From Salinimicrobium tongyeongense (GTDB lineage Bacteria; Bacteroidota; Bacteroidia; Flavobacteriales; Flavobacteriaceae), in the NCBI RefSeq assembly GCF_026109735.1, contig NZ_CP069620.1:1488001-1552000 (forward strand): a stretch of DNA of 64,000 bases, written 5' to 3'. Positions 1 through 64,000 of this stretch are shown piece by piece. The position numbers were made by a program, and so were the translations under genes. Within the stretch, counting starts at the first letter, position 1. Each line of letters starts with the position of its first letter. The notes under the pieces were generated by a model. It was not told where the DNA came from, made no database searches, and was given only the letters and a program-made list of their open reading frames with translations.

Positions 1-737
1 TAATCTGTATATGGAATATTTAATACATCTGCTCCATCTACAGTACAACCATCTTCTTCACTACATGACGCACCTAATTGATCTACCAGGTTTATCCTTC
101 CAAATACAGTTCCGGTTGGATCTTGGGTTGGATCGTCATTTGTTGCATCAACGATGTGGGTGAATGTTCCATCTGCATTGAAGATATAACGATCATCATA
201 CATGCCGGTTCCAGCTTTACTATCAGGCGGGGCACTGTACCATTCTACAGGAGTTGTTCCTCCTACGGGGCCTAATCCGAAATGACCTGGGGCAGAGGCT
301 TTAATACGCCATTCTTTACCTATTAATTTTTCAATTAATTCGGCCGGTGGCTCATAGGTTACGAGTACTTCTACTTCCACAGGGGTTGAAGTGGCAGTAC
401 CACCGGGACCATAGGCTACAACAGTAACTGTGTGTACGTTAGTTCCAATTTTAGAAAATTGGTGGGTGTAAGTACCATTTGATGCAGTTCCCGAACTTCC
501 ATTTTCAAATATGTACTTGTAAGTCATAGCTCCATCTGCAGATGCATTAAACACTACTTCCCCAGAACCGTCTCCATGCGGCATATCTGTGCTTTGTCCC
601 ACAACCTCTGTAGAAACACTAAGGTTTTTTGGGCTTGTGAGCTCTCCGAATTCGAAATCTTCTTCAGCACAACCCACTGCAAGAACAGAGAGAAGAAGGA
701 TGAAGAATATGTTCTTTATTTTTAAATTATTTTTCAT
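1..737 (-). CDS. SusE-like PKD lipoprotein, partial (3' end outside window)
   Basis: The reading frame opens at an ATG at 737 and runs off the window at base 1 without a stop, giving about 245 residues. It begins with a lipoprotein signal (KNIFFILLLSVLAVGCAEED), so the protein is probably anchored in the outer membrane. Residues about 30-120 look like a PKD-type beta-sandwich (TYKYIFENGS, GTYTHQFSKIGTNVHTVTV). Residues from about 130 have the pattern KEWRIKASAPGHFGLGP and DDRYIFNADGTFTH, seen in surface glycan-binding proteins of flavobacterial utilisation loci. It is the fourth gene of the susC-susD operon, 11 bp after the PKD/CBM gene. Glycan binding is likely; whether a catalytic domain such as GH16 follows cannot be seen. 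Confidence 0.75.
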   Translation of the reverse strand, partial: MKNNLKIKNIFFILLLSVLAVGCAEEDFEFGELTSPKNLSVSTEVVGQSTDMPHGDGSGEVVFNASADGAMTYKYIFENGSSGTASNGTYTHQFSKIGTNVHTVTVVAYGPGGTATSTPVEVEVLVTYEPPAELIEKLIGKEWRIKASAPGHFGLGPVGGTTPVEWYSAPPDSKAGTGMYDDRYIFNADGTFTHIVDATNDDPTQDPTGTVFGRINLVDQLGASCSEEDGCTVDGADVLNIPYTD

Positions 738-748
738 GTTTCTTCTGT

Positions 749-2851
749 TTAATTATGAAAGTATATATTGGTCACATACACATTAGCTGTTCCAGTAGGT
801 GTAGCTGAAAAGATGAGCTGTGAAATATGTTCGCGTGTGGTGAGATTTGTGAAATCTGACAATGGAATATCCACGCTCACCCATTGGTTTTGTTCGGGGT
901 TTTCTATAACCACTTCATGTTCGGTATTATCACCGCCCTCTTCATATACTCCGTTTGGACCAAAATCTACCAGCTTAACTTTAAAACTGGTCGCATTTTC
1001 GGTATAGAATTCCACATGCATGTGGGTCATATTGGTAATATCCAATTGGTTTACCACAGTTTCAATTCCAACAAAGTCTAAATTTGTGTAGTGTTTGGAT
1101 AATTTACCCTCATATGTTACCTCCTCATAATTTGCATCAGACCAGTGTGTTCTCCAGGTATCGACTACAACATCATCTGCAACATCACTGAAAATGGATA
1201 TATAGGAGGTTTCTCCGGTTTGTAACTTTTGTATATCATCCAGATAGAATGTTCCTGCTGAATTTCCGGGACCATCTATAAAAATAGTCATGGTAGCATA
1301 TTGACCTGTAGGAACAAAGGCTTCACCTACTCCCTGGGATCCATCGATGTAGCTTTTCACGGCATCTGTACTAAAATTGAAGCTGAGTTCCTCCCAACCG
1401 GCACCTCCGTGGTTAGCCACCACTTCTGTCTGCCGTTCTCCATTAAAACCTCCTTCGAACTTTAAAAGAACAGGAAGAGCAACATCTGACCACAATTTCA
1501 TCGTGATCGTTTTGTTATCGCCACTAAAATCTGCCGGCTCTTCAAGATTAAAGGAAGTACCTTCCCAGGCATTTCCGGCATTTGTAAGTGCCCCAACCAT
1601 GGTAGTAGAAGTATTGGCTCCAGATTTATCCGGATTTGTAACCACCTCAAAGGAAACCCCACCAAAAACTGCAGGGGAGTAGTTTATAGCACTACTATCA
1701 AAAGTAACAGGTAGTTTTAATGGTTCGAGGTTTGTTAACCTGATGTCATCAAAGTAGAAGGAAGTACCTTCTCCTGTATTTCCGAAGTCATGGAACACGA
1801 TCACCCTGTCGTAATCAACAGAAGGATCAAAGGCTGCATAGCTACTCAGGTCAAAAGTCATCTCTTCCCATTCCCCGGTTGTGGTTGTATTGGAGATCAC
1901 TTCAACAAATACTGTAGGATTTCCATTTGCATCGGGCTCAGAACCTGAATCTTCAATTTTAAATAGTACAGGGACCCCTGCTTTAGGGGGCCAGGCTTTC
2001 ATTTTAACTGCAGTACCTTCAGCAAAATTGAGAGGTTCATCAAGAGATAAAGAAATTCCTGCCCATGTCTCTGCCCCGGCTGATTTTTTAAGCTCCACTA
2101 CTTTAGAGCTGGTGTTGATGCCGCTCATATCTGGATTAGCCACCACTTCGCCACTGGCTCCTCCAAATCCTGCCCAGGTATAATCCAGCTTTTCAGATTC
2201 AAAATCTACCGGAAGAAATAATGGATCTGTAATTGTGACCTCCTGAGTAGCTTCAATGGTCGCTTCACCACCACTTAGGGCAACAACGCGGATATTATAG
2301 GTGCCAACAGTTTCATAGGTATGACTTAGGGTTTCTCCAGCCATAAGAGGAGTGGGCTCTTCATTTTCGAGATCTCCAAAGTAAACGTTATACATAGCAG
2401 CATAATCTGCTGTGGCACTAACGGAGATTGTGTAACTATCCTGAGGGTCCTTATTAATGTTAATCTCCAGGTTCTCGGGTGCACGGAAGGAAACAGTCAA
2501 TGGCTGGGTACCTTCAGCAGATTCTCCTGCGATGTTTGTTCCTGTGATCACGACGTTGTAATCACCTTCAGCATAGGTATGGGTTACACTCTCCCCAACA
2601 CCAATTTCTTCCGAAGGTGTAGAACCGTCACCAAAATCAACTGTGAATAAATTTGCGCCCTCACCAGATGGAATAATGGTCACCAAACCAGTGTTGTCTT
2701 GAGTGATCTTAAAGGTTGCTCCCAAATTTGACGGGGCTGCAAGTCCTTCCAGATCCACTCCTAAACTATCATCGTCTTTATCACAGCTTATTACGGCCGT
2801 GCTAACAAAAACAGCTAAGATGATTCTAAATATATTTTTCATAATCTTCAT
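749..2851 (-). CDS. PKD and carbohydrate-binding-module surface lipoprotein
   Basis: This 700-residue protein starts with a lipoprotein signal ending in STAVISC followed by acidic residues, typical of surface-exposed Bacteroidota lipoproteins. Two PKD-like domains span about 40-122 and 123-207 (FTVDFGDGS, VTHTYAEGDYNV; YNVYFGD, LSHTYETVGTYNI). Then come two related carbohydrate-binding-like beta-sandwiches at about 210-370 and 378-550, each opening with LPV(D/T)F and closing with FYFDDI or FYLDDI, and a third, more divergent module to the C-terminus. It follows susD by 15 bp in the same operon and probably captures polysaccharide at the cell surface for the SusCD transporter. No catalytic motif was recognised. 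M4 is an alternative start. Confidence 0.85.
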   Translation of the reverse strand: MKIMKNIFRIILAVFVSTAVISCDKDDDSLGVDLEGLAAPSNLGATFKITQDNTGLVTIIPSGEGANLFTVDFGDGSTPSEEIGVGESVTHTYAEGDYNVVITGTNIAGESAEGTQPLTVSFRAPENLEININKDPQDSYTISVSATADYAAMYNVYFGDLENEEPTPLMAGETLSHTYETVGTYNIRVVALSGGEATIEATQEVTITDPLFLPVDFESEKLDYTWAGFGGASGEVVANPDMSGINTSSKVVELKKSAGAETWAGISLSLDEPLNFAEGTAVKMKAWPPKAGVPVLFKIEDSGSEPDANGNPTVFVEVISNTTTTGEWEEMTFDLSSYAAFDPSVDYDRVIVFHDFGNTGEGTSFYFDDIRLTNLEPLKLPVTFDSSAINYSPAVFGGVSFEVVTNPDKSGANTSTTMVGALTNAGNAWEGTSFNLEEPADFSGDNKTITMKLWSDVALPVLLKFEGGFNGERQTEVVANHGGAGWEELSFNFSTDAVKSYIDGSQGVGEAFVPTGQYATMTIFIDGPGNSAGTFYLDDIQKLQTGETSYISIFSDVADDVVVDTWRTHWSDANYEEVTYEGKLSKHYTNLDFVGIETVVNQLDITNMTHMHVEFYTENATSFKVKLVDFGPNGVYEEGGDNTEHEVVIENPEQNQWVSVDIPLSDFTNLTTREHISQLIFSATPTGTANVYVTNIYFHN

Positions 2852-2866
2852 GTGTTATTGAATGAC

Positions 2867-4402
2867 TTACTGATAAGCAGGATCTTGCTCCAATTGAGTA
2901 TTTGTTAAGTCCTGTAATGGAATAGGAAGTTTATCATGTTTCCCTTCTACATAACCCTTAAATTCCAGATATTGAGCAGCGAGACCGGCCCTTTGAAGAT
3001 CAAACCACCTATGGCCTTCTCCTGCAAGTTCCAGTCTTCTTTCTCTAAGAATATTCTCGAAAGTGGCGGGAACAGACTCTTCTCCAACTCTATTTCTTAC
3101 GGCATCCAATAAGGCCTGAGCACGGTTAGTATCTCCCCCACCTCTTACCAAAGCCTCTGCTTCGAGTAAATAAGTGTCTGCCAATCTTATGTCATAAAAA
3201 TTCTGAGACCAGTTAAGTTCAAAGTTTCCTCCCCCAGTAGATCGATCTTCCTGTTCTCCTGCGAATTTCTTAAGGAAATACCCGGTGTCCTGATAACTTT
3301 CTTCATAAGAAATTATACCTGCCTGTTCAAGGCTGTCAAGATTACTTATGGTGTATTTATACCTATTGTCATAGCTGCCATCATTGTAAATAAAGGCATC
3401 CACAAGTTTTTTGGTAGGAATATTAAACCCCCATCCCGCAATAAAGTCGGGCGCACCCTTACCTTGTTGCAGAACGTTATATCCCCGGGGAGCCGACATT
3501 TGGTTTAGCAGGTTACCCTCTGTGCAACCAATACAGTCCCAATCTCCCCAGTTTGAAGCCGAGGAATGGATTACTTCAAAAATTGATTCCTCATTGAACT
3601 GATTTTCATTTTCAAAAAGATCTCCAAAATTTTCAAGTAGTTTATACCCATACTGGCTGGTGCCTCCTGGGGTTCCATTTACATCGCTAAACTGCTGGGC
3701 AGCCTCTCCAAACCTCTCCAGGTGCAGAAACACCTTTCCTAAAAGTGCTTTTCCGGCACCCTGTGTAGCCCTGCCGGCTTCGGTTGCCGCATCGATTTGT
3801 GTGGGGAGGTTTGGAATGGCTTCTGTTAGATCCTGTTCAATTTGAGCAAAAACTTCTGATCGATCTACCTGTACGGCATTACCCAATTCACTCGCTGCAA
3901 CAGGCTCAGTAAATAATGGAATACGATCAAACAATCTTATTAAATCAAAATAGTAGTAAGCTCTGAGAAATTTCATCTCGGCCTCAAATCTGCTCCTCAA
4001 CTGTTCATCCATTTCTGTATTTGGCAATTTTGAAAGCAGGACATTTGTTCGGTAAATACCGGAATAACTTCTCCTCCACAGTTCTTCCTGTGGACCTGTT
4101 GCAGGATCTAAGGTGTAACTGGACCAGGCCTGAATGGCTGGAACATCCTGAGAGTTCCCTCCTCCGGCATAAAAATCATCGGAAGCAACGTTAAGTGCAA
4201 ATTCTTTGGCTACATAATTTTGCCCAACCCATCCTATAGGATCATAGGCTGCAACCAAACCATTATAAGCTTCCTGTGCATTACGATAATAGTTTGATTC
4301 CAGGCTTTGGCCACGGGGCTCTACTTCCAGGAAGTCATCACTACATGCAGTCAATGTAACCGCTGAGACAACGACTGCTATATATTTTATAAATTTTTTC
4401 AT
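2867..4402 (-). CDS. susD: SusD/RagB family nutrient-binding lipoprotein
   Basis: The 511-residue product has a lipobox at Cys20 (TLTACSDDFLEVEPRG), the hallmark N-terminus of SusD/RagB proteins, followed by helical TPR-like segments (LRAYYYFDLIRLF) and the conserved C-terminal motif (RERRLELAGEGHRWFDLQR). In this family SusD is a lid on the SusC barrel that binds glycan outside the cell. It lies 25 bp after susC in the same operon, as expected. The substrate cannot be told from this protein alone; the downstream beta-sandwich proteins and the GH3 enzyme elsewhere in the window fit a beta-glucan, but this is inference. Confidence 0.95.
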   Translation of the reverse strand: MKKFIKYIAVVVSAVTLTACSDDFLEVEPRGQSLESNYYRNAQEAYNGLVAAYDPIGWVGQNYVAKEFALNVASDDFYAGGGNSQDVPAIQAWSSYTLDPATGPQEELWRRSYSGIYRTNVLLSKLPNTEMDEQLRSRFEAEMKFLRAYYYFDLIRLFDRIPLFTEPVAASELGNAVQVDRSEVFAQIEQDLTEAIPNLPTQIDAATEAGRATQGAGKALLGKVFLHLERFGEAAQQFSDVNGTPGGTSQYGYKLLENFGDLFENENQFNEESIFEVIHSSASNWGDWDCIGCTEGNLLNQMSAPRGYNVLQQGKGAPDFIAGWGFNIPTKKLVDAFIYNDGSYDNRYKYTISNLDSLEQAGIISYEESYQDTGYFLKKFAGEQEDRSTGGGNFELNWSQNFYDIRLADTYLLEAEALVRGGGDTNRAQALLDAVRNRVGEESVPATFENILRERRLELAGEGHRWFDLQRAGLAAQYLEFKGYVEGKHDKLPIPLQDLTNTQLEQDPAYQ

Positions 4403-4427
4403 AATAGTAACTTTTATGATTATTCAA

Positions 4428-7400
4428 TTAAAAACCTAATGAAGCTCCAAGCATGAATGATCTCGCTTGTGGATAAATACCCCTGTCAATACTTAACACA
4501 CCTCCTCCAATTTCTGGATCAAAACCTGTGTATTTTGTAAACGTTAATAAATTTTCACTCATTACGTATACCCTCACCTTCTCAAATCCTACTGAGGAAA
4601 GAAGAGATTCGGGTAAATTGTATCCAATTTGGGCAGTCTTAATTCTGAAGTAATCTCCATCTTCCAGGTAGAAATCTGACGGATTACTGTAATTATTATT
4701 AGGGTCATCATTTGTCATGCGAGGGTAGGAATTTGAGGTACCAGGCCCTGTCCAACGTTCCATGGCTTTTGCTGGGTAATTGGCATTAGCGATATCGAGG
4801 CGGCGAAGCCCCTGGAATATCTGGTTCCCGGCTACACCCTGTCCAAAAATTGTAAAATCAAAGTTTTTATAGTAACCACTCAAGGTAATACCATAAGACC
4901 AATCGGGCGTTGGATCCCCAATAAAGACCCTATCTTCTTCTCCAATAGAACCGCTACCATCTGAATCCTGCCATCTAAAATCTCCGGGTACAGCGTTAGG
5001 CTGAATCAGGTCTCCATTGGCATTTGTATAATTATTTATTTCTTCCTGAGTTTGGAAAACCCCCAAAGTTTTAAATCCATAGAATGAATTTACGGCCTCT
5101 CCAACAGCAGTTCTGGTGATAGGAAAGGTACTGGACTGAAAAGCTACACCTCCATCTAGATACTCCTGCCCGTCTCCCAGGTATGTAACTTCATTATGAA
5201 GATAAGAAGCATTTGTATTGATATTAATACCATAATCCTCTTTATTTAAGGAGTAACCAAAATTCACTTCTACACCCGTATTTTCCATGTCTCCCACATT
5301 ACGAGCCGGATTACCAATTACCCCGGCAAATGCTGGTATTCTAGGATAGAGCAAAATATCGGTGGTTTCTTTCTTGTACCAGTCTACTTCAAGTGAAAAT
5401 CCATTGAGGAAGCGTGATTCAAAACCAATATTCAGCTGGCTGGTCTCCTCCCATTTCAAATCTGGGTTGGCCGGAGCATCGGGGCTGTAACCCACATCAT
5501 AACTTCCAAGCTGATCACCAAACGCATAATTTCTACCCGAACCAATTGTTGAGAGGTAAGCAAGATCCCCTACATTATCATTCCCAACGACACCATAACT
5601 CCCTCTCAATTTAAAAAAGCCTACAGGATTGTTACCTCCCCAGAAATTTTCTCTCGAAACAACCCAACCTATAGACCCGGAGGGAAATACGCCATACTTG
5701 TTATTAGCTCCAAACCTGGAGGAACCATCTCTACGAACAATCCCGCTAAAAAGGTATTTTTCAGCATAATTATAGTTGAGCCTTGCAAAAAGTGATGATA
5801 CTTTATGAGGAACATTCTCATAACCATTTGCCACTACTTTATTTTCCGGCACATCAAAATTTAAAGATGCATCATCAAAATTGTCTACGGGAATCCCAAA
5901 TTTTGTCACACTTAAACCTTTTGCTTCATTTTCCTTATAAGCCCCCTGTCCTAACAGTATGGTGAAGTTATGTTGATCAATTTCATCTGAATACGACAAG
6001 GTATTCTCAAGGTTATAATCAAGTTTGTTATTGCTGCTCCTGGTAAAAGAAGTTTCTGCAGTACTAAAAGATGCGTTTAGGTAGTTGATGGGAGTAAAAG
6101 ATTCATCTCCCCAGTAGGAAAGCTTCACCCCAAGGTTTGATCTAAAAACAAGGCCTTCAATAGGTTCTGCTTCAACAAAGGCATTCCCCACAAAATTATC
6201 ACTGTACCCGAAATTACCAAGACGGGTTTGAATATATGCCAAAGGGTTGATAATTTCCTGAGCAACTTGTTGAGAAATACCATAAGGATTTCCATTGGCA
6301 TCTCTTAGAAAAGGAAGATCCTGATTGTATGGAAATTGAGAAAGCCTATCAGGATCAGTTACTATCACAGGGGTCAAAGGGTCAAGATTTATAGCAGAGC
6401 TTAAAGGCCCTCCATATTCACTGTTCGTATTTCCTATTCCTATACTTTTATTTCTTGAATAACCAAAATTCTCACCAAAAGTCAACCAGGGTGTGACTTC
6501 ATGGGTAGAATTTAAACGAAGATTGGTACGTTCATAGTTGGAAATATCTGTAGCTACAATACCTTCCTCTTCCAGATATCCAAAAGAAAAATAGAACGTG
6601 GAAACGTCATTTCCACCACTAATGCTGAGTTCATGGTTTTGACGAAAAGCCGAATCATTAAAAATAACATCCTGCCAGTCTGTTCCCTTACCCAGAGCAC
6701 TAAGGTCATTAAAAACCACGCCCTCTCCATCATTAACACTTGCTTCATTACGCAGGGCTGCATATTGGGTCGCATTTGTCATGTCTATGCGTTCTGCAGG
6801 TTCAGAAAAACCAAGATAGGTGTTGTAATTAACCCTAATTCTTCCAGCTTTGCCAGATTTAGTAGTAATAAGTATCACACCACTCGCAGCCCTTGCACCA
6901 TATATGGCCTGAGAGGCTGCATCTTTTAATACTTCGATTGATGCAATATCAGATTGATTCAAATATCCTATTCCACCATCGTCTACAACCACCCCATCAA
7001 CTATCCATAACGGGTTGTTGTTATTAAGAGTGGTAATTCCCCGTACACGTATGGTAGCTCCCGAACCTGGTTGCCCACTCGCAGCAGCTACGGTCAAACC
7101 TGAAGTACGGCCCTGCAGGGCTTCACCCACAGTATTTATAGGCATAGTTTCTAGATCTGAAGCATTTACGCTAGAAATAGCCCCGGTTACCACACTTCGT
7201 TTTTGGGTTCCATATCCAACAACCACCACTTCATCGAGAGAGGCAGCATCAGGAGTGAGTGTAATCATTAATTCTTCCTGGTCATCTACTACAGTTTCTA
7301 CGGTCTCATAACCCATGTAAGAGAACACGAGCACATCTCCGGTTGCTGCCTCTATAGCAAACTTTCCGTCGAAATCTGTAAGTGTCCCTGTTGTTGTGCC

Positions 7401-7535
7401 CTTGATAATGACATTGGCACCCGGCAGGGGAATACCATCCCCATCTACAACAGTACCTGTTATTTGCTCTGTTTGAGCTAAAGCCGTACTTACCACGAAC
7501 AAAAATAACATCACTAAATAGTTCTTGATTTTCAT
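4428..7535 (-). CDS. susC: SusC/RagA family TonB-linked outer membrane transporter
   Basis: This 1035-residue protein has a signal peptide (LFLFVVSTALAQ), a CarboxypepD_reg-like domain (residues about 22-95: ITGTVVDGDGIPLPGANV), the SusC signature EVVVVGYGTQKRSVVTGAIS, a plug domain (GTSGLTV-type motif here ALQGRTSGLTVAAASGQ; NPLWIVDGV; IEVLKDAASQAIYGARAASG) and a long TonB-dependent barrel ending in an aromatic C-terminus (MLGASLGF). Length is normal for the family. It is the first gene of the operon susC-susD-PKD/CBM-SusE-like. The 383 bp upstream separate it from the co-oriented regulator gene and hold candidate regulator sites. Confidence 0.96.
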   Translation of the reverse strand: MKIKNYLVMLFLFVVSTALAQTEQITGTVVDGDGIPLPGANVIIKGTTTGTLTDFDGKFAIEAATGDVLVFSYMGYETVETVVDDQEELMITLTPDAASLDEVVVVGYGTQKRSVVTGAISSVNASDLETMPINTVGEALQGRTSGLTVAAASGQPGSGATIRVRGITTLNNNNPLWIVDGVVVDDGGIGYLNQSDIASIEVLKDAASQAIYGARAASGVILITTKSGKAGRIRVNYNTYLGFSEPAERIDMTNATQYAALRNEASVNDGEGVVFNDLSALGKGTDWQDVIFNDSAFRQNHELSISGGNDVSTFYFSFGYLEEEGIVATDISNYERTNLRLNSTHEVTPWLTFGENFGYSRNKSIGIGNTNSEYGGPLSSAINLDPLTPVIVTDPDRLSQFPYNQDLPFLRDANGNPYGISQQVAQEIINPLAYIQTRLGNFGYSDNFVGNAFVEAEPIEGLVFRSNLGVKLSYWGDESFTPINYLNASFSTAETSFTRSSNNKLDYNLENTLSYSDEIDQHNFTILLGQGAYKENEAKGLSVTKFGIPVDNFDDASLNFDVPENKVVANGYENVPHKVSSLFARLNYNYAEKYLFSGIVRRDGSSRFGANNKYGVFPSGSIGWVVSRENFWGGNNPVGFFKLRGSYGVVGNDNVGDLAYLSTIGSGRNYAFGDQLGSYDVGYSPDAPANPDLKWEETSQLNIGFESRFLNGFSLEVDWYKKETTDILLYPRIPAFAGVIGNPARNVGDMENTGVEVNFGYSLNKEDYGININTNASYLHNEVTYLGDGQEYLDGGVAFQSSTFPITRTAVGEAVNSFYGFKTLGVFQTQEEINNYTNANGDLIQPNAVPGDFRWQDSDGSGSIGEEDRVFIGDPTPDWSYGITLSGYYKNFDFTIFGQGVAGNQIFQGLRRLDIANANYPAKAMERWTGPGTSNSYPRMTNDDPNNNYSNPSDFYLEDGDYFRIKTAQIGYNLPESLLSSVGFEKVRVYVMSENLLTFTKYTGFDPEIGGGVLSIDRGIYPQARSFMLGASLGF

Positions 7536-7591
7536 TGACTGTTTAATTTAGTTGTTAGTGTAAAATTGTTAATATCACCACCTCTTTAAAA

Positions 7592-7669
7592 TTGTCTTTA
7601 CAGTGATCGAAATCGTTTTCGAGTTATCAAAAAGACAACTACACGAACTTCAAATTATAGAAAAGACAA
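7592..7669 (-). promoter_or_regulatory. candidate regulator sites upstream of susC
   Basis: In the 383-bp gap between susC and the regulator gene, AAAGACAA occurs at 7631-7638 and 7662-7669, exactly 31 bp apart (three helical turns), and its complement TTGTCTTT at 7592-7599. Between them, 7607-7622 carries the imperfect palindrome TCGAAA-4-TTTCGA. A -7-like box on the minus strand (TAATTTTG) lies at 7806-7799, which would give a long leader. Binding by the adjacent regulator is inference. Confidence 0.35.
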
Positions 7670-7918
7670 TATCTATAAGGATAGCTGTTAAATTTGTGTT
7701 ACTAATGTATTAAGTAAAAGAAAAGATGAAACAAATACCGCCTTTACAAAAAACCTACAGAGAGTAGAAGGTACATGTAAAGATTATTAAAACTCCTGCA
7801 AAATTAAGGTTTCAACAAGAAAAATCCCCCAATTTAAAGCCTGCTCAAAAGGTTGTAAAACCAGGATGTTTGGTAAAATGTAGAGGTGTTGTAGAGGTAA
7901 AATACAGCATTGTTAAGG

Positions 7919-10693
7919 CTATAAATTCATGATATAGTCTGTTAAATTTGCTTCCCGGGGCAAATTCATCTTTTTTCTCAAACGATATCGTTTAATCTCC
8001 ACACTTTTTACCGAGATATTTACAAGCGGTGCAATTTCTTTTGAAGACAGATTTAATCTCAAATAGGCACAAAGCCGAAGATCATTGGAAGTGAGTTCCG
8101 GGTGTTTCTTCTTAATCTTGTCAAAGAATTCCTTATCGGCATTTTTAAAGGCTTCCTTGAACATTTTCCAGTTGTCTTCTTCCCTTAGTTCTTTATCAAT
8201 GGTGCGAATCACCTTTTTCACTTCTGGATTGTCTGCTTCCTTAAGATCAGCTTTTAAAGTTGAAAGAAGTTCGTTCTTCTTTATAATAGACATGGTAGAA
8301 GCGGCCAACTGACTGTTTTTTTCCTGCATGTCTTTCTCTAAATGCTCTTTTTGAAGCCTTATAATCTCCTGTTCTGCTTCCAGGTTTTTCAGCCTTAAGT
8401 TCCTTTCCCTCTTCTCTATGATCTTTTTATGCCGTCGCTTATAGGTATAGTGAATAACCAAAAGCCCAAGCATGAACAATAACAGGTAACTCAACACAGC
8501 CAAATTGCTGTAGTACCAGGGTTTAGCAATATTAAATTTATAACTCAGCGTTTGGGTATTATGGTCACTAATTCTGCCTTTTACTTCAAAGGTGTAACTG
8601 CCGGCAGGGAGATTTTCAAAACTGGCAATCCCGGTTTGGTCCCACTGAGACCAGGATGAGGAATAATTGAGAAGGCGGTAACTATATTCGGCTTTAGACA
8701 GGCTTTGGTAGGCGGGAATGCTGTATACAAAACGAATATTATTCTCCTTACTCTCCAATTCCAATTTATGATCATCTAACTGGCGGTAGGTAAAATTCTC
8801 TCTTTTTGAAGAGGTGCTCACAGCATTAAGCATAAGCTCTCCCGAAGGGATCTTATCAAGAGGCAGAGAAAATTCAATATAACCTCCATTAGAGCCTACC
8901 AGGTAGCGATTCTCCCCAACCAGCGATATATTCTCAAAGCCTTTGCTTATATTCCTGTGCTCTAACGGAAGGGGAACCTTCTGTAAAATAAGCTTCTGCT
9001 CAAAAGGATCTCTGTTTACATAAAACAGGTTATCTACTCCAAACGTCCACCAGCTTCCATCACCCAGCACGCGGGAAGCTCCACTTATTCTTTCAGTAGT
9101 AGTAGTCAGTTGATTAAGCACATTTTTAGAAGTAAAATCGTTTAATTTACTGCTGTATTGATAAACGGAATCTTCTGTAGAGTAATAGATCTCATTTTCA
9201 AACCTGAAAATTTTTGGTCCAAGGCCCGACTTTCTTGAAATTCCGAAATTCTGCATTGCTTCAACTTCCGAATAACCTTCATTTAGTTCGACACGAAAAA
9301 TACCCCGATGAAAATGGCTCATCCACAAAGTAGAATCATTTTCTATAATCATGTGCTGCACCGAAAGATCAAAATTATCGAGATAATGAGCTTCTTCCCC
9401 AAAATCATCACCAGTAAAAAAGCTTAAACCGTTGTAATGTCCCTGAACAATTCCCGGGCCCATTTCTCCCATGGTCCAGGTTCCTAGTCCGTCCCAAATT
9501 TGAACCGCCCGTGCCCCATCAATTCTAAAGGTTCCTCTGTCATGACCTGCATACAGCTCGGCATTCAGGTAGCTAAGGCTCCATACCTGGCCTGTGGTAC
9601 CTTCTATTAACCTATAAGCTTCGTTAGAATCAACTTCTTTGTAATACAAGCCCTGATTTGTCCCCAAATACATGAGCCCATCAACAACAATGCTGCAGTA
9701 AACGGTGCCAATTTCCCCAAAGGTATCAACGAAAATCCGGAAGGGGCTCTGCTTGTTGATCACCGCAATCCCGTTATCCAAACCGCCCCAAATATTTCCT
9801 TCATCATCCTCCATAACGGCAAGCAGGGTGTTGTTCATGAGAGAAGGCTGTGCCAGATGATACTCCATCTCTCCTTCAAGGTTGAGAATGTACAGGCCAT
9901 CGCCTATACTTCCCAGGGCTAAACTGCCATCATTGAGGTAAAGTGCCGAAAAGAAACTTTCAGAAACAGGGTAAGCTTCAACCTCAAGGCGTTTCCAGTC
10001 ATTTTCAGCAATTAGAAACAGCCCGTCATCCCGGGTTACCGCAAGTATATTTTCTTCGGAAAAAGGAAACAAACCCACAATGGGCATATTCCCGATGATC
10101 TCATTGTTCAGCACTATTCTCCCAATCCCGTTCTCGATCGTAAAAAGGCCTTTTTCGGCAACCTGGTAGTAAATCTTATCCCGCACCTTAAAAAGGTTTG
10201 AAATATTGTCTTCATTGACTAAAGTTACCACCTCTCCTGTTTGTTTATTAAAACTGTACAGGCGCTGGTGGCTTTGAAAAATCACATGGTTACCCACTTC
10301 TTTTATGTCCCAAAACTGCTCCCCGTCCATTAACTTCCCCCCTACAGAATCTTTTAGTGAATGGTACTGCAGCCGGCCATTTTCCTGCGGTCGCCAGTAG
10401 CCAAACTCCATATAAGCACCGGTATAAATATCGGTGGAAGCCAGTACCGAACGAACGGCTGTTTCTCCCGGGACTTCATACAAATTCCAGTGCTCGCCGT
10501 CAAACTGAAGCAGGCCTGCATTGTTGGCCACATAGATCTGCTTATCGGGGCCCTGGGAGATCATCCAGTTTTGGTTTCCGCCCCCGTACTGGCCAGGCGA
10601 AAAGTTGGTCACAGGCGGTAATTCCTGCCCTTTTACAGCCAGGCTGAAAAAAAGGAAGATGAGAAAGGTTTTTACAAGGAGACGCAGGTTCAT
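7919..10693 (-). CDS. Y_Y_Y-domain membrane regulator with LuxR-type HTH
   Basis: About 924 residues. After a signal peptide (LVKTFLIFLFFSLAVKGQ) comes a long periplasmic beta-propeller-like region with repeated blades (NIWGGLDNGIAVINKQ, GTNQGLYYKE), then a Y_Y_Y domain (KAEYSYRLLNYSSSWSQWDQ), one transmembrane helix (LAVLSYLLLFMLGLLVIHYTY), a cytoplasmic coiled coil and a C-terminal LuxR/GerE-like HTH (LSSKEIAPLVNISVKSVEIK). There is no histidine kinase domain, so it differs from hybrid two-component regulators; it probably senses a sugar in the periplasm and acts directly on DNA. The ATG at 10693 is chosen over longer in-frame starts because it begins the signal peptide and a -7 box (TATATTTG) ends 7 bp upstream. 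It lies next to susC, its likely target. Confidence 0.85.
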   Translation of the reverse strand: MNLRLLVKTFLIFLFFSLAVKGQELPPVTNFSPGQYGGGNQNWMISQGPDKQIYVANNAGLLQFDGEHWNLYEVPGETAVRSVLASTDIYTGAYMEFGYWRPQENGRLQYHSLKDSVGGKLMDGEQFWDIKEVGNHVIFQSHQRLYSFNKQTGEVVTLVNEDNISNLFKVRDKIYYQVAEKGLFTIENGIGRIVLNNEIIGNMPIVGLFPFSEENILAVTRDDGLFLIAENDWKRLEVEAYPVSESFFSALYLNDGSLALGSIGDGLYILNLEGEMEYHLAQPSLMNNTLLAVMEDDEGNIWGGLDNGIAVINKQSPFRIFVDTFGEIGTVYCSIVVDGLMYLGTNQGLYYKEVDSNEAYRLIEGTTGQVWSLSYLNAELYAGHDRGTFRIDGARAVQIWDGLGTWTMGEMGPGIVQGHYNGLSFFTGDDFGEEAHYLDNFDLSVQHMIIENDSTLWMSHFHRGIFRVELNEGYSEVEAMQNFGISRKSGLGPKIFRFENEIYYSTEDSVYQYSSKLNDFTSKNVLNQLTTTTERISGASRVLGDGSWWTFGVDNLFYVNRDPFEQKLILQKVPLPLEHRNISKGFENISLVGENRYLVGSNGGYIEFSLPLDKIPSGELMLNAVSTSSKRENFTYRQLDDHKLELESKENNIRFVYSIPAYQSLSKAEYSYRLLNYSSSWSQWDQTGIASFENLPAGSYTFEVKGRISDHNTQTLSYKFNIAKPWYYSNLAVLSYLLLFMLGLLVIHYTYKRRHKKIIEKRERNLRLKNLEAEQEIIRLQKEHLEKDMQEKNSQLAASTMSIIKKNELLSTLKADLKEADNPEVKKVIRTIDKELREEDNWKMFKEAFKNADKEFFDKIKKKHPELTSNDLRLCAYLRLNLSSKEIAPLVNISVKSVEIKRYRLRKKMNLPREANLTDYIMNL

Positions 10694-10699
10694 TGGAAA

Positions 10700-10707
10700 C
10701 AAATATA
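10700..10707 (-). promoter_or_regulatory. -7 box TATATTTG of the regulator gene
   Basis: Matches TAnnTTTG on the minus strand just upstream of the ATG at 10693 and within the longer open frame, which argues that translation starts at 10693 on a very short leader. Confidence 0.55.
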
Positions 10708-10869
10708 ACTGCATTTTGTCTTTAACGAAATTTTTAGGGTGGCATTTTACGCCTTTAAACCTTAGTGGGTAAGCACTGAAACAGCAAGCTTCCAGACCCC
10801 AAAAAACCGGCAATTTAAAGGTTTAGCACCTTTACAGATTATCTAATTACAGCGGGATTAAAAAGTTCC

Positions 10870-10894
10870 GGTTAAAAATGCCCTTTTTGGGACC
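10870..10894. repeat. dispersed palindrome, degenerate copy
   Basis: Core AAAATGCCCTTTT (10875-10887, one mismatch) flanked by GGT and ACC. It lies in the 349-bp divergent gap (10694-11042) between the regulator and the large outer-membrane protein, where apart from the regulator's -7 box at 10700-10707 I see no other convincing element. Confidence 0.5.
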
Positions 10895-11042
10895 TGCAGG
10901 TTAAAATTCTGTTAGTAAAAGCTTTTAAAGCTGTTACAAAGAGGTTAAATATCAGCAGAATGGCAGTAATTTTTCAGAAATTGATGCTTTGGGTAAAGCA
11001 CTGACTTTCCCTTTTAGAGAATTTTTTAACTCACGAGTTTTT

Positions 11043-14000
11043 ATGACCCCTAAAATACCCATTCCTCATCTCCTTTTGAGATTTCTATATACATATTCTT
11101 TTTTCACTGTTTTTTGCCTGTTTTCTTCTTTTGCACAGCAGCAAGAGCAGGATAGCGCAGCTGTTAGCCGGGTTTTTTACATACTTTCAAACACGGGTCC
11201 CGGTGCCGGTATGGCTACCCTGCCCCTGCTTGAGAGCGTTGCAGGAGATTCTCAAAATGACATTTCTGCCACACTCATTTTACCCGGAAACATCACTCCT
11301 TCTCACGGCTTTCCGGAAGTTGAACCGCTAAGGCAAAACACCAGGGAATTTCTGCGGAAGAACCTGCTGCAGCCTTTAGAAAATTTCAACGGAAATATCA
11401 TTTTCACCCCCGGAATCAACGAATGGACAGGAGGATCTCCTGAAAACCTCGACGACCTGGAAAGTTTTTTGCAAGACAACAGCAACGGCAAGTTTCTGCC
11501 CAACGACGGCTGCCCTGTAGAAGACATAGAAATTAATGATGAAGTGGCCTTGATTACCGTAGATTCCCAGTGGTACCTGCAAGACTGGGATCGCAGCAGT
11601 GACTATAATGTAGAATGTGATATACGTACAAAAGAAAGGTTCTTCATTGAAGTAAAAGATGCCTTAAAAGACAATTTCGGAAAGGTAAAAATCATCGCGG
11701 TTCATCATCCGGTGCTTACGAGTTCACAAACTGGTGTTTTCAACAAGATTTTCCCGTTTTCGCGTCAGGATTTTCAGAATCCGCTTTACCGGGAGTTAAG
11801 GAGGAGGCTGGAAACCCTTGCCAGCCAGTTTGACGATGTCATTTTTGTTTCGGGAAATGATGCTAACCTGCAATACCTGCACAACGGCAGGAATCCGCAA
11901 ATCATTAGTGCCACTGCCGCAGGTACAACGCCTGCAAAAACTACCAAAGATGCCCATTTTGCTTCGGAAGCACCAGGATATGCAAAACTCAGGGTCTTCA
12001 AAAATGGCACTTCAAACCTCGAATTTTTCAGCCTAAACCCTTCAGGGAAAACACTGCTCTTCAGCAAAAAAATTCCGCAGGAAAGAAATACAAAAATTGA
12101 GCTGGAAGGAGCAGGCTGGGAAAAGCTCGGAAAAACCCATTCGGCTTCGATCTACTCTCCCGAAGAGACTCAGAAAAGCAACTTTTACCGCTTCCTGTGG
12201 GGAGATCGTTACCGCAATGTTTACAACACCAAAATTGAAGTTCCGGTCTTACTGCTCGACACGATTTACGGCGGGCTCACCCCCATAAAAGAAGGCGGAG
12301 GCCAGCAATCCCGTTCCATCAGGTTCATCAATGAAGATGATCATGAGTACACTTTAAGGGCGCTTAGAAAAAGTGCGACTCAATATATTCAGGCCGATCT
12401 TGCGCCAACCACTTTTATTGGTGACCGCATTGATAACAGTTACCCTCAGCGGCTCGTGCTCGATTATTTTACCACCTCGCAGCCTTACGCAAAGTTTGCG
12501 CTTGATAATTTTGCTGAAGCCCTTGACCTGCCGCACATAAAACCCCAGATCTACTACGTGCCACGCCAGCCTGCGCTCGAGATCCACAACGATGAATACG
12601 GCGATGAGCTCTATGAGTTACAGGCGCACGCCGGCAGCGAGAACAAATCTTTTGCGCAATTTGAGGAGCCACAGGACATTTTAAGCAGTTTTGACCTTCT
12701 TGAAGAGCTTCGGGAAGACCCGCAGGCCAGGGTGAACCAGGAAGAATACATTAAAGCCCGGCTCTTTGATATGCTCATTGGAGATTGGGACCGCCACCAG
12801 GACAACTGGCGCTGGGCCGAATATGAAGACGAAACGGGAAAAACCTACACCCCCATTCCGCGAGACCGCGATCAGGCTTTTTCGAAGTATGATGGTCCGC
12901 TCATCAGGCTAATAAAACTGGCGGAACCACGGCTTAGAAAAATGCAGACTTATGATGAAGATATAGACAGCATTAAATGGTTCAACTGGTCTGGCTACCC
13001 GCTAGACCTACAGGTACTCTACCAAACCCGCTGGGAGCAGTGGGAAGAGCAGGTAAAACTGATCCAAAATACCATAACCAACGAGCAGATTCAGCAGGCT
13101 TTTGCCGAATTACCTGCGGCAGCACAGGATCACACTATTGAAGAGATCAAACAAAACCTGAAGAAACGCAGGGCAAATATGATGGGCATTGCCCGTAATT
13201 ATTATGAACACCTTCAGAAGTTTAAGGTCATTACCGGAACCGATGAAGATGAAAATTTTGAGATCATAAGACAGAACGACGGGAAAACGGAAATCATTCA
13301 GCAAAGTGAAGGTGAAGAGATCTTCAGGCAAACTTATAATTCCGAAGAAACTGAAGATATCTGGATCTACGGAATGGCGGGAGACGACCGCTTTACAACT
13401 TCAGGAGAGGGAGATAACCTCATCAACATCAAAGTTCTTGGCGGCCCCGGGAAAGACACTTATAATTTTCAGAATAAAAGAAAGGTCAAGCTCTACGACT
13501 TCAAAAGTGCTGAAAATGAGATTTTACAACCCGGTTCCCGAAAGCTCCTCGTAAATTCTTACAAGATCAACAATTTCAATTACAAAAAATTCAAGTACAA
13601 CATCTTTAAAACCGTTCCCTACGTTAATTTTGAGACCGATGCCGGTTTCACCCTGGGCGCCGAAGCTATCTGGACAAAATACGGGCTGGTGAACAATCCA
13701 TTCCAGGCCCGGCACAAACTTTTGGCCAATTATTACTTCGCTACCAGGGGTTTTGCGGTACGCTACCACGGGGAATTTGCACATTTGTTCTACAACTGGA
13801 ACTTTGGGTTTACCGCCCGTTACACCAGCCCAAATTACGGGATGAATTATTTTGGGGCAGGTAGCGAAACCATTTATGACAAAGATGAAGTTGACCGGGA
13901 TTACAACCGGCTGAAGATCCAAAAATGGCATTTTTCGCCCGCCCTTATCTGGCGTAATGACGCTGGCAGCGTGTTCGATATTGGTCTCAGCGTAGATGCC

Positions 14001-14642
14001 TATAAAGTAGAATATGAAGCTGCTACTTACCTGGGGGAAATATTAACTCCCGAAAATGACATTTTTGACCAGCAGTTTTACGCAGGTGCCGAAGCCAATT
14101 ACAGGTTCTACAGTAAGAACAGCAGCGCGTTCCCAAGACTGGGATCGGATATTCGCCTTACTACGGGCTATAAAAAAAGTATAGACGAGGCCAAAAACGA
14201 GCTGGGTTACCTTGAACCTTCAGTTTCCCTTAATTATCCCATAAGTTCGAACGGGTACATGGTATTTGCCACAAAACTGGGTGGCGAAGTGATCTTTGGA
14301 GAAAATTATGAGATCTACCATGCCGCCACCATTGGCGGGAACCGAAGCTTGCGGGGATACCGCAACCACAGGTTTAACGGAAAACAGGCATTCTACCACA
14401 GTACCGATGTACGATCGGCTTTGGGGGTGTGGGAAAATAATTTCCTTCCCTTCATTTACGGGCTAACGGCAGGTTTTGATTATGGCCGGGTCTGGGTTCC
14501 GGAGGAAGATTCCCACAAATGGCACAGCAACTACGGCGGCTCGATATGGATAAGCGCCGGTCTTGCCCTTACGGGGAATATTGGCCTGTACCACGGGGGT
14601 GACGGCAATAGGCTGAGCCTGATGCTCAACTTCAAATATTAG
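11043..14642 (+). CDS. metallophosphoesterase-like / kinase-like / beta-barrel fusion protein
   Basis: 1199 residues from the ATG at 11043, which begins a signal peptide (FFTVFCLFSSFAQ); a TTG at 10989 is possible but less likely. Residues about 35-340 resemble a calcineurin-like phosphoesterase (FTPGINEW, IIAVHHPVL, FVSGNDANLQYL), though some usual metal ligands are not obvious. Residues about 380-720 contain GDWDRHQDNW (Asp581, Asp583, His585, Asn588) and PRDRDQAF (Asp608, Asp610), a layout like the catalytic and metal-binding loops of atypical secreted kinases (HipA/Fam20-like). The C-terminal 400 residues look like an Omp85/surface-antigen barrel (GGNRSLRGYRNHRFNG) ending in a terminal aromatic. 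Annotation pipelines may call such proteins metallophosphoesterase. It stands alone, divergent from the regulator. The kinase assignment is inference. Confidence 0.7.
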   Translation: MTPKIPIPHLLLRFLYTYSFFTVFCLFSSFAQQQEQDSAAVSRVFYILSNTGPGAGMATLPLLESVAGDSQNDISATLILPGNITPSHGFPEVEPLRQNTREFLRKNLLQPLENFNGNIIFTPGINEWTGGSPENLDDLESFLQDNSNGKFLPNDGCPVEDIEINDEVALITVDSQWYLQDWDRSSDYNVECDIRTKERFFIEVKDALKDNFGKVKIIAVHHPVLTSSQTGVFNKIFPFSRQDFQNPLYRELRRRLETLASQFDDVIFVSGNDANLQYLHNGRNPQIISATAAGTTPAKTTKDAHFASEAPGYAKLRVFKNGTSNLEFFSLNPSGKTLLFSKKIPQERNTKIELEGAGWEKLGKTHSASIYSPEETQKSNFYRFLWGDRYRNVYNTKIEVPVLLLDTIYGGLTPIKEGGGQQSRSIRFINEDDHEYTLRALRKSATQYIQADLAPTTFIGDRIDNSYPQRLVLDYFTTSQPYAKFALDNFAEALDLPHIKPQIYYVPRQPALEIHNDEYGDELYELQAHAGSENKSFAQFEEPQDILSSFDLLEELREDPQARVNQEEYIKARLFDMLIGDWDRHQDNWRWAEYEDETGKTYTPIPRDRDQAFSKYDGPLIRLIKLAEPRLRKMQTYDEDIDSIKWFNWSGYPLDLQVLYQTRWEQWEEQVKLIQNTITNEQIQQAFAELPAAAQDHTIEEIKQNLKKRRANMMGIARNYYEHLQKFKVITGTDEDENFEIIRQNDGKTEIIQQSEGEEIFRQTYNSEETEDIWIYGMAGDDRFTTSGEGDNLINIKVLGGPGKDTYNFQNKRKVKLYDFKSAENEILQPGSRKLLVNSYKINNFNYKKFKYNIFKTVPYVNFETDAGFTLGAEAIWTKYGLVNNPFQARHKLLANYYFATRGFAVRYHGEFAHLFYNWNFGFTARYTSPNYGMNYFGAGSETIYDKDEVDRDYNRLKIQKWHFSPALIWRNDAGSVFDIGLSVDAYKVEYEAATYLGEILTPENDIFDQQFYAGAEANYRFYSKNSSAFPRLGSDIRLTTGYKKSIDEAKNELGYLEPSVSLNYPISSNGYMVFATKLGGEVIFGENYEIYHAATIGGNRSLRGYRNHRFNGKQAFYHSTDVRSALGVWENNFLPFIYGLTAGFDYGRVWVPEEDSHKWHSNYGGSIWISAGLALTGNIGLYHGGDGNRLSLMLNFKY
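11254..11266. repeat. dispersed palindrome, one-mismatch copy in CDS
   Basis: AAAATGACATTTC, one mismatch to the core, inside the fusion-protein gene. Could be chance. Confidence 0.3.
13922..13934. repeat. dispersed palindrome, exact core in CDS
   Basis: AAAATGGCATTTT inside the barrel region of the fusion protein, read as KWHF. Confidence 0.7.
14053..14065. repeat. dispersed palindrome, exact core in CDS
   Basis: AAAATGACATTTT followed by TGAC, inside the fusion-protein gene, read as ENDIFD. It lies 131 bp after the previous copy. Confidence 0.7.
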
Positions 14643-14784
14643 CTCAATAGCCGGTATTAGAATTGTAGGCAGTATTCAGTAGGCAGTAGGCAGTGGGCAA
14701 TTTTGAAAAGGTTTCATTGAATTTTTTAACTTCAGAAGAATAGAATACCCTAAAGACTAGTATTATGGTTTAAAAATTCAGCAT

Positions 14785-14811
14785 AAAAAAACCGGATCAA
14801 CATGATCCGGT
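14785..14811 (-). terminator. intrinsic terminator of the SYLF gene
   Basis: A perfect 9-bp stem (ACCGGATCA / TGATCCGGT, 14791-14799 and 14803-14811, 3-nt loop) is followed on the minus strand by six Ts. It lies 26 bp past the stop of the minus-strand SYLF gene. The rest of the gap (14643-14784) holds only short degenerate GTAGGCAGT repeats. Confidence 0.8.
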
Positions 14812-14815
14812 CTTA

Positions 14816-14828
14816 AAAATGTCATTTT
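14816..14828. repeat. dispersed palindrome, exact core
   Basis: AAAATGTCATTTT between two convergent genes, directly next to the SYLF terminator; outer bases GTC and GAC are partly complementary. Confidence 0.7.
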
Positions 14829-14836
14829 AGGGACTT

Positions 14837-15406
14837 TTATTGGGCGGCGCGGTAATCAAATTCCTGACCCCCTACAGAGATACCTGCCATGGCCCCGGCT
14901 TTGGGCATAATCGCTACACCGACACCATTTTCAAAAGTAATGGCTCCACCGGCTCCTTCATCCCAGATTACTGCAGATGCACTACCTCCAAATTCAAAAT
15001 CTCCTTCTTTAAATTTATTAAGGGCTTCCTGGGTTTCAAAAACTATAAGCTCTCTAAAGGCTTTTCCTCCAAATTGGAACCCAATATCAATTTGTCGCAG
15101 TTCGGCATATCCGGCTACCTGTCCGTTCTCGTAAACAATTCCGTTACCTGCTGCCCCTCCAAGGATCCAGGCTCCTTTCCCCACGTTAGGGAAAATAGCA
15201 TATCCGGCTGCATCGTTAAGCATACCTTCAAGTTGCGGATTTGCTCTCATAAATGCCATTTTAGCATCCATTGCATCAGATTTTATCACTTCGCGTTTCT
15301 CCATGTCCATGATCCTCTCCTGGTCCTGGGCAGTAACCTGTCCCGAGGCAAGAAGTAACATCAGAACTATAAGTCCGCTGTACAATTTGTAAGAAATTCG
15401 TTTCAT
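14837..15406 (-). CDS. secreted SYLF-domain (YSC84-like) lipid-binding protein
   Basis: 189 residues with a cleavable signal peptide (LIVLMLLLASGQVTAQ). The mature part has the SYLF/YSC84 pattern of glycine-rich strands: GYAIFPNVGKGAWILGGAAG, GYAELRQIDIGFQFGGKAFRELIVFE, GSASAVIWDEGAGG, GVGVAIMPKAGAMAGISVGG. In eukaryotes this fold binds phosphoinositides; the role of the bacterial periplasmic versions is poorly known. It stands alone, separated by 164 bp from the serine hydrolase upstream, and has its own terminator. Confidence 0.85.
   Translation of the reverse strand: MKRISYKLYSGLIVLMLLLASGQVTAQDQERIMDMEKREVIKSDAMDAKMAFMRANPQLEGMLNDAAGYAIFPNVGKGAWILGGAAGNGIVYENGQVAGYAELRQIDIGFQFGGKAFRELIVFETQEALNKFKEGDFEFGGSASAVIWDEGAGGAITFENGVGVAIMPKAGAMAGISVGGQEFDYRAAQ
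15250..15262. repeat. dispersed palindrome, one-mismatch copy in CDS
   Basis: TAAATGCCATTTT inside the SYLF gene; read on the minus strand it again encodes KMAF. Confidence 0.35.
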
Positions 15407-15570
15407 AACTATATAATTTTTTATGGTTATGATCTTAAATTACTCAATTAATTACCCACAGACTGTTAACCGCACGTTATTTCACGAAATCTTAAGGAAA
15501 AATGAACCGGTTTAAATAATTATTATTACTGAAGCAAACTATTGATTCCCTAAATGTTAACTTATATTTT

Positions 15571-16869
15571 CTATTGGGTTATACCGGACATGGCCATTTG
15601 CCTGAATTTCCAGGCGGTTTCATCCTGCGTGGTACCCTGGGTTTGTTTCATGATGATGCCAATGAGGTTCTCTTTAGGGTCGGCAAAATACTGGGTATTG
15701 AAATAACCGCCCCAGTCAAAAGTACCCTCACTCCCTAAACCACCGGCACGAACTCCTTCTTTATTGAGAACTGAAAATGCCAGCCCATAATCCTTGTGCT
15801 GATCTTTGTATAGCTCTTTTGCCTGGTCTTCCATAATAAGTGCTACAGTAGTTTTGCTTAAGATCCTGTTCCCGTCAAGTTCACCCCCATTTAGATACAT
15901 CTGGAGAAAGCGCGCGTAGTCTTTTGCTGTACTGGTAAGCCCTGCCCCGCCAGAAAAAAAGGCTTTTGCTCCTTTCACAGGATAATCGGGGTCATAAAAG
16001 GTCACAGGAAAGTTCTGCCATTCCCCATCTACCTGGTGCTGCACACTAACCAGCCGGTCTTTTTTCTCATCGCCCATGTAAAACTGAGTGTCGTCCATTC
16101 CAAGAGGATCAAAGATCCTTTCCTTTAAAAACACATCAAACGGCTGCCCCGAAATTTTTTCGACAAAATACCCCAGCACATCAAGGCTTTCACCATAATG
16201 CCATTCTTCCCCGGGAACTGCATAAAGAGGCAGGCCAGCAAGCTTTTTCACATTTTCGGCGATGCTTATCTCCTTTGTGGTATAGAGATCAACCACCCCG
16301 GCCTTTACATATATCTTTTTAATCTTTTCATCAGAATCAATCCTACCATATCCAAGGCCCGAGGTATGCGTGAGCAAATGGCGAATGGTGATTTCTTTCC
16401 CGGCAGGCCTGGTTGTGTAGGTGGTGTCTTCAGCTTTGAATTCAGCTATGATCTTAGGGTCTTTGAATTCAGGAATATATTTTGAAATGGGGTCGTCTAA
16501 CCTGAATTTTCCTTCTTCCCAAAGCATCATCACCGCAGTAGAAGTAATTGCCTTGGTTTGGGATGCAATCCTGAAAATGTCATTTTTCTTCAATACTTTT
16601 CCATTGGCATCGGCTGTTCCAAAGCTTTTGTGATAAACAATCTGGCCGTTTTTTGCGATGAGTACAACTGCGCCCGGGATCTCTTTTTCTGAAATTGCTT
16701 CAGAGATCATCCTGTCAATTTGATCAAGCCTTTCCCCGTTTATACCGATTTTTTCTTCGGAAGTATGAGCATCGGCAGTACGGTCAAAAGAGTTTTGGGC
16801 CGATAGTATATTGACCATCAGCAGAAAGGCTCCAATAATTTTAGCCTGAAGTGTAGGTTTTGATAACAT
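15571..16869 (-). CDS. serine hydrolase, class C beta-lactamase/esterase family
   Basis: 432 residues with a signal peptide (IIGAFLLMVNILSAQ). The family's nucleophile motif SxxK is present (ASQTKAITSTAVMMLWEEGK), with the second catalytic Tyr in WHYGESLDVLGYF and a C-terminal Gly-rich segment (GGLGSEGTFDWGGYF) where KTG or HxG normally stands. Such periplasmic proteins are mostly esterases or D-amino peptidases rather than true beta-lactamases. It lies 97 bp after the GH3 gene on the same strand, so it may be cotranscribed, but a palindromic repeat sits in the gap. The specific substrate is unknown. Confidence 0.85.
   Translation of the reverse strand: MLSKPTLQAKIIGAFLLMVNILSAQNSFDRTADAHTSEEKIGINGERLDQIDRMISEAISEKEIPGAVVLIAKNGQIVYHKSFGTADANGKVLKKNDIFRIASQTKAITSTAVMMLWEEGKFRLDDPISKYIPEFKDPKIIAEFKAEDTTYTTRPAGKEITIRHLLTHTSGLGYGRIDSDEKIKKIYVKAGVVDLYTTKEISIAENVKKLAGLPLYAVPGEEWHYGESLDVLGYFVEKISGQPFDVFLKERIFDPLGMDDTQFYMGDEKKDRLVSVQHQVDGEWQNFPVTFYDPDYPVKGAKAFFSGGAGLTSTAKDYARFLQMYLNGGELDGNRILSKTTVALIMEDQAKELYKDQHKDYGLAFSVLNKEGVRAGGLGSEGTFDWGGYFNTQYFADPKENLIGIIMKQTQGTTQDETAWKFRQMAMSGITQ
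16574..16586. repeat. dispersed palindrome, exact core in CDS
   Basis: AAAATGTCATTTT inside the serine hydrolase gene, in a segment encoding KNDIFRIAS that is conserved in the family, so this copy could be coincidental. Confidence 0.45.
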
Positions 16870-16923
16870 GGGTTGAATGTAAGTTATAAAAGTGTATTAA
16901 TTAAAAAAGCAGGTTTTTAACGG

Positions 16924-16950
16924 GGTTCCTAAAATGCCATTTTTGGAACC
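16924..16950. repeat. dispersed palindrome with GGTTCC/GGAACC arms
   Basis: Exact core AAAATGCCATTTT (16931-16943) flanked symmetrically by GGTTCC (16924-16929) and GGAACC (16945-16950). The arms differ from those of other copies yet remain complementary. It lies between the GH3 and serine hydrolase genes. Confidence 0.85.
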
Positions 16951-16966
16951 CTCCCTTGAAGCCTTA

Positions 16967-19219
16967 TTATTTTACCTGAACAATTACTTCCTGCAGAATA
17001 TTTCTTGAAGAATTGCCCAGCTTTAGCGTATAAGCTCCCGGTTCTACAGTCCATTTTCCGGAGTTCATATCGTAATAGGCCAATTCTTTAACCGGAACGT
17101 CTATAGTTACGGTTTCTGTTTCGCCTTTAGCGATATTTGCTTTTTGGAAACCTTTAAGTTCCTGTGCCGCCCGTTCTACTTTAGAATCAGCTTTTGAAAC
17201 ATAAAGCTGCACGACTTCCTTCCCGTCAAATTCTCCCGTGTTCTTAACGTCTACTGAAACTTTGATCTTTTCATCTCCTGCATAAGCTTCTTTTTTATCC
17301 ACTTTTGCATTAGAAAATTCAAAATTGGTATAGGAAAGTCCGTACCCAAAAGGATAAAGAGGTTCTACGTTTTTAGTGTCAAACCAGCGGTAACCTACCA
17401 GTATACCTTCATCATAAGTGGCCACCTCATCTCCCGGAAAGCTGTTTGTGGCATGTGCAGGTGAATCTTTTAGATCTTTGGGCATCGTCCATGGAAGTTT
17501 TCCCGACGGGTTTACCTTTCCAAGAAGCACATCGGCCAGGGCATTACCGCCTTCAGAACCATTGAACCAGCTCCACACGAGCGTGGAAGTTTGTTGCTCG
17601 ACATTCTTAACATCAAAAGGTGCACCGGCGATCATCACTACAATGGTATTTGGGTTTGCCTGTAACACTTTTTCTATCAATTCTTCCTGCCCAAACGGCA
17701 GATCGAGATTTGCACGGTCTGAAGCTTCGGTTTCGTAATCGCGGTTTGAGCCGGCAAAGATGATAGCAACATCAGAGTTTTTTGCAGCATTCACAGCCTC
17801 TTCCAACAGCTCTGGATCAAGCTCATTGATGGTTACAGGCCCGTCAAGGGTGACATCGCCAAATTTTGCTTTGTCAGTCTTTGAATAGCGTTCAAGATAG
17901 CCCTGCGCATGGTTGATTTGCACAGATTCAGGTAACCTGTTTTTAAGACCTTCCAGCGGAGTCACCTCAAGTTTAGTTTTTACCCCGGCTCCAAAACCTC
18001 CCAAAGCATTCTTTTTTGTTGCATTATCTCCAATTACCGCAATGCTTTTTACCCCTTCGAGCTTTAAAGGCAGCATATTTTTGTCATTTTTGAGAAGTAT
18101 AACAGATTCTGAAGCAATGTTGTAAGCATCTTTTAAGTGCTGCTCGGTATTACGGGCTCCTTTTGCACGGCTGGTGGTGTCAATGCTTTTAATGTTATAC
18201 ATCAGCCTTAGAACCCTTCTCACGTGCTTATCGACCTCTTCTTCTGAAAGTTCCCCCGATTTTACTGCTGCAATAAGAGGATCGGCAAAATAGAATTCAT
18301 TAAAAGGACCGGGAGTTCCCATTTCAACATCAGCGCCGGCTTTTAGGGCTTTTACCGTGCTGTGGATAGCGGCCCAGTCTGAAATCACAATTCCCTTAAA
18401 GCCCCATTCATCTCGTAAGACATCCTGAAGCATATATTCATTTTCGTTTAAATAATCACCCCTGAATTTATTGTAAGCCCCCATCACACTATAGGCATGC
18501 GCATCCTTAATTGCAGCTTCAAAAGCAGGAAGGTAGATCTCTCTAAGCGTTCTTTCGTCCATTTGAACATCTACAGTACCGCGATTGGTCTCCTGGTTGT
18601 TCACAGCATAATGCTTGATGCAGGCTGCCACGTCATTTTCCTGAACCCCCACAATGTAAGGCACCGTGATTTGGGTATTCAAAAAGGGATCTTCGGAAAA
18701 ATACTCATAAGTACGCCCACCCAGCGGAGTCCTGATGATATTGAAGGCAGGAGCCAATAGAACATCCTTATTCCTGTCACGCGCCTCAGCGCCTATAACA
18801 TCTCCAAAAGTGTAAGCCAATTGAGGGTTCCAGGTAGCTGAAAGCCCTGCGCCTGCGGGGAGATAAGTGGCAAAATCATTGTCCCAACCGGCAGGAGCCC
18901 AGGAGTCGCGGGAAATTTCTTCACGCACTCCCAGTGGCCCATCGGCCATTGTCAACTCTGGTATTCCCAGCCTTGGCACACCCGAGGTGGCGAACATACT
19001 GGTACCGTGAAGCATTCCGGCTTTTTCTTCTAGCGTCATTTGGGAAATGAGGTTAGTGATCTCCTCTTCGTATTCCATACTTAAAGGTTGCCCTTCAAAA
19101 ATGGCTTTTTCCTGAGAGATTTCTGCAACTGCCATATCTCCTGCTTCCTTCCCGTTGTTACAGGCAGAAAAACTTAAAAGGCCAAAAAGGCCCACTAAGG
19201 CTATAAATCTGTTTTTCAT
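16967..19219 (-). CDS. bglX: glycoside hydrolase family 3 beta-glucosidase, BglX-like
   Basis: 750 residues with a lipoprotein signal (LFGLLSFSACNNG). The GH3 N-terminal barrel carries the nucleophile motif GIVISDWAA with Asp281, preceded by YAVNNQETNRGTVDVQMDER. The GH3 C-terminal domain follows (IAVIGDNA, NSDVAIIFAGSNRD) and then a fibronectin-III-like domain (GLSYTNFEFSNAKV) near the end. Domain order and length match periplasmic BglX, which removes terminal beta-glucosyl units from oligosaccharides. It follows the GH97 and GH2 genes on the same strand with gaps of 135 and 197 bp. It would fit degradation of beta-glucan fragments imported by the SusCD system. Confidence 0.93.
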   Translation of the reverse strand: MKNRFIALVGLFGLLSFSACNNGKEAGDMAVAEISQEKAIFEGQPLSMEYEEEITNLISQMTLEEKAGMLHGTSMFATSGVPRLGIPELTMADGPLGVREEISRDSWAPAGWDNDFATYLPAGAGLSATWNPQLAYTFGDVIGAEARDRNKDVLLAPAFNIIRTPLGGRTYEYFSEDPFLNTQITVPYIVGVQENDVAACIKHYAVNNQETNRGTVDVQMDERTLREIYLPAFEAAIKDAHAYSVMGAYNKFRGDYLNENEYMLQDVLRDEWGFKGIVISDWAAIHSTVKALKAGADVEMGTPGPFNEFYFADPLIAAVKSGELSEEEVDKHVRRVLRLMYNIKSIDTTSRAKGARNTEQHLKDAYNIASESVILLKNDKNMLPLKLEGVKSIAVIGDNATKKNALGGFGAGVKTKLEVTPLEGLKNRLPESVQINHAQGYLERYSKTDKAKFGDVTLDGPVTINELDPELLEEAVNAAKNSDVAIIFAGSNRDYETEASDRANLDLPFGQEELIEKVLQANPNTIVVMIAGAPFDVKNVEQQTSTLVWSWFNGSEGGNALADVLLGKVNPSGKLPWTMPKDLKDSPAHATNSFPGDEVATYDEGILVGYRWFDTKNVEPLYPFGYGLSYTNFEFSNAKVDKKEAYAGDEKIKVSVDVKNTGEFDGKEVVQLYVSKADSKVERAAQELKGFQKANIAKGETETVTIDVPVKELAYYDMNSGKWTVEPGAYTLKLGNSSRNILQEVIVQVK

Positions 19220-19354
19220 ATCATATTGGTTTTGATCGTGTAATGTTTTGTTAGATTATATTTACCTGAAGGGCCGCCTATCAATTTCATTTTATAAACT
19301 TCAGGATTAAATTGATAAAAGAAAAATTAATGTTTTGCTCTTCAGAAGGAAAAA

Positions 19355-21355
19355 TCATAATTTTTTAAACCTAATCGCTGTACCCCCGCTCTCACCAAGG
19401 TGTAGCGTAAGTTTATCTTCTGCCGTCACCTGTTTTTTTCTTATCTCAACTTCCATGGGATTTTTCTGATATCCCGTTCCTTCGGCATCGGCGTAGATCT
19501 GGGCTTCATAAGTTGCCCCCTCATCTAAAAAGGAAAGATCAAGCTCTAAATCCCTTTCCTCTTCATTGGTAATACTGCCCAGGTACCAGTCATCACTGTT
19601 AATATCCTTTCGAACAAGAGTGATATATTTTCCCACCTCCCCATTTAACACCTTTGTGTCTTCCCAGTTTACAGGCACATCAAGCAGGAACTGGAAAGCG
19701 GGTTTATCAACATAGTTCTCGGGCAGGTCGGCGAACATTTGAACCGGAGAGAAAACCGTTACCAGTAAAGCCAATTGTTTAGCCGTTGTGGAATGCACAT
19801 TTCTTCCGGGGTAACCCTGACTAATCTCCACATCAAAAATTCCGGCGGTGAAATCCATAGGCCCCGACAAAAAGCGGGTAAACGGAAGGATCACGGTATG
19901 GTTTGGAGGGTTTCCTTCACTCCAGGCGTTATACTCAATTCCGCGGGCGCCCTCACGAGCCATCATGTTGGGGTACGTTCGCCGTTCTCCTGTATCTTTA
20001 ATGGGCTCATGGAAGAAAACAGTAAGCTTGTGTTCAGCCGCTTTTTTAAGGATGTTCCTGAAATAATTGACGCCAAACTGCCCGTGATGCCACTCTTTCA
20101 TGTTGAGTTTAGAACCTACGTGACCAATTTTCACAGTTTTGACCCCCACTTTGTTGTAAAGGGCAAAAGCACTGTCAACCTGTTTCAGATAATTGTCGAT
20201 ATTGGAACCGGTTTCATGGTACCCCACAATTTGCACCGCATTTTTGGCAGCATAGGTGGTTACTTCTTCCAGGTCAAAATCATCTGTAGATTGTGTGAAC
20301 TCAAACTGGTGCATGTGGTTCTCATACCACTGCGGGGTCCAGCCTTTGTTCCAGCCTTCAATAAGCAAATGGTCTACTCCCAGCTTTTTTGCATAATCGA
20401 TATGTTCTTTGGCATTTTTGGTAGATGCGCCATGATCTGGACCTTCCCAAAAAGTGTATTTTCCAATATGCATCCCCCACCAGATTCCAATATATTTATA
20501 CGGCTCAATCCAGCTGGTATCTTCAATTTTATTAGGTTCATTAAGGTTGAGGATGAGGTAGGAAGTGATGAGATCTTTAGGTGCTTCGGCAATTTGTAAG
20601 GTTCTCCATGGCGTGGTAAAAGCAGCTTTGGTACGTACTTTCACCCCGTCGGCCCAGGGCACAAGATCAATCTTAAGTTTTGTACTTTCTTTGGGATAGA
20701 GCGTATAACTGGCAAAATTTGTAAGGTTAGCCTCATGGAAACTTAAGGCCAGCCCGCTGTCACTCTCAACCGTAAGCGGAGTGTGTACCGTATCAAGAGA
20801 ACTTACCGGTGAAGCTTCATAAAGGTTTTCGTAACGCTGCTCATGGTAAGCGGGAATCCACCAGGCCTTGCCGTCTTCTTTAAGATTGAAGCTGGTAAGT
20901 TCATCCATTATAAAAATACTGTCCTTAATTCCCTGTTCTGGAAAAATGTATCTGAATGCTATTCCGTCATCAAAAGCCCGGAACTGCAGCTGCAATTTTC
21001 TATGCTTTCCGTTTTTTTCCTGAAGGTTCACTAACATCTCATTAAAGTGGTTCCTAATCTCCTGCTTCTCACCCCAAACCTGATTCCAGGTTTCATCAAA
21101 AGATGCCCGCTCTACACCAGTGATCTCAAAATTCCTGCTCAGGGAATCATTATTTCTGAAGACAAAGCCCATTTCTGAAGGACTTATTACCTCCTGGTCG
21201 CCATGAAAAACGGAATACCTTGGCCTCTCATTTTCAAGTTCGAAGAAAATCTTGTTCTGCCCTCCCGGAGAACTGAGTTCATGGTTGATTTCCTGTTGAT
21301 TACAGCTCATTAAGCTGAAAAGAACTGCCGGAATTACACTTAATTTACTAATCAT
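19355..21355 (-). CDS. glycoside hydrolase family 97 alpha-glycosidase, SusB-like
   Basis: 666 residues with a lipoprotein signal (VLFSLMSCNQQE). GH97 features in order: an N-terminal beta-supersandwich, the barrel opening YIGIWWGMHIGKYTF, VGYHETGSNIDNY, TVFFHEPIKDTGERRTYPN, MMAREGARGIEYNAW, and a C-terminal beta domain. The Glu residues in GYHETG, FHEP and GIEYN correspond to the general acid/base positions of inverting SusB-type alpha-glucosidases rather than the Asp nucleophile of retaining members; this is from memory of the family. It cleaves alpha-linked glucose or galactose in the periplasm. It lies between GH2 and GH3 genes on the same strand. Confidence 0.93.
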   Translation of the reverse strand: MISKLSVIPAVLFSLMSCNQQEINHELSSPGGQNKIFFELENERPRYSVFHGDQEVISPSEMGFVFRNNDSLSRNFEITGVERASFDETWNQVWGEKQEIRNHFNEMLVNLQEKNGKHRKLQLQFRAFDDGIAFRYIFPEQGIKDSIFIMDELTSFNLKEDGKAWWIPAYHEQRYENLYEASPVSSLDTVHTPLTVESDSGLALSFHEANLTNFASYTLYPKESTKLKIDLVPWADGVKVRTKAAFTTPWRTLQIAEAPKDLITSYLILNLNEPNKIEDTSWIEPYKYIGIWWGMHIGKYTFWEGPDHGASTKNAKEHIDYAKKLGVDHLLIEGWNKGWTPQWYENHMHQFEFTQSTDDFDLEEVTTYAAKNAVQIVGYHETGSNIDNYLKQVDSAFALYNKVGVKTVKIGHVGSKLNMKEWHHGQFGVNYFRNILKKAAEHKLTVFFHEPIKDTGERRTYPNMMAREGARGIEYNAWSEGNPPNHTVILPFTRFLSGPMDFTAGIFDVEISQGYPGRNVHSTTAKQLALLVTVFSPVQMFADLPENYVDKPAFQFLLDVPVNWEDTKVLNGEVGKYITLVRKDINSDDWYLGSITNEEERDLELDLSFLDEGATYEAQIYADAEGTGYQKNPMEVEIRKKQVTAEDKLTLHLGESGGTAIRFKKL

Positions 21356-21552
21356 GATTCTTATTGTTCAAAGCCCCAGATATATAGCGGGCTGTCATTG
21401 GATTTACCTTTTTAACACACGGCCTATTGAGAATGCCAACTTCCTGAATATTTTCCTTAGCACCAAAACTTTCAGGAAATGCCAAAAGCAGGGAAAATTC
21501 AACCTTATTTAACCAGCATTTCTTCATTTTTATGGTTTAGGAGATTCAATTT

Positions 21553-24021
21553 CTATTCTAAATTTATGGTGGTGGTAGCTTTCTGAAGACCATTTGCAGT
21601 AGCGGTCACTTCTACCGGCCCGGCTTCTTTCCCGGCACGGATAACCACCAGGACTTTTCCATTCAAAGCTGAATGTGAAGTTCCTTTAAAAGATTCATGG
21701 CTCGTAGGGTCTCCGCTGGCAACTGCTTCTATTTTTCCACCGCCTGTGACCTCAAAATGAACAACATTATTTGCTCGGGGTGCTATAATCCCGTTTTCAT
21801 CTGTGATATTTACGGTAATAAATGACAGGTCCTGCCCGTCGGCTTTAATGCTGCTTCGGTCGGGCTGAATAGTCAATTTTGCAGGCTCTCCGGCAGTTCT
21901 TACTTCCTTTTCAAGAACAACCTTTCCGTCTTTTTTGGAAACAGCTCGTAAAATGCCCTTTTTGAAAGGAAAGCGCCACATCACATGCAGGTCATCCCCC
22001 TGCTTTTTCTTTGTGCCCATTGTTTCTCCGTTCAGGAAGAGCTCAACCTCATCGGCCTTGTTGTAATAGGCCCAGACATCCACAATTTGCCCTTCTTCCC
22101 AGTTCCAATGCGGTAGTATATGTAAAACAGGCTCATTGGTCCATTCACTTTTGTACATGTAGTAAGTATCCTTCGGAAAACCTGCGAGATCTACAATTCC
22201 GAAGTAAGAACTTCTTGAAGGCCAGCCGTATGGCGTTGGCTCTCCAAGATAATCAAACCCGGTCCAGATGTAAAACCCTGATAGAAACTCGTGTTTTTTG
22301 ATAATTTTCCAGGTAGTTTCATGAGTAGAGCCCCAGGGTGTTCTCACCTGGTCAAAAGCTGAAATCGTATGATCTGGGTTTCCACCATCAAAAGGAATAT
22401 CCCAGCGCACCGGCCAGATCTTTGTAGTATCCGAAGGAAATTCGTAAAATCCTCGTGTAGCCAGCGCAGAAGTAGTTTCGGTGGCTATAAAAGGGGGTTG
22501 GGGAAAGTTTACCTGGTGCTTTGGCCAGGTTTGGTGGGCGTAATTATACCCAATGAGATCTAAAGCTCCGGACCCCGCTAGGGCATTAGGCTGTTGTGGC
22601 TCATCAAACTGTAAAGTTACATCGTCTTCATTGGTGTGTACTGGCGGATTCATTCCGGCGGTAACTGGGCGGGTAGGATCAAATTCTTTGGTGATCCTGG
22701 CCAGTTCCCTTCCTATTTCGGCACCTCGCTCACTCCACTGCTCTGGCACCTCATTGCCAATACTCCAGATAAAAATACTCGGATGGTTGCGGTCGCGAAG
22801 AAGCATGTCTTTCACATCCCGCTCGTGCCATTCATCCCAAAAATTGCTGTAATCGTTTGCAGTTTTGGCATTTTCCCACATGTCAAAAGATTCGGCCATC
22901 ACAATAAAACCCATTTCATCTGTTAGTTCCAGAAGTTCGGGTGCAGGCGGATTATGGGCGGTTCTAATTCCGTTTACGCCCATTTCCTTCATGATCTCCA
23001 GCTGTCGCTCTATGGCCCTCTTATTCACTGCGGCACCTAAAGGCCCAAGATCATGATGGTTGTTCACCCCTTTGATCTTCAGCTGTTCCCCATTCAGAAT
23101 AAAACCTTTTTCAAGATCGAATGTAAAATCCCTGATCCCAAACTTAGTGGTGTATTCATCGACAACTTCCCCGCCAACCTTTATTCTTGTTACTACGGAA
23201 TATAGCTGCGGATCTTCTGTAGACCACAACTGAGGTTGTAAAACCTTAATTTGCTGAGTTACTTCGGAAGTATCCTGCGCCTGAATTTCAAATTCTGATG
23301 CAACCAAATTCACCTGCTGATCCCTGTAAATCAAAGAGGTCTCTAAAATGCCATTTTTGACACTCCTGTATTGGTTTACAAGCCTTGCCTCAACCTGAAT
23401 TAAAGCACTGTCTCTGGATACTTGTGGCGTAGTAACAAAAGTTCCCCATAGAGGCACATGCAGCTTATCGGTTTTGGTGAGCCAAACATTTCGATAAATC
23501 CCGGAACCTGAATACCAGCGGGAATTTGGTTGATGAGCATTATTGACCTTTACCAGAATTTCATTCGGCTCATTTCCATAGTGGAGAAAAAGGGTGAGAT
23601 CATATTGGAACCCAATATAGCCGTTGGGCCTGTTCCCTAAATATTTCCCGTTGATCCAGACTTTGCTGTCCTGGTAAACGCCGTCAAAAGTTACGGCAGT
23701 TAGTCTGGTACTGTCTTTTGCAGCAAGGCTAAATTTTTTTTTGTACCAGCCAAGACCTCCGGGTAAAGCACCGCCTCCCACCCCTGCAGGGTGTTTGGGG
23801 CTGAATTCTCCTTCAATACTCCAATCGTGCGGCACATTTAGAGTTCTCCATTGAGCTCCTGAAGAAGCCATTTTTGAGGAATCACCAAGAAAGAACTGCC
23901 AGTCTTCATTGAAGGAAATCTTTCTTGGTGCGTGAGAAACTTCAGAAGAAGATTTTTTACAGGAATAAAAAAAGCTGGAAAGGAGAATTAGTGCAGATAA
24001 AATATAGCTTTTCTGAAGCAT
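21553..24021 (-). CDS. glycoside hydrolase family 2 beta-galactosidase-like lipoprotein
   Basis: 822 residues from the ATG at 24021, chosen because it begins a lipoprotein signal (SALILLSSFFYSCKK); 27 further in-frame residues upstream are unlikely. GH2 sugar-binding, immunoglobulin-like and barrel domains are followed by a DUF4982-like domain and a Big1-type domain (LTIQPDRSSIKADGQDLSFI). Catalytic residues are visible: acid/base Glu424 in WSIGNEVPE and nucleophile Glu515 in IATETTSA. GH2 enzymes remove beta-linked galactose, mannose or glucuronate; the exact sugar is not fixed by these motifs. It is first of the GH2-GH97-GH3 series. Three near or exact copies of the dispersed palindrome region lie in or beside this series. 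Confidence 0.92.
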   Translation of the reverse strand: MLQKSYILSALILLSSFFYSCKKSSSEVSHAPRKISFNEDWQFFLGDSSKMASSGAQWRTLNVPHDWSIEGEFSPKHPAGVGGGALPGGLGWYKKKFSLAAKDSTRLTAVTFDGVYQDSKVWINGKYLGNRPNGYIGFQYDLTLFLHYGNEPNEILVKVNNAHQPNSRWYSGSGIYRNVWLTKTDKLHVPLWGTFVTTPQVSRDSALIQVEARLVNQYRSVKNGILETSLIYRDQQVNLVASEFEIQAQDTSEVTQQIKVLQPQLWSTEDPQLYSVVTRIKVGGEVVDEYTTKFGIRDFTFDLEKGFILNGEQLKIKGVNNHHDLGPLGAAVNKRAIERQLEIMKEMGVNGIRTAHNPPAPELLELTDEMGFIVMAESFDMWENAKTANDYSNFWDEWHERDVKDMLLRDRNHPSIFIWSIGNEVPEQWSERGAEIGRELARITKEFDPTRPVTAGMNPPVHTNEDDVTLQFDEPQQPNALAGSGALDLIGYNYAHQTWPKHQVNFPQPPFIATETTSALATRGFYEFPSDTTKIWPVRWDIPFDGGNPDHTISAFDQVRTPWGSTHETTWKIIKKHEFLSGFYIWTGFDYLGEPTPYGWPSRSSYFGIVDLAGFPKDTYYMYKSEWTNEPVLHILPHWNWEEGQIVDVWAYYNKADEVELFLNGETMGTKKKQGDDLHVMWRFPFKKGILRAVSKKDGKVVLEKEVRTAGEPAKLTIQPDRSSIKADGQDLSFITVNITDENGIIAPRANNVVHFEVTGGGKIEAVASGDPTSHESFKGTSHSALNGKVLVVIRAGKEAGPVEVTATANGLQKATTTINLE
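21950..21962. repeat. dispersed palindrome, degenerate copy in CDS
   Basis: AAAATGCCCTTTT, one mismatch, inside the GH2 gene. Confidence 0.4.
23345..23357. repeat. dispersed palindrome, exact core in CDS
   Basis: AAAATGCCATTTT followed by TGACAC, inside the GH2 gene. On the coding strand it reads KNGIL, a third reading frame compared with the KWHF and KMAF copies. Confidence 0.75.
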
Positions 24022-24112
24022 GTATTTGAAAGGAATAATTAAACCCATCGCCGACCAATTACTGTAAGTCACTACACCTAAGCCTAAGGATATGAATATC
24101 AACCGATACCAG

Positions 24113-24144
24113 AGAGACGGCTTTGAGAAGAGACGGCTTTGAGA
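24113..24144. repeat. perfect 16-bp tandem duplication
   Basis: AGAGACGGCTTTGAGA occurs twice in direct succession (24113-24128, 24129-24144) in the 317-bp divergent gap between the GH2 and cytochrome genes. The rest of the gap is AT-rich with the cytochrome promoter at its right end. Confidence 0.8.
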
Positions 24145-24308
24145 GAATTAAATGTAAGATTTATAAGCTTATTATGAAAATATTAACGTCTTTAATTTTT
24201 ATGATAAAGAGAAAGTGTAAGAATGGATGACAGTAAGTCGTAATATAATAAAGCCTTTAGGTTTTGATTTAACGTCCTTAAGAAATTTCCTCCATAAAAA
24301 TTCTACTT

Positions 24309-24322
24309 ATTACATTTGTAAT
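24309..24322 (+). promoter_or_regulatory. -7 box and overlapping palindrome before the cytochrome gene
   Basis: TACATTTG (24311-24318) matches TAnnTTTG and ends 21 bp before the GTG start. It is embedded in the perfect palindrome ATTACA-TT-TGTAAT, which might be an operator. Confidence 0.5.
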
Positions 24323-24338
24323 ATTTTATTATTCACCC

Positions 24339-26636
24339 GTGAGTATTTACTTCTTTTCCCCTCCTCCAGGTTTGCGACCTTATTTTTTTTGTAAAAAAAA
24401 TAAAAATGTAGAGAGACTAATTACTTCAGCTGTAGTTTTAAGTTCTCTTCTTTGCCTCTTCCTTTTAACTGGTTGTAAAACTGATAAAGAAAATGAATAT
24501 GTAAATATCACAGAAACCGAGCAGCAAAAAGAAGGCTTTGTGGGATCCAAAACATGCATGAAATGTCATCAACAGGAGTACAATCATTGGAAAAATTCTC
24601 ATCACGATCTTGCCATGACAATCGCAGATTCCACAACTGTACTTGGAAACTTCAACAATACTTTTTATGAACATAAAAATGTGCTTACGAAATTTTTTAA
24701 GAAAGGAGAAAAATACTATGTGAATACAGAGGGACCAGATGGTCAATATCACGACTACGAGGTAATTTATACATTTGGAGTTTACCCACTCCAGCAATAT
24801 CTGGTAGCGTTTCCTCAGGGTGAATTCCAGGCACTACTAACAGCCTGGGATTCTGAAAAACAGCAGTGGTTTTCCCTTGAACAGGAGTTAGAGGTTCAAC
24901 ATGAAGATTGGTTGAAGTGGACGGGAGGTTCAATGCGTTGGAATACCATGTGTGCCGACTGTCATTCCACCAATCTCGAAAAAAATTTCGATCCAGCATC
25001 CCGTGAGTATCATACAACCTTTAGTGAAATCAATGTAAGTTGTGAAGCCTGTCATGGCCCGGGAAAAGCGCACACCTCTTATTACCAGCAAAACAGTCCC
25101 ATAGACTCTCCACCAGAATTTTATATGGCAAACGGTATGAGCTCTAATGAAATTGTGGAAAAATGTGCCCGTTGCCATTCAAGAAGAAGCCAAATAACTG
25201 AAAAATTTGATTATAAGGGGCACTTTTTAGATCATTACAACCCTGAATTATTAGTCTATCCAACCTATGAAATGGATGGACAAATAAAGGATGAAGACTA
25301 CGTCTACGGATCGTTTATTCAGAGTAAGATGTATCAGGCAGGGGTTTCCTGCCTTAATTGCCATAATACTCACACAACTGAAACATTCAAATCTGGAAAT
25401 AAATTATGTCTCAAATGTCATCAAAGCAGTTATGATGAGCCTTCCCATCACATGCATCAAGAAGGAACAGAAGCTACTCTATGTATTAATTGCCATATGA
25501 CAGGAAAAATTTATATGGGTAATGACTTTAGAAGAGATCACAGTTTTAGAATTCCGCGGCCAGATCAAAGTGTATTATACGGAACTCCTAATGCCTGCAA
25601 CACATGTCATCAGGAAAAATCGGCGCAATGGGCAAGCGACAAAATAACAGAAAACTTTGGTGAGGAACGCAAATCACATTTTTCAGACTTATTAATTCCG
25701 GGACAATTAGGGGATGTAAGTGCTCTTGAGCAACTAATAATCGCTAAAGAACAACCAGATATTGTGAGGGCTACGGCTGTTCGACTTTTATCAGCATATG
25801 ATTTGTCTCCTCAACAGATAACTTTACTAAAGAATGCTGGGCAGGATCTATCTCCTTTGGTTAGAAATGAAGTAGTAAAAGCCCTTTCTCAATACAAAAG
25901 ACCTGAGCTAAATCAATATATAGCTTCTCTGCTACAGGATAATACACGTCTTGTTCGTATTAATGCAGCTAGGTTTTTTATCATGAACAATATTCCGGTC
26001 ATGGACAAATTGGCATATAAAAAAGCACAGAAAGAATACTTTGAGTATTTAAAAATAAATGCCGATTTTCCTACAGGTCAGCATGAGCTGGGCCTATTCT
26101 ATCAAGCAGCAGGCAATCATGAAAAGGCTATTAAGGCTTATCAGAGAGCTCTTGAAATAGATAGCTACAACAATCGGTCAAGAATGAATATGGCTTATCT
26201 CCAGTACCAGATGGGAAATATAGCCATTGCTGAAAGCTTGTATAAAAACGTCACAGAACAGGAACCTCAATTTGCAGAAGCATATTACATGCTAGGACTA
26301 CTATATAATGAAACCGGCAAACAAAAGCAGGCCGGCAGATTTCTTTCTATGGCTTGTGGGCTTGAAGTTCCGTTTGCTCGTGCATGTTACAATTACGCGT
26401 TACTCCTGCAACAGAACGGAGATTATAAAAATTCAATTGAAGTTCTTGATAAAGCTCTCAAACATTTCCCCAATCAGGAAAACCTCCTTTACGTGCGTTT
26501 AATAGCTGAATTAAAATTGCAAGAAGAAGAGAGAGCTCTTAAGACTGTAGAAGCATTAATACAAATTGCACCCCAAAAGGCAAACTACATCCAAATTAAA
26601 AAAGAATTAATGGGAAAAGCTGAAACAACATTATAA
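24339..26636 (+). CDS. octaheme c-type cytochrome with HEAT and TPR repeats, lipoprotein
   Basis: 765 residues. Eight CxxCH haem sites are visible: 73-77, 205-209, 235-239, 276-280, 338-342, 357-361, 382-386 and 420-424. Residues about 440-560 look like HEAT repeats (IVRATAVRLLSAYDLS, LVRNEVVKALSQYKRPE) and 575-740 like TPRs (GQHELGLFYQAAGNHEKAIK). The N-terminus has a lipobox (LFLLTGC, Cys46). No in-frame ATG exists near the signal peptide; the GTG at 24339 is supported by a -7 box upstream. Related proteins begin with VGSxxCxxCH and resemble cytochrome c-554. It may carry electrons or act as a multihaem reductase; no partner gene is adjacent. It looks more AT-rich than its neighbours, a possible sign of transfer. 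Confidence 0.85.
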   Translation: MSIYFFSPPPGLRPYFFCKKNKNVERLITSAVVLSSLLCLFLLTGCKTDKENEYVNITETEQQKEGFVGSKTCMKCHQQEYNHWKNSHHDLAMTIADSTTVLGNFNNTFYEHKNVLTKFFKKGEKYYVNTEGPDGQYHDYEVIYTFGVYPLQQYLVAFPQGEFQALLTAWDSEKQQWFSLEQELEVQHEDWLKWTGGSMRWNTMCADCHSTNLEKNFDPASREYHTTFSEINVSCEACHGPGKAHTSYYQQNSPIDSPPEFYMANGMSSNEIVEKCARCHSRRSQITEKFDYKGHFLDHYNPELLVYPTYEMDGQIKDEDYVYGSFIQSKMYQAGVSCLNCHNTHTTETFKSGNKLCLKCHQSSYDEPSHHMHQEGTEATLCINCHMTGKIYMGNDFRRDHSFRIPRPDQSVLYGTPNACNTCHQEKSAQWASDKITENFGEERKSHFSDLLIPGQLGDVSALEQLIIAKEQPDIVRATAVRLLSAYDLSPQQITLLKNAGQDLSPLVRNEVVKALSQYKRPELNQYIASLLQDNTRLVRINAARFFIMNNIPVMDKLAYKKAQKEYFEYLKINADFPTGQHELGLFYQAAGNHEKAIKAYQRALEIDSYNNRSRMNMAYLQYQMGNIAIAESLYKNVTEQEPQFAEAYYMLGLLYNETGKQKQAGRFLSMACGLEVPFARACYNYALLLQQNGDYKNSIEVLDKALKHFPNQENLLYVRLIAELKLQEEERALKTVEALIQIAPQKANYIQIKKELMGKAETTL

Positions 26637-26669
26637 GAATACAATTATACCTTTATATCATTTATAACC

Positions 26670-26704
26670 AAAAAACCCCAAAAGCAGAGTTCTTTCAGGG
26701 TTTT
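26670..26704 (-). terminator. intrinsic terminator after tRNA-Arg
   Basis: AAAACCC (26672-26678) pairs with GGGTTTT (26698-26704) with an inner CTTT/AAAG pair, followed on the minus strand by six Ts. It may also stop the convergent cytochrome transcript. Confidence 0.65.
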
Positions 26705-26715
26705 CTTATCTCAAG

Positions 26716-26787
26716 TAGCCTCGCCAAGAATCGAACTTGGATCTAAAGTTTAGGAAACTTCTATTCTATCCATTGAACTACGAGGCC
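26716..26787 (-). tRNA. tRNA-Arg (anticodon CCT)
   Basis: A 72-nt cloverleaf on the minus strand: acceptor GGCCTCG pairs with CGAGGCT, the anticodon stem GAAGT/ACTTT encloses loop TTCCTAA with anticodon CCT, and the T-arm is CCAAG-TTCGATT-CTTGG. The discriminator is A and no CCA is encoded. Confidence 0.93.
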
Positions 26788-26908
26788 TTGCGGCCGCAAA
26801 TTTAAAAACTTCCTTTTAGTTATAGGGCATAATCCATAATTTTTTAGCCCTCTCACCAGCACAAATTGCATAAAGGAATATTTCTTACTTTTAAAAAAAT
26901 TTTTATTC

Positions 26909-27895
26909 ATGAAGATTCTCTCTTTTCTCGCTGTATTTTGCTGTACAGCCGTCTTCTCCCAGTCGGGCAATCCCGAAATCATGAAAGATGCCTTTGCACA
27001 TACCTATTCTATAGTGGCAAGAGATGCAGAGACAGGCGAGATGGCCGTGGGTGTACAGAGCCACTGGTTTTCTGTGGGCTCAATTGTTTCCTGGGGAAAA
27101 TCGGGCGTAGGCGTGGTGGCAACACAATCATTCGTCAATCCTGCTTATGGCCCGCAGGGACTGGAGCTTATGGAACAGGGAAAAAATCCTTCCGAAGCCC
27201 TGGGGATCCTGCTTGCTCAGGATGAAGGAAAAGAATACCGGCAGGTGGCCTTTTTGGATACTTCAGGGAATACTGCCGCCCACACCGGCGAAAATTGCGT
27301 AGAAGCCGCAGACCATATTAGTGGCGAAAATTATTCGGTACAGGCTAATATGATGCTCAATGCCACAATAGTGCCTGCCATGCAAAAAGCTTTTCTGGAG
27401 AACGCAAAATTGCCGCTTGCCGAAAGGGTGTTAAAGGTTCTGCAGGCTGCCGAGGCTGCAGGGGGAGATCTCCGCGGCAGCCAGTCGGCCGCAATTATTG
27501 TTGTGGGCCCCGAAAAAGTGAAAAATCCCTGGGAAGAAAAAAAGATCGACCTGCGGGTAGACGATCATGAGCAACCGCTGGCAGAACTGGAACGCCTTCT
27601 AAAAGTTGCCCGGGCTTATGAATTTATGAACCGTGGCGACCTGGCTATGGAAGAAAATAATATTGAAAAAGCACTTGAAGAATACGGCAATGCCATGAAA
27701 CTTTTCCCAGAAAACCTCGAAATGCAATACTGGACCGCCGTTGCCCTTGCCAACAGCGGAAGAATGGACGAGGCAAAGCCCATTTTTGAAGCCATATTTA
27801 AAGAAGATGAAAACTGGAAGGAAATGACCCGCAGGTTACCCTCTGCCGGCCTTTTAAACATTCCGCCACAAGAACTGCTAAACCTTATAAAATAA
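26909..27895 (+). CDS. DUF1028 family secreted protein (Ntn-hydrolase-like)
   Basis: 328 residues with a signal peptide (SFLAVFCCTAVFSQ). Residues about 28-220 match DUF1028: HTYSIVARDAETGEMAVGVQS, VGVVATQSFVNPAYGPQGL, NMMLNATIVPAM, GGDLRGSQSAAIIVV. The fold is related to N-terminal-nucleophile hydrolases, but no reaction is established for the family as I know it. The C-terminal 110 residues contain a TPR-like pair (ARAYEFMNRGDLAMEENNIE, LEMQYWTAVALANSGRMDEA). The small lipoprotein gene starts 1 bp after its stop, so the two are almost certainly cotranscribed. Confidence 0.85.
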   Translation: MKILSFLAVFCCTAVFSQSGNPEIMKDAFAHTYSIVARDAETGEMAVGVQSHWFSVGSIVSWGKSGVGVVATQSFVNPAYGPQGLELMEQGKNPSEALGILLAQDEGKEYRQVAFLDTSGNTAAHTGENCVEAADHISGENYSVQANMMLNATIVPAMQKAFLENAKLPLAERVLKVLQAAEAAGGDLRGSQSAAIIVVGPEKVKNPWEEKKIDLRVDDHEQPLAELERLLKVARAYEFMNRGDLAMEENNIEKALEEYGNAMKLFPENLEMQYWTAVALANSGRMDEAKPIFEAIFKEDENWKEMTRRLPSAGLLNIPPQELLNLIK

Positions 27896-27896
27896 G

Positions 27897-28271
27897 ATGA
27901 AAATGAAAAATCTAAAACTCAACTATCTCACCATAGCCCTGGGATTGCTCCTAATGTCTTCATGTAAGGATGAAAAGGCTGCAACCCAATCTAGCCCGCA
28001 GCAAACCGCCGAAACCAGTGCGCAGGCAGCAGGTAGTGAGCAAGTAAAGGTGAATCCGGCCCATGGGCTTCCGGGCCACAGGTGTGATCTTCCGGTGGGT
28101 GCGCCTTTAACAGCCAATTCTGCCGGCAGCACCAGCCCAGCAGCTGCCAGCCCGGCACCCTCGTCATCGGTATCGCCAATAAGGGTAGACCAAACGCCGC
28201 AGGTAAATCCTCCCCACGGGGAGCCGGGCCACGATTGTTCCATCCCGGTAGGGGCACCGCTGCAAAAATAA
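27897..28271 (+). CDS. small lipoprotein with two NPxHGxPGHxC repeats
   Basis: 124 residues. The lipobox is LLMSSCKDEK at about residue 23. The mature part is low-complexity (rich in Ala, Ser, Pro, Gln) and carries two copies of the motif NPxHGxPGHxCxxPVGAPL, one mid-protein and one at the C-terminus, each with two His and one Cys. I know similar short motif proteins from Bacteroidota, annotated as hypothetical; I do not know a function. The His/Cys pattern would suit metal or haem binding, or a covalent anchor, but this is speculation. It is translationally close (1 bp) to the DUF1028 gene. Confidence 0.75.
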   Translation: MKMKNLKLNYLTIALGLLLMSSCKDEKAATQSSPQQTAETSAQAAGSEQVKVNPAHGLPGHRCDLPVGAPLTANSAGSTSPAAASPAPSSSVSPIRVDQTPQVNPPHGEPGHDCSIPVGAPLQK

Positions 28272-28296
28272 GGTCAAAAATGGCATTTTTTGACAC
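28272..28296. repeat. dispersed palindrome, exact core
   Basis: Core AAAATGGCATTTT (28277-28289) flanked by GGTC and TGACAC, directly after the stop of the small lipoprotein. A degenerate second copy (AAAATGTCCATTTT) follows at 28313-28326. Confidence 0.8.
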
Positions 28297-28453
28297 TCAT
28301 AAAACGAGTGAAAAAATGTCCATTTTCAAAACCTTCAGCATTACTTTCTTTATTCAGAAAAAGAAGGCTGAAATCTGTTTTCTGAATTTTAAAGTAACTG
28401 AAGCTGAAACGATCGCTTTTTCTTCGGAAAAATTCATATTTTAAGAATAAAAA

Positions 28454-28978
28454 ATGGAAGAAGAAGCTTTGGAATTTGCAACTAAAGCTCACGGGCAGCA
28501 GCAACGGAAATATTCAGAAGAAGCTTATATAGAACACCCGAAGCGGGTGGCAAAAATCGTGAAAAGCGTACCACATTCCGCAGAAATGATTTGCGCGGCA
28601 TACCTACATGATGTTGTGGAAGATACTGCGGTAAGCATTGAAGAAATCAGGGAGAAATTCGGAATAAAAGTGGCCGCTCTGGTTGAAGAACTTACCGATG
28701 AGTACATGAAGGTGAATTACCCTCACCTCAACCGAAGGGCGCGCAAAGACCGCGAAGTGCAGCGCCAGGCCAACATAAGCAGAGAGGCTAAAACCATAAA
28801 ATTAGCCGATGTTATTGACAACACTCCTGATATTGTGAGAAATGACCCGGGTTTTGGCCGCAAATACCTTCAGGAAATGGAAAAACTCACAAAAGTGCTT
28901 GTTGGCGGCGATGCAATTCTCTTTGAAAGAGCCAGAAAAGAGGTGGCTGAAGGGAAAAAGACACTAGGCCTTAAATAA
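28454..28978 (+). CDS. HD-domain hydrolase, Mesh1/SpoT-hydrolase-like
   Basis: 174 residues forming a single HD domain: ATKAHGQQQRKYSEEAYIEHPKRVA, AAYLHDVVEDTAVSIEEI and KTIKLADVIDNT. The order H...HD...KLAD and the flanking residues resemble the ppGpp hydrolase domain of RelA/SpoT and stand-alone small alarmone hydrolases, so hydrolysis of (p)ppGpp or a related nucleotide is plausible. The middle segment (YMKVNYPHLNRRARKDREVQRQ) also appears in generic HD phosphohydrolases, leaving the substrate open. It converges on the M28 peptidase gene. Confidence 0.75.
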   Translation: MEEEALEFATKAHGQQQRKYSEEAYIEHPKRVAKIVKSVPHSAEMICAAYLHDVVEDTAVSIEEIREKFGIKVAALVEELTDEYMKVNYPHLNRRARKDREVQRQANISREAKTIKLADVIDNTPDIVRNDPGFGRKYLQEMEKLTKVLVGGDAILFERARKEVAEGKKTLGLK

Positions 28979-28983
28979 AAAAA

Positions 28984-29034
28984 GCTGCAGAAAATCCCAT
29001 TTTTGACACTTCAGGTCGAAAGGTTTTCTGCAGC
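28984..29034 (-). terminator. long hairpin terminator containing a repeat copy
   Basis: GCTGCAGAAAA (28984-28994) pairs perfectly with TTTTCTGCAGC (29024-29034); on the minus strand seven Ts follow. It ends the M28 peptidase transcript and may act on the convergent HD gene. A second weak hairpin (TCGGG...CCCGA, 29040-29063) faces the plus strand. Confidence 0.7.
28991..29009. repeat. dispersed palindrome, degenerate copy
   Basis: AAAATCCCATTTT followed by TGACAC; one core mismatch. It lies within the terminator hairpin. Confidence 0.5.
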
Positions 29035-29075
29035 TCAAATCGGGTCTTGTTTTTGTCGCCCGATCTTACTTTTTC

Positions 29076-30632
29076 TTATTCCACTCCGCCGCGACGGTTA
29101 GGAGAACGCGGTTCTGGCCAGGTTTGCTGCTCCCCGGTGCGGGTGTCTACAGGCAGTTTAATTTGTTCTCTGGAGGCCTTTTCATCGTCTTCACTCGCCA
29201 TGTAAGTAAGTACTGCAGTAAGAATGACATTGTTTCTCACATCGTCAAAAACGATCTTGTCGTAGGTATCGCGATTGGTATGCCAGGTGTAGTTCCAGTA
29301 AGACCAGTCTAAAGCTGTAAGGTTAAAGGCCGGGGCTCCTGCTGCCAGGAAGGAAGCATAGTCTGAACCACCACGGCCGGGTCTTCCGGGGAAAGTAGTC
29401 TCTATATGATCGGCAACCGTATCGGGCACTTTTGAAAGCCAGTCTTCAACATAATCATAAGCGTGTAAGAATCCGTTACCCGAAATACGCACTACTCTTC
29501 CGGTACCGTTATCCTGGTTGAATACTGCCTGAATATTATCGACGATCTCGGGATGATCTTCTACAAATGCACGGGAACCGTTGAGCCCCTGCTCTTCGCT
29601 GCCCCAAAGCCCTATGATAATTGTTCTCTTCGGGTTTGGGTAATGCTCCTTAAGTATACGGGCGGCTTCCATCATTACGATAGTTCCGGTTCCGTTATCG
29701 GTGGCACCGGTAGCGCCATCCCATGAATCAAAATGCGCCGAAAGCACCACGTATTCTTCTGGTAATTCGGTTCCTTTAATAGTAGCAATGGTGTTGAAAG
29801 TTGGTACCATACCCAGGTCTTTAGACTGCGCAGTGACTCTAATCTTTGGTTTGCTCCCGCTTTCTGCCAGCCTGTAAAGCATTCCGTAATCTTCTAAAGA
29901 AAGGTCGAGCGTTGGCACCTTTTTAGTGTAAGCACCAAAAACCTTGTTTACGCCAAAACCTTCAGACCAGTTTGAGGTAACCACCCCAACAGCACCGGCC
30001 TTTTCCAGTACAGCAGGCAAGGTGCGGGAGGTATAGCCCATAGCACGGAATTTATCCCTCCAGGCTTCAGACTGCTCACTGCGTTCGCGTTTCATCTTTT
30101 CCAAAGAAGCTTCGGTGGCATATTCTTCCCAGTTATAATCGGGTCTCCCGGTTGGTTCCTGCATAGAAATGAGAACAAATTTACCTTTTACCTGTGGCAG
30201 CCAGTTTTGAAAAGCCATAGAATCGGCCACTGTTTCGGGCAAAGTAATTACCTCGGCGGTAACAGGTTTTTTCCCGGTAGAAGGGCTCCACGCGAGCTGC
30301 CTTCCCTCAAGGGTTTGCAGCCGTGGCTCCACCATATCAATATGGGTTATACCGCGTTCCCAGCCACGCCATTCCCCCCACTTCTGCTTTTCGGCAGGGA
30401 TGCCCCAGCTTTCAAATTTCTTAACGGCCCAGTTATGGGCATTGTTCATTTGTGGTGTGCCCACCAGGCGGGGCCCAATACTGTCAAGCAACTGGTGCGC
30501 CAGTTCTTCAAGCCTGGAATTCTGCTCGGCTTCCTTTACAATATTTTGTATAACTTCATCTTTGGTTTGTGCAAAGCTGAATTGTGCCGATAAAAGCAGG
30601 CACAGGCTCAATAGTCCCGAAAGTTTTTTCAT
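29076..30632 (-). CDS. secreted M28 family zinc aminopeptidase
   Basis: 518 residues with a signal peptide (SLCLLLSAQFSFAQ). A PA-like insert spans about 130-260. The M28 catalytic core has the zinc-ligand series in order: AHFDSW, GATDNGTGT, GSEEQGLNGS (catalytic and ligand Glu), FNQDNGTGR and the late TWHTNRDTYD His. It would hydrolyse peptides in the periplasm or outside the cell. The gene stands alone with a -7 box 32 bp upstream and a hairpin terminator downstream. Confidence 0.92.
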   Translation of the reverse strand: MKKLSGLLSLCLLLSAQFSFAQTKDEVIQNIVKEAEQNSRLEELAHQLLDSIGPRLVGTPQMNNAHNWAVKKFESWGIPAEKQKWGEWRGWERGITHIDMVEPRLQTLEGRQLAWSPSTGKKPVTAEVITLPETVADSMAFQNWLPQVKGKFVLISMQEPTGRPDYNWEEYATEASLEKMKRERSEQSEAWRDKFRAMGYTSRTLPAVLEKAGAVGVVTSNWSEGFGVNKVFGAYTKKVPTLDLSLEDYGMLYRLAESGSKPKIRVTAQSKDLGMVPTFNTIATIKGTELPEEYVVLSAHFDSWDGATGATDNGTGTIVMMEAARILKEHYPNPKRTIIIGLWGSEEQGLNGSRAFVEDHPEIVDNIQAVFNQDNGTGRVVRISGNGFLHAYDYVEDWLSKVPDTVADHIETTFPGRPGRGGSDYASFLAAGAPAFNLTALDWSYWNYTWHTNRDTYDKIVFDDVRNNVILTAVLTYMASEDDEKASREQIKLPVDTRTGEQQTWPEPRSPNRRGGVE

Positions 30633-30663
30633 GCGTGTAGTTAAATTTTAGATCAGTTTGAGC

Positions 30664-30671
30664 CAAATATA
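30664..30671 (-). promoter_or_regulatory. -7 box TATATTTG of the M28 peptidase gene
   Basis: Matches TAnnTTTG on the minus strand, ending 32 bp before the ATG. Confidence 0.5.
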
Positions 30672-30846
30672 TCAATAAAAAGCAGGATTTTCTCTTCGGA
30701 AGTTTTCCTGCTACTGACGGATTTTCAGGTTTTTGACGATATGTCGGTTACTCCGCAAATATTTTAACACTTCCAAAAGCCTGTATATAAGCCACATAAA
30801 GCATGACAGACAAAGAATTTCAGAATTAATTTTATTTACGGACGGT

Positions 30847-30856
30847 ACTGTACAGT
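30847..30856. promoter_or_regulatory. palindrome ACTGTACAGT upstream of proC
   Basis: Perfect 10-bp palindrome 33 bp before the proC ATG, in a position where a repressor could act. No known factor can be assigned. Confidence 0.3.
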
Positions 30857-30888
30857 CTTTGCACAAATTCTACAAAATATTAGAAGTA

Positions 30889-31695
30889 ATGAAAGTTTTA
30901 GTTATTGGAGCAGGAAATATGGGCCTTACTTATGCAGAAGGCATGGCCTCATCAACTTTTTTAAACAGGCGTAAACTCATGATCTACGACGTGTCGCCAG
31001 ACAAAATTGTTTTGCTGAAAGACATGGGGATCTTTGACGTTCACGAGCAACTGGAAGATGCTTTACCCGAGGCCGATCTAATTTTTATTGCTGTAAAACC
31101 TTACCACAGCGAAGAACTCTTTCAAAAGATGAAGCCCATGATGCACAAGGAGCAAATTGCGGTTTCCCTTATGGCAGGAGTCACCATAGGCACCATACAG
31201 AGTGGCCTGGGAATCAAAAAGGTAGTGCGGGCAATGCCTAACCTTCCTGCCCAGGTAGGTAAAGGAGTCACCTCTTATACCGAATCTAAAGAAGTTTCCA
31301 GGGTAGAGTTGCTAATGGTGAGAAACCTCCTGGATACTACCGGCGAATCTATTCACGTGAAGAACCAGAACTTCATTGATGCCTCTACCGGAATTTCGGG
31401 AAGCGGGCCGGCTTATGTATTCTATTTTATGAACTCGATGCTCGAAGCAGCCTTAAAAATGGGCTTTTCGGAGAACGATTCCAGAGTGCTGGTAAGCCAG
31501 ACCTTCGAAGGTGCGGTAGAACTGTTCAACCAAAACGACCTGTCCCCCACTTTATGGATGGATCGCGTGGCCTCAAAAGGGGGTACTACCCGTGCGGCAC
31601 TCGACTCGATGGATGACAATAATGTAAAAGAACTCATCAAGGAAGCCGCCTATGCCGCTTTTGACAGGGCTGTAGAACTGGGAGAAGAAAGTTAA
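30889..31695 (+). CDS. proC: pyrroline-5-carboxylate reductase
   Basis: 268 residues from the ATG at 30889, which starts directly with the NAD(P)-binding motif VLVIGAGNMG; the open frame extends 52 residues upstream without family similarity, so that start is rejected. Later motifs are AVKPYHSEE, VRAMPNLPAQVGKGVTSY, ISGSGPAYVFYFM and VASKGGTTRAALDSM, all typical of ProC. It reduces pyrroline-5-carboxylate to proline in the cytoplasm as the last step of proline synthesis. It is a single gene with its own terminator. Confidence 0.95.
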   Translation: MKVLVIGAGNMGLTYAEGMASSTFLNRRKLMIYDVSPDKIVLLKDMGIFDVHEQLEDALPEADLIFIAVKPYHSEELFQKMKPMMHKEQIAVSLMAGVTIGTIQSGLGIKKVVRAMPNLPAQVGKGVTSYTESKEVSRVELLMVRNLLDTTGESIHVKNQNFIDASTGISGSGPAYVFYFMNSMLEAALKMGFSENDSRVLVSQTFEGAVELFNQNDLSPTLWMDRVASKGGTTRAALDSMDDNNVKELIKEAAYAAFDRAVELGEES

Positions 31696-31738
31696 TTTGA
31701 TTCAAAATTCAAGGTGCTTACTTTGAATTTTCTAATAG

Positions 31739-31772
31739 ACCTGGCACCTCCATACGGGCTGCCAGGTTTTTT
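31739..31772 (+). terminator. intrinsic terminator of proC
   Basis: ACCTGGCA (31739-31746) pairs with TGCCAGGT (31760-31767), followed by a run of Ts. A weaker AT hairpin (AAAATTCAA/TTGAATTTT) precedes it. Confidence 0.8.
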
Positions 31773-31855
31773 ATTTTGATCAATCCTGAAGGCATAAAAA
31801 CTGCTTCGGAAAACATTTGTGGTTGCCACTTCATCTTTTTATCTTATTTATATAA

Positions 31856-31863
31856 TACTTTTG
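31856..31863 (+). promoter_or_regulatory. -7 box TACTTTTG upstream of fadD
   Basis: Matches TAnnTTTG; gives a leader of about 65 nt before the ATG at 31935. Confidence 0.45.
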
Positions 31864-31934
31864 CGCTTCTTCTGCGGAATGATTTCAGGACAAATCTTAA
31901 GCTGTCCTCCCCGGAAGATAATTAGTGATTTCAG

Positions 31935-33743
31935 ATGACACCACACATAAAAAAATCAGCAGCACCAAAACGCCTTTTTGACTGCCTCAGCTTTCAGCTT
32001 GAACATTTTCCGTTACCCGACATGCTTGCCGCTAAAGAAAACGGAACATGGAGAAAATACAGCACCGCCGAGGTAGGGGAAAAAATTGAGCAGATAAGTG
32101 CTTCCCTCTTAAAAATGGGATTTTCGGGAGGTGACGGCAGTACAGAAGGAAGGGATAAAATTGGCATTATTAGCCAGAACTGCCCCGAGTGGATGATGGC
32201 CGATATGGCAATTCAGCAAACCGGCGCGGTATCGGTACCGGTATACCCCAACATTACCAACCAGGAACTACAATTTATTCTTACCGATGCCAATGTAAAA
32301 ATGATCTTTGTAGGAGACGCTGCGCTCTACCAAAAAATCGTTGAAATACGTGAAGAGCTGCCGGATCTAGAACATATCTATTCTTTCAAACCAGTTGCGG
32401 GCATACCGCAGCTTACCAACCTGATGATTCCCCTGAGCCCAGAGTTAAAGCTGCAGGTTAAGGTGAGCAAAAATGCCGTTAAAGAGACCGATCTTGCTAG
32501 CATACTTTATACTTCGGGCACCACTGGGACCCCAAAAGGCGTGATGCTCTCACACCGTAACATTGTTAGCAACGCCCTTGGTGCCGCCAATGTTATCCAG
32601 GAGGTAGGCGTAAACGGCAAAAAAACCCTGAGCTTCCTTCCGCTCAACCACGCATTTGAAAGAATGGCTACCTACTGCCTGTTTTGCAGTGGTGCCGCTG
32701 TTTATTATGCCGAAAGCCTTGAAAAAATTTCAGAAAACCTCAAAGAAGTAAAACCCACGCTTTTCACCACAGTTCCGCGGCTGCTTGAGAAGGTCTATGA
32801 AGGCATACTTGCAAAGGGCAACGAACTCACCGGATTAAAAAGAAGACTTTTTTTCTGGGCCCTGAATTTGGCAGAACGATTCGAGATCAATCAACCAAAA
32901 AGCCTGGGCTACAAATTACAACTTGCAGTAGCCAATAAGCTCATCTTTAGCAAATGGCGCGAAGCCCTTGGCGGTGAGGTCAAATCTATAATCACAGGTG
33001 CGGCGGCATGCCAGGTGCGCCTCTTAAAGATCTTCACTGCCGCTAACATTGTGGTACAGGAAGGTTATGGTTTAACTGAAGCCTCTCCCATTATTAGTGG
33101 AAACCGCTATAATGAACAGAACAGGATGTTTGGTACCGTAGGGCCGCTTTTAAAAGGCGTTGAGGTCAAAATTGCCGAAGACGGGGAAATTTTGTGTAAG
33201 GGCCCAAATGTGATGATGGGCTACTACAAACGGCCCGATCTTACTGAAGAAGTCATGGAAGGAGAATGGCTGCGCACGGGCGACATAGGAACATTTATTG
33301 ATGGAAAATTCCTGAAGATCACAGACCGCAAAAAAGAACTGATTAAAACCAGCGGCGGAAAATTTGTAGCACCCCAGCCTATTGAAAACAAGATGGTAGA
33401 AAGCCCATGGATTGAGCAGATCATGGTGGTGGGAGAGCTACAGAAGTTTGTGGGCGCCCTGGTGGTGCCGGCATTTGAAGCGCTTAAAAAATGGTACCTG
33501 GAACAGGACAAACCCTATCCCGGTAATGATAAGGTTCTTGAAGACCGGCACGCAAAGGAGTTGATTAGTGCTTCTGTTATTCATTTTAACCAGCATTTTA
33601 ATCCGGTGGAACAAATCAAGAAGTTCCGGTTGATCCCTAATGCCTGGACGATTGAAGGAGGAGAGTTAACCCCCACCCTTAAGCTGAAGCGCAAAATGAT
33701 CATCGAAAAGTACCAGGAATTTATTAAGTCTATATACAATTAG
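31935..33743 (+). CDS. fadD: long-chain fatty acid-CoA ligase
   Basis: 602 residues, the usual length for bacterial long-chain acyl-CoA synthetases. The AMP-binding motif ILYTSGTTGTPKGVMLSH is near residue 190; later motifs are FLPLNHAFER, QEGYGLTEASPII, the adenylate site GEWLRTGDIGTF and the C-terminal ITDRKKELIKTSGGKFVAP. It activates fatty acids with ATP and CoA for beta-oxidation or lipid synthesis and is cytoplasmic or membrane-associated. The gene is not in an operon with other lipid genes; an enoyl-CoA hydratase lies 16 kb away. Confidence 0.93.
   Translation: MTPHIKKSAAPKRLFDCLSFQLEHFPLPDMLAAKENGTWRKYSTAEVGEKIEQISASLLKMGFSGGDGSTEGRDKIGIISQNCPEWMMADMAIQQTGAVSVPVYPNITNQELQFILTDANVKMIFVGDAALYQKIVEIREELPDLEHIYSFKPVAGIPQLTNLMIPLSPELKLQVKVSKNAVKETDLASILYTSGTTGTPKGVMLSHRNIVSNALGAANVIQEVGVNGKKTLSFLPLNHAFERMATYCLFCSGAAVYYAESLEKISENLKEVKPTLFTTVPRLLEKVYEGILAKGNELTGLKRRLFFWALNLAERFEINQPKSLGYKLQLAVANKLIFSKWREALGGEVKSIITGAAACQVRLLKIFTAANIVVQEGYGLTEASPIISGNRYNEQNRMFGTVGPLLKGVEVKIAEDGEILCKGPNVMMGYYKRPDLTEEVMEGEWLRTGDIGTFIDGKFLKITDRKKELIKTSGGKFVAPQPIENKMVESPWIEQIMVVGELQKFVGALVVPAFEALKKWYLEQDKPYPGNDKVLEDRHAKELISASVIHFNQHFNPVEQIKKFRLIPNAWTIEGGELTPTLKLKRKMIIEKYQEFIKSIYN
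32112..32124. repeat. dispersed palindrome, one-mismatch copy in CDS
   Basis: AAAATGGGATTTT inside fadD, encoding KMGF; may be chance. Confidence 0.25.
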
Positions 33744-33762
33744 GTACGTTTAATTTCCAATC

Positions 33763-33795
33763 AAACCTAACAGGTCTTAGAGACCTGTTAGGTTT
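33763..33795. terminator. perfect 15-bp inverted repeat after fadD
   Basis: Arms AAACCTAACAGGTCT and AGACCTGTTAGGTTT are fully complementary with a 3-nt loop. It can serve as a terminator in both directions. Similar CCTAACAGG hairpins are, to my recollection, dispersed in several flavobacterial genomes. Confidence 0.75.
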
Positions 33796-33928
33796 TAAAA
33801 AAACTTATAATACGCGATTTTAGAAGATTTACCTTTCCATACGGATCTTCAAATTTGAGGTGGAGCCAATGTAAAACCGGCCCAAAAACCTGGAGTAAAG
33901 CACGTAAACCTGGTAACCCATAGAAAAT

Positions 33929-33961
33929 CAAAAAGCCCCACATCAAAAAATGTGGGGCTTT
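33929..33961 (-). terminator. intrinsic terminator of the tRNA-Asn pair
   Basis: AAGCCCCACA pairs with TGTGGGGCTT across a short AT loop, followed by five Ts on the minus strand, 7 bp after the second tRNA-Asn. Confidence 0.8.
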
Positions 33962-33967
33962 GTTTTG

Positions 33968-34041
33968 CTCCTCCTCTTGGGCTCGAACCAAGGACCCTCT
34001 GATTAACAGTCAGATGCTCTAACCAACTGAGCTAAGGAGGA
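33968..34041 (-). tRNA. tRNA-Asn (anticodon GTT), copy 1
   Basis: 74-nt cloverleaf on the minus strand: acceptor TCCTCCT/AGGAGGA, anticodon stem TCTGA/TCAGA with loop CTGTTAA, T-arm CTTGG-TTCGAGC-CCAAG, discriminator G, no encoded CCA. Confidence 0.96.
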
Positions 34042-34087
34042 ATTTCAGTATGTCCAGAGTTTTTGAAAAGCTTTCTGCTGCTTTTTG

Positions 34088-34161
34088 CTCCTCCTCTTGG
34101 GCTCGAACCAAGGACCCTCTGATTAACAGTCAGATGCTCTAACCAACTGAGCTAAGGAGGA
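34088..34161 (-). tRNA. tRNA-Asn (anticodon GTT), copy 2
   Basis: Identical in sequence to the other copy and offset by exactly 120 bp; the two are transcribed together and share the downstream terminator. The 46-bp spacer has no further gene. Confidence 0.96.
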
Positions 34162-34322
34162 CTGTCGCAAGCATTTTTGCGGTTGCAAATATAATTTAAA
34201 AAATCTATTTCCCTAAACAAAGCACAAAAAAAAATGAGAAGGCAACAGAGATTTTTTTCAGCTGTTAAATTAAAGATATTACTTTCCTTTTTGAATAATT
34301 TTGACGCTGCTAAACTTTAAAT

Positions 34323-34691
34323 ATGAAATCTCTTACTACCATCCTGTTACTGGTTTTGTCAAACGCTTTTATGACCCTTGCCTGGTACGGGCATTTAAAG
34401 TTTGGCGAATGGAAAGGCATAGCAAAATGGGGGCTTTTTGGGCTCATCGTGATTAGCTGGGGCATAGCTTTTTTTGAATATTGCTTCCAGGTACCGGCAA
34501 ACCGTATTGGCTTCAGCGGTACAGGCGGCCCTTTCTCCCTGGTTCAGCTAAAAGTGCTGCAGGAGGTCATTACCCTTGTGGTTTTTGTGGTTTTTTCGGT
34601 TATTTTTTTCAAAAATGAAACCTTCAGCAGCAATCACCTTATAGGCTTCATTTTTCTCGTTCTTGCCGTGTATTTCATTTTTAAAGGCTAG
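34323..34691 (+). CDS. DUF486 (DMT-superfamily) small membrane protein
   Basis: 122 residues with four predicted membrane helices (TTILLLVLSNAFMTLAW, KWGLFGLIVISWGIAFFEY, VITLVVFVVFSVIFF, LIGFIFLVLAVYFIF). The motif FEYCFQVPANRIGF and the whole length match DUF486, a half-size relative of drug/metabolite transporters. The substrate is unknown. The stop codon touches the first base of a palindromic repeat and the gene converges on the nucleotidase gene. Confidence 0.85.
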   Translation: MKSLTTILLLVLSNAFMTLAWYGHLKFGEWKGIAKWGLFGLIVISWGIAFFEYCFQVPANRIGFSGTGGPFSLVQLKVLQEVITLVVFVVFSVIFFKNETFSSNHLIGFIFLVLAVYFIFKG

Positions 34692-34714
34692 TCAAAAATG
34701 CCATTTTTGACACC
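34691..34714. repeat. dispersed palindrome, full copy between convergent genes
   Basis: GTC + A + core AAAATGCCATTTT (34695-34707) + T + GAC, then ACC. It fills the whole 24-bp gap between two convergent stop codons and is nearly perfectly symmetrical. Confidence 0.85.
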
Positions 34715-34715
34715 T

Positions 34716-36176
34716 CTAGATTCCGCGGTTACAACCAGCATAGTTGATCTCAGACTGGTACTGCTTCAGGTAATCGATTAGGTATTCCGCAGTAGTCTTT
34801 TCATAAGTACTGGCGGGCTGCTGAAAATCTTCCTGGTACACGTTAGACAAATAGTCATTCATGGCCACGCTAATTTCCGAAGCATCAGGTAACAGGCTGC
34901 CATCGGGGGCGACAAGCTCCAGCCTTCCATCCCTTAATTCCATCGCTATTCCTGAATACGCCAAAGAAGGGGCGTAAGGTGCATTGAGGAAAGCTTCGAG
35001 CTGCTCAACGGTCATTTTAAAGGAATCGAGGCCGTTTTGAAAAGGATCTATGGTGTACAGGTCAAAAGGCGTTATACTCCCAAAATCAAGACTGGCCCTT
35101 ACTCCGCCATAATTCTGAAAAACCACATCGGCACCGGTAATTGCCCGCAGGGCATCGGTATAGAAACAGGCAGTTTCGGCACGGTTGTGATCCTGTAAAG
35201 ATGTACCCAATTCTTCAAAGAATTCGGGGCGGTTATTGTATTCAGCGATCAATGCTTCGATGGCGGCATCGGTTTCAGTCTGCTTATTAAGCTCAATAAG
35301 TTCGTATTCATAAGAGATCAGCTCGCCATTTTCTACGCTAAGGCTCAATTTTGTGAGCAGTTCAAGGTCTGAACCCGATTGCACCATATACCGCCCCTTC
35401 ACCTGCTCATTGTACACCGAGTGGTTATGGCCACCCACCACCAGGTCAACAAAATCGTGCTGTTGTAAGATCATCCTGTCGCCGTCTTTCCCGTAGTGGG
35501 TAAGCGCCACCACAAGATCGGCAGCCATTACTTCAGAATCATTGCGGTACTTTTGCATGGCCTCTACGCCTTCAGTAAATTCGAGGCCTTTTAACTTCTT
35601 CGGATGAGACAGGGGTTTATTATTGGCCGAAGAAGTCTCAACCACACTTATAAAGGCGATCTCAAAACCATCTTTTTCAATGATCACTTTTCCCTGCGGA
35701 AGCGTAAAACCCGAATCGCTGCTTTCAATATTGGCACACAGGAAAGGAAAACCGGCCTCGAGCATTCTCTCTTGAAGCACTTCCTGCCCGTAATCAAACT
35801 CATGGTTGCCCAGGGCGGTGACATCCATACCGGCCTTGCCCATAAGGTCTATAATGGGAAAGCCTTTTTTGGGGTGGTAATCTACCACAGGGTTTCCTGA
35901 AAAAATATCACCTCCCGAAACAAAGAACACCTGCGATTCTGTTTCTTTTTCTTTATCGATGATGGCTTTTATCCTTCCGAAGTTCTGGATCTTGCCGTGA
36001 GGATCATTGATGGTGTAGATCACGATGCTTTCGGCTTTAGGTGCTGCTTCAGGCGGAACAGGTTTTTCTGAATTTGCAGCATCATCTGAAGAGCAGGAAA
36101 GCACCACAAAAATACCTGCCAAAAATGCCATTTTCCGAAGGTATTCCGAAGCAAAAGAAAGAGAAGGAGTTTTCAT
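34716..36176 (-). CDS. 5'-nucleotidase / UshA-like metallophosphoesterase lipoprotein
   Basis: 486 residues with a lipobox (FVVLSCSSDD). The calcineurin-like domain shows the metal-site motifs YTINDPHGK, VSGGDIFSG, ALGNHEFDYG, VVALTHYGKDG and LVVGGHNHSVY. The C-terminal 5'-nucleotidase domain (about 330-480) includes YGGVRASLDFG and DPFQNGLDSF. It would hydrolyse nucleotides or nucleotide sugars in the periplasm to salvage phosphate and nucleosides. Asp replaces the usual first His-containing pattern only slightly (NDPHG versus NDxHG), so activity is expected. A copy of the palindrome lies in its signal-peptide region. Confidence 0.92.
   Translation of the reverse strand: MKTPSLSFASEYLRKMAFLAGIFVVLSCSSDDAANSEKPVPPEAAPKAESIVIYTINDPHGKIQNFGRIKAIIDKEKETESQVFFVSGGDIFSGNPVVDYHPKKGFPIIDLMGKAGMDVTALGNHEFDYGQEVLQERMLEAGFPFLCANIESSDSGFTLPQGKVIIEKDGFEIAFISVVETSSANNKPLSHPKKLKGLEFTEGVEAMQKYRNDSEVMAADLVVALTHYGKDGDRMILQQHDFVDLVVGGHNHSVYNEQVKGRYMVQSGSDLELLTKLSLSVENGELISYEYELIELNKQTETDAAIEALIAEYNNRPEFFEELGTSLQDHNRAETACFYTDALRAITGADVVFQNYGGVRASLDFGSITPFDLYTIDPFQNGLDSFKMTVEQLEAFLNAPYAPSLAYSGIAMELRDGRLELVAPDGSLLPDASEISVAMNDYLSNVYQEDFQQPASTYEKTTAEYLIDYLKQYQSEINYAGCNRGI
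36114..36134. repeat. dispersed palindrome copy in signal peptide region
   Basis: Exact core (36122-36134) plus an asymmetric extension; the 21 bp equal, in reverse orientation, 61422-61442 in an unrelated gene. Both are read as KMAFLAG. Confidence 0.75.
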
Positions 36177-36287
36177 AAAAGATATAATTGAAGAAGCTGC
36201 CTTAAAAACCTGCCGACCGCTTTCGCATTACTGCGCGAGGGTCATAAGATTTTGGAGACAGCCTCTCATAAAAATTGTAAACTAAAT

Positions 36288-37655
36288 TTATTCGAACAAC
36301 CAGCGGTAGATGTCGTTTCCGTTGGCAAACAGTACCAGCGCAATCAAGATAACAAATCCCACAAGTTGTGCGTATTCCATGAATTTCTCGTTAGGTTTTC
36401 TCCCGGTGACCATTTCGTACATCAGGAAAACCACGTGGCCGCCATCTAGTGCCGGGATGGGTAAAATGTTCATGAATGCCAGGATGATTGAAATAAAGGC
36501 TGTGGTCATCCAGAAGGCCTGCCAGTTCCAGGCATCGGGGAACAGGCCGCCAATAGCGCCAAAACCTCCCACCTGGGTGGCTCCTTTTTTGGTGAACACG
36601 TACTTGAACTGGGCCACATAATCGTGCAGCGTCCAGTAGGCAAGGTCAAAACCTTTTGAAATACTTTCGGTAAATGAATAATGTTCCCTGCTCACCTCGA
36701 TTGAAGTGCCGGGTGCGACCCCAATTTTCCCTTCCTCATCGGGCGTAACAGCTATTTCCTGCTGCCGCCCGTCTATTGTTCCAGCTGTTTGGCCATCTAC
36801 CTCCATGCTTGCATAGTCACCGTTGCGGCTGTAAACAAGCCTTAGCTCCCTGCCTTTGCTGGCTTCAATCTGCCGGGTCACTTCGTGCCAGTAACCTACT
36901 TCAAAATCGTTGATGGCAATTATCCTGTCGCCTTTTTTGAGTCCGGCTTTATCTGCAGGGCTACCTGCAATTACGGTATCGAGCACCGGGATGGTCATGG
37001 GCACGAAGGGCTGCATCACTCCCTGCTCAAACATTAGTGAGCCTACATCTTCGGGGACAGCAATGGTTTCTTCCTGCCCGTTTTGATGCAGCACGGTAAT
37101 ATTCTGCACATCTCTAAGGAAGAGATACTTGTTGATGTCAATACTGTTTTTAAGGTCTTCCCCGTTTACCTGAAGCACGCGGTCTCCATCCCGAAACCCG
37201 TATTCTTTAAAAGTATCGTCTACAGCGAAGCCGTTGGGCATATCTTCGGGCGCAATATACGGGCTTCCCCAGGTGAACACCACCATCATATAAATGAAGA
37301 ATCCCAGTACAATGTTTACGGTAACCCCACCCACCATAACAATGAGGCGCTGCCACGCAGGTTTACTTCGGAATTCCCAGGGCTTTGGCGGCTGGGCCAT
37401 TTGCTCCTTGTCCATGCTCTCATCTATCATGCCGGCGATCTTCACATAACCTCCCAGCGGAAGCCAGCCGATACCATACACTGTATCGCCGATTTTCTTC
37501 TTTAAAAGGGCAAATTTGACATCAAAGAACAGGAAGAATTTCTCAACTTTTATCCCGAACATTTTCGCCGGTATAAAATGCCCCAGCTCATGTAGAATGA
37601 TAAGCAGCGATAAACTGAGTATTAATTGAAGTGCTTTTATAAAAAAAGGATCCAT
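36288..37655 (-). CDS. rseP: site-2 protease RseP (M50 family)
   Basis: 455 residues from the ATG at 37655; the open frame begins four codons earlier at a TTG. The zinc site HELGH lies at residues 22-26 in the first membrane helix and the second motif NILPIPALDGGHV near the C-terminus. Two PDZ-like domains lie between (about 140-210 and 215-290: AGSPADKAGLKKGDRIIAIN). Such intramembrane proteases cleave anti-sigma factors and remnant signal peptides in the inner membrane. It is divergent from the SCO gene with a -7 box 10 bp upstream of the start. Confidence 0.95.
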   Translation of the reverse strand: MDPFFIKALQLILSLSLLIILHELGHFIPAKMFGIKVEKFFLFFDVKFALLKKKIGDTVYGIGWLPLGGYVKIAGMIDESMDKEQMAQPPKPWEFRSKPAWQRLIVMVGGVTVNIVLGFFIYMMVVFTWGSPYIAPEDMPNGFAVDDTFKEYGFRDGDRVLQVNGEDLKNSIDINKYLFLRDVQNITVLHQNGQEETIAVPEDVGSLMFEQGVMQPFVPMTIPVLDTVIAGSPADKAGLKKGDRIIAINDFEVGYWHEVTRQIEASKGRELRLVYSRNGDYASMEVDGQTAGTIDGRQQEIAVTPDEEGKIGVAPGTSIEVSREHYSFTESISKGFDLAYWTLHDYVAQFKYVFTKKGATQVGGFGAIGGLFPDAWNWQAFWMTTAFISIILAFMNILPIPALDGGHVVFLMYEMVTGRKPNEKFMEYAQLVGFVILIALVLFANGNDIYRWLFE

Positions 37656-37664
37656 ATTTTCTGG

Positions 37665-37672
37665 CAAAATTA
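37665..37672 (-). promoter_or_regulatory. -7 box TAATTTTG of rseP
   Basis: Matches TAnnTTTG on the minus strand just before the ATG at 37655, implying a very short leader. Confidence 0.5.
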
Positions 37673-37764
37673 AAATCGCACAAAAGTAACCTTTTAAAGG
37701 TTCTCACAAAAGTTTAAAGTTCAGGTGGTTTAGCAGGAGTTCATTTTAGGAGGCTTAGGTTTCA

Positions 37765-37777
37765 AAAATGCCATTTT
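37765..37777. repeat. dispersed palindrome, exact core inside SCO promoter
   Basis: AAAATGCCATTTT ends 7 bp before the -7 box of the SCO gene, i.e. inside the promoter spacer. Confidence 0.7.
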
Positions 37778-37784
37778 AGAATCG

Positions 37785-37792
37785 TATTTTTG
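37785..37792 (+). promoter_or_regulatory. -7 box TATTTTTG of the SCO gene
   Basis: Matches TAnnTTTG and ends 18 bp before the ATG at 37810, which supports that start over an upstream GTG that overlaps the box. Confidence 0.55.
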
Positions 37793-37809
37793 TGCCTCAA
37801 ATTGATGCT

Positions 37810-38496
37810 ATGCTTGGCTTTTTTGCGAAATACAAATTCTTTGCCATCTTCCTGTTTGTGCTATCGGCAATAATCATCACCATCATTTATAACATCCTGA
37901 AACCTACCGAAAGATTGCCGGTTTACCAGCCCAGCATGGTGAATAACGAACTTGTAGATTCTACCATGCAGGAAGTGCGAAAATACCATACTATTGCTGA
38001 TTTTGAGTTGTACAACCAAAACGGGGACACCATTACCCAGGATTTTTACAAAGACAAGATATACATAGCCGATTTCTTCTTTACTACCTGCCAAACCATT
38101 TGTCCTATCATGACAGACCATATGCTGCAGGTCCAGGAAAAGCTGAAAAATGATAAAGACGTGCTTCTTCTTTCACATACAGTGATCCCCAATTACGACA
38201 GTGTGCCGGTGCTTAGAAAATACGCCGATGAAAAAGGCGTGATAGATGAAAAATGGAACCTCGTAACCGGAGACAAAAAAGAAATCTACGACCTGGCAAG
38301 AAAATCTTACCTGGCAGCAAAAAGCAGTGGTGACGGCGGCCCGTTTGATATGATTCACACCGAAAATTTTGTGCTGGTAGATAAAGAAAAAAGGATTAGA
38401 GGCTTTTATGACGGCACAAATCCCGGTGCGATAGAAGACCTTATACACGACATTGAAGTGCTGAAAAATGAGTATAGCCAAGCCAATTCTGATTAG
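37810..38496 (+). CDS. SCO1/SenC family copper chaperone or thiol protein
   Basis: 228 residues from the ATG at 37810. One N-terminal membrane helix (FFAIFLFVLSAIIITIIY) anchors a periplasmic thioredoxin-like domain with the SCO copper motif TTCQTICPIM and the distal His in FDMIHTENFVLVD. SCO proteins deliver copper to the CuA site of cytochrome c oxidase or act in thiol redox. In Bacteroidota they often stand near FeoAB, as here with a gap of 96 bp; transcription of feoA has its own -7 box. Confidence 0.92.
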   Translation: MLGFFAKYKFFAIFLFVLSAIIITIIYNILKPTERLPVYQPSMVNNELVDSTMQEVRKYHTIADFELYNQNGDTITQDFYKDKIYIADFFFTTCQTICPIMTDHMLQVQEKLKNDKDVLLLSHTVIPNYDSVPVLRKYADEKGVIDEKWNLVTGDKKEIYDLARKSYLAAKSSGDGGPFDMIHTENFVLVDKEKRIRGFYDGTNPGAIEDLIHDIEVLKNEYSQANSD

Positions 38497-38556
38497 GAAA
38501 CGGACAATTAAAAATTCTTTTGTGGTTGCAAGTTTTTCTAATATTAGATTTTGCCT

Positions 38557-38564
38557 TATTTTTG
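38557..38564 (+). promoter_or_regulatory. -7 box TATTTTTG of feoAB
   Basis: Matches TAnnTTTG and ends 28 bp before the TTG start of feoA. Confidence 0.5.
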
Positions 38565-38592
38565 CCTTGTTTAAAATCAATCTAAATAAACT

Positions 38593-38823
38593 TTGATCAC
38601 GACTATTGCCGATCTTAAGCGTGGCCAGCGAGGCATCATCAAGGAAATTTCAGCCGAATTAATTCCGCTAAAACTTCTGGAAATGGGATGTCTCCCGGGA
38701 AATGAAGTGCTCCTGGTACAAACGGCCCCGTTTCGGGATCCGCTTTATCTCAATATCAACGGCAGTCACCTGGCGATACGTAAAGAAACCGCCATGCACA
38801 TCGAAATAGAAATTCTTCCGTAG
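38593..38823 (+). CDS. feoA: ferrous iron transport accessory protein FeoA
   Basis: 76 residues forming an SH3-like FeoA domain (TIADLKRGQRGIIKEI, LLEMGCLPGNEVLLVQTAP, NINGSHLAIRKETAMHIEIE). There is no ATG at the expected N-terminus; the TTG at 38593 fits both the domain start and the promoter position. It is thought to help FeoB at the inner membrane. feoB begins 2 bp after its stop. Confidence 0.93.
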   Translation: MITTIADLKRGQRGIIKEISAELIPLKLLEMGCLPGNEVLLVQTAPFRDPLYLNINGSHLAIRKETAMHIEIEILP

Positions 38824-38825
38824 TC

Positions 38826-40925
38826 ATGGCCAAACAATTGAATGTTGCGTTAATTGGCAATCCCAACACCGGGAAAACTTCAGTATTTAATCAGCTTACG
38901 GGTTTAAACCAGCAGGTGGGAAATTACCCCGGCATCACCGTAGAGAAAAAAGAGGGAATATGTAAACTTTCACGAGGTGTTAAGGCGCATATACTTGACC
39001 TTCCGGGAACATACAGTCTCAACGCTTCTTCGGTTGACGAGAACGTGGTGATCGAGCTGCTGCTCAACAAAAATGACAAAGATTACCCCGATGTTGCTGT
39101 GGTGGTTAGCGATGTGGAGAATTTAAAGAGGAATTTGCTGCTCTTTACGCAGATCAAAGATCTGGAGATCCCCACCATTTTGGTCATCAATATGGCCGAC
39201 AGGATGAAGCGCAAAGGAATTTCCCTTGACATTCCCCTGCTTGAAAAAGAATTAAAGACCAAAGTTGTTCTTGTAAGTGCAAGAAAACGCACCGGCATTG
39301 ATGAGCTGAAAGAGCTTATCATGAACTACCGGAATATTTCTACAGAACCTTGTCTAAATGCCTCCAGGATGGATCCTGAGTATTTTGACAGGTTGCAAAA
39401 TACCTTCCCAAACCAGTCGCTGTACAAGCTTTGGCTGGTGATCACCCAGGATGTCAACTTTGGAAATGTAAACCGGAACAGCGCGCCTTTAAGAGAAGAT
39501 TTTGTCACCAAAGACGAAAGCACGCTTAAACGGATGCAACAGAAGGAAACCATTTTGCGTTATCAGTTTATCAACAACGTCCTGAAAACGGCAATGACCA
39601 TTGATGTTAACGCTGCCAGAGGAATGCGTGCAAAAATGGACAGGGTCTTAACTCACAAGGTGTGGGGCTATGTGATTTTCTTTGCCATTCTTTTACTCAT
39701 CTTCCAGGCTATTTACGACTGGTCCAGCTACCCAATGGATTTCATTGATGCCACTTTCGCAAAGCTGAGTGAAGTAACAAGAACTGCTATGCCCCCGGGA
39801 CCATTCACCAACCTTATAGCCGAAGGAATTATTCCCGGCCTTGGCGGTATCGTCATATTCATTCCCCAGATCGCATTTTTGTTTTTATTCATTTCCATTC
39901 TGGAAGAAAGCGGCTATATGAGCAGGGTGGTATTTCTTATGGACAGGAGCATGCGCCGCTTTGGACTTAGCGGAAAAAGTGTGGTGCCACTGGTTTCGGG
40001 AACTGCCTGTGCTATTCCCGCTGTTATGGCCTCCCGAAATATTGAGGATTGGAAAGAACGGCTCATCACCATACTTGTAGTGCCTTTTACTACCTGTTCG
40101 GCCCGGCTTCCGGTGTACCTCATCATTATTGCACTGGTTATTCCCGATGAAACATTTATGGGATTCAACCTTCAGGGTTTGACGCTCATGCTGCTGTACC
40201 TGCTTGGTTTCGGGATGGCCATAGGATCGGCCTGGGTGTTGCACAAGCTCCTCAAGATAAAAAGCAAATCCTATTTTGTCATAGAAATGCCTAACTACAA
40301 GTTGCCCTTGTTAAAGAACGTGGGGATCAATGTGGTGGAAAAAACTAAAGCTTTTGTATTAGGTGCCGGAAAGATCATTCTTGCAATTTCTATTATCCTT
40401 TGGGTACTCGCCAGTTACGGCCCCGGAGATAATTTCAGTAATGCAAGGGAGATTGTGGAAACCAAATACAGTGAAACTTATCTACCCGAAGAAGAAATTG
40501 ACGATTTGGTTGCCTCTTATAAACTTCAGCATTCATATATAGGGAACATTGGAAAAGCGATTGAACCCGCGGTTGCTCCTTTGGGCTATGACTGGAAAAT
40601 TGGAATAGCTATTGTGAGCTCTTTTGCGGCAAGGGAGGTTTTTGTGGGAACCCTCGCGACCATCTACAGCGTTGGGAGCGATGAAGAGGAAACCATCAAA
40701 TCAAGAATGGCATCAGAGACCAACCACATTCTGGGAGGCCCGCTGTTTACCTTTGCCAGCGGCATAAGCCTGTTGTTATTTTACGCCTTTGCCATGCAAT
40801 GTATGAGTACCCTGGCCATTGTAAAAAGGGAAACCAACACCTGGAAATGGCCTGTGTTACAACTGGTATCCATGACCGTGATCGCTTACGTTGCCGCGCT
40901 GCTGGCCTTTCAACTTTTAAAATAA
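38826..40925 (+). CDS. feoB: ferrous iron transporter FeoB
   Basis: 699 residues. The N-terminal GTPase domain has G1 GNPNTGKTS, G3 DLPGTYSL and G4 NMAD; the rest forms two gate regions with many membrane helices (IFIPQIAFLFLFISILEESGYM; SGTACAIPAVMASRNI; PFTTCSARLPVYLIII) with the conserved Cys of the Gate motifs. It imports Fe2+ across the inner membrane. Cotranscribed with feoA and a small Cys-rich protein. Confidence 0.96.
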   Translation: MAKQLNVALIGNPNTGKTSVFNQLTGLNQQVGNYPGITVEKKEGICKLSRGVKAHILDLPGTYSLNASSVDENVVIELLLNKNDKDYPDVAVVVSDVENLKRNLLLFTQIKDLEIPTILVINMADRMKRKGISLDIPLLEKELKTKVVLVSARKRTGIDELKELIMNYRNISTEPCLNASRMDPEYFDRLQNTFPNQSLYKLWLVITQDVNFGNVNRNSAPLREDFVTKDESTLKRMQQKETILRYQFINNVLKTAMTIDVNAARGMRAKMDRVLTHKVWGYVIFFAILLLIFQAIYDWSSYPMDFIDATFAKLSEVTRTAMPPGPFTNLIAEGIIPGLGGIVIFIPQIAFLFLFISILEESGYMSRVVFLMDRSMRRFGLSGKSVVPLVSGTACAIPAVMASRNIEDWKERLITILVVPFTTCSARLPVYLIIIALVIPDETFMGFNLQGLTLMLLYLLGFGMAIGSAWVLHKLLKIKSKSYFVIEMPNYKLPLLKNVGINVVEKTKAFVLGAGKIILAISIILWVLASYGPGDNFSNAREIVETKYSETYLPEEEIDDLVASYKLQHSYIGNIGKAIEPAVAPLGYDWKIGIAIVSSFAAREVFVGTLATIYSVGSDEEETIKSRMASETNHILGGPLFTFASGISLLLFYAFAMQCMSTLAIVKRETNTWKWPVLQLVSMTVIAYVAALLAFQLLK

Positions 40926-40929
40926 GACT

Positions 40930-41082
40930 ATGGAATTACTTCAGGAAATACTCGTCTTTATCACCTTTACAATCGCCGTGGGCTACATGTTCACAAAATT
41001 TGTATACAAACCGAAATTCCTGTATGGCGGAAGGAAAAAAACCGATAAAGCCTGTGGCACCGGCTGTAAAAGCTGCCACTAA
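40930..41082 (+). CDS. FeoB-associated Cys-rich membrane protein
   Basis: A 50-residue protein with one membrane helix (EILVFITFTIAVGYMFTKFVY) and a C-terminal basic, Cys-rich tail (GRKKTDKACGTGCKSCH). It starts 4 bp after feoB. Small proteins of this build replace FeoC in many Bacteroidota; the cysteines may bind iron or sense redox. Its last bases overlap the convergent secreted-protein gene by 4 bp. Confidence 0.8.
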   Translation: MELLQEILVFITFTIAVGYMFTKFVYKPKFLYGGRKKTDKACGTGCKSCH

Positions 41083-41477
41083 ATCGGCTCTGGGAGAGTC
41101 AGGGCCATACTAAGGCAGTAGGCTTCGGGGGCTATCCCGGTGGCAGTTTCAGGATAAGGACTCAGCTGAAGTACATGTATCTCCAGATCTCCAATTAAGG
41201 TTAGCACTAGCCTCTTGCCCATTATAACAACTTCCCTTTCGTAGTATTGTCCATTTTCGCTGATTCCCAGTAAGATCTTTGCTTCTCCCGGCCAGATGCA
41301 GGTCACCTGTTCAGGGCAGCGGGAATCTGAAGTTACTCCTAAAAATTCTACTGAAAATTCTTCCAGTTCTAATTGCTGGCCCGGCAAAAGGCCGGCTTCG
41401 GTTGTTCTAATTTGCGCCTGGCTAGATCCTACACTTAAAAAGCAGGTAAGACAAAACCACATAATTTTTCCTCTCAT
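41079..41477 (-). CDS. secreted protein of unknown function with DSRCPxxVTCIW motif
   Basis: 132 residues with a signal peptide (IMWFCLTCFLSVGSSQAQ). The mature part is a small beta-rich domain with the motif SDSRCPEQVTCIWPGEA, whose two Cys probably form a disulfide, and a third Cys near the C-terminus (PEAYCLSMALTLPEP). I have seen this motif in hypothetical Bacteroidota proteins but know no function. It stands alone between the Feo and ZIP genes. Confidence 0.65.
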   Translation of the reverse strand: MRGKIMWFCLTCFLSVGSSQAQIRTTEAGLLPGQQLELEEFSVEFLGVTSDSRCPEQVTCIWPGEAKILLGISENGQYYEREVVIMGKRLVLTLIGDLEIHVLQLSPYPETATGIAPEAYCLSMALTLPEPI

Positions 41478-41517
41478 ACACTAAAGACGATTGGAAAATG
41501 CCAGTGTTGCATGCAGG

Positions 41518-42339
41518 TTAACCTAAACCAACGTCAAGTGTCATCATCACCATGAAGCCGCCTATAAATCCGAGAGTTGCAATATCGGTGTATTTATCCT
41601 GTTGAGATTCGGGTATAACTTCTTCCACCACTACAAAGATCATGGCACCAGCAGCAAAACACAGCGCATAGGGCAAAATGGGTTCAAAGGTCAATACGGC
41701 CCAGGCACCAAGTACAGCCGCCACCGGCTCTACAATGGCCGAAAGCTGGCCGTAGTTCCAGCTTTTCCAGCGGCTCATACCCTGCCCTCTTAAGGGTGTG
41801 GCAACGGCAAAACCTTCCGGAAAGTTCTGCAATCCAATTCCCACTGCCAGAGCTACCGCACCCCCTATACTGGCTCCTTCAAGACCCATGGCAGCACCAC
41901 CAAACAACACGCCTATAGCAAGACCTTCGGGGATGTTGTGCAGCGTGATTGCGAGGGTAAGCAGCACCGATTTATGCCAGGGCGTCTTTACCCCTTCCTT
42001 ATCGGCCATTCTAAAGTTAACGTGCAGGTGCGGCAGCACCCTGTCCATTCCAAAGATAAAAAGAGCACCCAGGCCGAAACCCACTACGGCCGGCACAACT
42101 TTTTGAAAGCCTTCGCCTTCACTCATTTCAATTCCCGGTGCCAGCAGGCTCCAGAAACTTGCCGCTACCATCACGCCGCCGGTAAAGCCTAGCATACCAT
42201 CAAAGAGGGCGCGATTCATCGTCTTAAAGAAGAATACAAAAGAGGCCCCCAGCGCAGTAAGCCCCCAGGTAAATAAGGTGGCCAGAAACGCAGCCATTAC
42301 CGGATCTAAAGTTTCAAAATATGCAATAATTTCATTCAT
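41518..42339 (-). CDS. zupT: ZIP family divalent metal transporter
   Basis: 273 residues with eight predicted membrane helices. The ZIP metal-site motifs in helices 4 and 5 are present: TLHNIPEGLAIGVLFG and GLQNFPEGFAVATPL. A variable acidic/His loop (HLHVNFRMADKEG) precedes helix 4. ZIP proteins import Zn2+, Fe2+ or Mn2+. Its start overlaps the stop of the DtxR/MntR gene (TAATG), so the pair is translationally coupled and probably controlled by that regulator. Confidence 0.92.
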   Translation of the reverse strand: MNEIIAYFETLDPVMAAFLATLFTWGLTALGASFVFFFKTMNRALFDGMLGFTGGVMVAASFWSLLAPGIEMSEGEGFQKVVPAVVGFGLGALFIFGMDRVLPHLHVNFRMADKEGVKTPWHKSVLLTLAITLHNIPEGLAIGVLFGGAAMGLEGASIGGAVALAVGIGLQNFPEGFAVATPLRGQGMSRWKSWNYGQLSAIVEPVAAVLGAWAVLTFEPILPYALCFAAGAMIFVVVEEVIPESQQDKYTDIATLGFIGGFMVMMTLDVGLG

Positions 42340-42998
42340 TATTCCACGGGTTTTACAAATAAATTGTTTGAAATGCTCTTGGACACATGCAGGCCTTCAT
42401 CGTTGATCTTAATGAACAGGGACTCATCATATGCTTCCCGGTGTACCACTGAGACCAATTTTCCAAGAGCAATGTTATTTTTATCCAGGTATTGCAGGAA
42501 TTCGGTAGAGGAATCCTTTACACCTACACATATCCCCGATTCTCCTTCCTCAAGGTCTGCCAACAGCACTTTATTCGAAATCCTGAAGTTGCCTTCAGCA
42601 TCGGGAATGGGATCTCCATGCGGGTCTCTCTTTGGGTATTCCAGAAATTTATCGAGTTCGTGAGTGAGTTTTTCAGATTTTATGTGTTCAAGCTGTTCGG
42701 CGATATCGTGCACCTCATCCCAGCTGAAGTTTAGCTTCTCTACCAGAAAAACTTCCCACAGGCGGTGCTTTCTAATCACTTCCACGGCTGCCTTGTGACC
42801 CTTGTCGCTAAGCTGCACTCCCTGATACTTTCGGTATTTCACCAGTTTCTTCTCAGCAAGTTTCTTCAGCATATCGGTGACCGAAGATGCCTTGGTCTCC
42901 ATTTCTTCTGCAAGGGCATTGGTACTTACCCCAGTCGAGTAAATTTTTTCCAGGTGAAAAATGGCTTTTAAATAATTCTCTTCAGAAAGACTGAACAT
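42339..42998 (-). CDS. DtxR/MntR family metal-dependent repressor
   Basis: 219 residues. An N-terminal winged HTH (SEENYLKAIFHLEKI, VSTNALAEEMETKASSVTDMLKKLAEKKLVKY) is followed by the metal-binding/dimerisation domain (HRLWEVFLVEKLNFSWDEVHDIAEQLEHI) with the usual Glu/His/Cys-like ligand positions, an FeoA-like SH3 domain at the C-terminus (GESGICVGVKDSS, ALGKLVSVVHREAYDES). It is expected to bind Mn2+ or Fe2+ and repress uptake genes. A long inverted repeat lies between it and the divergent TonB receptor. Confidence 0.93.
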   Translation of the reverse strand: MFSLSEENYLKAIFHLEKIYSTGVSTNALAEEMETKASSVTDMLKKLAEKKLVKYRKYQGVQLSDKGHKAAVEVIRKHRLWEVFLVEKLNFSWDEVHDIAEQLEHIKSEKLTHELDKFLEYPKRDPHGDPIPDAEGNFRISNKVLLADLEEGESGICVGVKDSSTEFLQYLDKNNIALGKLVSVVHREAYDESLFIKINDEGLHVSKSISNNLFVKPVE

Positions 42999-43043
42999 AA
43001 AGCGATATTTTTTCGAGTATCAAAACTACATTTTTTATTCATC

Positions 43044-43079
43044 ATAAACAATTTTTAGCCTTATCTAAAAATTGTTTAT
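43044..43079. promoter_or_regulatory. 15-bp inverted repeat, likely DtxR/MntR operator
   Basis: ATAAACAATTTTTAG (43044-43058) and CTAAAAATTGTTTAT (43065-43079) are perfectly complementary with a 6-nt spacer. It lies between the repressor gene and the TonB receptor and its right end touches the receptor's -7 box, so binding would block that promoter. Confidence 0.8.
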
Positions 43080-43086
43080 AGATTTG
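43079..43086 (+). promoter_or_regulatory. -7 box TAGATTTG of the TonB receptor
   Basis: Matches TAnnTTTG and ends 17 bp before the ATG at 43103; overlapped by the operator. Confidence 0.6.
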
Positions 43087-43102
43087 CGAAAACCCCTTTT
43101 TA

Positions 43103-45391
43103 ATGAAAACTTTTATTTCATTCATGATTTTCCTGGCAGGCTGGAATATTTACAGTCAGACTGCCGAGATCTCGGGACGTGTCACCCATAAAGGAGAGCC
43201 TGTACCCCTGGTTAATGTCTATCTTGAAAACTCTGTAATTGGCAGTACCACCAACAACAAGGGGGAATTTGTAATTAAAGCTCCCCTGGGTCACCACGAG
43301 ATTATCTTACAGGCCATAGGTTTTAAAAGCATCAAAGAACATCTTGATGTGCTCAATTCTGAACCTCAAATGTTGGATTTTTCCCTGCAGGAAGATGTCA
43401 CCGGCCTCGACCAGGTAGTGATCTCTGCCAGCCGCAGCGGGCAGCTTAGACATACTGCACCCGTCATCGTCTCTGTAACTTCTGAAAAAGAATTTAAGGC
43501 CACCCAGGCTATCAGCCTTGGTGACGGACTCACTTTTCAGCCGGGTCTAAGAATGGAGACCAATTGCCAGAACTGCGGTTTTTCACAGGTGCGAATGAAC
43601 GGCCTTGACGGGGCATATTCGCAGATCCTCATTGACAGCCGCCCGGTCTTTAGTGCGCTTAACGGCGTTTACGGCCTCGAACAAATCCCGGCCAATGCAA
43701 TTGAAAGAATTGAAGTGGTGCGCGGCGGAGGCTCGGCGCTTTACGGCTCAAATGCCATTGCCGGCACCATAAATATAATCACTAAAGTTCCTGCGGAAAA
43801 CTACTACGAAATTGCCGGAAACCTGGCGGCCATTAACGGCGAAGCCGGTGACAGGGCTGTTACCATGAATACTACCGTTCTTTCCGAAAATTACAGGGCC
43901 GGACTCAATGCCTACGGAATGTTTAGAAACCGAAATCCTTATGACCACAATGATGACGGCTTTACCGAACTTACTGCCGTCGAGAATAAAACCTTCGGAT
44001 TTAAGTCATTTTACAAACCTAATGACCACAGCCAGTTAAGTCTTGATTTTCATACCATTCACGAATTCCGGCGCGGTGGGAACAATTTGCACCTTCAGCC
44101 TTTTGAAGCCGATATTACCGAGCAGATTACAAGTAACGTGTTTGGAGGAGGGCTTACTTATGAAGGCTCCTCCAAAAACAGGGATATTAAATATTCTGTT
44201 TACGCCACTGCCCAGCTTTCCAAAAATGACAATTTCTATGGTGGCCAGGGAAAAACTTATGAAGAAAGCCTGCGGGGCTACGGCAACTCCATAGACAACA
44301 CTTACCTGCTGGGTACACAATTTTCCCTTGATCAGGAAAATTTTCTTGGTGCCCCTGCCACCTTTACGGCAGGAACCGAATTTAAGAACAACCTAATGAG
44401 AGACCGCAAGCCCGGCTACAATGCGCATATCGACCAAAACCTGAACATTCTTGGGATCTACGCACAACAGGAATGGCAGGCAACCAGCAAACTTAAAATC
44501 TTGGGCGGCCTGCGAGCCGATTTCCACAATGCAGCCGAAGAAAATGTGGTGTTAAACCCACGAATAAATTTATTGTTTTCTGAAAGTGAACATTTGCAAT
44601 TCAGGGCCAGCTATGCCAAAGGTTTTAGGGCGCCTCAGGTTTTTACTGAAGACATTCACGCCAGGATCGCTGCAGGAGAGGTGAGCCTGGTTACCTTCGC
44701 CGATGATCTTCAGTCAGAGGCCTCACACAGTTTTCTGGCTTCCGCAGAATGGAACCAAACCACCTTAGATGATAATTACAGGCTCACGCTCGAAGCTTTT
44801 TACACCCGGCTGCAAAACCCTTTTATCCTGGAGCGCATTTCTGAAACCACTTTCGAAAAAAGCAACGGCGAAGGGGCCAATGTTTACGGACTAAATCTTG
44901 ATGTGGTTGTGGCTCCAAATGAAGACTGGATCCTGCAAATGGGAGGCACGTTTCAAAGATCCAAATACGATTATCCTGTCCGGTTTAGTGATGATCCTTC
45001 TGCACCTCTCAAAAATGCCAGAAATTTCTTTAAATCTCCTGATCTCTACGGAAATTTCATTCTTACGTATGCACCCGCAAAGCAGTGGCAAAACAATATT
45101 TCAGGCGTTTACACCGGCAGTATGTACGTGCCTCACCTGGCAGGTTATATCGCAAATGACCGCCTTGAAAAAACTGAAGGCTTTATTGAAATCAATCTTA
45201 AAACAGCTTACCTCTTCGAAATTTCCGAAGAATTTCAGCTTGAAGTAAATGCAGGGCTTCAGAACATATTTAATGAGTACCAGCAGGATTTTGACCAGGG
45301 CATTGAGCAAGATGCAAATTACGTCTACGGCCCCACCCGCCCCAGAACGATTTTTGTAGGATTAAAAATAGGGAACACGCTGCTTCAGTAA
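43103..45391 (+). CDS. TonB-dependent receptor, probably for a metal or metal chelate
   Basis: 762 residues: signal peptide (SFMIFLAGWNIYSQ), CarboxypepD_reg-like domain (ISGRVTHKGEPVPLVNVYLE), plug (about 115-230: LQEDVTGLDQVVISASRSG, SALYGSNAIAGTINIITK) and a 22-strand barrel ending in the aromatic FVGLKIGNTLLQ. The plug has METNCQNCGFSQVRMNGLDG with a CxxC, and the length is like FepA/BtuB receptors, shorter than SusC. Its promoter shares the DtxR/MntR operator, so regulation by Mn or Fe is likely. Substrate is inferred from this context only. Confidence 0.9.
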   Translation: MKTFISFMIFLAGWNIYSQTAEISGRVTHKGEPVPLVNVYLENSVIGSTTNNKGEFVIKAPLGHHEIILQAIGFKSIKEHLDVLNSEPQMLDFSLQEDVTGLDQVVISASRSGQLRHTAPVIVSVTSEKEFKATQAISLGDGLTFQPGLRMETNCQNCGFSQVRMNGLDGAYSQILIDSRPVFSALNGVYGLEQIPANAIERIEVVRGGGSALYGSNAIAGTINIITKVPAENYYEIAGNLAAINGEAGDRAVTMNTTVLSENYRAGLNAYGMFRNRNPYDHNDDGFTELTAVENKTFGFKSFYKPNDHSQLSLDFHTIHEFRRGGNNLHLQPFEADITEQITSNVFGGGLTYEGSSKNRDIKYSVYATAQLSKNDNFYGGQGKTYEESLRGYGNSIDNTYLLGTQFSLDQENFLGAPATFTAGTEFKNNLMRDRKPGYNAHIDQNLNILGIYAQQEWQATSKLKILGGLRADFHNAAEENVVLNPRINLLFSESEHLQFRASYAKGFRAPQVFTEDIHARIAAGEVSLVTFADDLQSEASHSFLASAEWNQTTLDDNYRLTLEAFYTRLQNPFILERISETTFEKSNGEGANVYGLNLDVVVAPNEDWILQMGGTFQRSKYDYPVRFSDDPSAPLKNARNFFKSPDLYGNFILTYAPAKQWQNNISGVYTGSMYVPHLAGYIANDRLEKTEGFIEINLKTAYLFEISEEFQLEVNAGLQNIFNEYQQDFDQGIEQDANYVYGPTRPRTIFVGLKIGNTLLQ

Positions 45392-45394
45392 GTA

Positions 45395-46120
45395 TTAAAA
45401 ACCTCGTTCCTTCTGTATCTGCTCATAAGCTTCCTGCACCCTGCGGAATTTTTCTTCGGCGCCCTTGATGTAGGCTTCATCCATATGCTGGATCTTGTCG
45501 GGGTGGTATTTTTTGGCCATTGTTCTAAAGGCCTTTTTCACCTCGGCATTGGTGGCCGATTTATCGATCTCCAGGATTTTGTAAGCATTATCGGTAGTTT
45601 TGAAGAACATGGCGTAAAGGCTCTCAAAGTCTTTCGCCCCGATTCTTAAATGCCCGGCAATCTGCCTGATTTTTCCGGCTTCGGCCTGGCTCACGTTACC
45701 ATCGGCGTTGGCAATGCTGAACAAAAAGTGAACTATTTGTAAACGCGCGGCATACTGGGTGCGGGCTGCTAAAAATGCAGAAATGCGCCTTTCGTCAAGT
45801 TGCCGGTCTTTTACCACCTCATTAAAAGTGCGAAAAACAGCATTTGCACGATCTTTTCCGTAGGCCTGCACAAAATAATTGCGCACGTAATCCATCTCTT
45901 TCTGGCTCACCTGCCCATCAGCCTTGATTACAATAGCCGAGAGGGTCAAGAGATGAAGTTCAAAATCTCCGGGGGTCACCCGTTCCTCTTCATTCGAAAT
46001 TGTGAATCCGCCTTTGCGGTTGGTAAGAGCATCTATAAGGCTTCCTATAATAAATCCGAGGATGGCTCCCCGAATCCCATAAAACATAAAACCGACAAAA
46101 GCGGCAAACCATTTGATCAT
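45395..46120 (-). CDS. TerB and DnaJ domain protein (DjlA-like)
   Basis: 241 residues from the ATG at 46120. An N-terminal membrane hairpin (WFAAFVGFMFYGIRGAILGFIIGSLIDAL) precedes a TerB-like helical domain (about 45-155: LSAIVIKADGQVSQKEMDYV, FSIANADGNVSQAEAGKI) and a C-terminal J domain with the HPD motif (AYKILEIDKSATNAEVKKAF, KKYHPDKIQ). DjlA-like proteins stimulate DnaK at the inner membrane. A longer frame opening at 46150 is rejected because a -7 box (46139-46146) lies inside that extension. Confidence 0.88.
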   Translation of the reverse strand: MIKWFAAFVGFMFYGIRGAILGFIIGSLIDALTNRKGGFTISNEEERVTPGDFELHLLTLSAIVIKADGQVSQKEMDYVRNYFVQAYGKDRANAVFRTFNEVVKDRQLDERRISAFLAARTQYAARLQIVHFLFSIANADGNVSQAEAGKIRQIAGHLRIGAKDFESLYAMFFKTTDNAYKILEIDKSATNAEVKKAFRTMAKKYHPDKIQHMDEAYIKGAEEKFRRVQEAYEQIQKERGF

Positions 46121-46138
46121 TAGGGTACTTTTGGGCTG

Positions 46139-46146
46139 CAAAGATA
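46139..46146 (-). promoter_or_regulatory. -7 box TATCTTTG of the TerB/DnaJ gene
   Basis: Matches TAnnTTTG on the minus strand and decides the start of the downstream gene. Confidence 0.55.
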
Positions 46147-46228
46147 GCATTTTACAACTTCTTTCTTTTTACCAGAGCAGCCTGCGAGGCTTTAACTTTA
46201 CAAAATTTATGCTCTTAGTTTTATTTGG

Positions 46229-46236
46229 TATCTTTG
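46229..46236 (+). promoter_or_regulatory. -7 box TATCTTTG of the bacilliredoxin gene
   Basis: Matches TAnnTTTG, 32 bp before the ATG at 46269. Confidence 0.55.
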
Positions 46237-46268
46237 TATCTTTAGTTTTAACGAAAAAAAATTGATAT

Positions 46269-46679
46269 ATGTATCCACCGGAATTAGTGAAGCCAATGCG
46301 AGAGGACCTTACCAGCATTGGGTTTGAAGAATTACATTCAGAAGAGCAGGTTGATGAGGCAATTGCCAGAAAAGGAACTACCCTGGTGGTGGTGAATTCT
46401 GTTTGCGGTTGCGCGGCTGCAAATGCACGCCCTGCCGCCAGAATAAGCCTGCAAAACAGCAAACGCCCAGATCATTTAGTGACCGTTTTTGCCGGGGTAG
46501 ATCGTGAAGCTACAGAAAAAGCCCGCGATTACATGGTACCGTTCCCTCCATCTTCGCCTTCTATGGCTCTATTTAGAGATGGCGAATTGGTGCACATGCT
46601 CGAAAGACATCACATTGAAGGCCGTCCTGCCGAAATTATTGCTGATAATCTTACTGAAGCTTATAACGAATTCTGCTAA
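46269..46679 (+). CDS. brxB: BrxA/BrxB family bacilliredoxin
   Basis: 136 residues of the YphP/YqiW family, with the active-site motif SVCGCAAANARPA (Cys46-Gly-Cys48), the start MYPPELVKPMREDLTSIGF and the late FPPSSPSMALFRDGELVHMLERH. In Firmicutes these proteins remove bacillithiol from protein thiols; Bacteroidota members are conserved and probably have a similar thiol-disulfide role. Single gene with its own promoter and terminator. Confidence 0.93.
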   Translation: MYPPELVKPMREDLTSIGFEELHSEEQVDEAIARKGTTLVVVNSVCGCAAANARPAARISLQNSKRPDHLVTVFAGVDREATEKARDYMVPFPPSSPSMALFRDGELVHMLERHHIEGRPAEIIADNLTEAYNEFC

Positions 46680-46704
46680 GAATTATAAGCAACTGAAATT
46701 AAAA

Positions 46705-46738
46705 CCTGTCGAAAATGACATTTTTGACAGGTTTTTTT
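46705..46738 (+). terminator. intrinsic terminator formed by the dispersed palindrome
   Basis: CCTGTC (46705-46710) and GACAGG (46726-46731) flank the exact core AAAATGACATTTT (46712-46724), and seven Ts follow. This copy has all the features of a rho-independent terminator, 25 bp after the bacilliredoxin stop. Confidence 0.85.
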
Positions 46739-46832
46739 GTGCCATTCCCTGAAATAATCCACCCTGCTGAAATTCTGTTTTGCACGACAGCAATTAAATG
46801 CAGAAATTGCAGCCTTTTGCAAGCAAGTAAAA

Positions 46833-47573
46833 ATGAAAACCTTCAAAAAGATCCTTTCTTACCCGCTTTCGGTAGTATTTTACATCTTCTTTTTTATCAA
46901 CCTGCTGGTTTTCCACCCCATACAGTGGCTGTGTTTTAACCTGGGAGGCTATCAGCCCCACAAAAAGAGCGTTGACGTCTTCAATTTCTTCCTGCTGCGC
47001 TGCCTTAATCTTCTCGGCACCCGCTTCAGTATAGAGAATGAATATAATCTGCCTACAGACAGGCCCTGCATCTTTGTGGCCAATCACCAGGGTATGTACG
47101 ATATTCCGCCCATTATATGGCATTTTAGAGAACATCATCCAAAATTTGTGAGCAAGAAAGAACTGGGCAGGGGAATCCCTAGTATTTCCTACAACCTGCG
47201 TCACGGCGGAAACCTTCTCATTGACCGCAAGAATGGCCGCGAGGCTTTGGTGAAAATGAGCAAATTTGCCGATTACCTCAACCAGAATAACAGATCGGCA
47301 GTTATTTTTCCTGAAGGAACCCGCAGCCGCACCGGGGCTCCCAAAAAGTTTGCAGTGCAGGGCTTGCAGCTGCTCATCAAGAAGATGCCTGAAGCCGTTA
47401 TTGTGCCCATTACCATCAACAACAGCTGGAAATTGTTTCGCTACGGAAGTTTTCCCATGGGCATTGGCGTACACCTTATGCTGAAAGTTCACGAACCGGT
47501 CTCAGCTAAATCTGACACTCCCGATGCACTCGTAGCCCAGGTGGAACGCAGCATTACCGCCGACATCATCTAA
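46833..47573 (+). CDS. plsC: 1-acyl-sn-glycerol-3-phosphate acyltransferase
   Basis: 246 residues with an N-terminal membrane segment (LSYPLSVVFYIFFFINLLVF) and the PlsC acyltransferase motifs NHQGMYD (NHxxxxD), RHGGNLLIDRKNG, FPEGTRSRTG and VVPITINNSWK (VxPVxI-like). It adds the second acyl chain of phosphatidate at the inner membrane. The next gene begins 20 bp after its stop, and a degenerate palindrome spans that gap. Confidence 0.93.
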   Translation: MKTFKKILSYPLSVVFYIFFFINLLVFHPIQWLCFNLGGYQPHKKSVDVFNFFLLRCLNLLGTRFSIENEYNLPTDRPCIFVANHQGMYDIPPIIWHFREHHPKFVSKKELGRGIPSISYNLRHGGNLLIDRKNGREALVKMSKFADYLNQNNRSAVIFPEGTRSRTGAPKKFAVQGLQLLIKKMPEAVIVPITINNSWKLFRYGSFPMGIGVHLMLKVHEPVSAKSDTPDALVAQVERSITADII

Positions 47574-47593
47574 AAATACCATTTTTGACACCT
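47573..47593. repeat. dispersed palindrome, degenerate copy
   Basis: AAAATACCATTTT followed by TGACACC; one core mismatch. It fills the gap between plsC and the HD gene and ends right before the ATG. Confidence 0.5.
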
Positions 47594-48262
47594 ATGGAAA
47601 AAGACCAGATCATTGCCCGTACTGTTGATTTTGTTAAGGAAAAATTGAAAAATGCTGAAGGCGGCCACGACTGGTTCCATATTGAACGGGTATTCAAAAA
47701 TGCCAGAATTATTGCCGCTTCCGAAGAAGTAGATGGGTTTATCGTAGCCCTTGGAGCCTTACTTCACGATATTGCCGATTCTAAATTCCACAACGGTGAT
47801 GAAACTATAGGCCCCAAAATAGCGAGGCAGTTTCTACAGGAACAACAAGTGCCCGAAGATGCTATTCTTCATGTAGAGAATATCATTAAATGGATCTCCT
47901 TTAAAGGAGGAAATGAGGCTCAGGAATTTAGCTCCCCCGAACTTGATGTAGTACAGGATGCCGATCGCCTTGACGCTCTTGGTGCCATAGGAATTGCCCG
48001 CACCTTTAACTACGGTGGCCACAAGGGCCGGCCCATCTTTGATCCGGATATAAAACCGAACCTCAATATGACCAAAGAGGAATATAAAGCTTCTTCAGCC
48101 CCCACAATAAACCATTTTTACGAAAAACTTCTCCTGCTTAAAGACAGGATGAACACGAATACGGGGAAAAAATTAGCCCAGGAACGTCATGATTTCATGG
48201 TTGGGTTTCTTGAACAGTTCTATAAAGAATGGGGACTAGCCTCTCAAAAATGGCATTTTTAG
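47594..48262 (+). CDS. HD-domain phosphohydrolase, YedJ-like
   Basis: 222 residues from the ATG at 47594 (a TTG three codons earlier lies in the repeat). HD motifs: GGHDWFHIERVFKNA, ALLHDIADSKFHNGDE and VQDADRLDALGAIGIARTF, typical of the YedJ/YpgQ group, which hydrolyse nucleotides or other phosphate esters. Its last five codons, QKWHF, and stop are made of the dispersed palindrome, and the gene overlaps the convergent radical SAM gene by 4 bp. Confidence 0.88.
   Translation: MEKDQIIARTVDFVKEKLKNAEGGHDWFHIERVFKNARIIAASEEVDGFIVALGALLHDIADSKFHNGDETIGPKIARQFLQEQQVPEDAILHVENIIKWISFKGGNEAQEFSSPELDVVQDADRLDALGAIGIARTFNYGGHKGRPIFDPDIKPNLNMTKEEYKASSAPTINHFYEKLLLLKDRMNTNTGKKLAQERHDFMVGFLEQFYKEWGLASQKWHF
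48247..48259. repeat. dispersed palindrome, exact core at gene ends
   Basis: AAAATGGCATTTT spans the end of the HD gene and touches the stop of the convergent radical SAM gene. Confidence 0.75.
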
Positions 48263-49332
48263 AACAGCTTCATCTGGCCATCTTTATACTGCTCGTGCAA
48301 ATCGCAATTTAAAACGGGGCGCTCCCTGTCTTTAAGATAAAGCTTCCGGGCAATGGCAAATTGCTGTGCCACCTGGTCGGCGATGTTGCCATCGCCCTTC
48401 ATTCGGGTTCCAAAGCGGCTGTCGTTGAGGCTTCCGCCGTGGCATTCGGCGATTTGATGCAGCACTTTATCTGCCTTTCCCGGCATGGCTTTTCGTATCC
48501 ATGAAGCAAAGATCTCACCAATGGCCCCGTTAAGCCTCACCACGGTATAACCCACGCCACAGGCACCCCTTTCTGAAATTTCTTTCACCAGCGGCAGGAT
48601 CTCGTGGCTGTTAATTGAGGGAATAATGGGCGCCATCATCACATTCACCGGAATTCCTTTGCTACTGAGCAACTCCAGGGTTTGCAGGCGCTTTTTGATG
48701 CTGGCCGTGCGAGGTTCCAGGAGTTGCCGGTTTTTTTCTTCAAGGGAAGTAATGGAAAGATTCACCCGTACCAGATTGTCTTTTGCCAGTTCCTGAAGAA
48801 TATCCAAATCCCTTTGAATAAGGGCATTTTTGGTAATTATCCCAACGGGATGCCTGTATTTTAAAAAGATTTGAAGTAACTGCCGGGTGATCTCGAGTTT
48901 ACGCTCTACCGGCTGGTAACAATCTGTATTTCCCGAAAGCACGATGGGAGCTGCTTTCCAGCTCTTGCTGCGCAGTTTGGCTTCCAGCAGCTGCGGGGCA
49001 TTGCGTTTCACCAGGATCTTCTGTTCAAAATCAAGCCCCGGCCCAAACCCCCAATACTCATGAGAATTGCGGGCATAGCAGTACACACAGCCGTGTTCGC
49101 AGCCCTGGTATGGGTTTAGAGAAAATTCCATCCCCACATCGGGGCTGGTAACTTTGTTGACTATAGTTTTTGGAAAGGTATCGAGAAAAGCCGTTTTTGA
49201 AGGCGCAGCCTCCTCTCCTTCGGCAGCACAATAGTTCAGGAAATCATCCCTCATCTGGTAAGATAAGGCGTCAAATCTGTTCTTTACCTGCTCCTGCGCT
49301 CCCCTTCCTTTGATAAAATCGTTCCCTCGCAT
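48259..49332 (-). CDS. PA0069 family radical SAM protein
   Basis: 357 residues from the ATG at 49332; an in-frame TTG nine bases earlier overlaps a -7 box (49339-49346) and is rejected. The iron-sulfur cluster motif is GCEHGCVYCYARNSHEYWG, with the spacing CxxxCxxC, and further motifs are VLSGNTDCYQPVE, GIITKNALIQRD and MMAPIIPSINSHE. Related to spore-photoproduct-lyase-like enzymes (Rv2578c/PA0069 group); the reaction is unknown. The gene follows the enoyl-CoA hydratase on the same strand but has its own promoter. Confidence 0.9.
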   Translation of the reverse strand: MRGNDFIKGRGAQEQVKNRFDALSYQMRDDFLNYCAAEGEEAAPSKTAFLDTFPKTIVNKVTSPDVGMEFSLNPYQGCEHGCVYCYARNSHEYWGFGPGLDFEQKILVKRNAPQLLEAKLRSKSWKAAPIVLSGNTDCYQPVERKLEITRQLLQIFLKYRHPVGIITKNALIQRDLDILQELAKDNLVRVNLSITSLEEKNRQLLEPRTASIKKRLQTLELLSSKGIPVNVMMAPIIPSINSHEILPLVKEISERGACGVGYTVVRLNGAIGEIFASWIRKAMPGKADKVLHQIAECHGGSLNDSRFGTRMKGDGNIADQVAQQFAIARKLYLKDRERPVLNCDLHEQYKDGQMKLF

Positions 49333-49338
49333 AAGGGA

Positions 49339-49346
49339 CAAAAATA
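49339..49346 (-). promoter_or_regulatory. -7 box TATTTTTG of the radical SAM gene
   Basis: Matches TAnnTTTG; only 6 bp separate it from the ATG, implying a nearly leaderless message. Confidence 0.5.
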
Positions 49347-49456
49347 GGATTTTTTCCTAATAATAGGATAAAATCCAAAGTTAATTAAAACAAAAAAGCT
49401 CCGGATGACGCCCAAAGCCTTTTCTCAAATCTCATATCTAAAATCTGATATCTAAA

Positions 49457-50239
49457 CTATTTTCCGGGAAAACTGGCTTTTCTTTTATTTAAAAATGCTG
49501 AAGTTCCTTCCTTGAAATCTTCGGTTCCAAAAGAGCTTCCGAAGGCATCAATTTCAACTTCAAATCCGTTGACCCCCACTTCATAATTAGCATTTACAGC
49601 CCGTATAGCAGCCGAAATTGCCACCATGGAATTGTTCATGATCTTTCCTGCAATTTTTTCAGCAAGCGGAATAAGATCTTCGGGCGCGGTAACATGGTTT
49701 ACAAGCTGGTAATCGAGTGCCTGTTGCGCATCTATCATCCCTGCGGTCATAATCATTTCCATCGCGCGGCCTTTGCCCACCAGCTGTGGTAATCTTTGCG
49801 TACCTCCATAGCCGGGAATCACCCCCAAAGAAACTTCGGGCAAGCCCATTTTAGCGTTGTCGCTGGCAATCCTAAAATGTGCTGCCATGGCGAGTTCGAG
49901 GCCGCCACCCAAAGCAAAACCGTTAACGGCTGCTATGACTGGCTTCGGAAAATTGGCAACCACATCAAACAGTTTCTCCTGCCCTTCAGCCGCAAGACGC
50001 CGACCTTCTTTTTGGGAGAATTCAGCAAATTCACTAATATCGGCACCGGCAACAAAGGCTTTTTCGCCGCTTCCGGAGAGAATGATCACCTTGATGTCAT
50101 GATCTTCCCTGGCCGATTCAAAAGCCTCGTTAAGCTCCTCTATGGTCGCTTTGTTGAGGGCGTTTAACTTTTTTGGGCGGTTGATCGTGATGTAACCAAT
50201 GTTGTTGTTCTCTTCGAACAGAATATTTTCAAAATTCAT
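49457..50239 (-). CDS. enoyl-CoA hydratase/isomerase (crotonase) family
   Basis: 260 residues with a complete crotonase fold: GYITINRPKKLNALNKAT, KAFVAGADISEFAEF (oxyanion hole), AVNGFALGGGLELAMAAHFRIAS with the first catalytic Glu, and KMGLPEVSLGVIPGYGGTQRLPQLVG with the second. It hydrates enoyl-CoA in beta-oxidation or butanoyl-CoA metabolism in the cytoplasm. It starts 6 bp after the stop of the histidine kinase gene, so the two are cotranscribed. Confidence 0.92.
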   Translation of the reverse strand: MNFENILFEENNNIGYITINRPKKLNALNKATIEELNEAFESAREDHDIKVIILSGSGEKAFVAGADISEFAEFSQKEGRRLAAEGQEKLFDVVANFPKPVIAAVNGFALGGGLELAMAAHFRIASDNAKMGLPEVSLGVIPGYGGTQRLPQLVGKGRAMEMIMTAGMIDAQQALDYQLVNHVTAPEDLIPLAEKIAGKIMNNSMVAISAAIRAVNANYEVGVNGFEVEIDAFGSSFGTEDFKEGTSAFLNKRKASFPGK

Positions 50240-50245
50240 AATTAA

Positions 50246-51691
50246 CTATTTTGGAAAATGCACCTTAAAGATAGTGCCTTTATTTAATCTGGACGTAAAC
50301 TGAATGCTCCCGCCGCAACTTTCAACTATGTTTTTTACCATGGCGAGGCCAAGTCCCATTCCGCTCGATTTGGTGGTAAACTTGGGCTCAAACACCTTCT
50401 CTTTGTTCTCTTCGGAAATCCCCATGCCATTATCGGAAACTATGAGGCAGGCCCGGTCTTCTTCTTCGGTCACGGTGACCAGCACCGCCGGATTTTCCTC
50501 TTTTTCTACGGCCTGCACGGCATTTTTGACCAGGTTGGTCACCACTCTTATGAGTTGGGTCCTGTCAAATTTGGCTACTATTTCCTCTTTTTCCGAAGAA
50601 AAAAGGATGTAATCTTCATTAAAAATATCGAGTGCCAGTTTTACTATTTTTGGCACATTAAGGGTCTCATTTTGCTGCGCCGGCATCTTGGCAAAATTCG
50701 AAAAGGCCGAAGCAATTGAGCTCATGGTATCTATTTGCGTGATCAAAGTATCGCTGAACTCATCTACCTTTTGCTGCATCAGCGGATCATTGGGATCAAA
50801 TTTTCTCTGAAAGCTCTGCACGCTTAAGCGCATGGGCGTAAGCGGATTCTTGATCTCATGCGCCACCTGTTTTGCCATCTCTCGCCAGGCCTGTTCCCGC
50901 TCGCTGGTAGCCAGTTTCGCGGCACTTTCTTCCAGCTCGTCTATCATCGAATTGTAGGCCGCCACCAGCGTATAGATCTCTTCACTCACGTTGCCAATTT
51001 CAATCTTGTGGTTCTTCTTGTCGAGCCGGGTTTGATGTATCCTTTCTGAAACGGTTTTTAAACTTCGGGTGATATATTTTGACAGGAAGTAAGCCAGCAA
51101 AATGGCCAGTACCAGCATGAACAAATAGACTTCGGTGAGCTTTACGAGGAAGTTCCTGAGGTCGCGGGTTATAAAGTAATCATCTTCGAGATACGGAAGG
51201 TTGAGAATAGCCAGGGGCCTGAATTTATTGTCAGTAATATAGGTATAAGAAGACTGGAACCTTTTGTCATTTTTGACAGTCTGCCTGATGATCCTTTTTC
51301 TCGAAGAAGATTCCAGCTGTTCAAGTATGCTGTTATCAAGCCGAAGATCGGTAGTATCGGGGAAGAAAGACTGGTTTGATTTTAAGATGAGGTCTCCATC
51401 AAGGCTGTAAACGTTAATGGGCATATTATGCACCTGAGAGATCTCGTGGATCTTATCATCCTGCTTAAGAATGAGGTACACCGTCTCCTCCTTTATCTCA
51501 TAAGTGGTACTCTCCACCACAAACTTGATATGTTCCCGTATAGCCTCTTCCTTGCGTTCAAGCCTTTCCCTGTGGTAATCTTGGGCTTCCTGTTTGTACT
51601 GCAAAACCGTGATTCCTCCAATGAGTATGGATGCCAGCAGCACCAGCACGATCATGGAAAGAAATATTCGGGTTCTTAAAGAAAACTTCAA
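50246..51691 (-). CDS. membrane sensor histidine kinase (NtrY-like)
   Basis: 481 residues starting at a TTG (no ATG in frame nearby). Two membrane helices (IFLSMIVLVLLASILIGGI; VYLFMLVLAILLAYFLSKYI) enclose a periplasmic sensor region of about 140 residues. HAMP and coiled-coil segments lead to the kinase core: H box VAHEIKNPLTPMRLSVQ, N box NLVKNAVQAV, G boxes DNGMGISEENKEKVF and SSGMGLGLAMVK. It should autophosphorylate on the H-box His; no response regulator is encoded in the window. Neighbours hemJ and an enoyl-CoA hydratase give no clue to its signal. Confidence 0.92.
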   Translation of the reverse strand: MKFSLRTRIFLSMIVLVLLASILIGGITVLQYKQEAQDYHRERLERKEEAIREHIKFVVESTTYEIKEETVYLILKQDDKIHEISQVHNMPINVYSLDGDLILKSNQSFFPDTTDLRLDNSILEQLESSSRKRIIRQTVKNDKRFQSSYTYITDNKFRPLAILNLPYLEDDYFITRDLRNFLVKLTEVYLFMLVLAILLAYFLSKYITRSLKTVSERIHQTRLDKKNHKIEIGNVSEEIYTLVAAYNSMIDELEESAAKLATSEREQAWREMAKQVAHEIKNPLTPMRLSVQSFQRKFDPNDPLMQQKVDEFSDTLITQIDTMSSIASAFSNFAKMPAQQNETLNVPKIVKLALDIFNEDYILFSSEKEEIVAKFDRTQLIRVVTNLVKNAVQAVEKEENPAVLVTVTEEEDRACLIVSDNGMGISEENKEKVFEPKFTTKSSGMGLGLAMVKNIVESCGGSIQFTSRLNKGTIFKVHFPK

Positions 51692-51739
51692 ACAAGATGA
51701 TTTTAGAATGACTATTTACGCAACAATAATTGAACCGTT

Positions 51740-52288
51740 CTAATGCTCTTCGTTTCTTGTGCGTATACGCTTATAGATTTTGATTCCCAGCATTAGCATT
51801 GCGGCCAGTAAAAATATCCCTGCCAGGCCAAAGATCCAGTTAAGCGCATCTCTTAAAATTACCAGAAATACCACCGCAAACAGGATTAGGGTTGAACCCT
51901 CGTTCCAGAGCCGCATCTGGTTTGACGTCCAGGTTACCTTATCTTTTTGGAGTTGCTTAAAAATATGATGGCTTTTGCCATGATAGGCAAAAAGAAGCAG
52001 TACGAAAGTGAGCTTCACGTGCATCCAGGGCATTTGAAGCCAGCCCGGCACCAGGATAAGCAGCCATACCGCAAAACAGGTGGCAAGAATAGCCGAAGGC
52101 CAGGTAATGATATACCACAACCTCCTGGTCATGATCTTTAACTGATCGCTTAAAATGCTCTTTTGAGGTTCGGGTTTATCAAGTGCTTCGATGTGGTATA
52201 TAAAAAGCCTCGGAATATAAAAGAGTCCGGCGAACCAGGTGATCACAAAAATGAGGTGCAGCGATTTGATATAGTTGTAGTATTCCAA
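51740..52288 (-). CDS. hemJ: protoporphyrinogen IX oxidase HemJ
   Basis: 182 residues, four predicted membrane helices, with the HemJ/CopD-like signature SLHLIFVITWFAGLFYIPRLFIYH (conserved His) and WPSAILATCFAVWLL, MHVKLTFVLLLFAYH. HemJ oxidises protoporphyrinogen IX to protoporphyrin IX in the inner membrane, using a haem cofactor. The start is a TTG at 52288; no ATG is available. It lies near hemH, which uses its product, though a short unclear reading frame separates them. Confidence 0.9.
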   Translation of the reverse strand: MEYYNYIKSLHLIFVITWFAGLFYIPRLFIYHIEALDKPEPQKSILSDQLKIMTRRLWYIITWPSAILATCFAVWLLILVPGWLQMPWMHVKLTFVLLLFAYHGKSHHIFKQLQKDKVTWTSNQMRLWNEGSTLILFAVVFLVILRDALNWIFGLAGIFLLAAMLMLGIKIYKRIRTRNEEH

Positions 52289-52509
52289 TTTATGCTGAAG
52301 GTTTTTTGCTGGGGTTTAGATATGTGTGAAAGATGGAAAAGATAAGCACCGAAGTGCCTGTCAACCTGTAAATCATCACATATGGAAATTTTTTCAAACC
52401 CGGCTTCAGAAACTCCAAAGAGTAATTCTTCTACCTTTTTTAAAATAACCTCATTCTCACAGGCGATTATCTTTTGCAGAAGTTCTAATTTTAGCTTATC
52501 CTTTTCCAT
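52243..52509 (-). CDS. small hypothetical protein, possibly a truncated gene
   Basis: 88-residue frame starting MEKDKLKLELLQKIIACENE and continuing VILKKVEELLFG, a short helical region like the N-terminus of small antitoxin-like or regulatory proteins common in flavobacteria. After about residue 38 the sequence no longer looks like a protein family, and its end overlaps hemJ by 46 bp. It may be a remnant disrupted by a frameshift or truncation, or a chance frame. The weakest gene in the list. Confidence 0.35.
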   Translation of the reverse strand: MEKDKLKLELLQKIIACENEVILKKVEELLFGVSEAGFEKISICDDLQVDRHFGAYLFHLSHISKPQQKTFSINWNTTTISNRCTSFL

Positions 52510-52548
52510 AGTGTATCAAAGATAATGAAAAGCCCGTTCTAAAGCTAA

Positions 52549-52568
52549 GGTGTCAAAAATGGCATTAT
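52549..52568. repeat. dispersed palindrome, half-degenerate copy
   Basis: GGTGTC + AAAAATGGCATTAT: left arm and core intact, right arm decayed. It overlaps the 3' end of hemH. Confidence 0.45.
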
Positions 52569-53596
52569 ACGGCCACATTCTGGTGCGCCCACTCGTCAAT
52601 CCACCGGGCCAGCACTTTCACCCAGTCATCACGGTCATTTAAACAGGGTACCATGGTAAATTTCTCACCGCCGGCTTCTTCAAAGATCTCTTTTCCTTCC
52701 ATCGCGATCTCCTCAAGCGTCTCCAAACAGTCGGAAACAAAGGCCGGACATACCACAGCAAGATTTTTCACCCCTTCAAGGCCTTTTCTTTCGATGGTAC
52801 GGTCGGTATAAGGCTGCAACCATGGATCAAACCCAAGCCTGGACTGAAATGATACCGAAAATTTCCCCTTTTCAAGCCCCAGCTGTTCGGCTACCAGCTT
52901 GGTGGTCTCGTAACACTGGTGGCGATAGCAGAATTGATGCGCTGCCGAAGCTGTCTGGCAACAACTGCCATCTATCTTGCAATGAGAATTAGTGATATCG
53001 CTCTTTCTAATATGCCTTTTTGGAACCCCGTGGTAGGAAAACAAAAGGTGATCAAAATCTACCCCTTTTAAAGATTCTGAAATACTTGAGCTCAACACCC
53101 GAATGTAATCATCGTGATTATAAAATGCGGGGACAGAAGTAAACTGCATCTGCGGAAAATGCTTTTTCCTGAGCTCTTCTGCCAGCACCAGGATGGTTTC
53201 GGTAGTGGCCATGGCAAACTGCGGATACAACGGAAAGATCAATACTTCATCTACCCCCTGCGCCTGTAATTCTTCGAGGCCTGTTTTAATGGAAGGTTTT
53301 CCATAACGCATCGCAAGGGCAATGGGCACAGAGGTTAGCGCATCTACTTTTTGCTGCAGCCTTTCGGAAAGTACAATGAGGGGCGAGCCTTCGTCCCACC
53401 AGATTCTCTGGTAAGCTTCAGCCGATTTTTTGGGCCTGGTATTTAAAATGATGCCACGCACCAGCAGCGTGCGTGCCCAATAGGGTACATCTATCACCCT
53501 TTCATCCATAAGAAATTCATCCAGATATTTCTTTACATCTTCCGGATCTGTACTGTCGGGCGAACCCAGGTTCACCAATAATACTCCTTTACTCAT
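52565..53596 (-). CDS. hemH: ferrochelatase
   Basis: 343 residues of normal length. Motifs: GVLLVNLGSPDSTDPEDVKKYL at the N-terminus, IFPLYPQFAMATTETI, LLFSYHGVPKRHIRKSD with the metal-site His, FSVSFQSRLGFDPWLQPYTD, and VVCPAFVSDCLETLEEI with the second-site Glu. It inserts Fe2+ into protoporphyrin IX, the last step of haem synthesis, at the membrane surface. It is transcribed away from the hemA operon with AraC gene between. Confidence 0.95.
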   Translation of the reverse strand: MSKGVLLVNLGSPDSTDPEDVKKYLDEFLMDERVIDVPYWARTLLVRGIILNTRPKKSAEAYQRIWWDEGSPLIVLSERLQQKVDALTSVPIALAMRYGKPSIKTGLEELQAQGVDEVLIFPLYPQFAMATTETILVLAEELRKKHFPQMQFTSVPAFYNHDDYIRVLSSSISESLKGVDFDHLLFSYHGVPKRHIRKSDITNSHCKIDGSCCQTASAAHQFCYRHQCYETTKLVAEQLGLEKGKFSVSFQSRLGFDPWLQPYTDRTIERKGLEGVKNLAVVCPAFVSDCLETLEEIAMEGKEIFEEAGGEKFTMVPCLNDRDDWVKVLARWIDEWAHQNVAV

Positions 53597-53611
53597 CTGT
53601 TAAATTTGTGG

Positions 53612-53619
53612 CAAAAATA
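53612..53619 (-). promoter_or_regulatory. -7 box TATTTTTG of hemH
   Basis: Matches TAnnTTTG on the minus strand, 16 bp before the ATG at 53596, indicating that hemH is transcribed separately from the araC gene. Confidence 0.5.
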
Positions 53620-53690
53620 CGATTATTAAATTCGGCTAAAAAGCTTCAGAAAAGCTCAAAAAAAATAGTTCCATTGAAGAAATTTATAGC

Positions 53691-54581
53691 CTAGCTTTCC
53701 GAAGAAAGCGACATGAGATACTTCTTTGGGGTGGTGCCAAATTTCTTTTTAAACGCTGCTATAAAGTGGCTCGAGGTGCTGTAGCCAATCCTTAACCCCA
53801 CCTCATTCACGTTGTATTCGCCCGAATCGAGCAGCTTGCGGGCATATTCCATCTTATAATCGAACAAAAAGCTGAACACCGAATCTCCGTAGATCTGCTT
53901 GAAGCCTTCTTTCAGCTTTTTAAGGCTTAGGCCTATTTCCCGTGAAAGCTCCTGCAGCGAAGGTGGCTCGGCCATATTGGCAATGATAATTTCTTTGGCT
54001 TTTCTAATTTTAAGCACGTTCTCTTCGTCACTTAAAAAAGGGCATTGTTCAACATCGGGTTCTTCAGATTTATTAAAAAACAAACTGAGCAACTCGTATG
54101 CCTTGGCCTTAAAATATAGGTTTTTGATGCTGGGCACCACGTTGTAATTGGCAATCTGGTTCAATACGATCACCATTCCCGGCGTGAGGGGGCTGTCTTT
54201 ATAGTATTGTTTATCGCGGTTCTCAAGGCTAAAAAAACTTACGTAACCCGCTTCTTCAGAAAAAAGCGCATGAAATTTTTTTAAGGAGATCACTATAGAA
54301 ATTACCCAGCTGCCGGCCTGTAGCTCCAAATCTATGGGCAGGTCTCTTTTTGGGTTGTACAAAAGCAGTGCATTTTCTTCTAGCAACGGGACCTTGTAAC
54401 TGCCGTTATTGAAAAAAAACCTTCCTTCCCCCTTTCCTGAAAAGTGAAACTGTATAAAATTACTGTTGATATTCCGCTGAATTTTCACCCGCTCCCTGGT
54501 GGGATTTTGGAACCGGAGCAGATAAAATCCTTCTTCCAAACGGGTTTTTTCATAGGTACTTTGAGCGACATTTTCCTGCAT
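53691..54581 (-). CDS. AraC family transcriptional regulator
   Basis: 296 residues. The N-terminal half is a cupin-like ligand-binding region (NSNFIQFHFSGKGEGRFFF); the C-terminal 100 residues form the AraC double HTH (SLQELSREIGLSLKKLKEGFKQIYG; NVNEVGLRIGYSTSSHFIAAFKKKFGTTPKKYL). It stands between hemH and hemA, divergent from hemA. A regulatory role in haem synthesis is likely from this position but not proven. Confidence 0.9.
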   Translation of the reverse strand: MQENVAQSTYEKTRLEEGFYLLRFQNPTRERVKIQRNINSNFIQFHFSGKGEGRFFFNNGSYKVPLLEENALLLYNPKRDLPIDLELQAGSWVISIVISLKKFHALFSEEAGYVSFFSLENRDKQYYKDSPLTPGMVIVLNQIANYNVVPSIKNLYFKAKAYELLSLFFNKSEEPDVEQCPFLSDEENVLKIRKAKEIIIANMAEPPSLQELSREIGLSLKKLKEGFKQIYGDSVFSFLFDYKMEYARKLLDSGEYNVNEVGLRIGYSTSSHFIAAFKKKFGTTPKKYLMSLSSES

Positions 54582-54609
54582 GGCAAAATCAATTTTTCAG
54601 TAGCTTCTA

Positions 54610-54626
54610 TTTAGAAACGTTCTAAA
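54610..54626. promoter_or_regulatory. inverted repeat in the araC-hemA gap
   Basis: TTTAGAA (54610-54616) and TTCTAAA (54620-54626) are perfectly complementary with a 3-nt spacer, 29 bp before the araC start. It is a candidate operator for the AraC protein or an iron/haem regulator. Confidence 0.45.
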
Positions 54627-54759
54627 CAAAATTGCTGCATTTCCATATTTCACAGGTAAAAATAGCTCAAATAAATGATTTTGATCAGTTTTTGGTACAA
54701 AATCACGTGCAACGACAAAAAATGTACTTTGAGCGTTGTTTTTTACTTTAGCCTTAGCT

Positions 54760-54767
54760 TAAATTTG
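54760..54767 (+). promoter_or_regulatory. -7 box TAAATTTG of the hem operon
   Basis: Matches TAnnTTTG, with a TTG at 54736-54738 at -33 spacing; ends 25 bp before the ATG at 54792. Confidence 0.55.
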
Positions 54768-54791
54768 CCCGTTAGAATGCTATTCAGGTAC

Positions 54792-56051
54792 ATGGAAGAT
54801 TATAATATTTCTAGAGGAAAACATTTTTATACCATAGGGCTTAGTTACAAAAAAGCCGATGCAGAAGTAAGAGGACATTTTAGCCTGGACGATACCGGAA
54901 AGACAAATTTGCTTGAGCAGGCAAAAGCTGAAGGTATTGATGGGCTCATTGTAACCTCCACCTGTAACCGAACCGAGATTTACGGTTTTGCCCAACACCC
55001 TTTCCAGTTGATCAAACTGCTTTGCGAGCATACCCACGGCACCGTTGAAGAATTTGAAAAAGTGGCTTATGTGTATAAAAACAAAGATGCCATTTCTCAC
55101 ATGTTTAGAGTGGGCACCGGTCTTGACAGCCAGATATTGGGGGACTTTGAAATAATTAGCCAGATAAAATCGGCTTTTACACAATCAAAGGATATCGGAG
55201 TCTCAAATCCATTTTTAGAGCGGCTGGTGAATGCGGTGATCCAGGCGAGCAAGCGCATTAAGAATGAAACAGGAATATCATCGGGAGCTACTTCAGTAAG
55301 TTTTGCATCGGTGCAATATATTCTGAAGAATTTTGAAAACCCTGCCGATCTCAATATCCTGTTGTTTGGAACCGGAAAAATTGGGCGTAACACCTGCGAA
55401 AACCTGGTAAAACACACCAAGAACCACCACATCACCCTCATCAACAGGACCAAAGACAAGGCTGAAAAAATTGCCGGAAAATTTGATCTTACCGTTAAGG
55501 ATTATGCCGATCTACAGGCCGAAATAAGACAGGCCGATGTTTTGATAGTGGCTACGGGCGCTCAAAACCCAACCATTACCAAAGACCTTATCTTTAACAA
55601 GAAAGACCTGTTGATCTTAGACCTTTCTATCCCTAAGAATGTGGCTAATGAAGTTGAAGAACTTCCCGGGGTTTCCCTTATTCACCTTGACCACCTTTCA
55701 CAGATCACCGATGAGACTCTGGAAAGAAGAAAAGCCGCCATCCCACAGGCTCACGAGATCATTGCTGAAATGGAAGCCGATTTCAACTCATGGCTTGAAA
55801 CCCGAAAATTCGCCCCTACCATAAAAGCCCTGAAAAAGAAACTCCGCACAATGAAAGATGCGGAAGTGGATTTTCAACGCAAAAAAATAGAGAATTTTAA
55901 TGAACGCCAGGCTGAAGTGCTGGGAGATCGCATTATTCAAAAGATCATGAACCAGTTTGCCAATCACTTAAAAGGCGATTCCAATTCTACCGATGAAAGC
56001 CTGGAATTGATCCAGAAGGTGTTTCAACTTGAAGAGACCGTGAAAAGATGA
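54792..56051 (+). CDS. hemA: glutamyl-tRNA reductase
   Basis: 419 residues from the ATG at 54792; earlier in-frame starts (54675, 54777) lie upstream of or too near the -7 box. Catalytic Cys lies in TSTCNRTEIYGF; further motifs are GLDSQILGDFEIISQIK, the NADPH-binding LLFGTGKIGRN and the C-terminal dimerisation helices. It reduces Glu-tRNA to glutamate-1-semialdehyde, the first committed step of haem synthesis. It is first in hemA-hemC-hemD, then hemE-hemF-hemB. Confidence 0.95.
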   Translation: MEDYNISRGKHFYTIGLSYKKADAEVRGHFSLDDTGKTNLLEQAKAEGIDGLIVTSTCNRTEIYGFAQHPFQLIKLLCEHTHGTVEEFEKVAYVYKNKDAISHMFRVGTGLDSQILGDFEIISQIKSAFTQSKDIGVSNPFLERLVNAVIQASKRIKNETGISSGATSVSFASVQYILKNFENPADLNILLFGTGKIGRNTCENLVKHTKNHHITLINRTKDKAEKIAGKFDLTVKDYADLQAEIRQADVLIVATGAQNPTITKDLIFNKKDLLILDLSIPKNVANEVEELPGVSLIHLDHLSQITDETLERRKAAIPQAHEIIAEMEADFNSWLETRKFAPTIKALKKKLRTMKDAEVDFQRKKIENFNERQAEVLGDRIIQKIMNQFANHLKGDSNSTDESLELIQKVFQLEETVKR

Positions 56052-56974
56052 GCAAAGTGATTCGCATAGGAACCCGTGACAGCGAACTTGCGCTGTGGCA
56101 GGCAAATGCCGTGAAGAATGCGCTGGAAAAACTGGGGCACAAAACCGAACTGGTGCCGGTAAAATCACAGGGAGACCTGGTGCTTGACAAGCCCCTGTAC
56201 GAATTCGGGATCACCGGAATTTTCACCAAAACCCTCGATGTCGCCATGATCACAGATCAAATAGACATCGCCGTACATTCCATGAAAGATGTTCCTACTG
56301 CACTGCCACAGGGCATTGTAGAGGCTGCGGTCTTAAAAAGGGCAAATACGCACGACATTCTGGTGCATAAAGGAACCGATTTCCTCAATGATGATGACGG
56401 AATAATCGCCACCGGAAGCCTGCGCCGCCAGGCACAGTGGTTACATAAATACCCCAACCACGAGATCGTTGACCTGCGCGGAAATGTGAATACCCGGCTT
56501 CAAAAACTGGAAGACAGTAACTGGAACGGTGCTGTATTTGCAGCGGCAGGCCTTGAGCGTATAAATTTAACTCCCGAGGCTTATATTGACCTCAGGTGGA
56601 TGATCCCTGCCCCAGCACAGGGAGCCATGCTGGTGGTGGCAAAAGAAGATGATGAGTTTTGCCGAAAAGCCCTTGCTGCTTTAAACCATAAACCTACAGC
56701 AGTTTGTGTACACATTGAAAGAGAATTCTTACGAGTGCTGGAAGGTGGTTGTACCGCACCTATTGGTGCCCTCGCTACCATTCAAGACGAGACTGTACAT
56801 TTTACAGCGGCACTTTTCAGCCTTGACGGTCAGGAGAGAATTGGAGTAGAAAAAGAAATTCCGGTATCTCAGTATGAAGGTTTTGGGCGCAAATGTGCCG
56901 AGGAAGTGTTAAATGCCGGCGGCGATGTGCTTATGCGCAAGATCAAGGAAGAGGTAAACAACACCAAAGGCTAA
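56048..56974 (+). CDS. hemC: porphobilinogen deaminase (hydroxymethylbilane synthase)
   Basis: 308 residues, start overlapping hemA by 4 bp. Motifs: IGTRDSELALWQANAVKNAL, DIAVHSMKDVPTALPQG, ATGSLRRQAQWLHKYP and the cofactor-binding Cys in LEGGCTAPIGALA. It condenses four porphobilinogens into hydroxymethylbilane in the cytoplasm. Confidence 0.96.
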   Translation: MSKVIRIGTRDSELALWQANAVKNALEKLGHKTELVPVKSQGDLVLDKPLYEFGITGIFTKTLDVAMITDQIDIAVHSMKDVPTALPQGIVEAAVLKRANTHDILVHKGTDFLNDDDGIIATGSLRRQAQWLHKYPNHEIVDLRGNVNTRLQKLEDSNWNGAVFAAAGLERINLTPEAYIDLRWMIPAPAQGAMLVVAKEDDEFCRKALAALNHKPTAVCVHIEREFLRVLEGGCTAPIGALATIQDETVHFTAALFSLDGQERIGVEKEIPVSQYEGFGRKCAEEVLNAGGDVLMRKIKEEVNNTKG

Positions 56975-56986
56975 TCTTACAATCTT

Positions 56987-57700
56987 TTGTCCGCTAAAGA
57001 AACCAGACACGAGGCTAAGAGGTCACTTTCCAGAGAGAGAGCGGGCGCAAGTGTACTTTCTACAAAAAAACTAAGCCGGGGCCAGAGAGAACTGCTCTTA
57101 AATAAAGGAATAGGCCTCGTGGAAACCGATTTTATTGCGATACAACCTTTGGATTTTGAAATTGGAACGCTCCCTGAAAATGTCATTTTTACGAGCAAAA
57201 ATTCGGTAAGGGCGATACTTCAGCATCCTCGGATAAAGGAAATTCAGCAGAAAAATATTTTTTGTGTAGGCGAAAAAACCGAAGCTTTCCTGAAACATAA
57301 CAGCTTCAGGGTGTCAAAAATGGCAAATTACGGGGCCCTTTTAGCTTCAGAAATCATTGAAAACCACAGTAAAGAAAATTTCCTGTTCTTCTGCGGAAAA
57401 AAGAGGCGTCCCGAGATCCCAGGGCGATTAAGATCGGCAGGGGTACCACTTACCGAAGTAGAAGTATACGACACCCTTTCGGTGCCCAAAAAAATAGATC
57501 GTATCTTTGAGGGAGTGCTGTTCTTTAGCCCCAGCGCAGTGCGAAGTTACTGTTCCAGAAATGATTTAAAGCAAAGCACAGCCTTTTGTATTGGGACCAC
57601 AACAGCTTCCGAAGCAAAGAATTTTACAGATAATATTGTTATCGCCAGCACACCTACTATTGAAAATGTCATTGTGCAGGTGGTAAAAACTTTTAGATAA
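56987..57700 (+). CDS. hemD: uroporphyrinogen-III synthase
   Basis: 237 residues, 12 bp after hemC. Similarity starts at VLSTKKLSRGQRELLLNKG; before it about 22 residues are not typical and no ATG is available, so the TTG at 56987 is a provisional start. Later motifs: VIFTSKNSVRAI, IFCVGEKTEAFL, VLFFSPSAVRSY and AFCIGTTTASEA. It cyclises hydroxymethylbilane to uroporphyrinogen III. Two copies of the dispersed palindrome lie within it. Confidence 0.9.
   Translation: MSAKETRHEAKRSLSRERAGASVLSTKKLSRGQRELLLNKGIGLVETDFIAIQPLDFEIGTLPENVIFTSKNSVRAILQHPRIKEIQQKNIFCVGEKTEAFLKHNSFRVSKMANYGALLASEIIENHSKENFLFFCGKKRRPEIPGRLRSAGVPLTEVEVYDTLSVPKKIDRIFEGVLFFSPSAVRSYCSRNDLKQSTAFCIGTTTASEAKNFTDNIVIASTPTIENVIVQVVKTFR
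57177..57189. repeat. dispersed palindrome, exact core in hemD
   Basis: AAAATGTCATTTT, read as ENVIF, in the segment PENVIFTSKNS that is partly conserved in HemD, so coincidence is possible. Confidence 0.5.
57311..57329. repeat. dispersed palindrome, half-degenerate copy in hemD
   Basis: GTGTCAAAAATGGCA intact on the left, right half decayed; 140 bp after the previous copy. Confidence 0.45.
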
Positions 57701-57834
57701 ACCGGCATACCTAATAAAAATGAGACCTGAAACGCTGGAAAAAAGCTCTAGTGAAAAAAAACAAAATTTTCAGGAAGTTCACGATATACGCAGACTTAAT
57801 TTGTCTGCACAACTAACATTCGAATAATAAAATT

Positions 57835-58860
57835 ATGATAAAAAACGATCTTTTTCTTCGAGCTTTAAAAGGCGAAACTGTAGAGCGGCCACCGGTATGG
57901 ATGATGCGCCAGGCAGGAAGGTACCTGCCCGATTTTATGAAGCTCAAGGATAAGTACGATTTCTTTACCCGCTGCCGCACACCTGAACTGGCTACAGAAA
58001 TTACCGTAATGCCAATTCACCAGGTAGGTACCGATGCCGCTATTTTGTTCAGCGACATTTTAGTGGTGCCACAGGCGATGGATATTGAGGTGCAAATGAA
58101 ACCTGGATTGGGCCCATGGTTACCCAATCCGGTGAGGACGATGGCTGATGTTGAAAAAGTAATTGTTCCCGATGTTCATGAAACTTTGGGTTATGTTATG
58201 GACGCCGTTAAAATGACCAAGAAGGAGCTTAATGACGAGGTGCCGTTAATTGGTTTTGCTGGCTCCCCATGGACGATACTTTGCTATACGGTACAGGGCC
58301 AGGGTTCCAAAAACTTTGATATTGCAAAGAAATTCTGTTTTACAAATCCGCAGGCTGCCCATACCCTGCTCCAGAAAATCACTGATACCACTATAGCTTA
58401 CCTGAAGGCAAAAGTGGAGGCAGGGGTAGATGCGGTTCAGGTATTTGACTCCTGGGGCGGCATGCTTTCTCCCGAAGATTACCAGGAATTTTCATGGAAA
58501 TACATTCAGCAGATCATTGATGCGCTAAAACCTGAAATCCCGGTGATCGCCTTTGGAAAAGGCTGCTGGTTTGCCCTTGATACCATGGCCAAATCGGGCG
58601 CTTCGGCTCTTGGCGTAGACTGGACCTGCTCCCCGCAAATGGCGAGAAAATTAACGGGAGGCGAAATCACCCTGCAGGGAAATTTTGACCCCAGCCGCCT
58701 TTATTCGCCACCGACCCAAATAAAACAAATGGTACACGATATGATCAACCAGTTTGGGAAAGACAGGTATGTGGTAAACCTTGGCCACGGAATTTTACCC
58801 GATATTCCTGTTGAAAATGCCATTGCTTTTGTTGAAGCAGTAAAGGAATATAAAGGCTAA
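57835..58860 (+). CDS. hemE: uroporphyrinogen decarboxylase
   Basis: 341 residues with the family signature [17 protein letters not shown] near the N-terminus, [29 protein letters not shown] and [14 protein letters not shown]. It decarboxylates the four acetate side chains of uroporphyrinogen III to give coproporphyrinogen III. It follows hemD after 134 bp in which I found no promoter matching the -7 consensus, so cotranscription is possible. Confidence 0.96.
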
Positions 58861-58867
58861 TCATTAG

Positions 58868-58906
58868 GAAAAGCTTTCAGAAAAAAGCTTTCAGAAAAAA
58901 GCTTCA
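58868..58906. repeat. three tandem AAAGCTTTCA-type repeats before hemF
   Basis: Units of 12, 14 and 13 bp (GAAAAGCTTTCA, GAAAAAAGCTTTCA, GAAAAAAGCTTCA) follow one another and end 6 bp before the hemF ATG, in the ribosome-binding region. Confidence 0.75.
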
Positions 58907-58912
58907 GAAAAA

Positions 58913-59815
58913 ATGAAGGAGAAATTTTACGCATACATACAGGACCTGCAAGATCGCATCACAGCCAACCTTGAAGCCATTGACGGAAAAGCCGTTTTTA
59001 AAGAAGACCTCTGGAAAAGGGCTGAAGGTGGCGGTGGCCGCACCAGGGTGATTGAAGAAGGTGATGTCTTTGAAAAAGGAGGCGTGAACATTTCTAAAGT
59101 ATATGGCCCGCTTGCCCCTGCCATGCAAAAACATTTTGGGGTGGGCGATGTGAACTTCTTTGCCTGCGGATTAAGCCTCGTGCTACACCCAAAAAACCCA
59201 ATGGTACCCACTGTACACGCAAACTGGCGCTATTTTGAGATGTATGACAAAGGAGGAAACACGGTAGATAGCTGGTTTGGCGGCGGACAGGATCTTACTC
59301 CTTATTATCTTTTTGAAGAAGATGCCAAACATTTTCACCAAATATGTAAAACTGCCTGTGACCGGCATCATCCAGATTTTTATGCGGAATTCAAAAAACG
59401 CTGTGACGAGTATTTCTGGAACTCCCATCGGGATGAAGCCCGTGGGATTGGCGGTTTGTTCTTTGATTATTTAAGGCCTTCTGAAGAAAGGAGCAGCGAG
59501 GAATGGTATGATTTTGTCACCGATGTGGGCGACAGTTTTTTGGAAGCTTACCTTCCAATAGTTGAAAAAAGAAAAGATCTGCCCTACAATGAACAGCAGC
59601 GGAACTGGCAGGAAATAAGGCGGGGCCGTTACGTGGAATTTAACCTGGTTCACGACAAAGGCACGCTGTTCGGACTAAAAACCAATGGCAGGATAGAAAG
59701 TATCTTAATGAGTTTACCGCCACACGTTCAGTGGGTATATGACCACCACCCCGAGCCAGGAAGTGAGGAGGAGAAGCTGGTGGAGGTCCTGGCGAATCCG
59801 CGGAAATGGGTTTGA
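58913..59815 (+). CDS. hemF: oxygen-dependent coproporphyrinogen III oxidase
   Basis: 300 residues with HemF motifs GGGGRTRVIEEGDVFEKGGVN, FFACGLSLVLHPKNPMVPTVHAN, WFGGGQDLTPYYLFEEDAKHFH (substrate-site His/Asp residues), RRGRYVEFNLVHDKGTLFGL. It converts coproporphyrinogen III to protoporphyrinogen IX with O2, so this organism makes haem aerobically. Its product is the HemJ substrate. Confidence 0.96.
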   Translation: MKEKFYAYIQDLQDRITANLEAIDGKAVFKEDLWKRAEGGGGRTRVIEEGDVFEKGGVNISKVYGPLAPAMQKHFGVGDVNFFACGLSLVLHPKNPMVPTVHANWRYFEMYDKGGNTVDSWFGGGQDLTPYYLFEEDAKHFHQICKTACDRHHPDFYAEFKKRCDEYFWNSHRDEARGIGGLFFDYLRPSEERSSEEWYDFVTDVGDSFLEAYLPIVEKRKDLPYNEQQRNWQEIRRGRYVEFNLVHDKGTLFGLKTNGRIESILMSLPPHVQWVYDHHPEPGSEEEKLVEVLANPRKWV

Positions 59816-59903
59816 TTTAATGGTCAGTGAAAGTGTTTATGACATTCAGACCTTGAACTATAAACATTAAACCTTGAATAACAGGAATCTTGAATTTTGA
59901 ATT

Positions 59904-60869
59904 ATGCTAATACGAAACCGCAGACTTAGAACAAACGAAACCATAAGAGGGCTGGTGAGGGAGACACTGCTCACCCCAAATGACTTTATAGTTCCTCTTT
60001 TTGTTGTGGAAGGAAAAAATATAAAGGAAGAGATTGCGTCTATGCCAAATTACTTCAGGTATAGCCTTGACCTTCTTGAAAACGAGGTGAAAGAACTCTG
60101 GAGCCTCGGTTTGAAATCGGTACTGCTTTTTGTGAAAGTACCCGATACCCTTAAAGACAACCAGGGAACCGAAGCCCTTAATCCCGATGGTTTGATGCAA
60201 AGGGCAGTGAAAACTGTCAAAAATGCCGTTCCGGAAATGCTGGTCATGACCGATGTGGCTCTAGACCCATATTCTTCTTACGGCCATGACGGGATTGTAG
60301 AAAACGGACAGATCCTGAACGACCCTACAAAAGAAGTCCTCGCAAAAATGTCACTTTCTCATGTGCAGGCTGGTGCCGATTTTGTTGCGCCAAGTGATAT
60401 GATGGACGGCCGCATAAAGGCAATAAGGGAACTTCTGGAACAGGAAAACCACTTCAACGCAGGAATTTTGAGTTACAGTGCCAAGTACGCATCAGCTTTT
60501 TACGGGCCATTTCGCGATGCGCTCGATTCGGCCCCGGGATTTGGCGACAAGAAAACTTACCAGATGGATCCCGCCAACCGCGAAGAAGCCATAAAAGAAA
60601 CCCTGCAGGATATCGAAGAAGGTGCCGACATGGTGATGGTAAAACCCGGCCTTTGCTACCTGGACATTGTGAGAGAGATCAAAAATACCGTAAATGTACC
60701 CGTTGCGGTTTACCAGGTGAGCGGGGAATATTCCATGCTCAAAGCAGCGTCCGAAAGAGGCTGGTTAGATCACGATGCGGTGATGCTAGAGCAGCTCACG
60801 GCCATTAAAAGAGCCGGCGCAAAAATGATAGCCAGTTATTTTGCCAAAGATGCTGTAAAACTGCTATAA
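59904..60869 (+). CDS. hemB: delta-aminolevulinic acid dehydratase (porphobilinogen synthase)
   Basis: 321 residues. Active-site lysines lie in SDMMDGRIKAIR and MVKPGLCYLDI. The metal-site loop reads TDVALDPYSSYGHDG, with Asp in place of the zinc cysteines, so this is the Mg/K-type enzyme. It joins two aminolevulinates into porphobilinogen. It is last in the haem series, 88 bp after hemF; the gap has degenerate CCTTGAA repeats only. Confidence 0.95.
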   Translation: MLIRNRRLRTNETIRGLVRETLLTPNDFIVPLFVVEGKNIKEEIASMPNYFRYSLDLLENEVKELWSLGLKSVLLFVKVPDTLKDNQGTEALNPDGLMQRAVKTVKNAVPEMLVMTDVALDPYSSYGHDGIVENGQILNDPTKEVLAKMSLSHVQAGADFVAPSDMMDGRIKAIRELLEQENHFNAGILSYSAKYASAFYGPFRDALDSAPGFGDKKTYQMDPANREEAIKETLQDIEEGADMVMVKPGLCYLDIVREIKNTVNVPVAVYQVSGEYSMLKAASERGWLDHDAVMLEQLTAIKRAGAKMIASYFAKDAVKLL

Positions 60870-60921
60870 CGGCGCACTTTTTGAGTACCTTTAGCCTGTG
60901 CAGCAGCAGCCTAAAATAGGG

Positions 60922-61245
60922 ATGAAGATACTGGTTCTCCTTCTTGCATTTTTCAGCATTGGAGGGGCATCGGGCTATGCTTTTAGTATTTCGGAAGTAC
61001 GTGAGGAGCACTCACCTGCTTCCGAAAAACTGGCAGCTGCCAACCCTCTTTCTGTCGCTTACCGCGAGAATTTATTCCCGGAGCTGCCCGAACTTAAAAA
61101 AGACAGTTGCCCGGCTATTTCTTCAGTAAGGTTTATTCCTCACATACTTCCCAAAAATGTCACTCAGGCGGCATATTTCAGCTTTAAAAGAGATCTTCGG
61201 AAAGATCTGAAAACCCAGCTTTTCCCCAAACATTTTTTCTGGTGA
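60922..61245 (+). CDS. small secreted protein of unknown function
   Basis: 107 residues from the ATG at 60922, which begins a signal peptide (ILVLLLAFFSIGGASGYAFS); a GTG at 60898 would add eight residues. The mature protein is short, with one Cys (LKKDSCPAISS) and a basic C-terminus (FKRDLRKDLKTQLFPKHFFW). I do not recognise a family. It starts 52 bp after hemB. Confidence 0.55.
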   Translation: MKILVLLLAFFSIGGASGYAFSISEVREEHSPASEKLAAANPLSVAYRENLFPELPELKKDSCPAISSVRFIPHILPKNVTQAAYFSFKRDLRKDLKTQLFPKHFFW

Positions 61246-61313
61246 ACGCCCTCCTGCAACTCTTGCAACCATTCAGGATAAAAATAAATCGTTCACAATA
61301 AATCATATAAAAA

Positions 61314-61793
61314 ATGGATACAGCATCCACCCTTATGGGGCTGGGACTATTAATTCTATTCATAGCTCCCGTTGGTTACCTGGTTTACAGCCAATCGCAC
61401 AAAGAAAAAAAACGAGCTCAAAAAATGGCATTTTTGGCAGGTGAAAAAGGTTACAGGCTTGATGAAACCGATAATACTTACGGCCTGTCTATAGGCCTCG
61501 ATAAAACTGCCGGAAAATTTTTCCTGCTGAAGTCTTCTAACAAAGCCGAACTTCAGGAAATAAACCTCCAGGACATCTTGAAGATCGATCTCATTAAAAT
61601 AGATGAAGATGAGAAAAGCACCCAGGTGCTCGATGAGATTAGGGAAATCTCCCTTCTGCTGAAGAGTAAGAGCAGGGAAGACAAAACCCTTATCTTTTAT
61701 GCTGAAGAGGAAGACCCGGTTACGGAGAAAAAAGACCGTCTCGACAAGGCTATAAAATGGCAAAAAAGCCTTCAGAAGTACTGTAAGGCATGA
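61314..61793 (+). CDS. single-pass membrane protein of unknown function
   Basis: 159 residues. One N-terminal helix (STLMGLGLLILFIAPVGYLVY) followed by a basic stretch, then a soluble cytoplasmic domain of about 120 residues with alternating strands and charged helices (AGKFFLLKSSNKAELQEINL, EDKTLIFYAEEEDPVTEKKD). No family recognised. The palindrome at 61422 encodes KMAFLAG near residue 37. Confidence 0.65.
   Translation: MDTASTLMGLGLLILFIAPVGYLVYSQSHKEKKRAQKMAFLAGEKGYRLDETDNTYGLSIGLDKTAGKFFLLKSSNKAELQEINLQDILKIDLIKIDEDEKSTQVLDEIREISLLLKSKSREDKTLIFYAEEEDPVTEKKDRLDKAIKWQKSLQKYCKA
61422..61442. repeat. dispersed palindrome copy in CDS
   Basis: Exact core (61422-61434) plus extension; 21 bp identical in reverse orientation to 36114-36134. 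Confidence 0.75.
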
Positions 61794-61945
61794 AGATTTT
61801 CTCATTTTTAATCAGCATTGTCCGATTAAATAAATCAAATTGGAGCTAAGGCCATAATTCGCCAGTAATTAAGCCTAATAAAGGTATACAAGCATGGTTT
61901 TTAGCTTTTGACCTTTCCTCCAGACGACAATGATTTTTTTAAATT

Positions 61946-61977
61946 AAAGAACAGGAGCCCTAAAACTCCTGTTCTTT
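61946..61977 (+). terminator. intrinsic terminator
   Basis: AAAGAACAGGAG (61946-61957) pairs perfectly with CTCCTGTTCTTT (61966-61977) around an 8-nt loop, followed by a short T-rich stretch. It ends the transcript of the small membrane protein. Confidence 0.8.
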
Positions 61978-62143
61978 GTTTTAAGGGCTTCTTCAACCCC
62001 TTGTTGCTGCTGCCTTTATTACGAATTATCTCACGTGGCCAGCCCGCTTTACGGCTGCTGATCCTACCCCGAAAGCCCAGTAAAATCTAGGGGTTTAAGA
62101 ATGTTTTAGCTTAGCTTTAGCATAATTTCACAGGCTCCTCATG

Positions 62144-62189
62144 TACCTTTGAAAATATCGAGCGGCGAGGAAACTCAGCCGTTTTTTTT
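62144..62189 (+). promoter_or_regulatory. -7 box followed at once by a hairpin with T-run
   Basis: In the 493-bp gap before the SDR gene, TACCTTTG (62144-62151) matches TAnnTTTG and 12 bp later a stem CGGC-GAG/CTC-a-GCCG with GAAA loop (62163-62181) is followed by eight Ts. It could be an attenuator, a short RNA or an unrelated terminator. I see no known riboswitch. Confidence 0.4.
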
Positions 62190-62286
62190 CCGCAGGAATT
62201 CCCTTCCCCCCTTTTAGTTCACCTGTCGGGAAAAATTCGCACGCAGTTTCTCACATATTTATTGAACCTAAAAAGAACCAGTCTAA

Positions 62287-62994
62287 ATGAGCCAACAAAC
62301 TACTTCCAAAATAGCACTTGTAACCGGCGGGAGTAGTGGTATAGGCAAAGCAATAGCCGAAAAACTGAGTAAAGAAGGAGTAAAGGTGGTTGTAGCTGAT
62401 CTTCAAAAAGGGCATTTTAAAGAGGAAAACCTTCACTTTCACAAGTGCGACGTAAGAAATGCCCAGGAGATTGATGAGCTGTATGCCTGGACCACAGAGC
62501 ATGTGGGCCATCCCGATTACCTCATAATAAACGCCGGGCAGGGCATTAAGGAAAAACTTTCAGAAGGGGATCCCGAAAAATGGAAAGGAGTGCTCGAGAC
62601 CAACGTTATGGGGCCTCTAAGATGCATTCGGGCATTTACCCCGCACATGATCTCTCAAAAAGGGGGAAATGTGGTATTCATTTCTTCAGTTTCGGCCTCC
62701 CAGCCCCACCCCTATGGAGGAATTTATGCAGCTTCAAAATCGGCCCTGGAGGTAATTGCCGAAACCTTAAGGCTGGAGTCGCTTCCGCACATCAACGTTA
62801 CGGTGGTAAGCCCCGGCATAGTAGATACTGCCTTTTTTGAGCATGAAATCTCCGGAAATGCTTCCGTGGAAGAAATGGGTATGGGTGCCATAGACCCTAA
62901 AGAAATTGCAGAAGACGTGTGGTATGCACTCAACAAGAAAAAAGGCACCAGCATAAATAAGATCACAACCAGACCATTATTGCAAAACTTCTAA
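62287..62994 (+). CDS. SDR family NAD(P)-dependent oxidoreductase
   Basis: 235 residues of a classical short-chain dehydrogenase: nucleotide-binding TGGSSGIGKAIAEKL, NAGQG, catalytic Ser in FISSVSASQPHPYGG and YxxxK in YAASKSALEV. It oxidises or reduces an alcohol or carbonyl group; substrate unknown. It is followed after 18 bp by the epimerase gene in the same direction, so both may serve one carbohydrate pathway. Confidence 0.9.
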   Translation: MSQQTTSKIALVTGGSSGIGKAIAEKLSKEGVKVVVADLQKGHFKEENLHFHKCDVRNAQEIDELYAWTTEHVGHPDYLIINAGQGIKEKLSEGDPEKWKGVLETNVMGPLRCIRAFTPHMISQKGGNVVFISSVSASQPHPYGGIYAASKSALEVIAETLRLESLPHINVTVVSPGIVDTAFFEHEISGNASVEEMGMGAIDPKEIAEDVWYALNKKKGTSINKITTRPLLQNF

Positions 62995-63012
62995 CCAACC
63001 AAAACCAATCAA

Positions 63013-64000
63013 ATGCAGAAGAAAGTATTAATTACCGGAGGAGCAGGATTTATAGGGTCTCATCTTGCAGATGAGCTTCTAAACAAAGGATATAAAGTAC
63101 GGGCTCTGGATAACCTCTCAGAGCAGGTGCATGGGGAGAATGCCTCACGCCCCGAATATCTCAACCCAAATGTGGAACTGCAAATTGGAGATGTGCGCGA
63201 TAAAGCAGCTGTTGAAAAGGCTCTTGAAGGCGTAGATGCCGTGGTACATCTGGCTGCCATGGTAGGGGTTGGCCAAAGTATGTACCAGATCAAAGACTAC
63301 ACCCATGTTAATAACCTGGGCACGGCAGTACTCATGGAGGCGTTAATGGACAGGCCGGTGGAAAAATTAGTTACCGCATCGAGCATGAGCATTTACGGGG
63401 AAGGCCTTTACCTCAATGAGGCAGGTGAGAAAAAAATGGACTGTGAACGCAAACTTGGCGACCTTAAAAAAGGACAGTGGGAAATGTATGACAGCCAGGG
63501 AAAAGAACTCAAACCTGTACCGACTCCCGAGTCTAAAACCCCTAATCTTTCTTCGGTTTATGCCCTTTCAAAATATGACCAGGAACGGCTAAGCCTCATT
63601 ACCGGCAAAGCCTACAATATTCCCACCACAGCTTTGCGGTTCTTTAATGTCTACGGAACCCGCCAGGCACTGTCAAACCCTTATACCGGCGTGCTTGCAA
63701 TTTTCGCTTCCCGCCTGCTCAACAACAATGCCCCCATGATCTTCGAGGACGGGAAACAGAAGCGGGACTTTATTCATGTAAAAGACGTGGCCCGTGCCAT
63801 TAGGCTGGCCATGGAAAAACCTGAAGCCAACGGGGAAGTATTTAACGTGGGTAGCGGTAACCAGTACAGCATACTTGAAATTGCCGATAAACTGGCCGAA
63901 GTAATGGGCAAAGAAAATATTAAAGCTGAAGTCACCGGAAAATACAGGGTGGGAGATATAAGGCATTGCTTTGCAGATACCACCAAAACAAAAGAGAAAC
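63013..64000 (+). CDS. NAD-dependent sugar-nucleotide epimerase/dehydratase, partial
   Basis: The gene starts at 63013 and is cut by the window end after about 329 codons. Extended SDR motifs: VLITGGAGFIGSHLADELL, SSMSIYGEGLY and YALSKYDQERL (YxxxK), then RFFNVYGTRQALSNPYTGV and RDFIHVKDVARAI. Similar to UDP-glucose 4-epimerases and dTDP-glucose dehydratases. An insert (LNEAGEKKMDCERKLGDLKK) after the Ser motif is unusual in the family. Probably makes an activated sugar for surface polysaccharide. Confidence 0.88.
   Translation, partial: MQKKVLITGGAGFIGSHLADELLNKGYKVRALDNLSEQVHGENASRPEYLNPNVELQIGDVRDKAAVEKALEGVDAVVHLAAMVGVGQSMYQIKDYTHVNNLGTAVLMEALMDRPVEKLVTASSMSIYGEGLYLNEAGEKKMDCERKLGDLKKGQWEMYDSQGKELKPVPTPESKTPNLSSVYALSKYDQERLSLITGKAYNIPTTALRFFNVYGTRQALSNPYTGVLAIFASRLLNNNAPMIFEDGKQKRDFIHVKDVARAIRLAMEKPEANGEVFNVGSGNQYSILEIADKLAEVMGKENIKAEVTGKYRVGDIRHCFADTTKTKEK

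What the first reader, a model, noticed from the sequence alone, without database searches (positions are those of the whole stretch)
10870..61442. Dispersed palindrome AAAATGNCATTTT, 14 exact copies
Exact cores start at 13922, 14053, 14816, 16574, 16931, 23345, 28277, 34695, 36122, 37765, 46712, 48247, 57177 and 61422; degenerate copies at 10875, 21950, 28991, 47573, 52556 and 57317. Twelve fixed positions in 64 kb predict about 0.01 occurrences even with AT bias. Outer arms vary but stay complementary: GTC/GAC, GGTTCC/GGAACC, CCTGTC/GACAGG, GGT/ACC. Complementary change at the arms suggests that symmetry itself is selected. It could be the site of an abundant DNA-binding or chromosome-organising protein, a REP-like mobile palindrome, or an RNA hairpin. 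I know no described element with this core in Flavobacteriia.
Basis: partly seen in the sequence, partly recalled or inferred. Interest (0 to 1): 0.85.

Follow-up and report, generated by a model that had tools for sequence, protein, structure and literature searches.

The report
Likely DNA-uptake tag in Salinimicrobium
A short mirror-symmetric DNA word is scattered hundreds of times through most genomes of one marine bacterial genus and is scarce or missing in the two members whose DNA-import genes are broken or were not found, which suggests that it is a self-recognition tag for taking up DNA of one's own kind.

Summary
All 14 exact AAAATGNCATTTT copies are in the window (chance 0.04); the whole 3.51-Mb genome holds 424, against 1 for the reversed pattern. 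The genome belongs to Salinimicrobium (Flavobacteriaceae). The word is abundant in 9 of 12 genus members held, sparse in G002 and G004, zero in G001, and at background in 48 genomes of 44 other genera.

The core is part of a two-fold symmetric consensus about 41 bp long with flanking A-tracts. It lies in genes and, more densely, between them. In coding alignments it differs by substitution, and it is strongly conserved in the nearest relative. The arms do not covary as RNA helices do, so it is neither a hairpin family nor a REP element.

Best explanation: a DNA-uptake sequence, like the DUS/USS of Neisseria and Haemophilus but palindromic. In G004, comEC, dprA and a ComEA-like helix-hairpin-helix gene are all pseudogenes beside intact neighbours; none of the three was found in G001 (74% complete); the other ten genomes keep them. 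Against this: the word is also sparse in G002, whose three genes look intact; only two lineages carry the link, both basal; no uptake assay or receptor exists. Confidence 0.62.

The parts
13922..13934 (.). exact site, inside ORF 10989-14642
   Evidence: core conserved in G003
14053..14065 (.). exact site, inside ORF 10989-14642
   Evidence: core conserved in G003 and G005
14816..14828 (.). exact site, intergenic
   Evidence: core NOT conserved in G003
16574..16586 (.). exact site, inside ORF 15571-16869 (-), Pfam Beta-lactamase family PF00144
   Evidence: conserved in G003
16931..16943 (.). exact site, intergenic, arms GGTTCC/GGAACC
   Evidence: core present in G003, G006 and G010 with different arm bases
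23345..23357 (.). exact site inside glycoside hydrolase family 2 ORF 21553-24102 (-)
   Evidence: core present in all four relatives aligned there: G003, G005, G006, G010
28277..28289 (.). exact site, intergenic
   Evidence: core present in G010
34695..34707 (.). exact site, intergenic, between convergent ORFs
36122..36134 (.). exact site inside 5'-nucleotidase/metallophosphatase ORF 34716-36176 (-)
   Evidence: not conserved in the one relative aligned, G005
37765..37777 (.). exact site, intergenic
   Evidence: conserved in G003, not in the other four aligned
46712..46724 (.). exact site, intergenic, with complementary arms CCTGTC/GACAGG
   Evidence: conserved in G003
48247..48259 (.). exact site at the facing ends of ORFs 47585-48262 (+) and 48259-49341 (-)
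   Evidence: core present in G003 and G008
57177..57189 (.). exact site inside hemD-like ORF 56987-57700 (+)
   Evidence: core present in G003 and G009
61422..61434 (.). exact site inside ORF 61314-61793 (+)
   Evidence: core present in G003 and G010
10875..10887 (.). degenerate site (one mismatch), matrix score 22.1
21950..21962 (.). degenerate site (one mismatch), matrix score 18.7
28991..29003 (.). degenerate site (one mismatch), matrix score 25.5
47573..47585 (.). degenerate site (one mismatch), score 18.8; an exact copy in G003
52556..52568 (.). degenerate site (one mismatch), matrix score 23.8
57317..57329 (.). degenerate site (two mismatches), matrix score 16.6

Best explanation
The palindrome is a genus-specific DNA-uptake sequence of Salinimicrobium. 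A two-fold symmetric DNA receptor of the cell's import machinery (not identified) recognises CAAAAATGNCATTTTTG with flanking A-tracts, so DNA of the own kind is taken up preferentially, passes through the ComEA-like protein and ComEC, and is recombined with the help of DprA. Because incoming fragments that carry the word replace homologous stretches that lack it, the word accumulates wherever sequence constraint allows: more between genes than inside them. Shown here: the iterated word, its symmetry, its change by substitution, its conservation, its restriction to the genus, and the three pseudogenes in G004. Inferred: that the word is recognised during uptake, the receptor, and the drive.
For: Genome-wide iteration, 424 exact against 1, restricted to the genus. 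Graded excess by mismatch number over the reversed pattern in 1.08 Mb of the genome: 127 (13 of them the array) against 0, 158 against 17, 378 against 214, 1722 against 1403, the kind of gradient described for uptake sequences (PMC1939737, passages). Sites differ by substitution in largely gapless alignments, as shown for USS (PMC1626085, passages). A-tracts flank the core, as AT-rich segments about one helical turn apart do in USS. Density per kb: convergent 1.39, tandem 1.01, divergent 0.72, coding 0.21; convergent against divergent p = 0.023, the other intergenic contrasts not significant. That is not the pattern of a promoter regulator. Core conserved in G003 at 7 of 7 coding sites (control 0.255) and 3 of 4 intergenic sites (control 0.351). 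Link to transformation: comEC, dprA and an HHH gene have open frames in 10 of 12 genomes, all of which carry the word above background (sparsely in G002; the DprA match of G009 runs into a contig end); in G004 (19 exact copies in 4.2 Mb) all three are pseudogenes and the neighbouring genes are intact, and in G001 (zero copies, 74% complete) none was found although its other HHH gene was. Among 21 other G004 genes compared none was split over frames and two showed stops, one of those also seen in six other genomes. ComEC, DprA and an HHH protein are essential for transformation in the Flavobacteriaceae member Riemerella anatipestifer (PMC8459023, passages), and R. columbina prefers its own DNA (PMC7965970, one section).
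Against: G002 has intact comEC, dprA and HHH genes but only 34 exact copies, 16 of them in four contigs of a cassette array. G004 and G001 are both basal in the tree, so the link rests on few events (Fisher 10/10 against 0/2, p = 0.015, ignoring phylogeny). Support that G004 once had the word is mixed: its exact copies are 5 times the family mean, but its one-mismatch excess (161 against 85) is no larger than in one of two other genera checked (99 against 34) and not far above the second (133 against 89). Described uptake sequences are not palindromes. Density, about 0.3 matrix sites per kb, is below the roughly one per kb of USS/DUS. No receptor was identified; no paper on Salinimicrobium transformation turned up. 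A second genus-enriched iterated palindrome, CTTCSGAAG, is not lost in G004 and has no explanation. Other genera lack the word; whether they have the three genes was not searched here.
Confidence: 0.62

Rival explanations
1. Binding site of an abundant sequence-specific nucleoid or chromosome-organising protein peculiar to Salinimicrobium, which bends or bridges DNA at several hundred to about a thousand sites.
For: Two-fold symmetric 41-bp consensus with A-tracts, no strong bias towards origin or terminus in sampled stretches, sites in genes and between them, conservation between species.
Against: Does not explain why the word is nearly gone or absent where comEC, dprA and the HHH gene are broken or not found; each of hundreds of coding sites would need its own selective value (inference). 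Unlike macrodomain or partition sites (recalled) it is not confined to one part of the chromosome.
Confidence: 0.21
2. A HIP1-like highly iterated palindrome produced or kept by a DNA methyltransferase or a biased repair process that recognises an inner part such as TGNCA.
For: Palindromic, iterated in coding DNA and clade-specific, as HIP1 and alternate HIPs are (PMC4390886, abstract and passages); a second iterated palindrome CTTCSGAAG in the same genus.
Against: HIPs are short GC-rich words; here a degenerate consensus reaches 20 bp from the centre with A-tracts, which suits a bound protein better than a methylase (inference). Methyltransferases and methylomes were not examined.
Confidence: 0.11
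3. Bidirectional intrinsic terminators or another RNA hairpin family.
For: Denser between convergent than divergent genes (1.39 against 0.72 per kb); 5 of 30 convergent sites have at least 9 of 13 complementary arm positions (0.167; between-site pairing gives 0.049), three of them all 13.
Against: 202 of 315 matrix sites lie in coding sequence; arms do not covary in general and coding sites have fewer arm matches than between-site pairing gives (3.96 against 4.35). Terminator use is probably a side role of a minority.
Confidence: 0.03
4. REP-like or MITE-like mobile palindrome, or the operator of a global transcription regulator.
For: Dispersed repeats; one 25-bp tandem array of 14 units.
Against: No insertion seen in orthologous coding alignments, where sites differ by substitutions; arms diverge, so there is no element sequence; divergent (promoter) regions are the poorest intergenic class.
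Confidence: 0.03

Closest known systems
Uptake signal sequence (USS) of Pasteurellaceae
   Same: Iterated far above chance, clade-specific, arises by substitution, flanking AT-rich tracts about one helical turn apart, graded one-off copies (PMC1626085 and PMC1939737, passages).
   Different: USS core is not a palindrome; density near one per kb against about 0.3 here; uptake bias was measured there, not here. Uptake there uses type IV pilus parts (recalled), for which no homologues were detected in the Riemerella genomes (PMC8459023, passages).
DNA uptake sequence (DUS) of Neisseriaceae
   Same: Iterated word near one copy per kb; dialects and terminator-forming copies (recalled; 'dialects' also in a cited title).
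   Different: Core not a palindrome and without flanking motifs; receptor ComP known (recalled, and a cited title), none known here.
HIP1 and alternate HIPs of cyanobacteria
   Same: Iterated palindrome, clade-specific (PMC4390886, abstract and passages).
   Different: 8 bp, GC-rich, tied to methyltransferases; here a longer AT-rich core with flanking A-tracts and a link to competence genes.
Self-DNA preference in Riemerella columbina
   Same: Flavobacteriaceae member that takes up its own DNA preferentially; ComEC, DprA and HHH are essential in its relative R. anatipestifer (PMC7965970 section 16; PMC8459023 passages).
   Different: No clear uptake word was found there; the k-mers listed are A/T-rich runs.

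Membership tests
DNA uptake sequence (DUS/USS) | Short word iterated genome-wide far above chance | tested here: met
   424 against 1; matrix sites about 0.3 per kb
DNA uptake sequence (DUS/USS) | Present in coding sequence, with excess outside genes | tested here: met
   0.21 per kb coding against 0.72-1.39 per kb intergenic
DNA uptake sequence (DUS/USS) | Arises by substitution, not insertion | tested here: met
   largely gapless alignments at the coding sites of the window; gaps only in divergent hemD and G002 alignments
DNA uptake sequence (DUS/USS) | Clade-specific dialect | tested here: met
   no comparable word found in 80 kb each of 5 other genera
DNA uptake sequence (DUS/USS) | Maintained only where the transformation machinery is intact | tested here: inconclusive
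   10 of 12 genomes have the three genes and the word; G004 three pseudogenes, G001 none of three found; but G002 has the genes with few copies, and n is small
DNA uptake sequence (DUS/USS) | DNA with the word is taken up preferentially | not testable with these tools
   needs uptake assays
DNA uptake sequence (DUS/USS) | Cognate surface receptor | not tested
   none identified
DNA uptake sequence (DUS/USS) | Non-palindromic core (true of described cases, not a definition) | tested here: not met
   core and flanks two-fold symmetric; statement on described cases from PMC1939737
REP/BIME or MITE | Intergenic, inserted as a unit, arms conserved or base-paired | tested here: not met
HIP1-like iterated palindrome | Cognate DNA methyltransferase | not tested
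   no methylome; methyltransferases not catalogued
Nucleoid-protein site | Bound in vivo by an intracellular protein | not testable with these tools
   needs pull-down or ChIP

The most novel reading that the evidence does not exclude
The first DNA-uptake word in Bacteroidota and the first palindromic one: a dimeric receptor of a pilus-less import machine reads a bent 41-bp palindrome without orientation, and integron gene cassettes carry the same word inside their recombination sites, so that cassettes travel with an uptake tag.
Probability: 0.4. Interest if true: 0.9.

Novelty: new variant of a known kind. Interest (0 to 1): 0.76.

Why it matters
How Flavobacteriaceae import DNA, and whether they choose self-DNA by sequence, is open: Riemerella transforms without detectable pilus genes and R. 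columbina prefers its own DNA, but no convincing uptake word was found there (PMC8459023 passages; PMC7965970 section 16). A word with hundreds of copies, a clear consensus, a natural series of species from 460 copies to none, and a species whose import genes are wrecked makes the question directly testable and gives bait for the missing receptor. A palindromic uptake word would also be a new kind of specificity.

Tried and rejected
RNA hairpin: rejected by the absence of general arm covariation and by coding sites. REP or insertion element: rejected by substitution alignments. Origin or terminus signal, nucleoid occlusion, macrodomain site: sampled density is similar near the skew-inferred origin region (0.153 per kb at 1.488-1.612 Mb) and at 3.15-3.51 Mb (0.133 per kb). 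Promoter regulator: divergent regions are the poorest intergenic class. Phage trait: 21 stretches in the viral collection hold the 17-base word, each fetched stretch with one 13-base core only. Variant dialect in G002: top matrix hits in 200 kb show mixed one-off cores, no new consensus. Iterated words in five other genera: none found in 80 kb each. Fixed partnership with CTTCSGAAG: pairs within 60 bp are in excess (21 against 5.8) but without fixed spacing. Literature for the motif, for uptake words in Flavobacteria, or for Salinimicrobium transformation: nothing on this word in the listings (PMC open licences only; listings and opening lines seen, not the papers, unless named; one search listed 10 of 42 papers, 10 of 75). 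Plasmid match for the G002 cassette contig: none.

Corrections made on re-checking: a first count of the intergenic classes had kept 12 tandem-array copies among the convergent sites (42, 1.94 per kb); without them it is 30, 1.39 per kb. Absence from low-GC islands was weaker than first thought: the four empty 20-kb stretches (GC 0.36-0.39) were chosen because they lie in gaps of the exact-site map; another gap stretch of GC 0.383 holds 2 matrix sites, and in 40 stretches not chosen for gaps (GC 0.408 and above) GC and site number do not correlate.

Limits: matrix sites come from a matrix trained on exact sites of the same genome; genes were called by a simple longest-ORF script; 1,083,958 of 3,509,958 bases of the own genome were read as sequence (31%), while 424 is whole-genome; the tool listed only the first positions of the 424. 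Of 127 exact copies in the first 864 kb, 12 array copies were dropped for the consensus. In one search the query labelled G002 HHH was a neighbouring transporter picked by mistake; the HHH result rests on the G000 query.
Full report
What was checked. With up to two mismatches the window holds 56 against 12.8 expected. The whole genome in which the window lies (3,509,958 bases, one contig, window at 1,488,001-1,552,000) holds 424 exact copies against 1 for the pattern read backwards.

Whose word it is. In 60 genomes searched (the own one included), the 11 other members of the same genus have 460, 225, 207, 201, 191, 164, 121, 118, 34, 19 and 0 copies; the 48 genomes of 44 other genera have 0 to 8, with reversed controls of 0 to 12. 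With CAAAATGNCATTTTG and up to two mismatches the own genome has 546 against 35, and the other genera between about half and three times their control, a mild excess of AT-rich palindromes in some. With the longer word CAAAAATGNCATTTTTG, 394 genomes of the phylum outside the genus gave one hit in one genome, against 140 in the own genome. A scan of named genomes for GTCAAAAATGNCATTTTTGAC gave 36 stretches: 33 of Salinimicrobium and one each of a Leeuwenhoekiella MAG, a Saprospiraceae MAG and a Thiohalobacter. Contig lengths identify G003 as S. profundisediminis MT39, G011 as S. nanhaiense and G008 as S. sediminilitoris. That the own genome is a Salinimicrobium follows from its being in the same genus as these. 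Salinimicrobium belongs to Flavobacteriaceae.

What it looks like. From 115 exact sites in 864 kb (12 tandem-array copies dropped) the consensus is two-fold symmetric out to about 20 bp from the centre: A-rich at 16-19 bp, then roughly RSSTNYC, then AAAAATGNCATTTTT, then the mirror image. Left and right arms match as often as the consensus alone predicts, apart from small excesses at 12 and 15 bp and deficits at 16 and 18 bp; that is a symmetric DNA-protein site, not a base-paired arm. With this matrix the genome has 31 sites per 100 kb at a score of 15 or more (array counted once; shuffled 0.3), that is roughly 1,100 per genome if the sample is typical; relatives have 29 (G003), 20, 16, 15, 14, 12.5, 11, 5 (G002) and 1.4 (G004) per 100 kb; G009 has 38 in a 10-kb sample and G001 none in 19 kb. 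The excess over the reversed pattern fades step by step with mismatches: 127 (13 in the array) against 0, 158 against 17, 378 against 214, 1722 against 1403.

Where it lies. In 1.084 Mb of the own genome, with genes called by a simple script and array copies removed, 315 matrix sites fall as 202 in coding sequence (0.21 per kb), 62 between tandem genes (1.01), 20 between divergent genes (0.72), 30 between convergent genes (1.39) and one at an edge. Convergent exceeds divergent with p = 0.023; the other intergenic contrasts are not significant. Within genes one reading frame is favoured (123, 53, 26). No exact copy lies between 550.9 and 709.7 kb; four 20-kb stretches taken in gaps of the map (215-235, 240-260, 625-645, 650-670 kb) have GC 0.36-0.39 and no matrix site, a fifth at GC 0.383 has two. 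In 40 stretches not chosen for gaps, GC and site number do not correlate. So some gaps are probably acquired islands, but this is not a general test. Sampled density does not fall near the terminus or the origin as judged from GC skew. Spacing is near random (coefficient of variation 0.90 and 1.02). Three of 30 convergent sites have fully complementary arms over 41 bp and probably also terminate transcription.

How it evolves. In alignments of the window with syntenic stretches of relatives, sites at coding positions differ by substitutions, with gaps only in divergent alignments. In G003 the core is kept at 7 of 7 coding and 3 of 4 intergenic sites, where comparable AT-rich 13-mers are kept at 0.255 and 0.351. 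In seven more distant genomes (G005-G011) 7 of 28 coding comparisons are kept against about 0.085 (p = 0.008, not corrected for shared ancestry), and 3 of 12 intergenic ones; in G002 and G004 none of 4 comparisons is kept.

The link to transformation. ComEC (PF03772) is intact (648-690 aa open frame) in 10 of 12 genus members; in G004 it survives as pieces in three frames with stops and two large gaps, between intact neighbour genes, and in G001 only a sub-threshold match was found. DprA (PF02481) has open frames of 339-393 aa in the same 10 (that of G009 runs into a contig end); in G004 it is spread over three frames with the genes on both sides intact and conserved, and in G001 it is not found. 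A ComEA-like protein of about 297 aa with helix-hairpin-helix repeats (PF12836; 'ComEA-like' is my label) is intact in the same 10; in G004 it has four in-frame stops between intact neighbours, and in G001 it is not found, although the other, larger HHH protein (711-748 aa, Tex-like by recall) is found in G001 and G004 and in 11 of 12 in all, G009 being the exception. Among 21 other G004 genes compared, none was split over frames and two showed a stop, one of these also seen in six other genomes. G009, 75% complete like G001, keeps all three. [quoted passage not shown] G004 still has 4.5 exact copies per Mb, against a mean of 0.87 in 25 other genera of the family, as expected of relics, but its one-mismatch excess (1.9 times its control) is within the range of two other genera checked (1.5 and 2.9 times).

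What speaks against. G002 keeps the three genes but has few copies, and 16 of its 34 exact copies sit in four contigs of a cassette array, 14 of them in attC-like repeats and some perhaps the same locus repeated at contig ends. The two genomes without intact genes are both basal (support of the node above G004 only 90.7/59), so the statistical support is thin (p = 0.015 without correction for phylogeny). A second iterated palindrome in the same genus is present in G004: that makes a general loss of iterated words in G004 unlikely, but it shows that iterated palindromes in this genus can have other causes. Uptake words described so far are not palindromes (PMC1939737, passages).

Reading. A DNA-uptake sequence explains the iteration in coding DNA, the preference for unconstrained places, the genus dialect, the graded one-off copies, the flanking A-tracts and the scarcity where transformation genes are wrecked. 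A nucleoid protein explains the symmetry and conservation but not the last point. I put uptake at 0.62, a nucleoid protein at 0.21, a methylation-linked palindrome at 0.11. No paper on an uptake word in Salinimicrobium or on this word was found; for Riemerella and Flavobacterium the only candidates in print that I saw are A/T-rich k-mers (PMC7965970, section 16).

Cassettes. In G002 two short AT-rich contigs (15.1 and 10.2 kb) hold rows of small ORFs, among them a HigB-family toxin followed by an HTH protein (Pfam), many of them followed by an imperfect inverted repeat of about 130 bp that resembles an integron attC site and holds the palindrome in its middle; both contigs also carry the same IS110-family transposase ORF. 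A similar repeat with the word is in a Leeuwenhoekiella MAG contig (L165). No integrase gene was looked for; that it is an integron is inference.

Noticed in passing
window 2608, 11962, 16755, 23262, 27189, 30694, 35974, 47718, 49536, 57606: A second iterated palindrome, CTTCSGAAG: 10 in the window (0.49 expected), 166 in 1.08 Mb of the genome (144 coding), 10-19 per 100 kb in nine other Salinimicrobium including G004 and G002 (5.3 in 19 kb of G001, none in 10 kb of G009), 0-2.5 in five other genera; function unknown.
   Followed up: partly
L209 1-15124 and L210 1-10187 (G002), L165 3994-4150: Integron-like cassette arrays whose attC-like repeats often hold the palindrome; cassettes include a HigB-family toxin and an HTH protein, and both G002 contigs carry an IS110 transposase ORF.
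   Followed up: partly
G000:C1:428465-428816 (L034): Tandem array of about 14 units of 25 bp, 13 of which hold the exact core, between an M16-peptidase-like gene and a phoU-like gene (gene names recalled from the translations).
   Followed up: partly
G000:C1:215001-260000, 550857-709705: Gaps in the map of exact sites; most stretches sampled there have GC 0.36-0.41 and may be acquired islands.
   Followed up: partly
G000:C1:1 and about 1.5-1.65 Mb: The contig starts at a dnaA-like gene (by eye), but GC skew and gene strand bias turn near 1.5-1.65 Mb, so the replication origin may be far from dnaA and near the window.
   Followed up: partly
G004 (L246, L258, L299): Three transformation genes broken in one Salinimicrobium species while their neighbours are intact.
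   Followed up: yes
window 33967-34041 and 34087-34161: Two tRNA-Asn genes side by side; 97-100% identical stretches in G004 and G010.
   Followed up: yes
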